Shown here piece after piece: positions 1 to 64,000 of a stretch of DNA of 64,000 nt (its first letter is position 1; each line of letters begins with the position of its first letter). Made by a program: the position numbers and the translations under genes. This stretch comes from Ulota crispa. Its lineage: Eukaryota > Streptophyta > Bryopsida > Orthotrichales > Orthotrichaceae. The notes under the pieces were generated by a model. It saw nothing but the letters and a program-made list of their open reading frames with translations, was not told where the DNA came from and ran no database searches. The stretch covers positions 5,394,001 through 5,458,000 of the forward strand of contig OY987243.1 in NCBI GenBank assembly GCA_963920765.1, in the 5' to 3' direction.

Positions 1-1
1 G

Positions 2-2006
2 GCCTTGACGGAGGCAGCGGTGCCCGGGACGACACTCGGGGTTCTCAAGTTGGAAGGCATCTTGCCAGCTCGTGCTCGGCTGTTCGACACTCCGGGTCTC
101 ATCCACCCACATCAGCTCAGCACCAAGCTCAACCGGGAGGAGCAAAAGCTGGTCGAAGTCCGTAAGGAACTCAAGCCGAGAACCTTTCGTGTGAAGGTGA
201 GCTTTCGTTGTCTTCACCAATTTCTCTTCTAAATCTGTTACTGCATTTTGATGAAATGAGACACTTTCGGAACTTCTCACGAAATCACTAATTTAGACAT
301 GATAACATTCATCATTCAAAAAAACATATATACTTTCTACTAATCTACAAGTATGAGCATATTTCTGCCAAAACGTTAATATCATAGCACTATCTACTAG
401 GACGTGATAAATATGACATAATAAATATGAGAAGTATCATAGGTAAGGCCAAATCAGACTTAAGCAGTCCTTTTTGGGTACCTTGATGGCCCAAGAGCCA
501 AACTCTCCTGAGATCAAATCCTCGTCAGATTTTTGTTCAAAATGGTCATTTCTAGTCAAAGGTTAGTGACTCTAGACATTTAGTTAAGTCATTCTTTGGA
601 GTACTGTATAGTGGTGCTTGGATAAGGTTGACACTTTGGGCTAAAAAAAAGTGTTGACCTTATCCAAGCATTGATCATAAACAAACACTCTATTTGCATG
701 ACCTTCCCTAGTTCTGGTGGTTGCAACTTTGGAGGCGCTTTCCCACTCATGTTTTTGGTTAGCCTAACCAAACGCCTCTTTAAATGATGAGTCAAAATGG
801 GCATTGATGAAAAGCAAACGTTGACCATATGCAAGCACTTGACCTTAACCAAGCTCATAATACATGCTTTGGGCAAAAGGGGAGTGGGGCTGTGATCTTA
901 TCCAATTGTTGCTGTTACAAAGGTTGACGTTAACCAAGCACCACTGTACTTGCTAACAGAAGCAATTACATGTATGAATAGATGAGTTGCTGCTGGAAAC
1001 AGGGGTATGTACAGGAAATAGAGGATCCTCTGCCTTGCTTATAGTGGTTGGATGCTTTACTTCAAACAGGTAGGCAGTACGGTGCACGTTGCAGGACTAC
1101 TTAGACTAGACGTGGTGGAAGCCCCGTCTGAGAGCATTTATGTGACAGTTTGGGCATCTCCGCAACTTCCCTTGCACATGGGGAAAGCTGAGAAAGCTGA
1201 TGAGCTATTCGAGAAGCACCTTGGCGACCGATTATCGGTACGTTCTCTCCTACGTGAAGTATTTAGGCGAACGTTATTTTCACCCTTCTATTCGCAGCAC
1301 CTCTCCTCGAACAAATTCCATTATTGAAAGAGGGCTTTTAGCATTCTAGGGAACTCTTTGTGAGCACTGTCTAAACTGGCATGAAAAAAAGCCCCTCGGT
1401 ACTTTGCGACGCTGAGCTTAGCTCATCAAGCCAATGAGCAATTGGCTTCACGGGTTAGAGTGTGTCAGATCTTTACTTTTGCTTGACTTTCTCACACTTG
1501 TCATGACTTCGGCAATGTTCTCAATTAGCTACTACTTAAAGAATGTGCTGAGTTATAGTTATCTGAACACGAATTGCAGATGAGTTGGTGTAGTTTTATG
1601 TAATTTTTTCTGTATACATTTTTCTGGCGCTTTTTCTGTAGCTTATGACACTGGTTCCACGTTTCTACAGCCACCAGCGGACAAGGAAAGAGCTGCTGAG
1701 ATAGGCCGGTGGGTGCCACGGAGGGTGACCGTGACGGGAGACTCCTGGGAGCACAGCAGTGTGGACGTGGCGGTGGCCGGGTTGGGCTGGGTGGGCATTG
1801 GTGTTAAAGGCACGGCAGTTCTGCAAGCGTGGACATACGAGGGCGTTGCTGTGACCACGCATGAAGCCATGGTGTATGACATGGCGGCTCTCTTTGAAAA
1901 GCCTGGTTTCACGGCCATGAAGACTCCCAGCAAAGGAAACAAGAAGTCCAAAGATCAAAAACCAAAACCCAAGCAGACCATACCTATGGAGGAAATGGTG
2001 TATTGA
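2..2006 (+). CDS. NOA1: NOA1/RIF1-type chloroplast circularly permuted GTPase, 3' part
   Basis: Three exons are readable: 2-196, 1070-1237 and 1671-2006, ending in TGA. All junctions are phase 0 with GT donors at 197 and 1238 and AG acceptors before 1070 and 1671. They give 232 residues, roughly the last 40% of the family's usual 550-600; the 5' exons lie outside the window. Residues 7-13 (VPGTTLG) are the G2/switch I region and 29-32 (DTPG) the G3 motif. In circularly permuted GTPases these follow G4-G5-G1, which is why they sit far downstream. Family blocks REEQ..LV, KELKPRTFRVK, YVTVWASP, PLHMGK, SSVDVAVAGLGW and FEKPGFT follow. In plants this protein acts in the chloroplast in ribosome assembly and rRNA maturation. 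The tail is Lys-rich (GNKKSKDQKPKPK). The paralogue BPG2 is the alternative, but DTPGL.HPHQ and REEQ favour NOA1/RIF1. Exon GC content contrasts sharply with the AT-rich surroundings. Confidence 0.93.
609..946. mobile_element. Tc1/mariner-like MITE in the intron of NOA1
   Basis: The inverted ends are YAGTGGTGCTTGG on the left and CCAAGCACCACTG on the right, followed inward by AAGGTTGAC-type sequence. Both outer edges carry TA (607-608 and 947-948). A CAGT-like start with a TA duplication is the Tc1/mariner/Stowaway pattern. It has no transposase. An inner inverted pair, GGTTGACACTTTGG and AAAGTGTTGACC, suggests foldback structure on the left side. It lies entirely within the intron between exons 2-196 and 1070-1237. 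Confidence 0.6.
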
Positions 2007-2892
2007 ACAGTTTTGCCAATGCTTTAGGAGCTTCCTTGTACACAAAACTCATCAATGTCACACGTATGACATTGATGCGTTGTCATATTTAAACAAATGA
2101 GTTTAGGCCTCCAAAAATATATGTTTTTTGCTTCCAAGGCTTTTCTTTTAAATTGAAATTTGATGTGTAGAGTTTATATTATAACATTAGATGTTGTCTT
2201 AGCGTCATGAAACATAATATTTGCTGCATAGGCGGATGCTTCATTTTGACATGCATAATTATCTGTCATAAATATAATTGTCCTCCTCTTGGATCTCAAG
2301 GTCAAAGGTTTATCAGGTAATGGATAGTACTTGAGGCTTAACAGGATATCAAGTTCGAAACGAGATCCAAACAACAAATGTGTCTCTGGAAACTTGCGTT
2401 CCATTCAAGCAGGTGAGAAGTTGAAATTGAATACCCTCCATGTCTTAGACTAAACCTGCTTTATCTATTCATTTTATTTAATCGTGAAAGTCAGGGCTAC
2501 GTTCTCAATCTTTACCTTAAATACTTTGTTGAGAATTACTCCATAGTGTTTACAATTTGCTCTTGTAATATTGAGTGAGAATTTAATCGTTCAGAGCTTG
2601 GGTCGTGACCTTCTCCAGAACTTATTCAGTCTGGGTCAGGTTTCTGAGATGTTTTTTTATTCTAGTGCCTTCAGTATATGCGAAGATGGAGTTCTTGTTG
2701 TTTGTCTTTACAGACTTACCTGCTTCTTCTTTTTTCAGGTGGTGCTCATCTGAGAAGGCTGTGCATGTTTGTATACATATATCCTGAGGCTTGCAAGATA
2801 CAACATGAACCAGAAAATGTACTTTTTGGTATTATTGATTTTCATTGTCAAGGAAGTTTGAGATCAAAGAAGTGGTCCTCGATCTGCTCTTA
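2007..2892. other. 3' flank of NOA1, no further feature
   Basis: AT-rich DNA after the NOA1 stop codon. It presumably includes the 3' UTR, but I see no convincing poly(A) signal to fix its end. I find no second gene and no repeat ends here. Confidence 0.5.
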
Positions 2893-3093
2893 TTAACCCC
2901 TAAACGTCGGCACGGACAAAAAACGTCCTTTGCCTCCAAAAAAAATGCCCTTCTTATAATTTTCATGAGGGCACCATGCACTGTTGACTTTTCCAACTTT
3001 TTGAAGCAATACTATTGGTGCCCATGTGCAAAACATTGTAGAATGCTACAGGCAGGGCAAACCTTGGTGATCCATCCGTCCTTTAAGGGTTAA
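2893..3093. mobile_element. TTAA-flanked piggyBac-like MITE (short copy)
   Basis: It starts TTAA-CCCCTAAACGTC and ends GTCCTTTAAGGG-TTAA. The interior (GAGGGCACCATGCACTGTTGAC, in part) matches the elements at 4532-4780 and 5834-6207, so this is an internally deleted member of that group. It has no coding capacity. Confidence 0.6.
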
Positions 3094-3246
3094 AAGCCCC
3101 TGCTCTTCAGCAGCCAAGTACATAACAATAAGAAATCCTTAGCTTGTAGAGTTTATTCCAGTTTGAGATATATGGAGGAAATTTCCACTCTTTGCAACTA
3201 ATCTATAAGCCTACTACTAAGTAGGAGCCTACTCTGTGCCGTTTTT

Positions 3247-3424
3247 TTTAGAACCCTCTAGAATGTTTTGGTGGAAGTTGAAGCAAGAAGAGATGTTTTA
3301 AATACAGATCACCAAGCACCCTCCAATCATGTCCTTTTTCAAAAAAAATTAGAATTTTTTGGTGGAAGTTGAAACAATAAAAGATGCTCTATATACAAAT
3401 CACCAAACGTCCTCCAACCATGTT
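3247..3424. repeat. Diverged tandem duplication, about 88 bp units
   Basis: A unit containing GGTGGAAGTTGAAGCAA, then ACAGATCACCAAGC and CCTCCAATCATG, is repeated about 88 bp downstream with a few substitutions (GGTGGAAGTTGAAACAA, CCTCCAACCATG). There is no open frame. The rest of 3094-3749 shows nothing I recognise. Confidence 0.6.
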
Positions 3425-3749
3425 TTAAGAAAACCAAAAAAATGCCAATCACCCCCAGTCAAAGTATTATAAAATAGCATTGTGATGAAGGCAACTATTA
3501 TCTTTGGTTCCAAATAAGGACTATAATGATATTGCATCAAGGTTAGGCTTTGAACCATTTATTAGAGATTGATTTCTTATGAAATACACAAATATTAGAT
3601 TCTAGATCAATTGATTAGTGAGGTATTGATTTTTTGTAAACTTGAATGTTGCATTACCCATACATTGTCAACTCACTCAAAGCATGTGCTTGTATACTTG
3701 TGTATGAAGAAGAGGGTGCAATCTAATAGTGAATTTTGTAATTTTTTTA

Positions 3750-4157
3750 GGGAATTGATATGTGCACACCGGGGGGTTGATATTTGCACACCCCCCTAGG
3801 AGGTAAAGTATAGATTTCTACCATAAAAAAGTTGAATTTGAGAAATTTAAATTCAGATTTGGACTCGGAACCATGATTTACTCTAGAACCACAAAAAGGT
3901 TGCAATTAAACATTGCCCAATGAAAAAGCTTATGTTTTTTTACAATCAAAAGTAAAAGTAACACTTTTCCCCTAGCTAAACTTTTTCACTAGGTGTTGTT
4001 CAGTTGCAACCTTTTTGTGATTCTACAATAAATCATGGTCTCTAAATCCAAATCTAAATTCAAATTTTTCAAATTCAACTTTTTAATGGTAGAAATCTAT
4101 AATTTACCCCACAATGGGTGTGCAAATATCAACCCCCAATGTGCACATATCAATTCC
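3750..4157. mobile_element. Foldback MITE, family F, copy 1
   Basis: A 408 bp element whose two halves are inverted copies. It starts GGGAATTGATATGTGCACA and ends TGTGCACATATCAATTCC, and the AAAGTTGAATTTGAGAAA type arms pair across the centre near 3955. It is flanked by an exact 8-bp repeat TTTTTTTA (3742-3749 and 4158-4165). An 8-bp duplication is typical of hAT elements. Related copies lie at 31451-31859 and 49981-50374. Confidence 0.7.
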
Positions 4158-4531
4158 TTTTTTTAAACCTACAAAAGTGTTTGAAAAAGAAATGACAAAA
4201 AAAATTGGAAAATATATCTTTTTTCAATGATACTCCCTAGTATTCTAGTTTGTCACTATTCTCCTTCATTCTTGTTCTTATGTTCTCTTGACAAATGAAT
4301 TCTTTTAGAAAGTGGAGGAAAAAAGGTGTAGAATATATAACGGCCAAAAGCCTCATTCCCATTACTAGTTGAACTTAGGAAATAAAATAAAATAAATTTC
4401 AAATAACTTTCTAAGAAACACCAAGTGAGTGAAATATGTATATAATAAATGAATTGGTTTGTCATGGTCAAAGGCAAAATTGGCACACATAACATACTCA
4501 AGTTTTAATTCAACTTCAAAAGCATGTGCAT

Positions 4532-5837
4532 TTAATCCTTAAACGCGGAAGAGGACGATTTTTGTCTCTGGGCTTTAAAAAACACTATGTGAGCAGAAAA
4601 TGCAGTTTTTTGTGTGATTTTTTTCGGAAGTGATTGTAAACAATGGTCCATTGTAGAAGGCAAAAAAATTATAAAATTAATTGCACCCATATGTTTGGGT
4701 AACTCAAATTTTGAGAAATTTCAAAGTCTTGGTGTTAGGTTTTAAGTTGCCGTTATTGTAATTTTTATTAGGGCACCATGTACAATGGTCTCAAACAAAG
4801 ATTGTCAAGCCTTGTTTTTGCATTGAGAGGTCATGTCAAACATGACATGAAAATGAGGTCAATTGGCCACTTTTTTTTCTTGTAAGTTTTATATCTCATT
4901 CTTGCCCCAATCCCAACCAAGCATACCAAATTTCAACCCCAAAAAATCAAAATCCAAATTTTGATAATTTTTTTTGTGTAACAAATCATGGTTTTACATG
5001 GTGTTACAAGAAAATTGATTGAAAAACAGTGATGATGAATTTTGGAGATTTGATAGCATGGGTATATAGGTAGCATCCATATGCACATCTGTGTGCAAAT
5101 CTTCCATGCTAAAAATACCCCTTAAGTAAAACAAAATTGATCTTTGTAGGGTTTAGTGTGACCCGTGATATGTCCAAATTTTGTAAAATATATATTTTCT
5201 TGTGATAATCAAATTTTGCTATTTAACTCATACATTGTGACTAAGATTGTACCTTTGAACATGCTATTGTGTTTCTTTGGTGAAAAACTAACTAAAAAAT
5301 AAAAATATATATTTTACAAAATTTTGACATATCACGGGTCACACTAAACCCTACAAAGATCAATTTTGTTTTACTTAAGGGGTATTTTTAGCATGGAAGA
5401 TTTGCACACAGATGTGCATATGGATGCTACCTATATACCCATGCTATCAAATCTCCAAAATTCATCATCACTGTTTTTCAATCAATTTTCTTGTAACACC
5501 ATGTAAAACCATGATTTGTTACACAAAAAAAATTATCAAAATTTGGATTTTGATTTTTTGGGGTTGAAATTTGGTATGCTTGGTTGGGATTGGGGCAAGA
5601 ATGAGATATAAAAATTACAAGAAAAAAAAGTGGCCAATTGACCTCATTTTCATGTCATGTTTGACATGACCTCTCAATGCAAAAACAAGGCTCAACAATC
5701 TTTGTTCGAGGCTACTGTACTATTGACTTTTTCAACTTTCAAAAATAATATTTTAGTATGTGGGCACCACTATAGAAACCACTGTTCACTATAATCACTA
5801 TAGAGGGGGCAGGCATGGTGACCACCCCCGGTGTTTA
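4532..5837. mobile_element. TTAA-flanked piggyBac-like MITE split by a palindromic element
   Basis: The left end is TTAA-TCCTTAAACGCGG and the right end is degenerate, reaching the TTAA at 5834-5837. The outer parts (4536-4783 and 5718-5833) align with the neighbouring element 5834-6207: both have a TTTTTTTC.GAAGTGATTGTAAACA-like block and a TTGACTTTT.CAAC block. The middle, 4784-5717, is a separate insertion. Without it the element is about 370 bp, matching its neighbour. Confidence 0.5.
4784..5717. mobile_element. Near-perfect 934 bp palindromic insertion
   Basis: Two arms of roughly 420 bp are inverted copies with only scattered mismatches, around a loop of about 90 bp near 5205-5297. CCTTGTTTTTGCATTGAGAG on the left faces CTCTCAATGCAAAAACAAGG on the right. 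The edges are flanked by TAC (4781-4783 and 5718-5720), and the midpoint of those edges coincides with the symmetry centre near 5251, which supports the boundaries. It has no open frame. A transcript through it would form a long hairpin RNA. Confidence 0.7.
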
Positions 5838-6207
5838 ACTCTTAATCGCCGAGGCGAACGCTCTGCTGCAGCTGAAAAAACCAAATTACAGAATCAAAAA
5901 ACTTGTTTTCCATCGGATTTTTTTCAAAAGTGATTGTAAACACAGTGTCCATCATGGATGGCAAAAAACTATCTCATTAGAAGCATTCATGTTTTTTGGT
6001 AATCAAAATTGTGAGAAGATTCAGAGACATAGTGATAGGTCCCAAGTTGCCCTTAGTGCAATTTTCATGAGGTCTGCAAGCAATGTTGACTTTTGCAACC
6101 TCTAGAAACAATTCTACTCGTGCCCAGTTGCCCACCTATGAAAACAACACTATAGAAAGCTACAAGTAGGGCAAGCCACGATCACCCACCCGACGCTTAA
6201 GGGTTAA
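5834..6207. mobile_element. TTAA-flanked piggyBac-like MITE
   Basis: It starts TTAA-CTCTTAATCGCCGAGG and ends CCGACGCTTAAGGG-TTAA, 374 bp in all. It shares its left TTAA (5834-5837) with the right end of 4532-5837, so the two relatives are abutted. A second GGGTTAA follows the right end. Confidence 0.55.
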
Positions 6208-6585
6208 GGGTTAAAATTTAAGTGAAGATACTCATTGCCACTCAACACTCAATTTAGCCCTTATGTATTTGTGGTTTGCATTCTAAACAAAGAACGTATA
6301 TCTAAGGTGGTATATAAAACAAAATTGTTAAATGAATGATGTATGAAAAATACACGGAGTGCAATATGAACACAAATACATGAAGCAATGTTTGAAATTT
6401 TGACTCTCCTCAATAAAAATTCTACATTTCTCATTTTTAACTAATTTTTTTAGTGCATACACTAGTTATTGCCTACATACTTGTACTATAAGTAGAAGTT
6501 TTCCCAAAATCTCGTGCAAAATCTAACCATTCCATTTGATTCAATTTTTTGTACATTTCAATGGATTATATCTCTATCATTATTT
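6208..6585. other. AT-rich spacer, nothing recognised
   Basis: No repeat ends, open frames or RNA genes that I can support. Confidence 0.5.
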
Positions 6586-8215
6586 TTAATCTCCCCACTC
6601 TTTTGACATGATGTGAGCCGCAATGGTTTTGGGCAGGTACCTGTGATTGGAGATTTTTATATTTTAGGTTGAAATTGTAATGGAATGTAGGAACAAGGTT
6701 TGTCTTTTATATGTACTAAATTTCATGATGTTTGGAATTATGGGTAAAAAGTTATGACTTTTGTTTTTTTCATTCAACAAGTAGCTTGGGCAAAATTTAA
6801 AAATCACTTTTTTCATAAACAAAAACTTTGAATTGGTTTAGGAGATTTATGTGAATGTAGGAAGCTTTGAATCATTCCATTTTGATCGACAAGATGAAAA
6901 TTATGAGGATTTTTAGTTTGCAAGCAGTTATGGATTCTCTACTCTAAAATAAACTTTGAAGTCCTTTATTTTACTCAATTTTCATTATTTTGGAAAAAGA
7001 CAAAACCAAAGGATGTAGATTGTTTATTACAATGTTATGACCATTGGGATTGGCATTTTTCATTTCCATAATTAGATTCTTAACAATTTTGTGTTTTGAG
7101 TCATTCTCTACTTCTTTTTACCTACTAATTTTGTCCCATATGTTATACAATTCCAAATGATTTGAAACTTCTTTAACATGTACTTTACTTAGGTGGAAAA
7201 GGACCAAGCCCCCTTTTGGGGGACAAATGGGATTTTGGGCATGTACCTATGGCTAAACTACTTTGCGTGATTTTTTTGAAAATTTTATGGATGATGGGGA
7301 GTTCAAAGATTTATGTGGGCATCCAATTTTCCTTCATTTTGACATTTATTGAAGAAGTTAAAAATGAATTTCTAGAAAACAAGCAAAATTGGGCAGCCCA
7401 AAAACTTCTTTAAAATTTGCATTTAAAAAAAATAAAAATAAGAAGTAGGTTTTTTAGACTTATATATACATAGGGAGCTTTGAATCATTCAATTTTGATT
7501 AATGAGATGAAAGTTATGAGAAGATTTCGTTTGCGGGTAGGTGTGGTTTTGAGAGAAACCACACCTACCCTCAAACAAAATCTTCTCATAACTTTCATCT
7601 CATCAATCAAAATTGAATGATTCAAAGCTCCCTATGTACATAAGTCTAAAGAACCTATTTTTTATTTTTATTTTTTTTAAATGCAAATTTTAAAGAAGTT
7701 TTTGGGTTGCCCAATCTTGCCCGTTTTTGGAAATTCATTTTTAACTTCTTTAATAAATGTCAAAATGAAGAAAAAATTGGATGCCCATGTAGATATTTGA
7801 AGTCCTTACTTTCAGTAAATGTTTCAAAAAATCACAAAAAGTAGATTAGATGTAGGTACATGCCTAAAATCCATTTGTCCCCCAAGAGGACAATTGGTCC
7901 TTTAGGGGTTAAATAGAATAAGGAATTTAGAGAAGCATCACCCACATGCCCTTTTTCTTTAGGAATTTCACCTTTTGAAGGATAATTGCCCGCTTTTTCA
8001 CAAGACGTTTTTGAACATTCAAACCATTCTAACTTCCAATCCACTCAATGAAAAACTCTGAAATTTTTTCTGCATCTTCTAAAACTATTCTTCTACAAGA
8101 TTCTTCAATCACATGCGCATAAAAATGTTTTTGTTTTCATATTTGATTAATGCTCTAAAAATGGCAGTTTTGGAGAGTTTTTGGTGAAAACTTTGCTTGG
8201 TCCTTCAGAAGTTAA
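6586..8215. mobile_element. Long TTAA-flanked piggyBac-like MITE carrying a nested relative
   Basis: The outer parts are an inverted relative of 27827-28747. ACCATTGGGATTGGCATTTT, CATGTACTTTACTTAGGTGG and, at the far end, GTTTTTGGTGAAAACTTTGC then TTGGTCC all occur there in the opposite orientation. The edges are TTAA-TCTCCCC (degenerate) at 6586 and GGTCCTTCAGAAG-TTAA at 8212-8215. Removing the nested 7199-7912 leaves about 916 bp, close to the 921 bp of 27827-28747. It has no transposase. Confidence 0.6.
7199..7912. mobile_element. Foldback piggyBac-like MITE nested in 6586-8215
   Basis: A roughly 714 bp palindrome centred near 7553 on a GTAGGTGTGGTTT / AAACCACACCTAC hairpin. Each arm resembles the left half of 54808-55760 (GGGGGACAAATGG, TTTTGGGCATGTACCTA, GATGAAAGTTATGAGAAG). 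The right end is intact (GGTCCTTTAGGGG-TTAA); about 10 bp of the left end appears lost. It interrupts the host element between ACTTAGGTGG and ATAAGGAATT. Confidence 0.65.
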
Positions 8216-8853
8216 ATGAGCTCTCAATACTATGAAGTGCCCTTCTATTCCATTCAAATTTATGCGATCAAATCATGCCCGCTATCAGTGAATGGCCTTG
8301 CAAAAATGCCAAAATTAAAAGGTAAAGAAAAACAGAAAAATGTAGGAAATTCAAGTAGAATCTTTGATAGGCCTGGTGTAAGTGATAATTAGCGAGGGTG
8401 CTAATGCAATTGTAGATTACCACTAAAAAAAACAACACCAATTTTTGAGAATGTTTGTTTGGACTTATATAGGAAGATTGGGGTCAATTATCGACATTTA
8501 TATTAAAAAGATACATATAAACTATATTATCTCACATTAGTTAAAGACACTTCGGAATATAATGATAAACGAGGAATTGTTGTTTTCAACTCTAAAGATG
8601 CAATAACTAGTGTAACCCATGTGTCCTATGGACACACTTTGGAAAATTCGATGGCACAATTAATCTCATAGTGTCAAATATTATAATTTGATGCCTATTA
8701 TAAATATGTAAAAAAATTAACATGAAATTTGATAAAATTTGATAAAAATAATGTCACATACTCTACATTAGTCAAAAAGCAAAGTGTTACATATTCTCAT
8801 CAACTTGATCTTCATCTGCACTCTCTATAGACAACTTAGTCTCCATTGCTCCT

Positions 8854-9515
8854 TTAAACCTCTCAACCCTTCAACAGCCCTGGAATTTTGGAGTATATCA
8901 AGACTTGCTTGAAAGTGAACAAAATGTTGGCATTTTGATCAATCTTATCAATTTTCTTTGAAATGTAACCATACGAATTCAAGGTAGACATGTTATAGAT
9001 AGCATAGGAAAAGAAATCACAACCATATCACTTATGGATTGAAAGACTATAATGTTTGATTATGAGGGTGTTAAAATTGTGAAAGTGATTTGAAATCTTT
9101 CAATCCTCTTTTTGCATCTCAAACCTAAAATCAAGGATACCAAAAAAATATGAGTATGTAAAGTATAACATGCATAACTCCAATCAAAGTACAACTTCTC
9201 AAAATCTTTTATACAATTTTTTTAAATGAAAATTTAATGTGATTTTTTATCCAAGCTCTAGTGTACTTGAGGCTCATTTCCAAGAGCTTTCAACACTAGA
9301 AAGTGAAGATTTGCAATGAACACCCTTGCACAAAATCTTGAATAAACAAATCATGTTAATTCATTTTCAAGATCAAACTCTTGATGTTGAAATTAGACTT
9401 TAACAAGAATTTAAACATAACAAAATGCACTAAAAAAATATTAAGGAAACTTGGGGCATCCCTAAATGAAACTTAGAGGGGCGCAATTTGAGCCCCTTGG
9501 GCGTTGAGGGGTTAA
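8854..9515. mobile_element. Possible TTAA-flanked MITE inside the Helitron-like element
   Basis: The right end is clear: CCTTGGGCGTTGAGGGG-TTAA. The left end TTAA-ACCTCTCAACCC is a weak match to its complement. The sister Helitron copy at 44008-45539 lacks a block here, which fits an insertion, but the left boundary is uncertain. Confidence 0.35.
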
Positions 9516-9952
9516 ACCCTAAAACTCACTTCCACCATAATTGAGCACAAAATCCTCTTCTCACAATCACTTGATGTATAGAACTAAATTACACTCTAAA
9601 TTATTGCAAAGTAGACGTTCAAATTGGAAATTCCATTTCCTCCACAAGAAAATAATTCTTACTCTTTATCCGCACACTCCAATTTCAAACTTTACCCATG
9701 CAATAAAATATTTGTCTTTGTTTAGCAAACATTCCCTTACATTAAAACGTTTTTTGTTTTATACCCAAAGTTTTTTACCCACACAATAAAAGGAACATCA
9801 TTTTTTTTGCACTCATAAAAATATTATTTATTTTTTACCTACACAACTTTTTTAACAACATCAAAGGCAAGTTATCTACTATCTATAAAAAAAAACTCAT
9901 GTTTGACCTGTCAATTTGGCCATCACTTACCGGTCTTACCAGCTACACTTGG

Positions 9953-10250
9953 GGGACATGGGCGCATGCAGGACATGGGTGTATGGAGGACATGGGTGCA
10001 TGGGGGACATGGGTGTATGGAAGACATGGGTGCATGGGGGACATGGACAAATGGGGGACATGGGTGTATGGAAGACATGGGTGCATGGGGGACATGGACA
10101 AATGGGGGACATGTGCGCATAAGAAACATGGGCATATGGGGGACATGTGCGCATGAGAAACATGGGCATATGGGGGACATGGGCGCATTGGAGACATGGG
10201 CGCGTGGGGACATGGACACATGGGGGGCATTGGTGCATGGGGGGCATGGG
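9953..10250. repeat. Minisatellite of 17-bp units, about 17 copies
   Basis: The unit is about GGGGACATGGGYGCATG on the + strand. Variant units (GAAGACATGGGTGCATG, GGGGACATGGACAAATG) alternate and give higher-order periods. Because 17 is not a multiple of 3, long open frames run through it in all six frames; these are artefacts of the repeat, not genes. The + strand is G-rich. Confidence 0.9.
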
Positions 10251-10258
10251 ATGGATAG

Positions 10259-11289
10259 AATTTTTTTTAAAGAATATGCTTAGGCCTGTATTTACCTTGG
10301 TAAATGGGTTTACAGGACTTGTGTTCAAGAAAAAAAACAAGGCAACTGAATAAAGAAAATGTAGACTTGATTACAATACTTTTGCATCCAAGTCAACAAA
10401 GATGACTTGTCTAGGCTCTAGGGTGATTATGTTTTTTTCTGTTTTTTTGTAATCCCTTATAATACTAACCATACAAACTTTGCTTTTATATAAATCAAGT
10501 GCTAAATTCATAGTAATTTTCTTTTCTTTAGCATAGAAGCTACAATGGATATTGAGGAAATATAACATTGTGTTTTGTGAAAAAATCACATTTGAATGTG
10601 TTATTTTATATGGTCTATCATGTTCAACCATGTAGACAATGGATTTGGTTGTTTGCATGCAATGTTTTTCATTGTTGATACTACTGAATGATTTTAGCAT
10701 AAGTTTTATTTTTTGAAATCATAATGTAACCACATGTGTCACAAAATATGTCTTAATGTAATCACATGTGTCACAAAATATGTCTTCCCTTCTTTGAACG
10801 TACAAAGGCGTCACTTGTGGTATTTTCATATGCCATGTGACGTTTTCATGAACATGGTATTGAACACTTAAAAGAATTGAATTCTATGATTCAAATTGAA
10901 TGTAATGAAGCTTCTACATTCCAAATACAATATCATTTAAAATATTCGGAGAACTATTTATTGGGTACTCCATTGAATCTCTTGTTAAATGAAAGACTTT
11001 TATAGAAAACACAGGAATTTGTGATTTTATTAAGAACGTTGTCTCTCGCATGCTTGCTCATATCCTTACTATCATCCCGCGTATGTTGAAGAAATCATTG
11101 AATTCTATAACAAACAATATACTAAAATGTACATTTAAAGCAAGTTTCAATGACAAAAACAAATCAAGCATTGAGTACAAAACATCCAGATTAAGTTTAA
11201 TAAACAGTTAAACACCAGTTGACTATATAGAAAGATAATTATAAAAAATAAAGGGTAATCAATTATATTTAGAGCATGTTATTAATTTC
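10259..11289. other. AT-rich spacer, no gene recognised
   Basis: A short imperfect duplication (AATGTAACCACATGTGTCAC, then AATGTAATCACATGTGTCAC near 10740) is the only structure noted. Confidence 0.5.
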
Positions 11290-12059
11290 TCAACCCCTAA
11301 GCATTTAAAGAGTCCAATATGGCCAAAGGGGGTGCTTGGAGGTTTAAAAGTAGAAAAAGAGGTATTTTGAGCTCAATGTTTGGTCTGCCACTCAAGTGCA
11401 AATGGAGCTACAAGTTCAACAAAAAAATTGATCTGCTTGTTGTTCCTTGAAGCACTTGCTTTGCTCTAGATTTTGCAAGGAATCTAGAAAACATTTTGTT
11501 TCTTCATCAATTTGGAGAAGAGTGTCATTGGACAATGCAATTGTGCAATAGAAGGGAGTGAATGGGATGGGTGCTCCCATGTAATATACTGTACAAGGGA
11601 GAACTTTGGTGATGTGCCACTTTTTCTTTTCTTGATTCTGGCAAGATATTTGTAGCTTTGAAGTAATGAAGTAATGAAATTTGATAATTGTAAGTGGTCA
11701 TATGTTTTGGAGTCTTTTTCTGTTTGTAGAGTATTTTTTTATCAAGTATATTAAACATGGTCTCCATGAGATCAACCACTATGTAAATATTTTTTTGGAA
11801 AAAAGCACATCAAAGTCCAAAATCCATTTTGTGAATTGCTGCCCAAATTAATAAATATGAGATTTTCAATTGTGGGAAATTGAAAATTTTACTTGGATTT
11901 GAAATTAGATTGGTTTTAAACGTTTAATTTATAGTTGGATGTAGAATGACCAATTTAGATTGTGTGATTACTTGTTCAACTTGCAAAGATTCAAAGGATG
12001 TGTTGAAGGTTTCATATTTGAATTATGCTAAATTTCTTAGCAAGACCGCTTAGGGTTAA
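11290..12059. mobile_element. TTAA-type piggyBac-like MITE
   Basis: The right end is GACCGCTTAGGG-TTAA (12056-12059). The left end is TCAA-CCCCTAAGCATTT, in which the flanking TTAA has become TCAA. The span is 770 bp and contains nothing coding. Confidence 0.45.
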
Positions 12060-12677
12060 GTTGCATTACAAAGGCGTCCTTTGTTAAACACTGTATCATT
12101 GGTTAGTGATATATTCACACTGTGTAGAAGGACTTTAAAAAGTGTTCATAATTACTCATTTTGGTTGTTGTTTAGTCTTACTAGTCACTGTGAACGTGGA
12201 TTTTTTTGTGATTTATATCTTTACATTTTTTTTCAATTTCAAACCAAATATCCCTCGTAAGATTGGGTACTCTTATGGCGCCCAATCTATATCATAAAGC
12301 CGCAAAGTGTTTATATGTCAGGCAATTTTCAAAATTCCCAATGAATACAAAACCTTCAAACTTATCTATTATGAAGCATGAGGTGTCAAGCATTGGGGGT
12401 CAAGCATTGGGTGTTTGTTTGCTACCCAAATTTTGAAATTTAAAAAGGGGAAAGGGAGAGGAAAGTCAAGGACGAGGAGCATGGAAAAAACTTGAAAAGT
12501 CACTACAAAGAGATAACACAAAGCGTGTGTAAAAGCACCTCTATCATTTTCACTAGTCAGCATATTTACCATATGTTAGGATTTGAGGACCATGCTTCTT
12601 GGCTATGCTAGCATCAGATGTGGCGTTGCCTTGGAGCACGTATCCTTCTCCTCACTAATGTTAAGGCCATTGGGTTA
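12060..12677. other. Spacer, nothing recognised
   Basis: AT-rich, without repeat ends or credible coding potential. Confidence 0.45.
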
Positions 12678-12680
12678 TTA

Positions 12681-13082
12681 GAGCATCTCCTGCCACTAGT
12701 GAATTGAGCCCTACAAATAGGTGTGTTGCCAACTCATAATGGCTTCTAGATTTTGGATTTTCAACATTAATGTACTCGCGGATATGCTAGTGCGAGGCCT
12801 CCAAAATCAGCCACAATCATGTCAAATTCTGGCTATGTATGGGTCCCCTTTCATGACCCCTTGCACACACTGTTCACGCATGTGGAAGTTGCAAATTGTC
12901 ATGACATCACTCCTCCGCCAAGTGTACCACTATGGCACGTTCTAACATAGGTATCGGCCCTCAATCCTTCTAGATTACAGGAGAGTTTCAAACCATGCCC
13001 TGCCATTTATGCAAGTTCATGCCATTGTCCTCTTGAAAACTCATTTGACGTAACATGGCAAAGCAAGTGGGAGGAGATGCTC
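12681..13082. mobile_element. Tourist/Harbinger-like MITE with GAGCATCTCC ends
   Basis: The ends are GAGCATCTCCTGCCAC and GTGGGAGGAGATGCTC, flanked by TTA at 12678-12680 and 13083-13085. GAGCATCTCC termini with a TTA duplication are common among plant PIF/Harbinger MITEs. It is 402 bp with no coding region. Confidence 0.7.
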
Positions 13083-13085
13083 TTA

Positions 13086-13450
13086 GGGCCGCTTCACACT
13101 ATGACTAGCCAAGTTGAGAGGCCCTCAAATTGAGTGGCCAAACTTTGCCGAGAGGCCAAGAAAATTTGCTAAAAATAAACAATAAATGCTGAAACTGACA
13201 GCAATAAATGTTGAAACTGATGGCCTCTTGCCCATAGTTTGGGTCTCCATTTTTGTTGAACCCAAACTTCCCTTTGAGAGGTTGTCAACTTTGGATGATA
13301 AAGTGCTACCATGTAGGCAAATGTTGGATGACAGCCTTTGGAGTTTGGCCTCTAGTGTGAAGGCTTGAGCGGCCGGACCCTCAGTTTTGTGCAATCTGAT
13401 TGGTACAGACCAGCGGCCTCTCAACCTTCGGCCATAGTGTGAAGCTGCCC
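13086..13450. mobile_element. Tourist-like MITE with GGGCCGCTTCACAC ends
   Basis: The ends are GGGCCGCTTCACACTATG and CATAGTGTGAAGCTGCCC, flanked by TTA at 13083-13085 and 13451-13453. The interior folds back (GAGAGGCC and GGCCTCTC blocks). It sits directly against the element 12681-13082, sharing its TTA. Confidence 0.75.
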
Positions 13451-13453
13451 TTA

Positions 13454-13778
13454 AGGTAGGAGGCTCAAATTTGGAGCAGGCTCTAAAATGGAGCACCTCC
13501 TCAAATGTACTCCTTTTGTACATCTTGTTTTTCATAACCCTTCAACAATGTACAGCTCATATACATTTGAAGAGGTGCTCCATTATAGAGCCCTATGGCC
13601 TTTCCACTTCAAATATTCATAACTAATTCCACAAAGTTCCAAAAAATATGAAACAACTTAAATTAGATGCCAATTCTTCTTGTCTTTCAAGGAAAATTTA
13701 CTGAAAATCATTTCAGGGAGTTTCACCTACCCAAAATTCAGTTTCAGCCCTTAGATGCTCCATTTATGAGCCTCCTTG
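13454..13778. mobile_element. MITE, AGGTAGGAGGCTC family, copy in the stack
   Basis: The left end is AGGTAGGAGGCTC after TTA; the right end is GAGCCTCCTTG before TTA (13779-13781). Internal inverted blocks GAGCACCTCCTCAAATGTA and GAAGAGGTGCTCCATTATAG support a foldback. It abuts 13086-13450. Confidence 0.5.
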
Positions 13779-13781
13779 TTA

Positions 13782-14094
13782 TGGCAGCTGGTTGCATTGA
13801 CAGAGTTGAGACTTGTGGGAACACTTGTTTCCAGCATGCCAAAGGCTGAAGTACTCTTAAGTGAAGAGAGACAATTAGGGTTATAATTTGGAGAGTGTAA
13901 GTTACTGGGGTGCAAAGGGGGTGACCACAAGGCTTGGTGGCAGGGGAATTGAAACTTCCAAGTGCTTAGAGGATTTGCTAGGAACAGGCAATCTGGGGGT
14001 GTCAACATTTGACCAGGACTTGTACCCCCAAAACTGACACTCAAGCTCTACTCTAGTCTCTCTTACGGATACCCCCAATTAAGGTGGGGTGTCT
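13782..14094. other. Spacer, nothing recognised
   Basis: Somewhat less AT-rich, with no feature I can support. Confidence 0.4.
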
Positions 14095-14205
14095 TTAACC
14101 CCCGAAGGACTCCTGAAGGACCAGGCGTTCAAATTTTGAACAATATTAGGTTTTAATCGTGTGCTGGTCTGTCAGCAATTCTTTTTCTCTAGCACAGTTT
14201 TCTCC
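14095..14205. mobile_element. Fragment of a TTAA piggyBac-like end
   Basis: TTAA-CCCCCGAAGGACTCC, followed by a second AAGGACC block, resembles the family left end. No matching right end was found, so this is a fragment. Confidence 0.35.
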
Positions 14206-14215
14206 ACCCTTTTCT

Positions 14216-14940
14216 GTAGGAGGGACTCATTACCAACAACACCTCATACCCAACCAGTAGGATGTGCTATTTTCAATATCAGTAGGGATAGGTGCTTTGG
14301 AATGCGTTTTTTTGTCCTTTTCAAGATTGGGATAACTTAGGCCCAATTTAGATAAGCAATTGAACAAAAGACAAAAATTGGCACCCTATCCAGTGTTCCA
14401 TCCACTAGAATCATTTCCATGTCATCAAACGTTAGGTGTGCTGTTCAGGAGTGTTCTTCTACTGGACAAGTTTGGAACCACCTTTAGAGCAAGCCCCAAA
14501 ATTTTACCATCTTTTTTGACAATGTGAACATATTGGTTGGTGACATGGCAAGTTGAAGTACCGGACAAACTCTAAGTGTGTTCCTTCAATGGACAAAATT
14601 GATATTCTAACCAATGACATTTGAGATGATTTCTTCCGGTCGCTAGTCTGAATTGGGCCTTAAGTGCTATGTGTTCCAAAGTAAAATAGGAAGTAATGAG
14701 CAAAAAGTAATTTGACTTTGACTACTATCAAAATTACATGAGTCTAGAGGTTGGCAATGGTGTCCAAAGCACTTTTTGACTCCCAAAATTAATAATTATT
14801 TCAATTTTGCAAAAAAAAATTACAAAAAAATTGCAATCCCAATATTTCTTACATTCGTACCCTAGAAAATTTGGATTGCCCTAAACTTTTTGTAGTTTGT
14901 CACAAATTGCTTAAGTTATTGGGTACGGGTGCACATACTT
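14216..14940. mobile_element. TA-flanked MITE, family Q, interrupted copy
   Basis: It aligns with 14943-15327 and 22299-22697 through CATTACCAACAACACC, AACCAGTAGGATGTGCTAT, GGTGCTTTGGAATGCG and GGAAGTAATGAG. The ends are degraded, and it is split by the Tourist-like insertion 14340-14659. Its right end touches family Q copy 14943-15327 at one TA. Confidence 0.6.
14340..14659. mobile_element. Tourist/Harbinger-like MITE with GGCCCAATTYAGA ends
   Basis: A 320 bp element beginning GGCCCAATTTAGA and ending TCTGAATTGGGCC, flanked by TTA (14337-14339 and 14660-14662). The related copy at 22299-22697 has an uninterrupted CTACTTAAGCC at the corresponding point, which supports insertion into a single TTA. 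Confidence 0.8.
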
Positions 14941-14942
14941 TA

Positions 14943-15327
14943 AGGTGGAAGCACCCATTTCCACCACCGCTCCATATCCAACCAGTAGAGTGTGTTCTTT
15001 CCACCATGAGCAAAGATAGGTGCTTTGAAATGCATGTTTCTATCCTTTCCAAGGTTGGGGTGTCCCAAAGTGAGGTAGGAAGTAATGAGTTGAAAGTAGT
15101 TTGGTTGGTATCAAAATTGCACACATGATTTAGACATTGGCAATGAGTCCAAAACACTTTTTGACTCCCAAAATTCATAGTAATTTCAGTTTTACAGATA
15201 AAATTATGAAAAATTTGCAATTCCAATATTTCTTACCTCCCTATATGAAAAAACATTTATCTGTCTCAAACTCTTTGTAGTTTTTTTAGAGAATCGCTTA
15301 AGTTATCGGATATGGGTGCTTCCACCT
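14943..15327. mobile_element. TA-flanked MITE, family Q
   Basis: The ends are AGGTGGAAGCACCCAT and ATGGGTGCTTCCACCT, with TA at 14941-14942 and 15328-15329. It is 385 bp and non-coding. The TA target suggests a Tc1/mariner-type source. It is about 80% like 22299-22697 by eye. Confidence 0.75.
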
Positions 15328-15487
15328 TAGTAGGTCTCACAATTGGGAGTGAAAATCAAATCAAATGAGCTATTCTGTGTCGGGCGTACAGCCTGCTATT
15401 GACCCTTCATCTCTAATCCTCCATTCCTCCTGCAAGAAGGCTCTCGAAGGCTTTGGGCGTCTCGCACACTTGTAGACAGTCCTGTTA

Positions 15488-15980
15488 CTCCTGTGAAGCT
15501 TACTTCTGTACTCCTGTGATGAGAGCCGCAGCTATGGCGGTGCAAGGACCTGCATGGCTGTAACTTAATATGTAGTTCCATCCAGTGAAAATGTTTTGGA
15601 TGAAATGGCCTTATCTTTTTTTCTAATCGAAAAATGGTTGAGTACCAAGGATGGCTACATTTTTTTTACAAATGTAAAGTTGAATGCTAAGCTGAATGCT
15701 TGCAACCTTTCATCAAAGCTAAATCTCATGATGGTTTTGTGAGAAATTAAAATACTGCACTTGTAGGATGAGGCGCCAAACCCATGTATAAAAGTTGATT
15801 AAATATTGTACATTTTTTCAAGAAATACTATAAAACAATTAGCCATTCAAAAAAGCAATAATTAGCACAAAATAATTTCACTGCTCCTGTGACTCCTGTA
15901 CTCCTGTGGTGAGAGCCGCACCTAAGTTATGGCGGTGCAAGGACCTGCATGGCTGTATAGCTCTCGTGTAGTTCCATCGT
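15488..15980. repeat. Direct repeat pair upstream of the X8 gene
   Basis: Two copies of about 95 bp (15488-15582 and 15882-15980) share GAGAGCCGCA, TATGGCGGTGCAAGGACCTG and TGTAGTTCCATC. They lie 400-900 bp upstream of the X8 start codon and are GC-richer than the spacer between them. They may be promoter or 5' leader duplications, or remnants of a lost exon; I recognise no protein. Confidence 0.65.
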
Positions 15981-16418
15981 AAATCCATAATAACTGAACC
16001 AGGGCACCTGGGCGGGGGAATCCGATGCTGGCTCAGATGATCTTAGTATCTCACCCTGTCACGCTTATTCAATGTGCTCTTGCTTCCAGCGCCGACTTTT
16101 CCCATGCTCTCGCCATGGCCGCCGTCACTGTCCCCCTCCCTTGAGTCCCTTCGCCCCTCGCCATTCTAACTCTTAGGTCACCTCTTGACAGAGCCACCTC
16201 CATTGCTTCAAATTAAGTTAAGCTTACTGCTTGCTGGATAGGAGGTCAAGTTATTTGCATTTGAGAGCGCTGCTCACACGCGATTGGTTGACTGAAGATA
16301 ATCACGGAAGAGCTATGGAGCTGTAGCGCAAAAGCGCGCCGTTCATTGTTTCGTGACGATCCTCGCTTCAACCTCCAGTCATATGCGTAGGAACTGCTGC
16401 TGCTTGACAAAGTGCAGC
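15981..16418 (+). promoter_or_regulatory. GC-rich 5' flank of the X8 gene
   Basis: Base composition rises sharply before the X8 start and contains CT-rich stretches (CTGTCCCCCTCCCTTGAG). It probably holds the core promoter and 5' UTR. I see no clear TATA box and cannot place the transcription start. An in-frame ATG at 16383 could extend the protein by 12 residues. Confidence 0.4.
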
Positions 16419-18789
16419 ATGAGGCTTCTCATGGAGAACCGGCATTGCGAAATTGGCGTGACAGTGGCCTTCGCTCTGCTGCTTGCATCCTTGCACTTCT
16501 ACGTTCTTGGTTAGCTTCTCGTAACCTGCGTCTTGTCCTGTTTATATCGAAGTATATTCAGGACCTCAATGCTGACCCGATCGTTTGAGCTTTCAGTTGC
16601 TGCATGAACTATTTCGAGGTTGTTGGTTTATTTAACTCCGTTTAGGATCCTTATTGTTGTGATACTGTGCTTTCAATTTGATGTCCTCGTGAACAAAGTT
16701 GGTGCTCTGAGCAAAAGCTGCGGCAGAGTTGTCGTTCAACTGTATCTAGCTTCTTGATCCTGGAGTGAGCGGAAGGTACTTGAAAATCACATGATTGTAA
16801 TGAAGTTGCGGACACGTCCTGCGTTTTGAAGGCGGTTCGAATATCGCATATGATTTTCATGACTTTGGTTCCACAATGATTTTACCACCTCTCGCTCGCA
16901 GAGGCAGTACTGTTCACTTCGTAGTTCGAGTCTCCCACTGTTTTAGTGGTCTCGCTTTGCGTGAGCTCAATGTCGGAATCTTGGTGGTTGTAGCCTTCGG
17001 AAGGAACTTTTTAACGATTGAGCCTTTGTCGAGCCTTTTCTAGTTCGACGTTAGTACGTAGTGTCGCCTGTGCTGTACAGTTGCTTCGAGTTGTTCCTGT
17101 TTATTTCAAGTTGATGGCGGACTCTCTGAATACAGTGAATGATTTGACACACATGCAGTTGATACTTGTCATCAGTAAGGTAGCAGCACCCATAACCGTC
17201 AAATTAAGGGTTTTGAATATGATGATATTTAATAAACATCTAGCAAATTATACGATCCTATTAGAGAAAAATGATGAGTTTGCACTTTGAATGTATTATT
17301 TAGATACTGTGAGAACAAGCTCTGAATTTTTAAAGAGCAAACTGCCATTGTACCCATAATCAACACTAAGGTTACTAAGGTTTCATGTTCACATGTTGTA
17401 CATCCTTGTAGCACAGATTTTTCAAGAATTTAGAGGTGATGGTTATGGGTACAGTGATGGTTATGGTTAGGTACAATGATGGTTATGGGTGCAGTGATGG
17501 TTATGGGTGCTGCTACCTTATATTGTCCTGGAATCCAATCGTTTCACGTCTTTGTTGTCCGATATGAACTATAAATCCCACTATATTACATGCACAGATT
17601 GCTTCAGGAATGCGAAATGTAGAAACTTCGAGTCACAGAAATTGCAAAGATCTTTTTTCTCTACGAAGGGCGTCATTTTCGCAATCACTCCATGTTTAAG
17701 AAACAAACATCCTATCTAGCGTACGATAACCGCAATTTTTTTTGTGTCATGTTCATTGCGGTTCACAGAATCATCAAAGATTTAGCTAGATCCTCATTCC
17801 GAACATGACAGTGTTGGAGAATGGCATTGATGTATCTGATATTACACTTTATTCAACAATTCTGGTTTGTTAGATCGTTTCAGAGGTGCCAACTAATTTC
17901 TATTGAAACCTTGAAGGTCTATGTCTCCTTGTTTTGTCTACTCAACCTTTCGTATGTGTTGAGAAGCTATAGGATTCAAAGAAATTTAATTTGCAAAGAG
18001 GATGTTTTTGAACTACTTCAGGGCGTACTGTGTTTTTTGTTTTTATGTCGATTTTAATATTTGTGCTATTTTACCCAAATTTGTTTGTGAATCATTCAAT
18101 TTTCGCTCAGTTGCTGTGATGATTTGTATGTTCAGGAGTGGTTGGAGGGGATTTGCCGATGCGTGAATTACGCGAGGAGAGGGGTTCAGGTAGACCTCAA
18201 GGTCGGAGGCTTGCCACGCAGCAGTGGTGTATAGCGAGACCTAACCTCGACAACGCCAACTATCAAGGTGCATTGGACTGGGTGTGCGGGCCGCTCTCCG
18301 GTCAAGGACAAGTCAATTGTGGGCCTCTTCAAGCAGATCAGAATTGCTATCTACCTAATACGTACCAAGGCCATGCTAGTTGGGCCTTCAATTTATACTT
18401 CCAAACCCATGGTCAAACAGCGCAATCGTGCGACTTCCAGGGCACGGGAATCATCACCTCCACTGATCCCAGTGAGTCCTCCATCCTTGGAACATTAGTA
18501 GGCTTTCCTGATTTAAGTAGACCAGGCTTATGAAATTTGTGATTGACGTAAACCTTTAAGCATTGAAGATACTGTTCCTTTGTTGAAACTGTTATTCTTC
18601 ATTTTCGCATTCCTCGTCCAATTGGGGTTTGCTGCATGCAATCGTCCTTTTAGCTGACTCTATTAATTAAAGATTCCTGCAGCTAGTTGATGATCTAGGT
18701 TGTGGACTCATTACCAATCTTTTCCATTGTTCTGTGCAGGTACAGCGACCTGTCCATACATGGGGTCTAACGGGTACGTTTACAGATGA
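16419..18789 (+). CDS. Secreted X8/CBM43 callose-binding protein (PDCB-like)
   Basis: Exons 16419-16509, 18136-18471 and 18740-18789 join in frame (phase 1 at both introns; donors GTTAGC and GTGAGT, acceptors TTCAG and TGCAG) to give 158 residues. Residues 12-30 (IGVTVAFALLLASLHFYVL) form a signal-peptide-like hydrophobic stretch. A short basic linker leads to the X8 domain at about 60-147: WCIARP, ALDWVCG, VNCGPL, NCYLPNT, HASWAFNLYFQ, SCDF and TSTDPS. All six conserved Cys are present (62, 81, 92, 101, 129, 147), the last supplied by exon 3. X8 domains bind beta-1,3-glucan (callose) in the wall and at plasmodesmata. No hydrophobic GPI tail follows. Either the protein is simply secreted, or a donor-like GTACGT at 18774 leads to exons I could not find. 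Intron 1 (1.6 kb) holds the MITE 17178-17518. In-frame ATGs at 16383 and 16431 are alternative starts. Confidence 0.88.
17178..17518. mobile_element. TA-flanked MITE, family R, in intron 1 of the X8 gene
   Basis: The ends are AGGTAGCAGCACCCATAA and TTATGGGTGCTGCTACCT, with TA outside (17176-17177 and 17519-17520). It is 341 bp, slightly longer than its relatives at 37265-37577 and 51379-51692 because GTGATGGTTATGGGTAC is tandemly repeated near its right end (about 17431-17512). It has no coding region. Confidence 0.8.
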
Positions 18790-18809
18790 ATTTTGAGAGG
18801 AATGTTAAT

Positions 18810-19051
18810 TTAATCATTAAAGGACGGAGCTACTATAATACATAATATGTACGCTGCTGTATAACTGGCATTTGCTACCAACAAAAAGTTTTAATTTGGG
18901 ATTTTGACTACCTCACAAGAACAGCATTTATCTACATTCTAATTTCTTTGTTGATCTCACATGTAATAAAGGTGTGGATGCACTCCAAATACAAGAAAAA
19001 TACACCGTATTGTACTGGTCGGAAAGGGCTGCTTCGTCCTTTAGGGATTAA
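18810..19051. mobile_element. TTAA-flanked piggyBac-like MITE just after the X8 gene
   Basis: The left end is TTAA-TCATTAAAGGACGGAGC and the right end CTTCGTCCTTTAGGGA-TTAA, 242 bp. It aligns along its whole length with 38720-38961 (ACTATAATA, GCATTTGCTACCAACAAAAA, AAGTTTTAATTTGGGAT). It begins 21 bp past the X8 stop, so it may lie in the 3' UTR or in an alternative last intron. Confidence 0.8.
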
Positions 19052-19965
19052 CGGGTTGTGGGAATTGGTGTAGAGTAACATTTAAGGAAAAGCAGACACT
19101 TCCTAGCTTCTATAACTCTTTGTAGATATATTAGTAGGGAAATTATCTCCAGTACTAACGCGGTTGTTGGAGGAATATATACTGGGTAACGAACACTTTC
19201 TTATTAACTAACACTGTCTTATTCCAAATTTCAGCAGGATAGTGATACATAGTAATTGCTTGGACATTGTTTATCACAGATGAGACTTATTGGAAGTGGC
19301 TTTGGTTGTGGCAGGACTTCCATCGTGTTAGGGAGTCCATCCAGCGGGGCTGCAAGACGCTATCTAATGAATTTCGGATCTTCTCTTTCAGCTTTAGTTT
19401 CAGCCATTTCTTTCTTCCTCTGAGCCCATCGCAAGCTTTTGGATGTCTTCCCCTGAATTGATTTAGTCATGTATGTCACACCCGGACTCCCAGAGAGCTT
19501 CACACCATCTTTGTGATTTTTTCCCCAGAGGTATCCATTGTTTGAATTCTTCGTACTGCCCCTGAACAACAGTTTTGATTATTTGATACTACCCTTGGTC
19601 AGCAATTTTGATAGTTGGGATATTTTACCAACGGAGAGGGAGTTGATGTCTACACTTGAAGCAGAACTACTTTTGTAAGCTTTGACCGATTTCCATATGA
19701 TAATTGAAAGTACGTGATGCGTGAGAAACCAAATATGTACCGGTAAACGACTGGAACTAGAATCGGAACAGGTCTTCCTTATTCACCAATTTGGTATTTA
19801 TTGTTCATTTGGAACGCTCTGTTTTCTTTGCTCAATAGATTTACCTCTGGGTAGCCGTATTTTCTGTTGTAGGCTCTGAAAGCTTGTGGGGAGTACATTC
19901 ACAGCATGAATAACCTTGGGCAACCCCCAATTTAATATAACGCACATTTCTGTGAGTGCTACAAT
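19052..19965. other. Downstream of the X8 gene, nothing recognised
   Basis: I looked here for a GPI-tail exon of the X8 gene and found no convincing in-frame exon with an AG acceptor and a hydrophobic C-terminus. Confidence 0.4.
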
Positions 19966-20369
19966 TGTAGTACTGTAGGTTGGGAGCAGATTCGGCCAAA
20001 TCAATTATTTTTTGAGAAAAACACAATTAGGCATCTAATTTCATAATTAAACAAGATTAGGCACTTTCAAAAAAAGTTGTTATTATTTGACATTCAAGCA
20101 ATTTTTTTAAGTAGAGTTAAGCCTTTTTCTAAGCCTCTTCTACTTTCTAAAAGTAGCCTTTGGTATAAAATTTGTAATAGATTGAACCCTCTTAGAATCA
20201 ACCTTGACCTTCCATTGTTAGTAAGCTTAATGACTTTTATAATATTTGACATTTCAATTTTTTGATTTATTTGACATTGGGCACTTTTGAAAGATAATTT
20301 ATAGAATAATTTTGTAAAATTTTGGGGAATTATTTTATGCCGAATCTGCTAGCAACCTACAGTACTATG
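19966..20369. mobile_element. Foldback MITE with GTACTGTAGGTTG ends
   Basis: TAGTACTGTAGGTTGGGAGC then AGATTCGGC on the left faces GCCGAATCTGCTAGCAACC then TACAGTACTA on the right, about 30 bp of inverted ends with few mismatches. The span is about 404 bp. I could not settle the target duplication or superfamily. Confidence 0.55.
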
Positions 20370-20572
20370 GTCGAAAACTCGATAGTTTTCTAGTTCAGAC
20401 AATGTTTTGTTATTTACGTACTGTTGTTTAGCATGAGCAGTAGGGTGCCTTGGGTTTTGTGCAGAAATTTGTTTGGAGAAAAGCACTACTGAAATTCGTT
20501 TTCAACGGTGTCATTGTCCCTTCACTACAAGGACGTGTTTCGCATGCACATTGCCAATATGCTTTTAGTGTA

Positions 20573-21203
20573 AGGTAGGAGGCTCGTGAATGGACCATCT
20601 AAGCAAAAGTGCGCTTCTGTGGAAAAATCAGGGGAACTTGGTAAAATGGAAATATTTTTGGTAGAAAGTAAAAAGGGAGACAGCTTTATGGCCATTTAAT
20701 TTGAAAATTTTCGAGTTAGTATGCATTAACCACAATTTATCAAAGTAATAGTTGCATAGGTAGCTATTCTTGATCATAGGTGGTAGCATTCATGATGCAA
20801 GGGCTGCTTGTAAATGGAGCACATGAGTTCTAAAAGCAACTACTAAAGAGCTAAGAATGTTCTATTAAGGCTCTCAAAGAGTGCAAGCACCCATTCTGTA
20901 TTCCAATACTCAAATCATGATTGAGAACAAGTCTTCATTTATAATAGTGTGATGGATATCTATATTTTATTGAAAAACAAAACTCAACACAATTATGGCC
21001 AATAAGTACACTTAATGGTAGCTCATGTCACTCTCTTGAGGTTCTAAAACCGTGCATGCACAAGTACAATTTTTGAACATTAAAAAATATGACTAATTTA
21101 AAAACTTCTAATATGATTGATTGAAGAACATCTATGCACTGTTTGAGACCCTACATGGTTGGTTCAAAATGACCAAATTGTTTTAGAGCTAACCCCCTTA
21201 CCT
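20573..21203. mobile_element. TA-flanked MITE, AGGTAGGAGG family
   Basis: The left end is AGGTAGGAGGCTC after TA (20571-20572). The right end is TTTTAGAGCTAACCCCCTTA followed by CCT, before TA (21204-21205), whose complement resembles the start of 57908-58138. It is 631 bp and non-coding. Confidence 0.5.
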
Positions 21204-21316
21204 TAGTAGGTTGAATTTGAGACCTTAGTGCCACAGTTGTAGAATATTATACCTCTTTGTTTAATTCAAAGCTGAAGAAGCAAATTGAGCATGAATTTGT
21301 CTACTTTTGAGTGTTA

Positions 21317-22299
21317 TTAACCCTTTAGTGACCATGGTTGATTTGGGGGGGGAGCGCCATGTTTGCTTGTATATAGTAGAAACAACCATAGCACGGGACC
21401 TCACAATGAAAGCAATTTGATCTAACCGGTTTAAATGTTGCAACAGATTGTGGCTTCTAGTTGAAAAAGAAAACTTGAGAATCAAGGCTTTAGAGTAGAA
21501 GTGCGACTTACTTGAAGAGAGGGGTGAACAAAAACTAAAAAGATTCTCAGCTCTACAGTGCCTCGCTCATTCTGCAAAATCTTTTGCTTTCAGCACTTCC
21601 TCCAGGAAGGGGTTTGCACTTGGCATGTTCAGCATGTCTACTTATGAATTTCACCCAAAAATTGCAACCTTTGCGCTTCCTTGTCAAGTTCATGGCATTT
21701 TTTTAGAGGGATCAGTTCTCATGTATACAGAGGTAGCCACACGAATACGACAAATTGGACTTTCTTGGACTAGCAACATGAGGAATTGAATTGGTTCAAC
21801 CTCTCTGGAGTATGTGCATGAATTTAGTGGCGCCTTCATATTTGCAATTGAACGGTGCAACAACGACATATCCAATGGAATACGGAACCAAACATGCTCA
21901 CATACGGGGTGGGCCAAGTACAAATACTTTGTGCATCTTTTGCATATCACCCACACCTGGCACCTAATCTTTCAAGCAAACTCTCGCGGTTCCTGCACCC
22001 TGGAGTGTTCCCTATTCCCTATGCATTCCATTCATACCAGACTTGAAGCCAAGTTCTCCGTATCCCACTATATTTCTTTCTCCATGAACTACTCTCAACG
22101 TCATGTGACCGTCACTAAATTCCTTACAGCTAGCGCATCTTAGGTCTGATTGAGCCAAAATTTGGCTCAGGATGTGCAAGAGAACATGCTCTAACTCTAT
22201 CCCTTTTTGATTTTTTCCAAATTCCATGTACTCCACCTTCACACAAGCATAAAAGGCAAAAAATGACCACCAGTGGTTGACCCGTCACTAAAGGGTTAA
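21317..22299. mobile_element. TTAA-flanked piggyBac-like MITE, GTGAC variant
   Basis: The ends are TTAA-CCCTTTAGTGAC and GTCACTAAAGGG-TTAA, a perfect 16-bp inverted repeat including the TTAA. It is 983 bp, among the longest in the window. An open frame of about 109 codons (21814-22143) resembles no transposase I know. Its right TTAA overlaps the TA used by the element 22299-22697. Confidence 0.75.
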
Positions 22300-22697
22300 G
22301 GTGGAAGCACCCATTGCCAACAACACCCCATTCCCAACTAGTAGGGTGTGCTATTTCCACCATGAGCAAGGATAGGAGCTTTGGAATGCATTTTTTTGAC
22401 TTTTTCATAGTGGGGGCTACTTAAGCCATGCCACACGTCCCAAAGTGAGGTAAGAAGTAATGAGCTGAAATTAGTTTGGCTAGTATCAAAATTATATACA
22501 CCTAAACATTGGTAATGGGTGTGGAACGCTTTTTAACTTCCAAAATGCACAATAATTTCAATTTTGCAAATAAAATTATGAAAAATTTGCAATCCCAATA
22601 TTCCTTATCTTCCTACATGGGAAAATTATTTTTGGCTCAAACTCTTTGTAGTTTTCTGCAGAATCGCTTAAGTTATCCGGTATGGGTGCTTCCACCT
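22299..22697. mobile_element. TA-flanked MITE, family Q
   Basis: The ends are AGGTGGAAGCACCCAT and ATGGGTGCTTCCACCT, with TA at 22297-22298 (inside the neighbour's TTAA) and 22698-22699. It is 399 bp and is the uninterrupted reference for 14216-14940. Confidence 0.8.
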
Positions 22698-22699
22698 TA

Positions 22700-25345
22700 G
22701 GCTGTACTGGGCACTAAATCACTTATGACTGCTAAAAAAATTCTGCATTTATAGGCAAATGATTCTGGAATATTTAGAAAAAAGGGCTAGTAAGCTAGTT
22801 CTCATAATCCACGGGTTTTCGCGAACGAAACTTGCAGACGTTAAAGCCAAAGTGGCATGTCCTTTTAACTTAACAATTTTTTGTATGAAATACATTTATC
22901 CCTCTCACCAAATAGGTATGATGTTGTTGAGTTAGATGGCAATCATGGCATCCGGTCTGGCTTGGTGGGAAGGATCATGGGTGAAAAAGTGAATTTTGAT
23001 TGGATTTGCAAATTTAAAACAACTTGTGGTAGCTGCTTCTATTCATGGGGGCAGTTTTTATATGCGACTGAATATATGCATTCTTCAAAAATTTATTCGA
23101 GTTATCAAAGGTAAATGTACTTTATTCTGAGCATTTTCGGTACCGTGGTCTGGTTTGAGTTGTAGCTATTGTTGATTATTGTTGTTTAATCCCTAATAGC
23201 AATCAATTGAATTTTGTTGCTTAGAATTTTAAATGACATCCTTATATGTGTATGGGTATAACAAAGTTTACCATTTCAACAAATTGAAGATTAGAAAGAA
23301 GATATTGGGTCCAAACAAAATATGGACGAGAAGGAGAAGAAGATGTCAAAGAAACTTATACAATCAACCAAAGAGTTAGAATAGCTACAATGGGCATGGC
23401 TAATGCTATTTTCATGTTCAAGATTCTTTTGAGATATTGCTAAATATGAATTATTTATTTGAAATTGCTTGGAGAAAGCACAAAAAGAGATCCACAACAA
23501 TAGTAAATGTGAACATTTAGGAGCAAATTTGGCAAATACCTAGTTGTGGCAAAGGAAAATATCCAAAAAATAAAAGTATAGATTTTTTGTAATGAACAAA
23601 AACAAATGGACCTAGGTAAATTGATTGAAGGATTCCAAGAAAAGAAAATAGGTGTTTGGTAAAGCAAAAATATAGCAATGATTAATCAAGCATTTCATAA
23701 AAAAATTGCAACTCAAGAAATTTAATGTTTTACATTTGGCATGTCAAAGGGAAGTTTACCCAAATTTATCATAATTTTTACTATAAATAAATAAATAGAT
23801 AAATAGATAATCCAAAGGAGAAAAGGTTGGCAATAATGTTAACAATGAGGTTAAAGAAAAAGAGAGTTATGTTGAATAAAGCAAGCATATTGTTGTGGAT
23901 GTTACAATAAACTTTGACTATGTTTGCAAAAATTTATTAATCACAACTTGTATTGTATTGCATTTTTCAATCATGCATAAACCTTTCTAATCTTGTGAAA
24001 TCATAAATGACTATTTTGGATCATTTATTTGAGCCATTTTCTATTTGTAATTCAAGATTATTGACGTCATGGCTCAATTGATTGATAATTCTAACTTTGA
24101 GAGTAAGTACTTATTTACATAACATATGTATTGACTTGCATGAATAATAGCTAGTTTGCATACTGTAGAAAAGACTTAAAGCCTTTGTTTAGTGTTTGGT
24201 AGTGTTTTGAATTTTGATTTGACAATGAAAGTAACAAATTTTGTGAATTAAAGTTGTATTTATTTTAGACGGATATCTTGTGTTAGCAATTGCTTTGTAC
24301 ATTAACAATATTTTGAATGTAATGGGACTTTTCTTCCTTGAACTAGTATCTATGACAATTTTTGAGCTACTAAGCTCACTAAAGATGGAAATTTGTATAA
24401 GAAATGTTATGGCCTCCTATGCCTCAATTTTGATAAATTAATAAGGTAACCTAAACTCTTTGTATACTAGGTACCAACCTAAAGTGAGTTTGAATGGAGT
24501 GCAATTATTACTATTTGATGTTTGTGATGTTGAGCTTGAGTCTACATAATTATCACATTATAAACCAAAGAAGTATTAGAAAATCATATTGACTGATGCA
24601 AATTGTAATTGGTACGATATGATTTTCAAAAACTCCAATACAACTTTCATGAAGAAGAAGACACACGTTAATAATATATAGGTAGCACTGAATGAAATGC
24701 TACAAGACACAAGATTGTTTGAGGTGTTGATGTAAGTTTTAGATGAATTCTTCAGGATACATTTAGTTAGTGCCTTAATTTATCTATTAATGTATTTTAT
24801 TGTAGGAGATATTAGATATGGCAGTTTGTATATAAATAAATTATAGTGGATACAAAGTATTGACTAAGGGTAATTGCTAAAATAATTATTTTCTGAGGAT
24901 TTTACTATATATATATATATATATGTAAATATAAATATAATAGTAATGAGACCTTTCGTTCCAACGGATTGCATGAATACAATCTTAAAAAATGAATCTC
25001 CACACAACCTATGTCTTTTCCCTACCTTTTCTTCTTCCTTCTTCATTAATTTCAAAATTTGAGAAACATAGAAGCATAGTGAGCCTCAAATTTAACCATC
25101 CATTTGCTTTTTCTTCTCCCTTTGTGACGTTTCACCCCCTCTTTCGGGCCTTTTCCTCTCTAATGAGACAACTACCGAGTAGTAATAATTTACTTTTCCT
25201 CTCTCTTTGTGACATTTCACCCCCTCTTTGGGTGCCTTATCTTGTGTGAGACAATTATCAAGTAGTAATAAGTAAAAGGATTGCAGTAAAAGGATCACAT
25301 AGTAAATCGTATTCTATTATATAATATATATAGTATATATATATA
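22700..25345. other. 2.6 kb AT-rich region, no gene recognised
   Basis: Several short open frames exist on both strands but match no family I know and lack splice context. At 25110-25270 a unit of about 80 bp containing CTTTGTGACGTTTCACCCCC and GAGTAGTAATAA is present twice in tandem. A (TA)n tract lies near 24907-24925. Confidence 0.45.
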
Positions 25346-25741
25346 GGGAATTGCTAAAGCCACACCCTTGTGAGCACGTAATTTGAGAATTGCATGCTAT
25401 TTGTTTTCATTCAAGTGGTTGACAATTCTTTTAATCACATCATTACCACCTCCTTGAAAGAAAAAATAAAAAATAAAAAAAATGTGAAAATTTTATTGCA
25501 TCATTGCTATACTTTTGTTTTGAGTAACTCAAAAGTCATATTTTTAGTTTAAGCTTCAAACAGCTTTAATTTTTTTGAACATAGCCTTACAATGATAGAG
25601 GTGAAATAATATCATTCATCCAAATAAAAAAAATAGCAATAAATTCTCTTATTACATGATGCTCAAAGCACACCTTAGGGTGTGGTGTTAGCTATTTAGG
25701 GTGTGGCGTTAGCAATTTAGGGTGTGGCTTTAGCAATTCCC
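25346..25741. mobile_element. MITE with GGGAATTGCTAAAGCC ends, copy 1
   Basis: GGGAATTGCTAAAGCCACAC on the left faces GTGTGGCTTTAGCAATTCCC on the right. GGGTGTGGYGTTAGC is tandemly repeated just inside the right end (25678-25738). It sits inside a TA-rich tract, which hides the exact target duplication. A second copy is at 26474-26877. Confidence 0.7.
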
Positions 25742-25758
25742 TATATATATACTATATA

Positions 25759-26445
25759 TCTAATATATATAAAAGAATCTAGTGGGTTGTTTTGGATGAA
25801 AAATAAAATAAAGCAAAGTTACACTAAAGTATGACAAATTATTGGAAGTTACACCACTCACTGCAAGTTATACCACAACACTTTATTTTATCCATGTACA
25901 ACACTATCTTTTATTTGCTTCACCAAAAGTTAACAACAGGTCACTGGCAGTTGCACAACAACTTTCTCTTGGCCAAAGGGTGGGATGGGGATAAGAAGCA
26001 CAAAGATAAGAGGCATAGGAATAGGGAGCATGGGGAAAAGAGGCATAGGAATAGGGGACACGAGGATAGGAGGGCACGTGGATAGGGCTCTCATGCAAAG
26101 ATAGGAGGGCACATGCAAGGATATGGGGCATGAGAATAGGTATTCTTGGAGATAGGGGGCACGGGGATAGAAGGCATGGGGATAGGAGAGCATGGAGATA
26201 GGGGGCATGGGGATAGGAGCATGGAGATAGGGGGCACAGGAATAGGGAGGCACAGGAATAGGGGGCACATGGATAGGGATGCACAGGAATAGGGGGGCAC
26301 AGGGATAGGGAGGCATAGGAATAAGGGGAACATGGATAGGAAACATTGGGATAGGAGGGCACGGGGATAAGATTGCTATTGCACAATTTTTTTATTGCAA
26401 GGATATTTTAGTTGCCTCTGTTGATAAAACGGGTACGTAAACTAG
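25759..26445 (+). mobile_element. Non-autonomous Helitron with internal minisatellite
   Basis: It starts TCTAATATATATAAAAG after an A and ends AAACGGGTACGTAAACTAG before a T, so it sits in an A|T site without duplication. The block TCACTGGCAGTTGCAC..CAACTTTCTCT just before the array is shared with 28993-29429 and 29430-33044. It has no Rep/helicase. Confidence 0.7.
25977..26370 (+). repeat. G-rich minisatellite inside the Helitron
   Basis: About 25 degenerate units near GGGGGCACGGGGATAG. Unit length varies from 14 to 18 bp. Frequent GGG runs could allow G-quadruplexes. Long reading frames across it are repeat artefacts. Confidence 0.85.
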
Positions 26446-26473
26446 TATATATAGATATATACATATACATATA

Positions 26474-26876
26474 GGGAATTGCTAAAGCCACACCCCATAT
26501 TGCTAACGCATCACCCCAAAGTGTGCTTTGAGCATGACCTATGAGAATTAATGTTGATTTTTTAAATTTGGATCAAAAGATTTGTTTCACCTTTATCATT
26601 CTAACGCTGTACTCAAAAAAATTGGAGGTGCTTGAATTTGAAACTAAAAAAATGGGACTTTTGAAATATTTAAAGCAAAAATTCATCAAAAAAATAGCAA
26701 TGGTGCAACAAAAGTTCAACAATAAATTGTTATTATTTTTCTTTCTTTCAAGAAGGTGGTAGTGCCTAGATTGAACAAATGATAGACCACTTGACTAAAA
26801 AAATAGTAGAAAATTTGCAAAATACATGATCATAGGGATGTGGCCTAAGCAATTTTGGGTGTGGCTTTAGCGATTC

Positions 26877-26877
<1 letters not shown>
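26474..26877. mobile_element. MITE with GGGAATTGCTAAAGCC ends, copy 2
   Basis: It begins GGGAATTGCTAAAGCCACAC and ends GTGTGGCTTTAGCGATTCC. It is 404 bp, again within a TA-rich tract, and lies on the other side of the Helitron from copy 1. Confidence 0.7.

Positions 26878-26881
<4 letters not shown>

Positions 26882-26926
<45 letters not shown>
26882..26926. repeat. (AT)n microsatellite
   Basis: About 22 uninterrupted AT dinucleotides. Confidence 0.95.
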
Positions 26927-26929
<3 letters not shown>

Positions 26930-27826
26930 GTAAAATTCTAGATCATATTTGATTTAAATGCATTTGCTATTTAGTCATTGATTTGGAGTTTGGCTTTCAA
27001 TCATAAAAAAATGTTTTCTACTACAATTAGCAATGAACTTGAAAGGAAGTTTGGAGAAATAAAAATGAAGCAATTTTTGAACTCTCACATCTTCCCAATT
27101 CATATGTGATTCATGATAGAATATTTGTTCCATTTAATGCTTGTTATTTAGCTCAAAATGATGGAAATCTTATTCTTGAGTTGCAAAATATCTAGCATTT
27201 TGTATTTCAACAAAAAACATTTATTTATTGTTAGATATAAAAAAAAATGTACAAGTTAGAATGCCCACAAGATCTCATCCATTAGTTGTTGCCAAGAATC
27301 CATGTATTAATCATAATTGCTTCCGAATTCAAAGCAAGAGATTATTATTACTTTATTCATATGTACAGAATTCTTTGCAATCTTCTTTTATAAACCACAA
27401 TTACACAAGTATAATGGAACTAGAATTCGCTTTTGATGCAATCTGACTTGATCAAACTATTCGAAGTATAACATTAAAATTTAAAAACCCATGTACCAGA
27501 ATGTTAATAAGCTTAACCTTATGGCGCATGTTTGTGTATCTTTTGCAATTGTGTTCTATGAGTTTTGTAATCTTACATCACCCATTTATAAATAAGATTA
27601 GTTTTGACTTTCCTTTGGTGTTTGCTACTTGATTTTGATAAAATACTCTATTGTATATTACTTGTACAAGATGTGATACTAACTATAGAAATGTGTTGGA
27701 CTTGTGGATCGTATTGCACTAAAATAAAAGTCCAAATTAATTTCATTTGTAATGATTGTTTGGATATTGTTTTTGTTTTTTCTCTCTCCAAATACTATCA
27801 TATTCATGGCATTCTACTTTCATCCT
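26927..27826. other. AT-rich spacer, no gene recognised
   Basis: Short open frames only. I see no repeat ends. Confidence 0.45.
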
Positions 27827-28747
27827 TTAACCCTTAAAGGACCAAGCAAAGTTTTCACCAAAAACTATTCAAAACTGCCATTTTTAGAGCATCAACCAAA
27901 TTTGAAAACAAAAACATTTTTATGCATATGTGACCATAGGATCTTGTAGAAGAATGGTTTTAGAAGATGTGGAAAAAATTTCAGAGTTTTCCACCACGTG
28001 GATTGGAAGTTAGAATGGTTTGAATATTCAAAAACGTCTTGTGAAAAACCGGGCAGCTACCCTTCAAAAGGTGAAATTCCTAAGGAAAAAAGGCCGTGTG
28101 GGTGGTTCTTCCCTAGATTCCTTATTCCACCTAAGTAAAGTACATGTCAAAAAAGTTTCAAATCATTTGGAGTTGCACAACATATGGAAAATATTTAGTA
28201 AGCAAATAGAAGTAGAGAATGATTGAGAACACTAAATTGTTAAGAATTTAATTATGGAAATGAAAATGCCAATCCCAATGGTCATAATGTTTTCATAAAC
28301 AACATTCATCTTTTGGTTTTGTTTTTTTCCCAAAATGTTGAAGATTGAGTAAAATAAAAGACTTCAAAGTTTATTTTGGAGTAGCAAATCCATAACTACC
28401 CGCAAACTAAAAATCCTCATAACATTCATTTTGTTAATCCAAACGGAATGATTCAAAGCTTCCTATATTCACATAAATTTCCTAAACCAATTTAAATTTT
28501 TTGTTTTTGAAAAAAGTTATTTTTAAAAATCTACCCAGGCTGCCCCTCAAATGTAAAAAACAACATATTAGGCCATAACTTTTTACTCATAGTTCTAAAT
28601 GTCATGAAATTTAGTGCATATGAAAGATAAACCTCATCCCCAAATCCTGTTAAAATTTCAGCCTATAATATGAAAAGCTCCAATCACAAGTACCTACCCA
28701 AAATTGCTATGTTTCTAAAAAAGGGGGTCTGGTCCTTTAGGGGTTAA
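27827..28747. mobile_element. TTAA-flanked piggyBac-like MITE, long type
   Basis: The ends are TTAA-CCCTTAAAGGACCAAGC and GTCTGGTCCTTTAGGGG-TTAA, 921 bp. The interior is related to 6586-8215 (inverted) and partly to 54808-55760. No transposase frame or DDD motif is visible. Confidence 0.8.
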
Positions 28748-28992
28748 CATCTCTCTGATTGTTTTGGTTTTTTAATACCAATTGTCATGTCATTTGAGGG
28801 CCAAGTATTTGTACTAATTTGTAAGACAAAAACAAAGGGTAATTGGTGTGTCCTACAAAGGCTAGGCTAGGCTTTGTTGGTTGTCAAATGTGTGAAAATG
28901 ATCCCTTGAGGCCACTTATATAGTTAGAATTTTAACCTCTAAAGCTCTGAACAATGGAATTTGGCAACATAGTAATTTTGGGCAGGCTATTA
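28748..28992. other. Short spacer
   Basis: Nothing recognised between the TTAA element and the Helitron pair. Confidence 0.4.
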
Positions 28993-29429
28993 TCTATATT
29001 AATAAAAAAATAGCGTTCAGTTAGTTAGGGCCTATCATATAATGGCATTCAATTAGTTAGGGTTGGGCATAAATTAGGCTTGGGCATGACTAGGATTGAA
29101 AAGGTATAAGTGGATAAAGTAAAATCACCTATGACTCTCTTTTATCTGCTTCATTAGATGTTAACAATTAGTCACTGGCAGTTGCACCACAACTTTCTCT
29201 CTGCCAAAAGAGGGCACGGGAATAAGGGGTACGGGAATAAGGGGCACGAGGATAAGGGGGCACGAAGATGGGAGGTCATGGGGATAAAGGGGCCCGGGGA
29301 TAAGGGGGCACGGGGATAAAGGGGCACGGAGATAGGGGAGTACAAAGATAGGGGGCACGGGGTTAGGGGGCATGGGGATAAGGGATGGAGGGGGCATAAA
29401 TGCCGTTGGTACGACAGGTAGTATACTAG
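28993..29429 (+). mobile_element. Non-autonomous Helitron, first of a head-to-tail pair
   Basis: The 5' end TCTATATTAATAAAAAAATA follows an A. The 3' end is CCGTTGGTACGACAGG (degenerate hairpin), then TAGTATACTAG. The next base begins the 5' TC of the second Helitron. A minisatellite occupies 29206-29393. It is 437 bp with no coding region. Confidence 0.75.
29206..29393 (+). repeat. G-rich minisatellite in the first Helitron
   Basis: About 12 units close to GGGGCACGGGGATAAG, the same type and position as in the Helitrons at 25759 and 29430. Confidence 0.85.
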
Positions 29430-29756
29430 TCTATATTAATAATAGAATAGCGTTCAATCAGTTAGGGCCAATAGAATACGGATTTAGTCAGTTAGGTTTG
29501 GGCATGACTAGGATGGGGTCGAGCATGACTGGGATCAGAAAGTTATAAATGGAATAAAGTAAAATCATCTATGGCTTCACTAGATATTAACAACATGCAC
29601 TAGTAGAAAACTCCGTCCAAAACAATAGAAAACCAACAGTTTCTTGTTGATTTGGGCACTTGCCCACGCTAATTGACTAATTTAACAGAATTTTGTAAAA
29701 AACTAAATACATTCTGTTGATTTGGACACCATTATCTAAATCAACATAAATTTTGG

Positions 29757-30500
29757 AATCTTTTGGAAATCTTTTGGGAACTTTTTGTGAATCTTTAAGA
29801 ATCTTTAAGAATATTTTGGGAATCATTGAGAATCTTTTTTGGATTTTTAAGAATATTTAAGAATCTTTTCAAGATTTTAGAATATTTGGGAATCTTTTAG
29901 GAATCTTTGAGAATCTTTGGAAATCTTTGGGAATGTTTTCAAGTTTTTTTGGAATCTTTGAGCATGTTCGAGGACAATTGAGAATCTTTGAGAATCTTTG
30001 AGAATCTTTTAGGAATCTTTGAGAATCTTTGAGAATCTTTGGAAATCTTTTCATGTTTTTTTGGAATCTTTGGAAATCTTTTCATGTTTTTTTGGAATCT
30101 TTGAGAATGTTCAAGGACAATTGAGAATCTTTGAGAATCTTTTAGGAATCCTTGAGAATCTTCTTGGAATCTTTGAGAATCTTATTAGAATCTTTGAGAA
30201 TCTTCTAGGAATCTTTGAGAATTCTTGAGAATCTTTGAGAATAGTTTGGAATATTTGAAAATCTTTGGAAATGTTCTAGGAATTTTGAATTTTTTTGAGA
30301 ATTTTTGAAAATCTTTATGAATAATCTTGGAATCTTCCTAGAAGCTTTGAGAAGCTTTGAGAATCTTTAAGAATCTTTGGGAATCTTTGGGAATCTTTTG
30401 AAAATCTTTTTGGAAATTCAAAAAATCTTTGAGAATCTTTGAGAATACTCAAGAACCTTTTTGGAATCTTTGAGAATCTTTTTAAAATCTTCATGAAATT
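29757..30500. repeat. Degenerate tandem array of GAATCTTTGA
   Basis: About 740 bp made of 9-12 bp units around GAATCTTTGA, with variants GAATCTTTTAG and GAATCTTTGG and a larger repeated block TTTTTTTGGAATCTTTG. Open frames across both strands come from the repeat. It lies in the left third of the CACTA element. Confidence 0.9.
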
Positions 30501-31450
30501 TGTTAAAGTACTTCAAAATACTTATAGAAATAGAATCTCTTAGACTGAATTAGAGTCCTTTAGGAACCTTTTTGTAATTCATCAAAATACTTTAAAATAT
30601 TTTTAATAAAAAAGCTATTACAATAGTTTAGGTTTGTTTTTGAAATCTTTCTATAATCTTTTTGGACCTCATTAAGAAATTTTGAAGTTTAAAAAAAAAA
30701 AAAAAAAGTTTTGAAAAAAAATAGAATATTTTAGAAGCTTGAGTGTACATTGATTGGTTTTATTTTCTTTACTTTTCACAATTTGGTTAGATTTAAAATT
30801 AGCAGCCTTTAAAGTCAAGTAAAAACATGATCATAATAACAAAAAAATCAACAATTTTCTGTTGATCTGGAAACTTTTGGACACAACTTCACTCATTCAA
30901 CAAAATTTTATATAAAAAGTACAACATTTTGTTGTTTTAAATACCAAAATTTCTTTACAAACAAATATAAAAGATGCTCCTCAATTCTTTGAAAAAATCA
31001 TATATGTCCCTCAAGGATTAATAGTACCAAAAATATCTTTCCATTTTGTATAAATATCAACAGTGCTTTTAATACAATGGGAAAATATTAAAAATGCTCC
31101 TCAACTATTTTAAATTATTTAAATCTTTGTGTTATATGATAACCAAGTGTATAGTTTAATGCAAATTCTTACAAGAAACCAAAGGTGATTTTTACATTTC
31201 AAATAACATAAGGATATATTTAACATTTCAAAATAGAAGAGCATTTTTATTATTTTTCTAAAATAATAAGAGTATAATTGATATTCCTACAAAAAAAGGA
31301 ATATTTTTTATGTTTCAAATATTTTCGGCGTAAACTTGATATTTTGAAAGACTTAAAGGGTACTTTTAGTATTTTTCCTTCTATTACTAACCAAATGAAT
31401 TAAAAAAAAAAAAACAATCTTATAAAATACTTTTATAAGCTTTAAAAGAT

Positions 31451-31859
31451 GGGAATTGACATGTGTATCACACCCTTCCAATTACTATTTCACACCTCGG
31501 GGTAAATTTTAGATTTCTACCATCAAAAGGCTGAATTTGAAAATTTTGAATTCAGATTTGGATTTACAGACCATGGTATTGTCTAGAACCATAAAAAAAT
31601 TGCATTTCAACAACACCCAATGAAAAAGTTTAGTTAGGGAGAAAATTGTTAGTTTTACTTTTGTTTGTAAAAAAAGATAAGCTTTTTCATTGGGTGTTGT
31701 TGAATTGCAACATTTTTTATGGTCCTAGACAATATCATGGTCTCTAAGTCCAAATTTGAATCCAAAATTCTCAAACTCAAAGTTTTGATGGTAGAAATCT
31801 AAAATTTACTCTGAGGTGTGGTATAGTAGTTCAAATGGTGTGGTTCACATATTAATGCC
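31451..31859. mobile_element. Foldback MITE, family F, copy 2
   Basis: It begins GGGAATTGACATGTGTATCA and ends ATTAATGCCC. The arms match across the centre (AGCTTTTTCATTGGGTGTTG and CAACACCCAATGAAAAAG). It is 409 bp. The flanks TTAAAAGAT and TTAAAAAAT are a roughly matched duplication. It lies inside the CACTA element. Confidence 0.65.
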
Positions 31860-32397
31860 CTTAAAAAATATCCAAAACTATTCAAAAGTCTATAGAATTT
31901 GGATTTTATAATTGCAAGGTTTTAATTCCATAACATTTCACAATTTCATGTTCTTTGAAGCTATCAAACTATGGAGGCTATTTTAACAAAATAAGGTTCT
32001 TTTTACAAAAAAACTAGCACTAAATAATGTTTATTATGGAATCCAACCTTTGCCTGCAACAATCCTTTTGAGATTTGCAAATTCCAATAAAAATTTATAA
32101 ACAAAATCAAAAGGATGGAAATAAACAATTTTTTTAAAATTTCTAAACACCTTCTCTGATTTTAGCTCATAACTTTTGATAAAAAGATTGAAATCCAAAA
32201 AAAATTATTGGAGGTGAAAGTAAAATACATTTACCAACTTTTCTTAGTTCTAAGGTTTTTGAAAAAAAGTCCTTTAATGGACCGAAATAGTCTCCAAAGT
32301 CTACTAGGTTACTAAAAACATGAACATTTAATGTACAAATAGAATCATGATTCTATTATGTGCATGTGTGTTTGCACATTCTTTAATGGTTTTTGAG

Positions 32398-32555
32398 AAA
32401 GTGGTAGAGTTGTGGAGTGTGAGCCTAGAGGTGGGGGGTTCAAATCCCACTACCGCCAACCTTGCCCGGTGGTTTGGGCAGCTGCCCGGGGGTTCGGGCA
32501 GCTGCTCAACGGTTGAGGCAGCTACCTGTTGGTGCGGGCAGCTGCCTGGCTCCTA
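32398..32555 (+). repeat. Possible tRNA-derived SINE-like unit with a GCAGCTGCC repeat
   Basis: TGGTAGAGTTG (32402-32412) resembles a Pol III A box and GGTTCAAATCC (32437-32447) matches a B box at tRNA-like spacing. Four units of about 20 bp with GGGCAGCTGCC follow (32470-32552). The cloverleaf cannot be closed: the acceptor and T stems do not pair well. So this is not a functional tRNA. Confidence 0.4.
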
Positions 32556-32876
32556 AAAAAGTTCATTTTTCCATAAAATAAAATAAAATTCTATGAAAAA
32601 AAATTTTAAAATTGAAAAAAAAAAGCATTGAACAACATAAAATACGTGAAAAGGAACAAAAAATCAACAAAAAATTAACAGAAAACTGTAAATAATCAAC
32701 TAAAAGTCAATAGAAAATCAATAGAAAAGTACCCAAATCAACTAGACCAAATCCACAGAAAAAATCAACAGTTTTTGGTTGAAATTCTATTGATTTTGTG
32801 CTGAATTTTCTACTAGTAATGTCATTGGCACTTGCATTGTCAGTGGTAGTTGCTTCACAACTTTCTCTCTGTCAAA

Positions 32877-33012
32877 AGATGGCACAAGGATAGGGAGGCA
32901 CGAGGATAGGGGGCATGGGGATAGGAGGCATGGGGATAGGGGAGCACGGGGATAGGGGCATGGGGATAAGGGGACACAGGATAGGGGGGCACATGGATAA
33001 GGGATGGGGGCA
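32877..33012 (+). repeat. G-rich minisatellite in the second Helitron
   Basis: About nine units near GGGGCATGGGGATAGG, at the same relative position as in the other two Helitrons. Confidence 0.85.
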
Positions 33013-33044
33013 TAATCCCATTGGTACGACGGGTAGTTTACTAG

Positions 33045-33899
33045 TTTGTAAAATAATAAATAAATTTTCACAAAACTTTCAAAGGATGTGTGTCCAAGGA
33101 GTGGTTTTCTAATGCAACAATTTTCAAACCATTTCAATTTGTAGAAAAACAGTTATGATGGAAAATGTAATTTTGTTATCTGAAGTAGAAGCTTGGGCTG
33201 AGTTTTTTACATTACAGCTGAAAATTCAGGATCTTGCTCAAAGGTTGAGGGGAAGAGATTTTCCCAAGCAAGATCTGATCCATCCACATTTCATGAAGGC
33301 AATTGATTTTGCTTATTGCCCTTTACTTACCATTTGTTAGAAGTGACCTTATGTTGATTAAGCTTGTCAAAGTCACAAATTTTGGTCCAAATTTTTTTTT
33401 TTTTTTTTTTTTTTTTTGCTCCTTTAAAGCTAGCTAAAATCTAAAGTTCTACCATTCACATTTGAAAAATAGCATGGTTTGTGGAAGTTACATATTGTTA
33501 AAATATCAGCTTTGTATGAGAACTTTCTTGAAGCTGGTTTTGTACTATATTGTTTTAGTACGTGTTCCCCAATTCAAAATGTTATGAAATTTTTAGGCAT
33601 ATGACCAGCTAAATTACAAATATCAATCTAAATAATTACAATAAAAAAGTGAAATCTTATGGTGAAAAAGCCTTCCCAGATTAGAGCTGCTCAAAATTTG
33701 AATGCTCCCAAACACAAATCTCACTTCAAACCTTACAATCTCACAACATGTGTTATAAATATCTTCCATCTTTTTACTACATCATAATAAAGTAGTCTAC
33801 TACTAGATCTTACAATCAATTGCAACTAAATTTTATTTTCAATTTTGTTTTTATTTTTGTTATCAAAACAACTCATTTTGAGTGTTTTTTAGTGAAATT
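33045..33899. other. Spacer with a 26-base T run
   Basis: A poly(T) tract lies at 33392-33417. The frame at 33155-33340 (61 codons) has no recognisable domain. Confidence 0.45.
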
Positions 33900-34028
33900 C
33901 ACATACAAGGAAACCATGGTTGAATCTACAAAACATTGATAAAGATTGTGACCTAACCTACTGTATACTGTAGGTTAGGTCACAATTTTTGTTAACTTTT
34001 TGTAGATTCAACCATGATTTCCGTGTAG
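33900..34028. mobile_element. Small foldback with CACTA-like ends, copy 1
   Basis: ACAAGGAAACCATGGTTGAA on the left faces TTCAACCATGATTTCC on the right, around a GTGACCTAACCTAC / GTAGGTTAGGTCAC core. It is related to 41662-41765. Confidence 0.5.
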
Positions 34029-34383
34029 GTACGTGCATAGTCATAGTACTGTAGGGGTTAAGTCCCTCTTTACCCTTCCATTACCTTCAAGTCTTGTTTG
34101 ATGGCATTTTAGGGAGCCTACAAGACAGAGATCTTGTATCTATGGCAAATTGCAAAATCATAAACAAGGGATGTTCCTTGCTGTTTTGTTTCAATTCTAG
34201 TTCTATTTAAAACAAAATAGATTCTTTTAAAATAGAAACAAAGGTCATTGTGACTGTGTTGTTTTGTAGGGATATATCTAACAATTGTACGGATTGGACA
34301 TTAGACACATATATATATATGAATTGGAGATTATACACATATACTGATTAGCATTAGGCACATATGTATTGCATGGAGTGGCA

Positions 34384-35294
34384 TTAACCTCTAAAATTCT
34401 TTCATGTTTAGAGGTCCAAAACTGCTTCAAAATACTAGTCCACAAAGCAAGGTCAAAATCTTCATTGAAACTTACGTTTTAATAAATTCAACTATAGGAT
34501 CCTTTGGTTGATTTGCACAAGTACATTGTCCCAAATTTTAGAATGAATACCCCCTCCAATTACAAGTGTGCCTAAATTTCAAAATGCAGGCTTCTCTAGT
34601 CCTTCCAAAAGGTGAAATTTTGTTTTTCAAACTTTTTAAAGAAAAACCCGTATGTTGTATTTCTTGTGCAATTTTGGCAAAATGTTGGAAAACGGGTTGA
34701 AAGCATATATAAAAAAAATAAACCAAAAAAAATTTTGGATTCATTTTTATAAAAATTGTAAAGTGAAAGGTATTGATGAATGAAAGATATAACTAATATG
34801 CTAATAAGTTTTGGAAGAATTTGAAAATTGTTAATCCCAATGGTGAGAATGCTCTAATAGAAAATTAGTAAATTTAATTTTTATTTGAAAATTTTCAAAA
34901 TTGAGAATAAAAGATAACTTTATAAGATTTTTCTACCCTCTTCCTACCTTCATTGCCTGCAAAATAAAACTCCTTTTAACTCTTACCTCATTATTTGGAA
35001 TTGAGTGATTCACTTTTCTTTTGAGTAGGTATAAATCTATAAAATTCTATAAAAATAAAAATAAAAAGTTTAGAATATATTTATTGTTGCCTAGTTTGAC
35101 ATTGAAATTTAAAAAAGCTTTCTAACTTTTGCATTACTTATTGGAATGACATGAAATAAAGCTTCCCATGTAGATTATGATGAGTAGCATCCATCCTAAA
35201 AATTTCATGAAAAATTTTCAAATTATAAAGTCAATAAAGCCTGCCCGAGTTCTCATAAAGCCCAAAGTGGGCTCCTTGGTCGTTTAGGGGTTAA
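34384..35294. mobile_element. TTAA-type piggyBac-like MITE, weaker left end
   Basis: The right end is clear: CCTTGGTCGTTTAGGGG-TTAA (35291-35294). The best left partner is TTAA-CCTCTAAAATTC at 34384, giving 911 bp, close to the long-type length. The interior shows no clear alignment to the other copies by eye. Confidence 0.45.
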
Positions 35295-36970
35295 ACACAT
35301 ATATATAGATTGGCATTAGGCACATACTTACAAATCAGATGTTCGGCACATACATATAAAGTGGACATTAGGCACATGTGATGATGTATGCTTGCTTTGT
35401 GATTAGTGACACTTTCTGACATTTACAAAGGATAATACGACCAAATGCTGATTATAAAAACCCTGAAAGATTTGATCACGTTTTTACATAAAAGATGCTC
35501 TCTCACATTGTTTTGAATGGAGTAAAATTTTGGTTTCATAGCAACCAATCTAATGATGGGACCACTTCAATTGAACATCATACCAAGCATTGAGACATCC
35601 CACATTATAGATTTTGAATTAGTAGTATTTAGATCTAAAAATGGAGCCCATTCTCTAAGACAAGTCAATTTTAAAACAGTACTTTGCATAATGACCTTGC
35701 CAAAACTTAAATTGTAGATAAGTATTTAATTGGTAGCAGTAGTTGGGCTATGTAATGTATTGAAATGTAGTTCCATATAATTTACAAAATCATCAAAAAA
35801 ATTTATCAAAATCTTCTGTCATTGGAAGGAATAAAACTAAAAGAGCCGTTTAGTTTACAATGTATTTAACTAGTTATGTACTATATCAAGTCCCAAAACA
35901 ATAACCCAAATGCAAAACATAGGAAGATTTTCAAGTGTTTTGCAAAACATCTAGAAATTTGTGCAAGATATTGGGAGGTTTAAATAAAGCATTGAGAGAT
36001 TTATGCAAAATCCCAAGAGATATGTGCAAAACATCAAGAGGTCTTTTTGTGTTTTGGAGACAAAGTTTAGAATTACATGATATTTGGTTAAATAATGCAT
36101 GTCTATATATGTGCACAAAACTTTGTCTACTTTGTTTATTGTTTACTTGAATTGTGTTAAAATGAAAATGTTGTGAATCTTTTCCATTGGATCAATGTCG
36201 TCTCTACACTTGATTGAAATTAGAACACGTAATGTTAGTTTGAGAGTTTTTTTGAATGCTTGTCAAACCTTTGTCTAGTTTGGAGTACCATATATGACCA
36301 TATATAATGACATATTTTAATTGATTATAAACTATTCATATAATTTTGAATAAAACAAAACATTGAAAGATTTTTTATGTTTAGGAAGAGACATAAAATC
36401 TCTCAACAATTTGCATAAATCTGACATTATTATACATACATCTCCCAAAATTTCTCTTCTAGATTGTTGTTTCCAGATTTGGACAATCTAGAGCAAGTTT
36501 AATACGGCATTATTATTACTGAATTGAGCTCCATCTTCCAATCTCTCACTTCGGACAGAACGTATCTTATGACTATAAGAGTTGCACTCTTTATTTATCT
36601 TTTTTTTTTGGTGAATTTTGTGAAGAGTGTGATTTTTTTGGAACCAAATGATATTTGAGTAGTGTAGGCCTACAGATATATTTCTAAATCATTGCAAGAC
36701 TTGACCAATAGTATATAATATCAAAATTTTAAAATCAAAACAAAATCAAAACAAAATCAAATAAAGGAAAAAGTTTCACGTTGTAAAAATATGTTTGATT
36801 TCTGATGATTGGCCTATTTTTCTTTCCAAAAATAATAATGTCACTCCAAAACAAAAAATCCTTAGTAATCTTTGCAAAAAGTATAAACAAATTCAATTTT
36901 AAAGTTCAAAAAGTATGTGAGTGTAATGGTTTTCATGAGGTTGTAACAATTCCAACACGTATGTTGCATA
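35295..36970. other. AT-rich region, no gene recognised
   Basis: At 35925-36040 a motif of about 25 bp (GTGCAAAACATCAAGAGRT-like) recurs four or five times, loosely. Nothing else could be supported. Confidence 0.45.
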
Positions 36971-37149
36971 CATTATTGGTAAAAAAACAACAATAAACAA
37001 CTAGGTCACAACAATTGTACAACAATTGCAAGACTATACAAAAACTATGCAACAAACTACAAAATGACTCAATTAGACTTGTGCAATTGTTGTGTAATTG
37101 TTGTGTAATTGTTGTGATCTAGTCTTTTATTGTTGTTTTTCTTCTAGTG
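36971..37149. mobile_element. Small foldback with CACTAGAAG-like right end
   Basis: The right end reads CACTAGAAGAAAAACAAC inverted; the left end is degenerate (CATTATTGGTAAAAAAACAA). The inner arms AACTAGGTCACAACAATTG and CAATTGTTGTGTAATTGTTG pair. CACTA-type ends are suggested, but no 3-bp duplication is seen. Confidence 0.45.
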
Positions 37150-37264
37150 TCCCATATACAACCAAGTTTGGACAACAAATGTAAGTTTAGACTACAAATG
37201 CAAGTTTGTATTACATAGGGCCAAGGTAATCAAGAGAAATATCAAAAGTTACTCACATCCTCTA

Positions 37265-37577
37265 AGGTATGTACACCCATGAGCGTCAAACTAAGGGTTT
37301 TGAACATGATGACTATTCATAAACAACTAGCAAATTATAGGATCCTATTAGGAATAAGAAAAAATGAGTTTGCACTTTCAAATGTATTATTTGAATACTG
37401 TGAGAATAAGTTGTGAATTTTTAAAGAGGAAACTGCCATTTCCCCCATAACCACTTTCAAGATTTCATGTTCACATGTTGTACATCCTTGTGATTACATC
37501 CATTCACTTCCACAGATTTTCCAAGATTTCATAGGTGACTGTTATGGGGATAGTGGAGCTTATGGGTGTACATACCT
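37265..37577. mobile_element. TA-flanked MITE, family R
   Basis: The ends are AGGTATGTACACCCAT and ATGGGTGTACATACCT, with TA at 37263-37264 and 37578-37579. It is 313 bp. It shares AAGGGTTTTGAACATGATGA and TTCATGTTCACATGTTGTAC with the copies at 17178 and 51379. Confidence 0.8.
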
Positions 37578-37579
37578 TA

Positions 37580-38719
37580 AAGCTACTAGTTTTCAAGGAC
37601 ATAACATATATGCTACATACATTTAAACATATCCCATATTCAATCAAGTCTTGGGTGGATCACTCTTAGTAAATTGGGTACTTCATGTGCGGCGAGTGGG
37701 TAATTTTTAGGGGGCTATTTAGTTTTTTTGGCTGAATAAAAGGAATTCTTAAATTATATAATTGAGCCAAATGACCTATTTTCTTAGGGAGGTCACTTGC
37801 AAAAAAAGTGGAAACTACGTGCGATAAAGTATAGGGTCCATTTTATTACTTCTGGGTAAAATTTGTAAAAAAATTACATCTAATATAGGGTGGTCTGGTA
37901 ATGGAAAACATGATTATATATAATATAGGGTAGACAAAAAATGATAGAATTATGTAAGTCGTAGATGTAAAATAACATAGAGAAAAAAGGTTAGTAGTGA
38001 CTAGTGAGTACTTAGGGTATAGGGTGTAGGGTATTTGGTTTGGGGCCATGGGCTTTAGGGTTTTTTCAACAAGAACAAAAAGCACATTTTGTTGTCCAAA
38101 ATTTGTAGATGGATGGTTGTCACCAACCACTTGGTCATCATTGGAGGAGTGGGTATCCAATGGTTTTAGTATTATTTTTTGGACTTGCCTTCATTACTAT
38201 GGGGACGCTAATGGAAGCCAGAGTTGTTTGAAAAAAAATTCCCACCTGTATGCTGCATATTGGGGTTTGGATTTGTGATGGCGTATGCTAGGGTTTGATT
38301 TCCCAATCTAAACACTTGGGGTTTCAATAGTGTTTGAAGCTGAAAATTTAGGAATTAAAATGCATATAACAAATAGAATGATTTACAAGGAATTAGGATA
38401 GAAACAAAATAAAGGATTGTAAGTAATATATGGTAGCTTAAAATGACCCCCTAGAATAATTATAAGTACCAATACGGTGCACTTAATCACTAACATTTAT
38501 CTTTATATAAAAAAATACCATGTCTTATAATTTTTCTAGCTCCCATTTAAATAGGTCATTATTGTAGGTGTATGCTAAATATAAGAGGGAGTGATCTCCT
38601 TGATTCTATTTTAGGGCACTCTTCAATTACTTATAAAGGCTAGACAATTCTTTTTTTCCTAAGCTATTTTACTTATAAAAAAAAGCATGGATTGTTAAGC
38701 AAAGTGAAGTTTTAGGGGT
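37580..38719. other. Spacer, no gene recognised
   Basis: TAGGGTATAGGGTGTAGGG near 38014 is telomere-like but irregular. The open frames at 37846-38160 and 38048-38278 match nothing I know. Confidence 0.4.
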
Positions 38720-38961
38720 TTAACCTTTAAAGGACCGAGCTACTATAATATGTAGTATGTACAATGTTGTATAACTAGCATTTGCTACCAACAAAAAGTT
38801 TTAATTTGGGATCTTAACTACTTCACTAGAACAACATTGATCTATATTCTAACTTCTGTGTTGATCTCAACTGTAATAAAAGTGCAGATGCATTCCAAAC
38901 ACAAGAAAAATACCTCGTATTGTATTGGTCACAAAGGGCTGCTTGGTTCTTTAAGGGTTAA
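38720..38961. mobile_element. TTAA-flanked piggyBac-like MITE, 242 bp type
   Basis: The ends are TTAA-CCTTTAAAGGACCGAGC and GCTTGGTTCTTTAAGGG-TTAA. It aligns along its whole length with 18810-19051 and has identical length. Confidence 0.8.
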
Positions 38962-41661
38962 TGCACCATAGACTTATATGTAAGATCAAGACAAAGAGCA
39001 TACTCTTAAAAAAAATACAATGATATAACTTCCAGAGTGCATAAGTAACTAAACTAAAAATCAAAGCAAGTGAACAATCTTTGTTTACATGTATGTGTTA
39101 TACAAGAAAATTCATAGTCATTCCTGCAATCATTGATCTCATTTTTCATCCATTAACACTTGGCACCTTGTATACCACCTTGTCAAACTAAATACAATAA
39201 CTGCCGTAGGATACCCCACATCTTTGGTCCCTTCATTACTTGTAATAATAATTTATATCTTAGGTTTGTTTTCACCCTATATTACTTATAGTGAATGTAG
39301 CCCTTCTAATGTACCCTTTATTAGTTCTAAATTTGTTATAATTTTTAGATGAAAGGAATAAACCCCTCCCTATATTATGCCACAAGCTAAATCTAAAATG
39401 CGGTAAGTTATCCACCCGGGAATCAAGTTTGGATTACAAATACAAATTTGTATTGCAATAGGGTCAAGCTAGCCTTTAAATTTTATTTTTTTGTTGTTCG
39501 CGCAACAAGCACCCAACACTGCAAACATGTAAGGAAATTTTGGATAGAAATGGATGGAATTGATGAATTATGTACTTTCATCCATAAACTCTACTAATTT
39601 TAGTAACTTTCATCCAATTTTTGGCAAACCTCGCATTTGAGTGAAGAGGAGCTTGGCAATTTCATCTATTTTTTCAGCCAGTTTTATTAGTGTTGTGGGA
39701 GCCAATCCCAATTTCAGGTAAGATTTTGGCAAAAATTTGCCAGAAATTTAAAAGCTGTGTCAAGGTGATCAAGAAAAATAACAAAGTCATTCACCTTCTC
39801 TAAAATTAAGAGTTTCTAAAGACATGTTGGCCCACCTATGGAGAGATCTCTCAAAACAATTTATCCTTTCATTTGTAATTGATTTGTTGACACACTTGCC
39901 ATTATTGGACCGCTTGGATTCAAGTGGAATTTGTGCTAAAGATTACAAGCAAATTCTACAATAGATTGAAAAGGAACTAGTGAAGCAAAAAGCCTAGGTT
40001 TTCAAACATTTATGTCTTGAATTTTATCTTATTAGGATAAAAGTCATAGATCCAATTCTTCTTTGCATTTAAGACATGAATGCCATATTCATTAATTTGA
40101 GGGAAGAATCCCAATTTTGGGACTTCTGAATTTTTCATTTTTAAGAGTGTTTATGAGATTTCGAGTGAATATTATAATGACTTCTTCAATACCTTACATC
40201 AATGATGAAATTTCTTAAAGGAGTTATAAAGAAAATCACTTTAAATCACCAAAATATTCTCGCAAATGCAAGATTTAGTATCCCATAATCGGTTTTGGGA
40301 AAGTGTTTTTTCCAAATTGACTAATATTGTGTTCATGGCTTTTACATGTGGACCTTTGGACCTACATACATATTTAATACACATGTCAGAATCTACAAAC
40401 TTTCGATACTACCTTGACATCAAATGGTCAAATAAAACCTCTACGTTGCACAATAAAATGCATCTGCAAATGAAGAAACAACACGTGGCTGTGGGGGAAT
40501 TATTCATGGGCTATGGAAAAAGCGCACTTGAAAAGTTCAATGTGTCCAAAACAAAAATCTGGGGGAATGAGGGGAGAAACAAAAGGGACTGCCTCACAAT
40601 TCCCAATGCAATGTGCTTCGACGTTTTAAGAGGATGTCTGAGGTGGGCCGCTGGGGATGCTTGGAAAAGTCATCCCCCCCTTTTGAAGGGTAGTTCGCAA
40701 TAAAAGAATAGCTCTTATGGACGGTGAGAAATGTTCTCCATATCCTTGGGCTTTCTTGGGGTTGTTCCCTCTTTACCTAACATGATATAACCTCATAACA
40801 ATAATGATTCATTAAACATGGACAAGAAAGGTAAATGTTATTTGTGACTTGGCACTTGGTTCCTATTCCCACCCCCTCAAAGTACTTGCCACATTGTCCA
40901 AATCTTTGCTAAAAGTGTTCCTTTTTGGTGTTGCACCCCTTGAAATTAGGAGTATAAAAGTTAGTATAAGAGCATAGTTTATTGGAAATGAAACTTGGGA
41001 TTCATTGGGTTTTTCTTATATGAATAGATTGTTGTTGTACTCCATGGCTCTTAGTTTATTAAAAGTGTCAAGATAAGAAATAAAATAAAAACTCTATGCT
41101 TCATATTTTTTCACCTTACACTTTTACCAAATCCTTTGATGGTTTTGTATATATGTAGAAGTAAATCTGGATGAATAACACAAAGATTAAAAAAAATAGT
41201 AATAGATTGCTTGCTCAGTAGGTGTGAGTTGTAATAATATAATAAACAAATTGATTTCTAAAGCTCTTTATTGGTTTTAAGTCCAAAAAGATACCAAAAA
41301 ATATTTTTCTTAAGCAAAGCATACGTAATTTTCTTTTTTTGATTACTTTATGAATACAACTACAAGATATCATGTTCAAGAAAATCTTAAAATTTTGGGG
41401 TTTAGGGTTTGAGGTTTAATAAAGAAAATTGCTCTTGTAGCTGGTAAACAAACATCTTTCTAACCCTCAAAGTTCCTTAATACCTTTGTCATGTTAATTT
41501 TAGTACAGGGTTTAAAGATTTTTGAAGCACATTGGCGATTGATAATATTTTAAAATCTAATTGATTAATTGTGAGTTTGGACTTTCACAATTTTACATAC
41601 TTGAGATTTGCAATGCTTCATTGATATTGTGTGAAGCAAAAGCATTAGAGATGATATGCAA
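38962..41661. other. 2.7 kb region without a supported gene
   Basis: The longest open frame in the window outside repeats (40266-40703, 145 codons) lies here. Its translation (for example GYGKSALEKFNVS and CLRWAAGDAWKSHPP) matches no family I recognise, and no splice context or coding bias supports it. Confidence 0.4.
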
Positions 41662-41765
41662 CTACGGGAAACCATGGTCTTTTTGACAAAAAAATGTGAC
41701 CTAATCTACAGTACTGTAGATTAGGTCACATTTTTTGTCAAAAAGACCATGGTTTCCTTGTAGTG
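41662..41765. mobile_element. Small, nearly perfect foldback with CACTACAAGG-type end
   Basis: GGGAAACCATGGTCTTTTTG faces CAAAAAGACCATGGTTTCC, and the core GTGACCTAATCTACAGTA pairs with TACTGTAGATTAGGTCAC. Read inward from the right the end is CACTACAAGGAAACC, a CACTA-like start. It is about 104 bp and related to 33900-34028. Confidence 0.6.
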
Positions 41766-43452
41766 CGTGACAACTAAAAAGCTTCCTAAAAATCCAATGC
41801 AAAAATAAAGTCAAAATTCAAAGTTGCTAGAGTTTCCAAATTTGTGCAGAAAGTCAAAAGTTTAAAATAGGCTCTGTAGAATTTAGGAGACCGATTGGAA
41901 GAAGAAAATTATAGAATGGCATTCTATTTGAATTTATTATATTGAAAGCATGTCAAACAAATTAAGAGAAAACTGTGAAATGTTTATAGAGTCTATCACA
42001 ATTTCCAAAGTGGATCTTTGTATCTAAAGCAATGTACAAAACCACAAAGATAATTAAGGGAAATCCACAACAACCTAGAAAAATTGCATGCATGACCCTC
42101 CAAAAATAATGTAAAGCATTTTGTTTGGTGCTTAACAATTTGAGTTAAATGATCAGCAGTTTTGTTCTTTTTTCAGTTGGTATTTTTGTAAGCACCAAAC
42201 AATATTCAAATCAAAATTCGCTCTTGACAAAATTGCAGGTTTGTGTTGAAATACTTTGATACAAACATGTGTGAAATTAAAAAATATTTGAGGATTTTGA
42301 TAAATTCTGTTCTTTCTACTTATTGGTTTTGCCTTCATGGCCAGTAATTCTCATTAAAATATCTCGGAAATTGCCATATTTTGTCTTAATCACATAAGAG
42401 CCAAATGTATGATTGTAATCCTAAGTGCAACACTGTCAATTTAGAGCTCAACAATAAAATGGTACTTTGTACGGTAAAGATTAATTAATATTGTAGTTGT
42501 AATTAATTTGATATTCTAATAGTTAGTTAAAATCCAACTTGTTGTCAACTTAGTAAAGTTTTTTTTGGCAGCAAGGTATTTTTGAGGTTTATTCACAAAT
42601 AGATACTTTATTTATTAAAATGTAAAGAAATTTTAAGTTTTATAAGTAGAGCATTTGTAAACAACATCAAAAATTCTTTTGTGATAGATTTTTGTTTGAC
42701 ATGCTTCTTAACGACCCTCAACCACTGTGTTCCTCCAATTGATTGTTCATTAAGTATTTCAATCTTATAATGAAAATTTATTTTTTATACACCTTATTGA
42801 TTTACTAAAGGCAACATTTTGCTCATAAATGTCGTATTTTGTATTATTGTTCATTTTACTTGTATTAAATTACCTCACAAAATGAATGAATAGGTATCGC
42901 CTATGCTATAAAAATTTTTTATGGAGAAATAATGTTCATTTTAAACACACTCAAAAATTAGAATGGACAGCATTATGGGCACTAACTCAAAGAGAAGAAC
43001 AGAGTATTAAGTTAATAATCTTATTGTGTAAGGAGCAAGAAATGTTTCCTCCTATTTTGATCATCTTCAAGGATCTCTTTTGTATATACCCTCATAATGT
43101 TGCTAGATCTTTTAAGAATGTTCTTATGTGGTATCAAAATATAATACAAATTTATTTTAGAGCAAAAATGAAGTAGTGAGACGGTGAGACCCACTACATA
43201 TCTCTATTCTACTTTGTCATCCTTGTCCATTCTCTTAATAAGCTAATATGGGATGGCACGGCACCCCTTCAAAATTTCTCTTATTGTGCACCTTCAAAAC
43301 TCCTTGCTACCATAACATTTTTTAATAAGTCCTTATCCCATATGCCTAATCTGTGATGAGTCCTTTCTCAACAACTTTTTTGACATATATTTCTTTCATG
43401 CACTTTTATATAAATTTCTAGATTTAAGATGACAATTAATTTCATGCTAATT
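41766..43452. other. AT-rich spacer, no gene recognised
   Basis: A frame of 96 codons at 42886-43176 has no recognisable motif. No repeat ends were seen. Confidence 0.4.
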
Positions 43453-43586
43453 CACAGGTAAAAAAACGGGTCCACAATGACTAAGTGACTATGACTAAAC
43501 CATGATTGTACAGTCATTTTGTAGTCGTTGTTTAGTCATTGCAATCATTGTCACTTAGTCAGTATGGACCCGTTATTTTACCTGTG
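43453..43586. mobile_element. 134 bp foldback element
   Basis: CACAGGTAAAAAAACGGGTC faces GACCCGTTATTTTACCTGTG. Inside, AATGACTAAGTGAC and GTCACTTAGTCA also pair. Superfamily and duplication are unclear. Confidence 0.6.
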
Positions 43587-44009
43587 TATAATTGATAAGT
43601 CATCATGTTTCTACAATTACATAAATATTTGAAAATGACATTTGCCATGGAAGATTATTGATTTTATTATTTGTGCATTATACAACATGTTTTGAATGCC
43701 TTTTGTACTATAATGGAAAGGAAGTTAGATCAAATTTTATTCAAGAATGTTGGTAATTCCTTACAAATTTAGGAAAATCTTTGAAGATAGTCAATACATT
43801 CTTATAACTACATTAAAACAAAGTAACTTAGAGGAAAGAAATATAACCATAGTACAATTAAAGGAATTACATTGAAATAAATTAAGTGAGTTTTTAGTTT
43901 TAATAGATTAGTTTCAGTTGAAAATTACATACTTTTCAACCATCATTGTTTATAGAAACATCTAAGAATTTTTTAGAGTGACGAGTTTGTAAAACCATAT
44001 AAACTAAAT

Positions 44010-44230
44010 GTCCTACAACTTCCATGCACTCCATGCCCATCACCCTGTGCCCATTGCCCCCATTGTCCCCATCCCATTGCCCCATAGCCCCATCCCATTA
44101 CCATCCCATACCTCCATCCCATTGCCCCACTCCATTGTCTCATTGCCCCCATCACCCATAGCCATCTCCCATCCCATCACCCCATCACCCCATGCCATGC
44201 ACCATCCCACCCCATGCGCCCATGCCATTT
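44010..44230. repeat. C-rich degenerate minisatellite
   Basis: Units of about 6-12 bp around CCCATTGCCCC and CATCCCATCACCC. Frames through it on both strands are repeat artefacts. Confidence 0.8.
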
Positions 44231-44507
44231 GGTAATACTGGTCACCCAACAACTGAACGGACAGGTCAAAGCGCTACTTTTTTTAGATTATAGATTACTC
44301 AAAACCCAAATGCCTAAAACATGCCAAATTTTGGAAATTTTGAATCATATACAAAAAAAACACAACAAAAATTAGAGCATGCTACAGTCTTTTAGTGCCA
44401 CTTTGCTAAACACTATTGAAAAGTTGCTTCCATTGCCCTTGAACCTCATATTCAGTAAAATGGGAGTTTTTCATTGAAATGAGAAGTAATGGAAAAGAAA
44501 GTCAATG

Positions 44508-44635
44508 AAAGGTTTTATGTCAATTCAACTCAATTTGAGCTGAACTGACATAAAACCTTTCAGATTTTACTTAAAATTAGAAGGTTTTACTGCAATTTAG
44601 ATCAACTCAACCTAAATTGCAATAAAACTTTTCAA
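44508..44635. repeat. Pair of adjacent hairpins
   Basis: GAAAGGTTTTATGTCAATTC pairs with GACATAAAACCTTTC, and AGAAGGTTTTACTGCAATTT pairs with AAATTGCAATAAAACTTTTC. Both stems share the GGTTTTAYNGCAATT theme, so they look like a duplicated hairpin. Confidence 0.65.
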
Positions 44636-45540
44636 AACTAACCTGAAATTGAAATTTTTTATGTCTTCTTTGGTTATTTTGGGAGGCGCCCAATCTCCCA
44701 TTTTACTAAATATGATGATCTTGCACTAAACGTCTAGATTGTTGTTGCATTGCATTTTGAACGAAAGATTGAACGCTTACAATACTCCAAAAAAATTACT
44801 CAATTGGACCATGCATTTTAGAGTGCAGCATTCCCAAACTTACGATACTATGAGTAAACAAACAAAATAATATACTGATGTGCTAGATTTGAGTAATTAA
44901 ATGGCAACCAAATTACTTAAACTTTATTGAATTTATGATAGCGAAAGCACCATACACCATTGACTATTGAAAAACTGTAAAGCTACACCACTGGTCTATA
45001 TAGAATTGGGGTTTTTTTAATAATAAACTTGTTTTAAGAGCTTTGTCTGTCGATCGAGCACGCTTAGCAAAATCCAATGGCGTAGGTTAATCTGGTGTAG
45101 GAGTGGTTAGATTTAATGTGCTTATGCTAATCATGATTGCGTGTGCTTCGAGTGTATAATTTAATGTAATTTAATCTCAATAGGATTAGTGCTTTTGTTG
45201 TAGGCTTAGTGGATAGGGTTAGTGGGTAAAAAAATATCTATATATAAAAATTGCGAGAATGATTACTATGTGGGTAAAAAAAATTTGTGTAGGTAAAAAA
45301 ATGATATTTTTATGCTTGAGAAAATAATGATGTTTTTTTTACAGTGAGGGTAAAAATTTATGTGGGTATAAAATTAAAAATGATTTAATGTAAGGGAACG
45401 TTTGTGAAACAAAAACAAGTATCTTATTGCATGGGTAAAGTTCAAAATTGGAGTGCGTTGAGAAAAAGTAAGAATTGGTCTGAGCATTTAATGGATTAAT
45501 TTTCCAAAGTGTGTCCACAGGACACACAAGTCATACTAGT

Positions 45541-47928
45541 AAACACCATATTCATTGAATTGGGAACTTGTGAACATTTTGGGAATTCTGGCCCTTTTCT
45601 GTCAAGTGCAAGTGCGCACTTGATAGCATTCCAACAAAATGAGATATATATCTTCCTAAAATATGCTCTTTATTACCAAGAAGCTTATAATCTTCTAGAA
45701 ATACGCTCTTTATTACCCAAGAAGTCAAGAACGGGACCTATTTGTTCCACGAAATAACAATACTTCTGAAATTTTGGACATAAAGTTCATTAAGGGGGTT
45801 TAAGGTCATCACTGTAAACCTCTCAAATGAGTTTTAAGGTGACTTTTTCGGTTTCAGGTGAAGTACAACTTGGGAATTGTGTTTCCCCAATTTAATGAAT
45901 ATCAAGTTAAAATTTGTGTCCCCCACCCTTGCTCATCACATGTGTCTCCCAAATAATCAATTGATCAATCACCAAGTGGAATATAGGATAAAACTCACTA
46001 ATTTAAGATGAAGAATGTTTTCAAGGGGCATTGTTTGACACGCTAGGATCAAGTGCCACAATAATATTTTGAGAAGTTTGGAGCACTTCTCATTCAAGGA
46101 TGGCAAGTGTTAGACTTTTGGCAAGTAAAGGTGGAAATGCTCTTATATTGTCTTCTGTAGACATTCTTCACCATAAATAGTGGTGCAACTTCTCCATCAC
46201 TCTAGAATGTTGATTATGTCTTAGAGCATCTCCATTGAAATGAGGTTTGGAAGGCATATTGCAAGCTTGTGGTTTAGCCACTCTCCATTTTCCTCTAGTT
46301 GTCATAGAGCTTGGGATATACAAGAGCCTAGGTTATACAAAATACAATGCAAGATAGCATAAAGCAATAAAGACCTAACAACCATATGAGTTGTTCATGG
46401 CACCTCTCAATATGTTGAAACATTTTGTAAGTTTCAGTACAAAGTTCTTAGGATAAAAGTTACAGAAAAAAATTGGAACTATTGTTTACCAAAAAAATAT
46501 TATTGGTATTCACAATTAATGATTGTTTGACATTTTTGACCAAAAATTTGTTGGTTTGTGGTGTCTTGCACTATACAATAGCAGGCATTTGTGAAAATCA
46601 CCATGCGCCATTTCCCCACAAGGCTACATATTATTGGGCGTTGTTGAACATTGTTGGTTTTTGTTGAACATTGTCCGTAATGCCATATTCGTTAAATTGG
46701 GAAAAATAGGGGTACCATTTTGTACTCCACCTCAATCCAAAATACTCGCCTAAAACCAGATTCAAAAGTATCAGATTCAGTCTGAGCCACTCAGATTTTT
46801 TCCCTCACAAATTCCTCCTCTTAGGTGAGACATGTGTATCAAAAAAAATGCTAGAGCTTGGTTTGGGGCCTGCTTTGGGGTGATCACCCCAAACCTTCAG
46901 AAGTCCCAAAATGACCGTTTTGGCCCATTTTAACGAATATGGCGATCCGTTAAAGATTTCATAGTTTCTCAAAATTGTACCTTGGCAGAAACAAAAAAAA
47001 ATTGATGATTGTAAATCTTAGGAAGCATGTCTTGGGGTTTTGTTGAGGAAGATGTCACACTAAGGTAGTGTGCTCTAATTGCAACCCTCTCATGTAAAGT
47101 AGCTCAAGAATGGATAATTATGAAGTAGTCTTTGAATGGATCCTTATAAGTCATAGCAAAAAAGGTGTATTTTATTGCAAAAGTCAATCATACTCCTCAA
47201 TTTCTCTTCATCTCTTTACAAGTTATAGGAGAACAATTTATGAGAAACCTAGAATCACAAATAGGTGCTTACTACAAAAAAAAATTGAAAATTTATCAAC
47301 AATTTAATAATGCTTCAAAAATATGAACAAAATTGTGTTAAATTTGACTTCCATTTCTCTTTATCTGAAAAATAGACAAAAAAATCTTCATGTCTTGAAA
47401 AGTCCATGAAAAGGCAGACCAGCCCTTAAAGTGACTGCACGACTGTCTTTGCTCCGCAATTAACATTCCGGAAGCTTGCGGATTTTTTCCCGGAAGCTTG
47501 GAGGCTTGTTTCCGGAGGCTTTGTTTCTGGAAGCTTGAAGACTTGTTAGAGCCTACCATTGGAGATGCTCGTCTGATGTGTTTTTTCATTAGTAAAGAAA
47601 AGCAAGCAGCCACGCCGCAACAAGAAGCTTGAAGCATACTAAAGCACACAATAGCCCACTATCTTACCGTGCAAGTAACCAATCTTCCACGCTATTTACT
47701 ATAGCTATAGCGGCTTTTGTCAAAGCGCAGCAGCCCTTGTGTAGTTTAATTAGTTTGGGTCCAGAGCCAATAAACAAAGCCAGGTGGTGCCAAAATTTCT
47801 TCCTAATGCACGTCCAAGTACGGTAGAGACTAGAGAGATGAGGAGGCGCCATTGGAGAGAAGCAGTGAGATTGTCATGGGGGGGAGTCTAGTCCAACATT
47901 CAGTGCCAGTGCTTATCAGCAGCCACCA
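45541..47928. other. Spacer with isolated MITE-like ends
   Basis: TTAGAGCATCTCCATTG (46221) and CATTGGAGATGCTC (47557-47570) look like ends of a Tourist-like element of about 1.35 kb, but the outer TTA is missing on the right. GGAAATGCTCTTA at 46135 may be another end. GGAAGCTTG is repeated at 47468-47548. Composition becomes GC-richer after about 47400. Confidence 0.4.
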
Positions 47929-48186
47929 ATGGCGTCTGCAGCCCAGCCCCTTTTTCGAAGTTGGGCACCCGTGTTATCATTTACAATACAACGTCGTGCT
48001 TTCCCAAGAGAAGCACATCGTCATTCTCTGAGCTCCACCTGGAAGTTGGGCAACATGCTGGGTGGCTGTCACTTGGGATTTCCATTGACGGCGGTCATGT
48101 GCATGACTAGCTCAGTCTCCTTCTCTTTTTCTCTTTCTGTCTCTCTCTATCTCTCTTGTGAGAGATACATCATCCTACCACGTTAA
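47929..48186 (+). CDS. Possible first exon with transit-peptide-like N-terminus
   Basis: In a GC-richer island an ATG in a good plant context (CAATGGCGTCTGC) opens a frame starting MASAAQPLFRSWAPVLSF and continuing IQRRAFPREAHRHSLSSTWK. It is rich in Ser, Arg and Ala and poor in acidic residues over the first 45 residues, as in plastid or mitochondrial targeting peptides. The frame then runs into a CT-microsatellite-derived stretch (SFSFSLSVSLYLS), so true coding, if any, probably ends at a donor such as GTCATG near 48096 or GTGCAT near 48100. I found no downstream exon and recognise no family. It could be chance. Confidence 0.25.
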   Translation: MASAAQPLFRSWAPVLSFTIQRRAFPREAHRHSLSSTWKLGNMLGGCHLGFPLTAVMCMTSSVSFSFSLSVSLYLSCERYIILPR

Positions 48187-49972
48187 AAGATCAGCAGGCC
48201 TCTGAGGTGGCAGCGCAACGACCGCAGCCCAAGCGCTTTAGCACCAGGCAGGACCTTTTCAAAGCGTCGTTGTCCCCACACAGAACGCACGCTACGTCAA
48301 TACGGCCACTTTCATGACCAATCCCAAGTAGTTCATGCTGAAGAGAGCCTGGCATTAATGGTGTGCATGTGCAGCAGTTAAATTCTTTGTTGCCAGAATA
48401 TTACCGCATTTTGACACTAGCTACCTTATCATAAAATAACTCGGGCGAAACTTGAAAGAATGGTCAAAATCTCCAAATTTCTCTCAGAGAAACACTAGGT
48501 TCAGCCCACCTAAGGTTTTCAACTTCCACCTCAAAGATCTTCTCCGTCATGCACTTTTTTGCAAGAATAGAATCCCCATTTATAAGATGAAATATTTTTA
48601 CTTTGAACTAGAGAGTGGTGCTTGATATGTTACGCATTTACCATTAGAATTTTATTATGATTTTATTAGGATTTTCCTATGAGATAGAATGCAAAATAAA
48701 AATTTCAATGAGTCTTCAAATTGTATCTACAATATTACAGAGGTACAGATGTGATATTATAGAGGGCCTTGTGGTTTTAGTAGTATGATTGGTGGTTTCT
48801 TGACTTTTGTGCCAATTCTCACTCACAAGCAAGTGGAGATTTTTGCACCTTGCAATGTGCTAAAAACTAGTACTTAGATAAACCGGATAATTATTGCCTA
48901 AGAAACAGTTGGGCTGGTTTTGTCTACGAAAATTGTCAGTTTCAGACTTTCAGTAGCGAAATTGCCTTAAGAAAAAAACCAATTTTTCCTACGAATTTGG
49001 AAACCTTAATTATTTGGACGAGTCGCTAATAATAGCGGAACGAGCATACGTGGATGATTGGGTTTATTTATTGTTTACCTGCACTGCATTGAAGGGTGGG
49101 TGTTGCTCGGCCCAACGAAAAGTCGAGAAAACTTGCGGTGCATGACAGTTGTTGGTATTTGCTGTTGTCATAGCAACGAAAACCGAGGTTTTTAGGGTTT
49201 AGGGTTTAGGGACATGATGAGTGGCTGTCTGGTTGGTATGAGTCTTCTGCCAACAAGAATCCTGATTATAGTGGCGCGTCTTGACATCCATGGTTGGAGG
49301 ATGCTGGAGTTTGTTTTTTGCTGCAGAAAAAATCTTTGAAGCCTACCTCCTGATCACTGCAAATCAATCTGCAAATCAAGCCACCCTAGGATTGTAAGCA
49401 GGGCTGATTCACCCGGTCCAAGTCTCATTCCTTGGCCTTTTCAAGAGAAAGATCTAAGCGTTAGTTCAAGTCCACATATGACACAAAAGCTCACGAAAGC
49501 TCACAAAAGCTCCATTAGCATTCTTGTGAACCTGGTCTAACAGCCTTGCAAAAGACATCTACATTCTTCTGGCTCTTTCATATTCAGCTCAGCGTTGAAA
49601 GCTCAGTCGATTTTCTGTTTCTCTCCTCAATTTAGTCATGTAATAAATGCTGCTTGTCAAGCTAAAGTTTGTTGAAAATTTGTTTTTGAGAACCAATCTA
49701 AATTGTCCTTGCTTGGTTCACATGCCCATTTCGACACTAGCTTGGTGGAACCACGCATTGACAATATATCTCGGTTGTCCCAGCCAACTTTTCTAGATTG
49801 AAGTGCTTGTGCCTTGAGGAACAAGTCTGAAAAATAGTTGGAGTTGTGAAAAAAGGTGAAAATACTGATAATGTGAATAGTGGGTAATGGTACAACTTCT
49901 CTCAGCTGCTCTAGACTTGTTATGTTGCATGTCACTGGGGATTTGGAGCTTTGGTGTGAAATTAGGTAACGG
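48187..49972. other. Partly GC-rich region with a short telomere-like tract
   Basis: Three TTTAGGG units lie at 49191-49211, with an ATG a few bases on. This motif is the plant telomere repeat and also, as a telo-box, occurs in plant promoters. The frame after that ATG is only about 42 codons (MMSGCLVGMSLLPTR..) and unrecognised. No gene is called. Confidence 0.4.
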
Positions 49973-49980
49973 ATATTTAA

Positions 49981-50374
49981 GGAATTGATATGCGCAGACC
50001 CGGGGTTTGATATATGCACAGTTGCACACAGGGGAGTAAATTTTAGATATTTACCAGCAACAAGTTGCATTTGGAAAGTTTGAATTCAGATCTGGATTTA
50101 GAGATCTTAATCTAGTCTAGAACTACAAAGAAGGTTACAATTGAACAACACCTATTGGAAAAGCTTAGCTAGGGGGTAAATTATTACTTTTACCTTTGTT
50201 TGTAAAAATTCTTAAATTTTTGCACTAGACATTTGTTCAATTGTAACCTCCTTTGTGGTTCTAGACTAAATCAAAATCTCTATTCAAACTTTTCAAATTC
50301 AACTTATTGATATCTAAAATTTACCCACCCCCCTTTGTATATATCAAACCCCCTATTTGCACATATCAATTCCC
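49981..50374. mobile_element. Foldback MITE, family F, copy 3
   Basis: It begins GGAATTGATATGCGCA and ends TGCACATATCAATTCCC, flanked by an exact 8-bp repeat ATATTTAA (49973-49980 and 50375-50382). The arms pair through AAAGGTTACAATTG-like and CAATTGTAACCTCC-like blocks. It is 394 bp. Confidence 0.75.
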
Positions 50375-50382
50375 ATATTTAA

Positions 50383-51376
50383 ACCTGATATACAAGGATA
50401 AATATTTATTGGCGTATTTTCCCTGAATGTTACCTTTTATATTTCTTTTCAAGCTTTGCAACTACCAATTTTCATATGACTTACATGAGCGCTTTTTTTT
50501 TAAGGTCAAGTTGAAGCCCTTGACAGGTCATTTTTGTATTGGGTAAAATTAAAAAGCTATAATTGAACTCCATATTTTGGAAACTATTGATCTTTTATAT
50601 GTATGGTTGATGACCGTTCAAATTAGGAAACTTCTGGCATTATATTTTCAGAATATGGTGAATCTTTAATATTTGTATGGATCAAAATCAAAGTGATTAT
50701 TTTCATATCTTATAAGTTAAATAAAAGTAATCTTGATTCTTTCTTTGGAAAGATGATATGAACTTTCTTGGAAAACAACAAATTAAGCTTTTAACAACAC
50801 AAATAGCTGCTGTTTTATAGATTCAACAAAGAAGCTCAACAATTTCCACATCATTCATTTTTTTTGTTCTTAGACGTGCTGCAAACACAATCAAATATTG
50901 CCACATGACATGAGCAACTTCCAAATTGGTACACAAAGTTTGAATAGATACGATTTATGCAGCTTAGCCAACTCATTATTTCCTAACTGGGAAGGGATTA
51001 GGCCAAAGTTTACGAGGACTAAGGACAAATTCTCTTAAAGAATTTTGGCTTTAAAAACTCTAGTAAATTTCAATCCTGTTTTGGGGGCAGCTCGTTTTGA
51101 GAATTATGCCCAAAAAAATTGTCACTTAATCATTGGTTTTTTGAGATTATATCAGTTAAAATTGGTGAAAATGGCGATGCACTGTTAACTATTATTCAAG
51201 GTCTTATGGATACTTTGTTCATTTGTGCAAGAACAGAGAATTTTGATTTGATTTTTGTGCAGGGTCACTTTGTTCTGGGCTGCAGTTCAGTCCCCAAGGA
51301 CCCCAACCAGCACCAGGCACTTACGAGTAAATTATCTTCAGTCCCTAGTTCAGTTTGCAAGTTTTTTCCAATGGGA
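50383..51376. other. AT-rich spacer, nothing recognised
   Basis: No repeat ends or credible exons. Confidence 0.45.
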
Positions 51377-51378
51377 TA

Positions 51379-51692
51379 AGGTAGGAGCACCCATAAGCGT
51401 GAGTTTAAGGGTTTTGAACATGATTACTATTTGTAAATGTCTAGCAAATTATAGGATCCTATTAGCAACAGAAAAATAATGAGTTTGCACTTTCAAATTT
51501 ATTATTTGGATATTATGAGAATAAGCTGTGAATTTTTAAAGAGCAAATTGCCATTGTACCCATAACCACTTTCAAGATTTCATGTTCACATGTTGTACAT
51601 CCTTGTCATGACATCTATTTACTTCCACAGATTTTCCAAGATTTCAGAGGGCACGCTTATGAAAACCCTCATGAGGATGGGTGCTCCTACCT
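51379..51692. mobile_element. TA-flanked MITE, family R
   Basis: The ends are AGGTAGGAGCACCCAT and ATGGGTGCTCCTACCT, with TA at 51377-51378 and 51693-51694. It is 314 bp and closely related to 37265-37577. Confidence 0.8.
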
Positions 51693-51726
51693 TATACCGT
51701 ATCCTTATACACCATACATGTTTCAT

Positions 51727-51958
51727 TTAACCCTTAAACGTCAAAAAGGCCCTTTGCAACCAGTACAATATGGGGTATTTTTCTTGTATTTGAAATGGAT
51801 CCACACCTCTACAACATTTGAGATCAACAAAGAAGTTGGAACATGGATATATGTGGTTCTAGTGAGCTATTTGAGATCTCAAGTTAAAAATTTTGTTGGT
51901 AGCAAATGCCAGCTACACGGCAATGTATCTACTATGCCCCCTGAAGTTTAGGGGTTAA
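51727..51958. mobile_element. TTAA-flanked piggyBac-like MITE, 240 bp type, inverted
   Basis: The ends are TTAA-CCCTTAAACGTC and GAAGTTTAGGGG-TTAA. The interior is the reverse complement of the type at 18810 and 38720 (TTTTGTTGGTAGCAAATGCC, ACAATATGGGGTATTTTTC). It is 232 bp. Confidence 0.75.
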
Positions 51959-54525
51959 CTATGGATTATTCAAAGTTCTTAAATAATCTTTCAAAAATAA
52001 AGGACCAAATTATAGTTGTTTACAAAACATTGAGAGATACATGCAAAATTACAAGAAATCTTTCAATATTCATGAGCATAGAAACTTCATAATTACATGA
52101 GCAGTTCACAATTAGTCAAATAAGTCATGAAAAGATTGGACAATGAAAAAATGATAAAAAAAAAAAGACAATAATACCAATGAATTTCAGTTTATATTAT
52201 TGGGAATTTGCTAAATTGTTTCTTTCGGTTAATCTAGCGAATTGACTTGAATCACGTAGTGTAAACTAGCAAATTGTGGATTGTCCTTCGATGTTGAGGA
52301 TGTTTGCAGCATCCACTCCAAAGGGGAATTTTTTTCCATGTGATAACCAAAAAAATTTCAAGGTTCTTATATTGAACTTTTTCCTTAAGATACATTTTAT
52401 GCCCCATTTCAAAACAAATAAGAAAATAAAACGTATATCTATATATATATATATTTTATAAAAAGAACCAAAACAACAAGAGCAAAAGAGCAAAAGAATG
52501 ATAAGAAACATAAACAAATTGCTTAATAATGATCCTTGTAGCACTTCTTCATAACACGTCAAGCTTTTACTTTTAAACGGTATGCTGTTTAAATGTTAGA
52601 AGTTGCCATTAAGGGACAAATTTCTTACTAATTATTATTACTAGTCCAACTAGCACATCCTCTTGGACATTTCTATATTCAAAAACACTACCGGGTCATT
52701 AATACGGTGTCGTTGAATCGCAAAACTTCAAAAGAACAAACAAGACTTGAGAATTGCAATGGCTAATATTTTTTTAAAGGCAATTTTTTATTCTTGATAA
52801 GCCTAATGTTTTGTCATTCAGATTAGTGTTTTGCATTGCACATACAGTTTTATTTATAAACTTAAACATTAAGAGAAAGGCAGTTGAGTAGGGTCTACAA
52901 GAATTTCTAAGAGATCACTGTCAATTGGTGGATTTTCTTAATCTATGCCCTAATACCAGTGTTTTAATAATAAACTTCATACTATGATTGTTTGAATGGT
53001 TTACAATGAGAATCTATTGTTTCCATTTGGACTTACTAAGTTATGTTCATGGGTTTACTAATGACTAGACAAAAAAAAGCGGGAGATCTTCCGATGTTTT
53101 GCATACATTTAGAAAAAAAATTGGATCATTATTCATGAACTTTGGATAATCCATAACTAGTTAAAGAAGATATTGTGGTATAACTTTCCTATGCATTTAC
53201 GTCTATTTGATAAATTCGTATTCAAGAAAATGTTGTATGGTGTATGAAAACGTCCCCAGTGACACTTATACAATTTCAACAAAAGCTAGCCACAGTTTTT
53301 TGACAAATTGTGATTATAATTGATGATTAATGAAAAAATGTGGTTATATCAAAACTTCCATTGACAAATAAACTTCACTTTATTTTCCCATGTGAGTGAC
53401 CAAATCCATTGTCTTCATGGTCAAACTTATCTTAATTTAAAAACGTGTCATTTTCAAATGTGACAACTTCACTGATGCACTGTTTCATGTCAACTGATTT
53501 TGCCAGCTCCCTTGTAGAGACCACGTTTGGTTTAATATGTGCATTTATAAAGAAAAATCAAACATTCCCATGTAGGTATCTTCTTGAATTCTACAGTATT
53601 TAGTCGCTCTCTTGGTTTGTGGAAAACATGGCGATGACAGCCAAAAGCTTAGGAGTTTGGCATATTTCGAACAAAGTATATAGAAATTGGCCAATCTAAG
53701 CAGATGTTAGATTGTTAAAAAAATAAAAATAAAAATAAAAATAAAATCAATACAACGATAATAGGGAAAACAATGATGATACGAATTTGTCAAACTTCTG
53801 CAAGTGACCTGGGGACCTAGACCATCGGTGGTCCTAAACCAATAGTAGTAAAAGTACAGAGTTTCATTGAATTCTTAACGGAATCCCAATTCTAAGGTGC
53901 AGCCAGATTGCCATATTCAATTAAATGGGGGCAGAGGCAAGATTTGATTGGAAGATATAGGAAGGGGCCACGTCATACACTGGTATCTCGGGTGCTCGCT
54001 CCAATTTATACCCGGCTCTCACCAATAGAGAGCAAAGGCATACACCTTGCCCCCTTAAAATAGCTCACTGAAACATTCCCCAACAAAGTGGTCAGCTAGA
54101 ATGTCTCTGTACTTGAATTCCTATGGCGGCAAGTGACTGATTTGGTCAGAGTTTATTTCAAGTGTTCACTGCCACCTCAGAATTTTCTGGCCTGCCCCTG
54201 GGCCCCCTATTCCCCTAGGGCCCAAATCCCCCATTCCCCCGCATTCACCCGGTCCACTATCTCTTTCCTATGGACATATTTAGCAATCACTGTGCAGGAA
54301 AAATATCATGCCCCCCGCAAAACAAAATTTGCTTATAAAGTTGTTATTCAATGATAATGGCTTTGACTATATTAAAGGTGTCCATAGCATGTATAGGAAA
54401 CATGTGATCCACCCCCAAGCCCCCAACAACCCCAGGCCTTCTTTTCCTTCCATGCCTCGCGTTTCTTTCCCATAAAAGATTAAGGACATGGCATGTCTCT
54501 ACACGAAATAGTGCATCTACACCAA
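51959..54525. other. 2.6 kb region, no gene recognised
   Basis: A (AAAAT)n-like tract lies near 53718-53744. The region 53900-54470 is GC-richer (runs of CCCC) but its frames match nothing I know. Confidence 0.4.
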
Positions 54526-56052
54526 ATAGTGCATTTAGGTTGCCTCATACTAATTTCTTCACATTCCACAATATTTAAATATTTACCATGACTACAATAA
54601 TTTTTGTCAGTAATTACAGTAACAAACAATGGAGGAAGCAAGCAAACTAAGTTTGGGTACAACAACAAACGTCAAAGTCACCGAGCAAGGAAGCTAGAAC
54701 TTTACACAAAAGCAGGAATTATTGTAGCATAAAGAGAGTAACATGCCCCTCCAGGTAACCCAAGGTGAGTCATGAGGTAACTTTGCCAAGGTAAGGCAAC
54801 TTAATTGTTAACCCCTAAAGGACCAACTGTCCCCTCGGGGGACAAATGGATTTTGGGCATGTACCTATAGCTAATCTACTTTTTGTGATTTTTTGAAACT
54901 TTTGTTGAAGGTGGAGAATTCGAAGATCTATGTGGGCATCTAAATTTTTCTTCATTCCGACATTTATTGAAGAAGTTATGCATGAATTTTTGAAAAGGGG
55001 AGGGTGGGCAGCCAAAAAAAATCAAAATTGCATTTTTTAAAAATAAACATCTGAAATTGCTTCTTTAGATTTATACAAATGTGGATATCTTTGAATCATT
55101 CAATTTTGATTGACGAGATGAAAGTTATGAGAAGTTTTAGTTTGCCAGTAGGTATGGGACTCCCAAACCTCCATTCTTTTTGCCCCTTGTAAAATTTGTT
55201 ACTTTACTTTTTTGAGCTCTTTGTGGATTTTTTTTTTACTCTTTTTTTTCCAAGTTGTAGTAGACTAAGAGTCCTTGGATTTCGCCATTTGGATCAAAGT
55301 AATTCAAATTTTGCAATTTTACATAAATCCTCCAATCTTGCCTAGTGTATATGAAAATTTCATGGCCTTACGGCATTGCAGGATTTTACAAAGTATGATT
55401 CACACCTCCAAAACGTTTGAAAATTCTCCCACACATACCTACCTTAGTCTTCTACATGGGAAAAATAAACCTCAACTTTGCGTAGAGCAATTTTTTTGAT
55501 ACAGGAGCCGTCAAAGGCTTCTAAAATTTTTGGGCAGCAGGGAAAAAAACATTTTGTTTCACTTCAGATGTCAATATCTCACTCCTCTACTTCTAGAATG
55601 AGCTGAAATTTTGCCCACAAGTACCTTCCACAGTCTAGGACAAGATCTTACGGTTGAATTTTCAAAAATACTTTTTTTCCTACCTTTCTACTCATTCCCC
55701 CAAAAGTGGCAATTTTCAGTGATTTTCAAAGGAAAAAGGGCTTGGTCCTTTAGGGGTTAAGGCAACCTACATGCACTATTTGGTGTAGGTTGCTGCGCAC
55801 TAATTTCTTCACATTTAACACTAAATAGATACTTATTGATACTACAATCATTTTCATAAAATGAATCCTAGCAATAAACAAATTTTAACTACAACAAGGA
55901 CTTGGCAACAAAAACAATGTGAAACAACAAAATAACTTTTGCTAGACAAAGATCATGTGCAATCCTAGTATCTAAATAGTTGCATGTTTCTCCAAGTGGT
56001 CAAGCTATGAGTTGTGAGGGAACCTTCTAAGGTAAGGCAATCTAATTGTTAA
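54526..56052. repeat. Diverged tandem duplication split by a TTAA element
   Basis: Unit 1 (about 54526-54807) and unit 2 (about 55761-56048) share CTAATTTCTTCACATT near their starts and AAGGTAAGGCAA..TAATTG at their ends. Each is followed by TTAAGGCAAYCTACATG, the start of the next unit. The element 54808-55760 lies exactly between the two units. Confidence 0.7.
54808..55760. mobile_element. TTAA-flanked piggyBac-like MITE with perfect ends and an empty paralogous site
   Basis: The ends are TTAA-CCCCTAAAGGACCAA and its complement (one base differs at the inner edge). It is 953 bp. Filled flanks read TAATTG-TTAA and TTAA-GGCAACCTACATGC. The next repeat unit has the unfilled TAATTGTTAAGGCAATCTAC (56044-56063) with a single TTAA. 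The left half matches the arms of 7199-7912. It has no transposase. Confidence 0.88.
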
Positions 56053-56186
56053 GGCAATCTACATGCTACGTTTAGTGTAGAACACTTCTCCACCAAATCA
56101 TCCAAATGTAAAAGTAGTAAACGTAATGTGATTTATAACACTTATAATATCACTTCACCATTGTACAAACTTCAATTATTTAGAAT

Positions 56187-56430
56187 TGCTAACCCCTAAT
56201 GTTTTAAGCTAATTTTTTCACCAAAACTGCTCCAAAATTGTCATTTGTAGTACAAGTAACAAATTTTAGAAAGAAAATAAAAACTGATACATGCAACCGT
56301 AAGATCTTGTCTAGGTTCTTGAGGCTTAGATAGTTGAATCATTCATAACAAAGGCTACATTGACGTTAGTTTTTCAAACCATAATTAACCTCATCCCTGT
56401 GTAACTGGTTTGCTAGAAAGGGGCAAACAA
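56187..56430. mobile_element. Fragment of a long-type TTAA piggyBac-like MITE
   Basis: CTAACCCCTAATGTTTTAAGC, then TTTTTTCACCAAAACTGCTC, resembles the start of 27827-28747. No right end was found. Confidence 0.4.
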
Positions 56431-57114
56431 AAAATCAAAAAACACAAACAAAATTCTTGGTTCGAAAGTGGTATTTGCAAAATGAATTTAGTCCACCAAA
56501 GGTATTTGCAAACTCGTTACTGCAAATACCACAGCTAGCACCAAGTGGACATTTTTTTATAAATACATGTATATCTGGTTTTCTATTTTTGAAAACCTGA
56601 AATTACTCGGTCAAGCATGGCAGTGGGGTATCTCTATACTTGTGCCAGCAAATCTTTTAAAGATATTCTGTCTCCTATCCACATGCTAGCCGGGTATCGA
56701 ATACCGTTAGAGTTTCTAAACGTCCAAAAATTTGCCCTTATTTACACATCTCACATTCTTTCTTTTTCTGTTGCTTTTCCTCAACTGGGTGATGGGATAT
56801 TGAGATCACTTCAGTTACAGTTAGGTTACAAAGAGTGAAACATTGGATATATTCTGGTCATTCCTATTTATTCTGAGCTTTTGTACTTTGTTTTCGCAAT
56901 GAACATTCTTTCATATGTGTCCAAAAAAAACATTGGATGTAATAAGGAGCAGGAAGGAAGGATTTAAGTATTCAAATGTTGGATAAGAAATAGGTTATGG
57001 TGTAAGTTGGATTTACATTGTGGTCAAGTCCCGTGTTGTACTTTGTATATGAAAAAATTCACTTGAAACCCTACTTGGTCATACTTGGTCAAAGTAGATA
57101 ACGTTTTTTTCACT
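56431..57114. other. Spacer, nothing recognised
   Basis: Short unsupported frames only. Confidence 0.45.
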
Positions 57115-57894
57115 TTAACCCCTAAATGCCCAAACCCTTTTTTTTCAAAAAATACTCAAAATTGCTATTTCTAATCATTTGATTCTGAGAACAACTATTT
57201 CCTACTTGGTGCAAATCTAACCGTAAAACCTTGCACTAGATTTATGCAAGAAGACATGGTGAAAGTTACTTGCGGTTTGTCTATACAAATTGAGAGATTT
57301 GATCCTTTGAAGTTGTTATTGTATAGATTAGTTCTCCATGATCCAAATCATGTTGGACATATATATCTCCACAAATTTGCAAGGCCAATGGAGACAAGGA
57401 ACACACCCTACATGGCCCTACATTGCAAACATGTTTCTGAAATTCATAGTACATTGGAGTTTTTAGCAAACTAAATTGATGAGGGCTAATTTTGAAATAT
57501 GGAAATTCAAATGTTGGATTGAAAGAATTAATAAAATCTCTAGTAGGTGTTGCAATTCAAAATCTATTATATTATCTAATACAATAGTGTATTTATGTAG
57601 TACATCTTTGGATACACTCTATTGAAGGGCCATGCCTTCATTGATTTCTTTTGGGAGAAATCAATGAGAAATGATATGCCTAACTTGTCCCTTGAAGAAG
57701 AATAATTCATAAAACATCAATAATTTTTGAATTACAAATTCAATTTCAACAAAAATTAGATTTCCACATAACCTTTACAAAAATCAACTTCTAGCTTTTT
57801 TTTAAATGATAACAAAATCTAATAGAATAAACATGTCCAAAACCCATTTTGTCCCATGTAGGGACAATGGCCATTAGAGTTTAAAATATATCGT
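57115..57894. mobile_element. TTAA-type piggyBac-like MITE, diverged
   Basis: The left end is TTAA-CCCCTAAATGCCCAAACC. The right end is degenerate, GGCCATTAGAG-TTTAA, but is preceded by CATTTTGTCCCATG and GGGACAA, as in other long members. It is 780 bp. Confidence 0.55.
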
Positions 57895-57907
57895 ATCCCA
57901 CCTACTA

Positions 57908-58138
57908 AGGTAGGAGGGCTCTAAAAACATTTGGGTCCTAATTGCTTTCACAGTCTAGGAAGGAGTGACATGTTGTTTCAAAAATCTAATATTGTTATTG
58001 ATGAGTTAGGTAGACTTGGCAATTTTACTTAGCCCACCTAACTCATCAAAGATAGTAATAGATTTTTGAAACAACATGTCAAACCTTCTTAGATTGTGAA
58101 CGCAATTAGGACCGGAACGCTTTTAAAACCTCCTACCT
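57908..58138. mobile_element. TA-flanked foldback MITE, AGGTAGGAGG family
   Basis: AGGTAGGAGGGCTCTAAAA faces TTTTAAAACCTCCTACCT, with TA at 57906-57907 and 58139-58140. The inner arms GACATGTTGTTTCAAAAATC and GATTTTTGAAACAACATGTC pair perfectly. It is 231 bp and almost wholly palindromic. Confidence 0.8.
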
Positions 58139-58598
58139 TAGAAGTAGGGCTAAATGAGTTTTGGAAGACCCTGACGCCGCAGGTGCTTGTATTGAAGTTT
58201 ATATACAAATGAATCAAAATCTCACTGCAATTCTAGTGTGGATTTACAGACTTTGGGTCAATTTAGCTTTTCTCAATAAATCGGAATGCCATTTTTTCAT
58301 GAGTGTGGGCGTTGAAAATTTGCAAGACTTGGTCAAATATGGCAACAAGTATTTAGTTTCAAAAGAACATAGCATAAACATATAGGTGACCAACATTAAG
58401 AATATACCATGTAGATTAAGCAAGTTGACATAGTTGTGAAACAACACGTGTCATACTAAACAAGCCAAACAATAAATTCAAATGAATTATAATTGTGTTG
58501 AATATGGTTTATGTTTGAAGACCTTGTTAAAGCTTTGGCAATGATATAAGCAAAGTAAAATCTATTTCGAACCTTTAAACAAGATGGCAAAACAACTT

Positions 58599-59169
58599 GG
58601 GGTCACTTAGTGTATTCATACAAACCAAGTGCAATCAAAATTTGACCCCCCTATTTTATGTTCTAAAACTTAAATAAAAGAAAAAGAAAAAAACATGAGT
58701 AGATTTTCTTACTTTGAAAGTTTATGTTTTGAATTATTAATTTTATTTTATTTGTTAATTATAATTAATTCCAAATTTTTGAAGTAAAATGATACATTGC
58801 AAAGCTGAAAATAACTTTCACACCCCTATTTTATATAAGAAAAAAATGTTTAAAACATACACAAAAAATTCTCAAAAATGATGCTCTATTAAGAGTTTGT
58901 ATTTCTTGAATATGAATGCAAGGGTCATCTACATGTGTTCTTTATAAATATTTGAGTTGAAAAACATGCCATTTTAGTTCATTTTTTAGCCTTCTCTAGA
59001 AATCATTTAATATGTTATTCGGATTGAAGATATTGGCAATAAAATCACATAGTCATGGTTAAACAATGCTCAAAATTATAAGTTGAAATCATAAATTATT
59101 AAAAAGTAAATAGGGGTCAAAAGATTACTTGATTGAACGTGGTGTACTATAGATACACTAAGTGACCCC
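58599..59169. mobile_element. Element with GGGGTCACTTAGTGTAT ends
   Basis: GGGGTCACTTAGTGTAT faces ATACACTAAGTGACCCC. Inside, TTTGACCCCCCTATTT and AAATAGGGGTCAAAA also form an inverted pair. It is 571 bp. No clear target duplication or superfamily. Confidence 0.65.
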
Positions 59170-59170
59170 A

Positions 59171-62100
59171 CCAAGAAAACAACATAATGATGTAAAATAA
59201 AATATTATATTAGAGGAAATCTAAACAAAGCTCATAGGATTATGATTTCCAAATCATATCACAAAATGGTCAATTGGATGAAACAACTTCCATCTTTGAC
59301 ATGTTCATTGCATTAAGCTCAAGCAAAATAAGGTATTTGTAAATAAGAGCACTTGAGTGGATGTTGTTCCAAAAATAACAACTTAGAGGTGAAATTAACA
59401 TCCTATGTTAAATGAACAATTAATTCAAAGTTAGGATGAGAAAATTAGTAAGGTGGTGAATACATAGCAAGAACGTGTTATGATCATTTTCATTGGGAGC
59501 AACACATAAACAAGAAGCTACGCTACAAGAGGCATTGTCCTAGTAACACTAGCTTGGTTTTTGAGTAAGATTCACATTTAAACTTTCTCAAGATAACTTC
59601 TCTTAACACAAAACCCCCTTTCTTGTTGTCTATACTCAATAAAATCATGGTAACTATAAAGAACTCTATGCCATAAGAGTTTCACCATTTGTTTGTATAA
59701 CAAATTGACACCTTTTGAATGTTTAATGATTTGGCACCATTTGAAAGTTTAATCCATTAAAGTCTACACACATTTCCTTAAAATTCACTAGAAATAGGGG
59801 TGGTAAACCTAGATGTGCCATTGAATCAAATATGGACCCAATTTAAATAATCCAACCATGAGAATGGGAAGAATACCTTGTTTATTGTAAATTGTCAAGA
59901 TTGCAATCAAATCTAATTGTTGGAGGTGAAATATTATAATGATTGAGGGAGCAGTAGGTGGAAAATCTCTTGATTTTCATGCTTGTGTGGTTTTGGGTAT
60001 TAACACTTCATGTGAGTTGCACTTGAGAAGGGCCTTACATTTTTAGAAAGCAAAGCTTTCCACCTTTCCAACAAGACTAGTTTCACATAAAATGGATAAA
60101 ACTAACAACCATAGGGTGTAGCTAAGTGAACAAAAAGGGTAAAAATCTCACTTTATTTACCATTTAAAAATAGTTCTATAAGAAATTTGTTAAATGCCAT
60201 GGGAAATCCAGTTGGTGGAAGTAATCAAAAATTTGCTGTAAATGTTAAATATAGGATGACAAAATTTAGAGACAAAATGATGGCACCATTTCAATAGATT
60301 TTCAAATATTGCAATTATGTTGTTATTGTAGAGAGAAACAATACACGTGTGTTACTTTAAGCAATTTAAAAAAAAACTAGGATTGTGCAATTAAAATGTG
60401 ACATTCTTTCTTGGGGGGGTCACACCGCTTTACGATTGGATACCACCTGTGATAATGGGGTAATTGAATGGGGGGTATTTAGATTCTTTAAGGTAATTCT
60501 TTCCTCCCTTTCTTTAGATAAAAGCTACTTTAGTGTATTTTAGGGTACCCTATGCTTATTTCTAAATGGTTATATGACCTAATTTTTCAAACTTTTTTTT
60601 TTACAAATACAAAAGTATCATAAGAAAAAATTATGTGTATACAATAGGTTTATAGAAGACTTTGGCCTGCAAGAAAATAGCATAAGAATTTAACACGTAG
60701 CAAGTCCCCCAAACCATACTTATGAAGCAGCCTTCCTAATCCCTAATCCATTCCTAAAATTCAGATTACCCTCAACCACTTGCAAATACATTGCCGTGAG
60801 GAGTATTTTGTAAGGAGGATGACAAGCTTAAATTGCACAGCACCCTTGCCTCCACTTTGAGCGCGCTCAAATAATCCGGGAAGAGAAAAATTACAAACAA
60901 CAAGAAAGCAATCTCAAATATGAGAATCCTAAGTGCTAGCAAGAGCAACGGTAAGCTTAGCATAACAGTGTGTAAAGAAGCCAGCATGTAAAGAATCTAA
61001 TGTGCTCACCAACACAAATCCTACTCTCACAATTCCACAACAATGCTAGCCTTTGCCAACACCCCTGACCCTTCTTCAATTACCCTACAACTTGTTGCTA
61101 AACCCTAAACCATTACTACCCAAAACATGGATAGAAAAAAACCATTTTTCATCCATATTGCTCATGAACTCTAAACCCTACACTCATCCTACTAAATTCT
61201 TTTAAGATAATCCTATAATTCCCACCCTTCTTTTTTTCTATAGTATTCTAAAATAGAGGATTATACACCACCCTATTTTACATATAATGAAGCAAGATAT
61301 AATTTTCCAATGCTATGGTAAATCTAAAAAAGATATAAAATTTATCTCCAATAAATAAAACTGACCCTATTTTTTATCTCACGTAGTTTACTAAAAACTA
61401 GAGAGTGACCTTCCCGAGCATTCTTTTTAAATATTTGATGCATTGTATTGTTACTTTGATCCATCTTTGACCAAAAATGTATAAATATTTTGAGGCCATC
61501 TATACTTCTAAGTGGGAGGATTTCCCTAAATGCGCCCTTTTCTAGAACCTTCTAAATTTTTTTAAAACTTGTACATGTATACTATATTGTATAAGCACCA
61601 TTATTTGTCAACTCATAAGCTTATACCCAATTAAATTGTCATTTTATTTGGTTGAATGCAAAATTATTGTGATCTTCAAAACCAGATCCTAAAGTTGAGC
61701 GTTTATTCTGTAGGCCAAAAACCAATCTCTGCAATCAAAATATGGTTGCGTGGTTTCTAATGGGTTAATGATTTGGCACCATTTGCATGGGTAGTAGGCC
61801 ATCAATCACTAGTGTCATTTGTCATGGGTTGACCTGTTATGCAAATCAAGTCGGATATGACTCATGATGACCTGATCAATAGATTTGGGCTTACCTGAAC
61901 AGCATCATGCACAAGATCATGGACTCAGGTTTTATTTTATCTCCTGTCTCCACTACAAGAGTATAAGTTAAGTTAAGCTTAGGTTCTTTGTATTAGAAGA
62001 GCTGCTAAACCTTTCTGAGTTGACATTTTTTTATTTATTTTATTTTGTTTCATTTTCATTGAACAAACTGATTATTAATGAAATCTCTGAAATATTATGA

Positions 62101-62996
62101 AACGGTCAGTGAGTTTTATTGCAATGGGTCAAGTTACAGTGAGATTTCAGATTTTACTTCACTTGCCTACAGAATTGAAAGGTATGTTGCAACTTGCTAT
62201 AACGGACACAATATATTTACATAATATACATTGGATGGTTTAAGTTGCTTGTATAAAATGTGGATAAGTCTGGTGATCAGCGTTCAATTTTAGATTTGAC
62301 TGACGTGTAAGATGGTCATAAGTAGTAATTTCCCTGCATGAGGGATAGATTAGTTGTAATCTTCATAACAAATTACGTAATTAGCAACACATGGATGTAT
62401 GCTTGTATACATAATCCATAGTTGGATTTTGTTTTTAAAAGTCAATAACCAATTTCACCGAATCATATGGTATGCATGTCATGCATGATCATCGTCATTC
62501 GTCAACCAAGATGCAAAATACATCGTCAGCCAAGATGCAAAAGTCTTTTAATTCTGATACAAACGGGTAAGCTATTGATTTATGGTAACCTCCTTTGTTG
62601 TATTCAAAAAATAAGCTTTGCATTACTTTCTCATACGAAAGAACTTAAAATAAGTTACAAAATAAGTTCTTCACGAAACAAACAAGAAAGCTTAGGGTAG
62701 TTTTGTGATTGCACCTAAAAGTAGATAGAGTCTTTTGTAGGTTTGTCACCTCATTGTAATTTTTAAACCACACGTTGAAACTGACGAAACCTCTTATATT
62801 CAGGTAGTTGCTGTAAGGGAGGGCACCATGGCTTTTTTATTGGCTTTCTGGTGCCAGATTCCACCCAAAAAAAAATTCTGGTTAAAAAATGTCAAAAAAT
62901 GCCAAAAAACTTGGATGTAATAGTCACGAGGCTTTGGATGAAATTGTCAAATTGTGGGTGAAGACCAAATTATAGACATATAATATATACTAATGG
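59171..62996. other. 3.8 kb AT-rich region, no gene recognised
   Basis: Only short unsupported frames. AACCCTAAACC and CTCTAAACCCTACAC near 61100-61170 are loosely telomere-like. No element ends could be paired by eye. Confidence 0.4.
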
Positions 62997-63082
62997 AATA
63001 TTTCCCATCCAACATAACATTCAGTAGCCTGAAGAGAGGTTGCCTTTCCCTCTCTTCAGGTATCATCCACGAACTTCATCAT

Positions 63083-63120
<38 letters not shown>

Positions 63121-63391
63121 CTAACATGGTTGGCTCCCACATCAACGTACATGCACTAAACTGAGCCTCTGTTTCATAAACTCTATGACAAATTTAGCCA
63201 AGTGCCCTCTTAGCTACTGATGAGTGTGGAATATTCCGTACTCTTTCATCCGGCTAGATAGAAGAGTGTGGAATATTCCGTACTCTTTCATCTGGCTAGA
63301 TAGAAGAGTGTGGAATATTCCACACTCTTCAGTTGGAGGGAGGGCAAGCGTGTTGAGTGCTACTGAATGTTATGATATGTGGATGAATATT
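62997..63391. mobile_element. Foldback-type element with AATATT..CATAACATTCAGTAGC ends
   Basis: CATAACATTCAGTAGC on the left faces GCTACTGAATGTTATG on the right, with ATCCAACA-like and GTGGATGAATATT sequence outside. It also holds a hairpin CCTGAAGAGAGG / CCTCTCTTCAGG-like (63029-63060), an (AT)n tract at 63086-63118 and the 42-bp tandem repeat. Confidence 0.55.
63222..63330. repeat. 42-bp tandem repeat, about 2.6 copies
   Basis: The unit begins GAGTGTGGAATATTCCGTAC and contains CTTTCATCYGGCTAGATAGA. Starts are at 63222, 63264 and 63306. As 42 is a multiple of 3, a short repetitive frame (RVWNIPYSFI) runs through it, probably by chance. Confidence 0.85.
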
Positions 63392-63489
63392 GAAATTTGG
63401 AGCACCACTATAACATTTTAAATTGCCACTTTCACACTTCTTGAAAAATGAAAAAAGAGAGCCTTGGAGGGCACCTTCTCATTGCCTTA

Positions 63490-63620
63490 AGGTAGCAACA
63501 CCCATAACCATCACTGTACCCATAACCATCACCTCTAAAATCTTGGAAAATCTCAGGAAGTGAATGGATGTAATTACAAGGATGTACAACATGTGAACAT
63601 GAAACCTTAATGTTGGTATT
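63490..63620. mobile_element. Truncated TA-flanked MITE, family R
   Basis: It begins AGGTAGCAACACCCATAACC after TA and continues AAGGATGTACAACATGTGAA, the inverted right half of 17178-17518. The other half is missing. Confidence 0.65.
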
Positions 63621-63642
63621 AGGTGCAATTGCAATCGGCCCT

Positions 63643-64000
63643 TTAACCCTTAAGCGCTCAATCGACTATTTTTTGGTTGCTGCCCATTTTTTGCGTGTTG
63701 CCCAAGATGAAAAAAAAACTTACTTTAAAAACTTAAAAATTTCTTAAATAGAAAATCCAATCTACTTTCCAACCTAACTTGAATCATGTCAATCCAAGTT
63801 AAACTCCATCAAGGAGATTTTTTCAAAGACAAACACTTCTAAAATTATGCTAGTGTTGTAAAATTTACTATTTTGGGAAACTAATGATGTTCTCTCATTT
63901 GAAAAGATTGCATTTTTAAAGTTTACGATATAATGTTTGTTTTTAACCAATCATGCCAAATTTTAAAATCTATGAATAAAATTTGTAATTTTGGTGAATA
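63643..64000. mobile_element. Left end of a TTAA piggyBac-like MITE running out of the window
   Basis: TTAA-CCCTTAAGCGCTCAATCG fits the family end. The right end would lie beyond the window. Confidence 0.5.

Follow-up and report, generated by a model that had tools for sequence, protein, structure and literature searches.

Abundant TTAA-flanked MITEs in the moss Ulota crispa very probably derive from piggyBac-superfamily transposons

Results

The short repeated elements in a 64,000-nt stretch of the Ulota crispa genome (GCA_963920765.1, contig OY987243.1, positions 5,394,001-5,458,000 of the forward strand; hereafter the window) are, we conclude with high confidence, MITEs, nonautonomous derivatives of piggyBac-superfamily DNA transposons in a moss genome. 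Their shared end, TTAACCCYTWAANGNC, occurs in the window 10 times exactly, 18 times with at most one mismatch, and 28 times with at most two, compared with means of 0, 0.2, and 3.1 by chance in 20 first-order Markov resamplings. Twelve two-ended elements carry TTAA at each edge and total 8,462 bp, or 13% of the window, including a foldback insert of ~940 bp and a 4-bp overlap. They hold 21 of the 28 ends, and the remaining seven are solitary, with about three expected by chance: 9500-9515 (minus strand, one mismatch) and, with two mismatches each, 34046-34061 (minus strand) and 14095-14110, 28932-28947, 63643-63658, 9512-9527, and 59749-59764 (plus strand), chance being possible for the last two. 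The sequence-only reading, which had described a population of TTAA-edged elements with a common end in a plant, is confirmed by these 12 elements and seven lone ends, the plant being a moss. No Rfam family matched the window at gathering cutoffs.

According to an excerpt of PMC2872659, piggyBac TIRs span 12-19 bp and have CC(C/T)T termini. The window elements have CCCYT ends, and 8 to 12 of the 12 positions following TTAA agree between the two ends in 10 of the 12 elements. Two MITEs of 242 bp (18810-19051 and 38720-38961; TIR 10/12 each) match end to end at 85.5%, and a third member of the 18810 family, of 232 bp (51727-51958; TIR 10/12), lies in reverse orientation and matches 18810 at 82% over 175 bp and 38720 at 78% over 209 bp. 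A MITE of 201 bp with TTAA at both edges (2893-3093; TIR 9/12) is 91% similar to copy L007 over 148 bp, and one of 373 bp (5835-6207; TIR 9/12; 80% to mE3a over 233 bp) shares a TTAA with the adjoining element at 4532-5838. The latter does belong to the ~370-bp class and does contain an insertion, as had been proposed, but its right end is unrecognizable as a TIR (3/12 positions); the ~940-bp foldback insert (4780-5720), with 438-nt arms that are 96% complementary, stands outside the piggyBac set. The longer MITEs measure 983 bp, with the end variant CCCTTTAGTGAC (21317-22299; TIR 12/12), 953 bp (54808-55760; TIR 12/12), 921 bp (27827-28747; TIR 11/12), 911 bp, within a degenerate tandem repeat (34384-35294; TIR 8/12), and 770 bp (57115-57884; TIR 8/12). 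The proposed size classes had to be amended for the element at 6586-7912, which had been placed at 780-980 bp: it is 1,327 bp long and looks like two abutting MITE pieces, with TTAACCCCTAAAGGAC as its right end and an unrecognizable left TIR (3/12 positions). Part of this composite is 84% similar to the 27827 element over 587 bp.

In the 275-Mb genome, TTAACCCYTWAANGNC occurs exactly 28,375 times (14,174 + 14,201), compared with 18 times (8 + 10) for a reversed control pattern. The 54808 MITE has at least 39 further near-full-length copies at 87-90%. When copies were picked by similarity over the whole element, TTAA aligned at both edges in 18 of 21, including two (L104 and L105) with one terminus lacking a recognizable TIR; the mean distance among the picked copies was 0.124 without flanks and 0.149 with 20-bp flanks. 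The elements qualify as MITEs in being short, free of transposase, and high in copy number and in having the ends of a transposase-bearing partner, this partner being shown for 54808 and not for every family.

The piggyBac transposase domain PF13843, the sole transposase type searched for in the genome, gave at least 120 matches with 116 of 528 candidates scored (best E value, 1.3e-73), most of them interrupted by stops. Four elements of 8.0-8.8 kb, on four chromosomes (A4x, L25x, L26x, and L11x), encode this domain between ends of the same kind as those of the window MITEs, and transposase-bearing elements of a sister end class measure 5.0-5.1 kb. At least two end classes, CCCYTSAYYGCC and CCCYTWAANGNC, are found on transposase-bearing elements. 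For E1 and E2, which lie on two chromosomes and are 90.5% alike, the similarity stops within 1 bp of the element ends. Among 18 extended transposase contexts, seven were both-ended, four had a likely pair, and seven had one end or none; seven more loci showed no end within 1.5-kb flanks, and the 5' end of L36x was not found within 8.9 kb upstream of its transposase domain.

The L25x fragments keep the residues aligned to D268, D346, and D447 of Trichoplusia ni (T. ni) piggyBac (positions hand-counted along the alignments), whose DDD triad is named in an excerpt of PMC7351741; the L036 copy has N in its third catalytic motif. As for the C-terminal cysteine-rich domain of the piggyBac superfamily, visual inspection of translated A4x shows a CxxC stretch, and Pfam returned PF13843 alone for L035, L036, and the L025 fragments. 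The L025 fragments and L036 matched T. ni piggyBac (PDB 6x67) by phmmer, and the best PDB match of L035 was piggyBat (PDB 9c0f; E value, 3.6e-18), which is distant in sequence but aligned at the three Asp motifs. Viral contigs scanned with the L036 protein yielded five pattern matches and no relatives by tblastn. No place on the list of 120 PF13843 matches falls inside the window (116 of 528 candidates scored), and four transposase stretches gave no tblastn match at an E value of ≤1, with A4x as the positive control, which bears out the earlier statement that the window has no transposase. The piggyBac identity, proposed before from ends and target, gains support from the same-ended full-length A4x, L25x, L26x, and L11x, which flank a piggyBac (DDD) transposase. 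Kolobok-superfamily MITEs would share the TTAA target, as an excerpt of PMC6004289 indicates, yet the same excerpt has Kolobok ends starting with AG/RR. Such termini are absent here, the window ends start with CCC instead, and PF13843 is carried by elements with the same ends as the MITEs; we therefore rejected this origin on the ends and hold it to be exceedingly improbable.

The homology of the 54808 MITE to transposase-bearing elements covers both of its end regions. Its positions 1-179 and 526-953 match L25x at 90.0% and 80.8%, positions 1-203 and 499-953 match A4x at 80.6% and 79.0%, and positions 1-195 and 502-777 match L26x at 80.1% and 81.5%, while the central ~300 bp has no match in any of the three. 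In copy L060, the left end of this MITE is joined to a longer L25x 3' region than the MITE holds. Both termini of the 57115 element also match ends of transposase-bearing elements: its left part is similar to the L11x 3' end (71.5% over 207 bp; 77.6% over 147 bp), and its termini, ~50 bp each, match the L25x 3' and 5' ends at 80-81%. The right end region of the 6586 composite is 84% similar to the L25x 5' end region over 173 bp. The 21317 element is tied to a transposase copy by its left 34 bp only, at 91% to an L36x 3' end that sits 1.8 kb beyond the domain, and no tie to a transposase copy was found for the 240-bp and 370-bp families, for 34384, or for 27827 beyond ~64 bp. Most short families might share with piggyBac their ends alone, through end capture or convergence, and have been moved by several piggyBac lineages instead of descending by deletion from one. 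The fact that some MITE families have in common with each other only the terminal ~19 bp favors this view, as do the multiple end classes on transposase-bearing elements, but the 54808 homology reaches ~180-200 bp and 280-460 bp inward, and we consider the proposal possible but rather unlikely.

The target duplication is genuinely 4 bp long. An identical noncanonical tetranucleotide stood on both sides in 11 of 16 convergent variant-end pairs (binomial tail, 2.9e-5), with mirrored edges of CTAA/CTAA, TTAG/TTAG, and TTAT/TTAT, and five pairs were mismatched; the pairing drew on the first 100 of 384 and the first 100 of 344 places. Tc1/mariner (Stowaway) elements duplicate a 2-bp TA. MITEs of that type, with terminal A...T and a preferred TTAA context, would look identical at canonical sites, since TTAA is symmetric and TTA-A...T-TAA is indistinguishable there. 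Against them, the mirrored variants are of 4 bp, not TA, and variation is about as rare at the outer T of TTAA (3.8%) as at the inner A (3.4%); we rejected this reading, to which we give virtually no chance. PIF/Harbinger (Tourist) elements, with a 3-bp TAA/TTA duplication according to an excerpt of PMC10004981, were likewise rejected in view of the mirrored 4-bp variants.

Joined flanks of 19 sites (7 + 7 + 5) were searched against the genome and gave junction-spanning relatives for three (54808, L003, and L001); other relatives may be hidden because one seven-site search scored 40 of 3,072 candidates, mostly one repeat. The expectation that empty sites carry TTAA held for 54808, for which all 17 fetched sites had one TTAA each, as did an empty paralogue within the window (56008-56080, plus strand; junction-spanning similarity of 83% over 75 bp). 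It failed for L003, whose site relatives (82-88%) read CCAA in three of three, for L001, whose one relative (74%) lacks TTAA and shows a difference of 11 bp, and for 34384, where the adjoining tandem unit reads TTAT (79% with gaps). A TTAA target with 4-bp duplication, as in piggyBac, is found alongside relatives of three other sites that lack TTAA.

Discussion

The piggyBac superfamily is usually treated as animal centered, with a trace presence in land plants, and piggyBat comes from a bat. The moss elements resemble T. ni piggyBac (PDB 6x67; excerpt of PMC7351741) in their TTAA target, 4-bp duplication, and DDD transposase and differ in their distant sequence, their plant host, and the 5.0-8.8 kb of their both-ended, mostly stop-interrupted elements. 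In corals, an excerpt of PMC2872659 describes TTAA-flanked CMITEs, one family of which is tied by its ends to the piggyBac-like element AmiPB1; the CMITEs are ~100 bp long, whereas the end homology of the moss 54808 MITE extends inward for hundreds of bases. PiggyBac MITEs are already a known kind in angiosperms, where the excerpted part of PMC10004981 merely names the superfamily in a list, and it is the host, the copy number, and the tie to a transposase-bearing partner that stand out here. Excerpts of plant repeat tables have PiggyBac rows of 1,230 for Ceratopteris, 38 for Dracaena, and 1 for Stipa, trace amounts by annotation under the same superfamily label, in contrast to 28,375 exact ends in the moss. 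Together with the angiosperm review, these rows make the earlier remark that piggyBac is rare in land plants roughly right. Among the open-access matches listed, none reported piggyBac elements in a moss; one of two occurrences of the term in a moss genome paper (PMC10619864) was "piggybacking," and the word occurs six times in PMC5505980 (Physcomitrella).

In the origin that we propose, the larger elements, of 8.0-8.8 kb, or 5.0-5.1 kb in the sister class, encode the PF13843 DDD transposase between ends of the same kind as those of the MITEs. Internal deletion would leave the TIRs and the subterminal DNA required by the transposase, and the deleted copies would be moved in trans, by cut and paste into TTAA and occasionally into CTAA, TTAG, or TTAT, each insertion duplicating 4 bp of target. 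Hairpin-based, seamless chemistry is known for T. ni piggyBac and presumably applies to the moss elements, whose activity has probably faded.

In our estimation, the chances are evenly balanced that piggyBac has several old and diversified lineages in mosses (with two end classes or more and elements of 5 kb and 8-9 kb), which have filled this genome with about ten thousand MITEs or more, that CTAA, TTAG, and TTAT at times served their transposases as genuine targets and were duplicated, and that this load may hide as unclassified repeats in moss annotations. Part of those unclassified repeats could then receive names. The thousands of insertions constitute a natural record of how strict TTAA targeting is, mirrored noncanonical targets included. 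With more than 28,000 ends, transposase-bearing partners, and a link through deletion derivatives, the history of piggyBac in plants becomes testable, whether it is old in mosses or was acquired.

Results

The end TTAACCCYTWAANGNC occurs in the window 10 times exactly, 18 times with at most one mismatch and 28 times with at most two; 20 first-order Markov resamplings averaged 0, 0.2 and 3.1. Twelve two-ended elements, named here by start coordinate, carry TTAA at both edges and total 8,462 bp (13% of the window), a sum that takes in a foldback insert of ~940 bp and a 4-bp overlap. The two ends agree at 8-12 of 12 positions after TTAA in 10 of the twelve, and 4532-5838 and 6586-7912 each have one unrecognisable end (3/12 positions). 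Seven of the 28 ends with up to two mismatches are unpaired, about three being expected by chance. Genome-wide, exact ends number 28,375, versus 18 for the backwards-read pattern; the mean is 6.6 per 64 kb, which the 10 in the window modestly exceed. Corrected for that density ratio, the 13% seen in the window would correspond to several per cent of the genome, a rough extrapolation from one window. The window also holds G-rich minisatellites with ~15-17 bp units, alike by eye (9950-10250, 26151-26369, 29208-29384 and 32887-33004), as well as two open stretches that by eye resemble known plant sequences, 18123-18533 an X8/CBM43 protein and 1584-2006 an exon of a plant GTPase.

The piggyBac domain PF13843 (DDE_Tnp_1_7) has at least 120 genomic matches above cut-off (best E 1.3e-73), a lower bound given that 116 of 528 candidates were scored, and 10 of the 120 listed are free of stops. 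The sequence-only reading had seen no transposase in the window, and the searches agree: none of the listed matches lies there, and tblastn with four transposase stretches, which recovered the transposase-bearing element A4x as a positive control, gave no window match at E<=1. Loci L035 and L036 carry the domain in open stretches (472 and 476 aa), for which piggyBat (9c0f) and Trichoplusia ni piggyBac (6x67) are the only PDB entries matched at E<=0.001; in L036 the third catalytic motif has N. The transposase of the large element L25x has two open stretches, each of which matches PF13843 on its own (E 2e-28 and 2.9e-16), and its TIDE, MDN and GVD align, counting along the alignments, with positions 268, 346 and 447 of the T. 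ni protein, the triad given in PMC7351741. With its stops, this copy is a relic.

In a first survey of twenty transposase loci with 1.5-kb flanks, an end was visible in three (L009, L014 and L018). Eighteen contexts were read more widely, namely these three, 10 of the other 17, L034-L036, and A4 and A6, both located via the 3' DNA of L025; seven loci were viewed with 1.5-kb flanks only. The full-length partners that the sequence-only reading had called for, with the window's end class around a piggyBac transposase, exist: A4x (contig C4, 8,434 bp), L25x (C5, 8,829 bp) and L26x (C9, 8,530 bp), all with TTAA at both edges, and L11x (C7, 2105-10137 of the joined stretch), four in all. Three shorter transposase-bearing elements, E1 (C3, 5,027 bp, ends TTAACCCCTCATCGCC / TTAACCCTTCATTGCC), E2 (C10, 5,026 bp, left edge TTCA) and E3 (C2, 5,102 bp, ends CCCTTGACCGCC / CCCTTCACCGCC), have ends that form a sister class to those of the window elements; E1 and E2 are 90.5% alike, and their similarity ceases at the element ends, within 1 bp. 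L012, L016, L021 and L028 each have a likely end pair, by eye and without a confirming second copy, and at most one end was seen in the wider contexts of L015, L019, L023, L034, L035, L036 and A6, the coding region of A6 being seen in its 3' part only.

Several features lie within or around these elements. A foldback element with 438-nt arms, 96% complementary, sits inside 4532 (window 4780-5720) and has relatives inside L26x (5011-5633) and upstream of the transposase in L36x, the stretch around L036 (4155-5029). Between transposase domain and 3' end, L11x has a perfect tandem repeat of ~590 bp, apparently of 8-bp units (8572-9159). L25x is seemingly inserted in a LINE-like reverse transcriptase (minus-strand open frames at L25x 196-826 and 9759-10247, by eye), and a genome search with its joined flanks returned the filled site only.

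The window element 54808 (54808-55760) matches L25x over 1-179 at 90.0% and 526-953 at 80.8%, A4x over 1-203 at 80.6% and 499-953 at 79.0%, and L26x over 1-195 at 80.1% and 502-777 at 81.5%; in all three the transposase domain sits between the matching end regions, and the middle ~300 bp of 54808 has no match in any of them. A6 is an additional copy of the matched 3' end. At L060 (C3), the left end of 54808 is fused to the L25x 3' region with more inner sequence than 54808 retains, as an intermediate deletion would be, the match ending ~20 bp before the right terminus. The left part of 57115 matches the L11x 3' end (71.5% over 207 bp, 77.6% over 147 bp), and its termini, ~50 bp each, align with L25x at its 3' and 5' ends (80-81%). 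Element 6586 is similar in its right end region to the L25x 5' end region (84% over 173 bp), 27827 has ~64 bp matching the L11x 3' end, and the match of 21317 is limited to 34 bp, at a 3' end next to the transposase of L36x. No link to the transposase-bearing elements read was found for 34384, the 240-bp family (18810, 38720, 51727) or the 370-bp family (4532, 5835).

The 54808 family has at least 39 other near-full-length copies at 87-90% identity (40 candidates scored of 9,649). TTAA stands at both edges in 18 of 21 aligned copies (20 fetched plus the window copy), whose flanks look unrelated by eye. The 18 include L104 and L105, which have one terminus without a recognisable TIR; in the remaining three, one edge reads CTAA, TTTA or TTGC. 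The mean pairwise difference, flanks excluded, is 0.124 (range 0.089-0.145), which suggests an undated past burst.

The expectation that empty sites carry TTAA held for one insertion and was not borne out by the relatives of three other sites. The host site of 54808 is a dispersed repeat, 49 of 52 listed matches falling on its joined flanks (79-97%), and all 17 fetched, mostly best matches, have a single TTAA; a further empty copy lies in the window (56008-56080), and all of this represents one insertion event. The repeat (54748-54807, 55761-55820, 56008-56080) has dozens of copies, some close together on both strands. By contrast, the L003 site has CCAA in 3/3 relatives (82-88%), the single relative of the L001 site (74%) lacks TTAA and shows an 11-bp difference, and the tandem unit adjacent to 34384 has TTAT in a gapped alignment (79%). 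These relatives count against a simple TTAA-insertion reading, and their divergence may be the cause. For 16 of 19 sites searched genome-wide, no relative spanned the junction.

Since TTAA is symmetric, a TA duplication plus a terminal A would look identical, and we therefore counted variant edges. The genome holds 9,807 copies of TTAACCCCTAAAGGAC, with 384 in which the outer T and 344 in which the inner A is changed. Among the first 100 places of each variant list (92 and 100 in shared territory), variant ends within 2.5 kb formed 16 convergent pairs versus 1 divergent control pair. The tetranucleotide is identical on both sides in 11 of the 16 (CTAA 4, TTAG 6, TTAT 1) and mismatched in 5; independent decay predicts a matching share of 0.198 (binomial tail 2.9e-5, some pairs being possibly non-independent through segmental duplication). 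Because variants are shared by both sides, the duplicated target spans 4 bp and was at times non-canonical.

The assembly searched comprises 274.8 Mb in 157 contigs, C1-C10 (41.4 down to 15.8 Mb) together making ~264.8 Mb and C11 at least 5.08 Mb; the window is C2:5394001-5458000. Part of C157 carries in succession an atpB-like frame (opposite strand), rbcL, tRNA-Arg(CCG) and a frame resembling accD, the atpB and accD assignments being by eye. A search for the C-terminal domain of RNA polymerase alpha gave one genomic match, on C2, and none on C157; moss plastids lack rpoA, the gene being nuclear, and this gene order is likewise that of mosses, which makes a moss the most likely host. Another contig (C97:118173-118940) has a further rbcL-like match, covering 54-299 of PF00016 within an open frame of 964 aa.

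Discussion

We demonstrated that window elements and transposase-bearing elements share ends and homology, and that insertion leaves a target site duplication. The homology implies deletion as the route from large element to MITE, and we infer that the MITEs were mobilised in trans. The larger elements would supply a piggyBac transposase, which would bind the shared ends and subterminal DNA of the short copies, excise them and insert them at TTAA, with chemistry borrowed by analogy from T. ni piggyBac. Taken as a whole, transposase acting in trans on short copies with insertion at TTAA is the most likely mechanism.

PiggyBac ends are described as TIRs of 12-19 bp with CC(C/T)T, plus TTAA (PMC2872659). 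Full-length animal piggyBacs are given as 1.23 to 9.51 kb (PMC10813416), so the 5.0-8.8 kb of the moss elements fall within the known range. PiggyBac is tabulated among superfamilies present in all groups studied, land plants being one (PMC4438587), is named among the MITE superfamilies of angiosperms (PMC10004981), and stands at trace level in three plant repeat tables; among the literature matches listed, there was no account of piggyBac in mosses. PiggyBac MITEs are already known as a kind, and what is notable here is the host, the number of elements and their tie to transposase-bearing partners.
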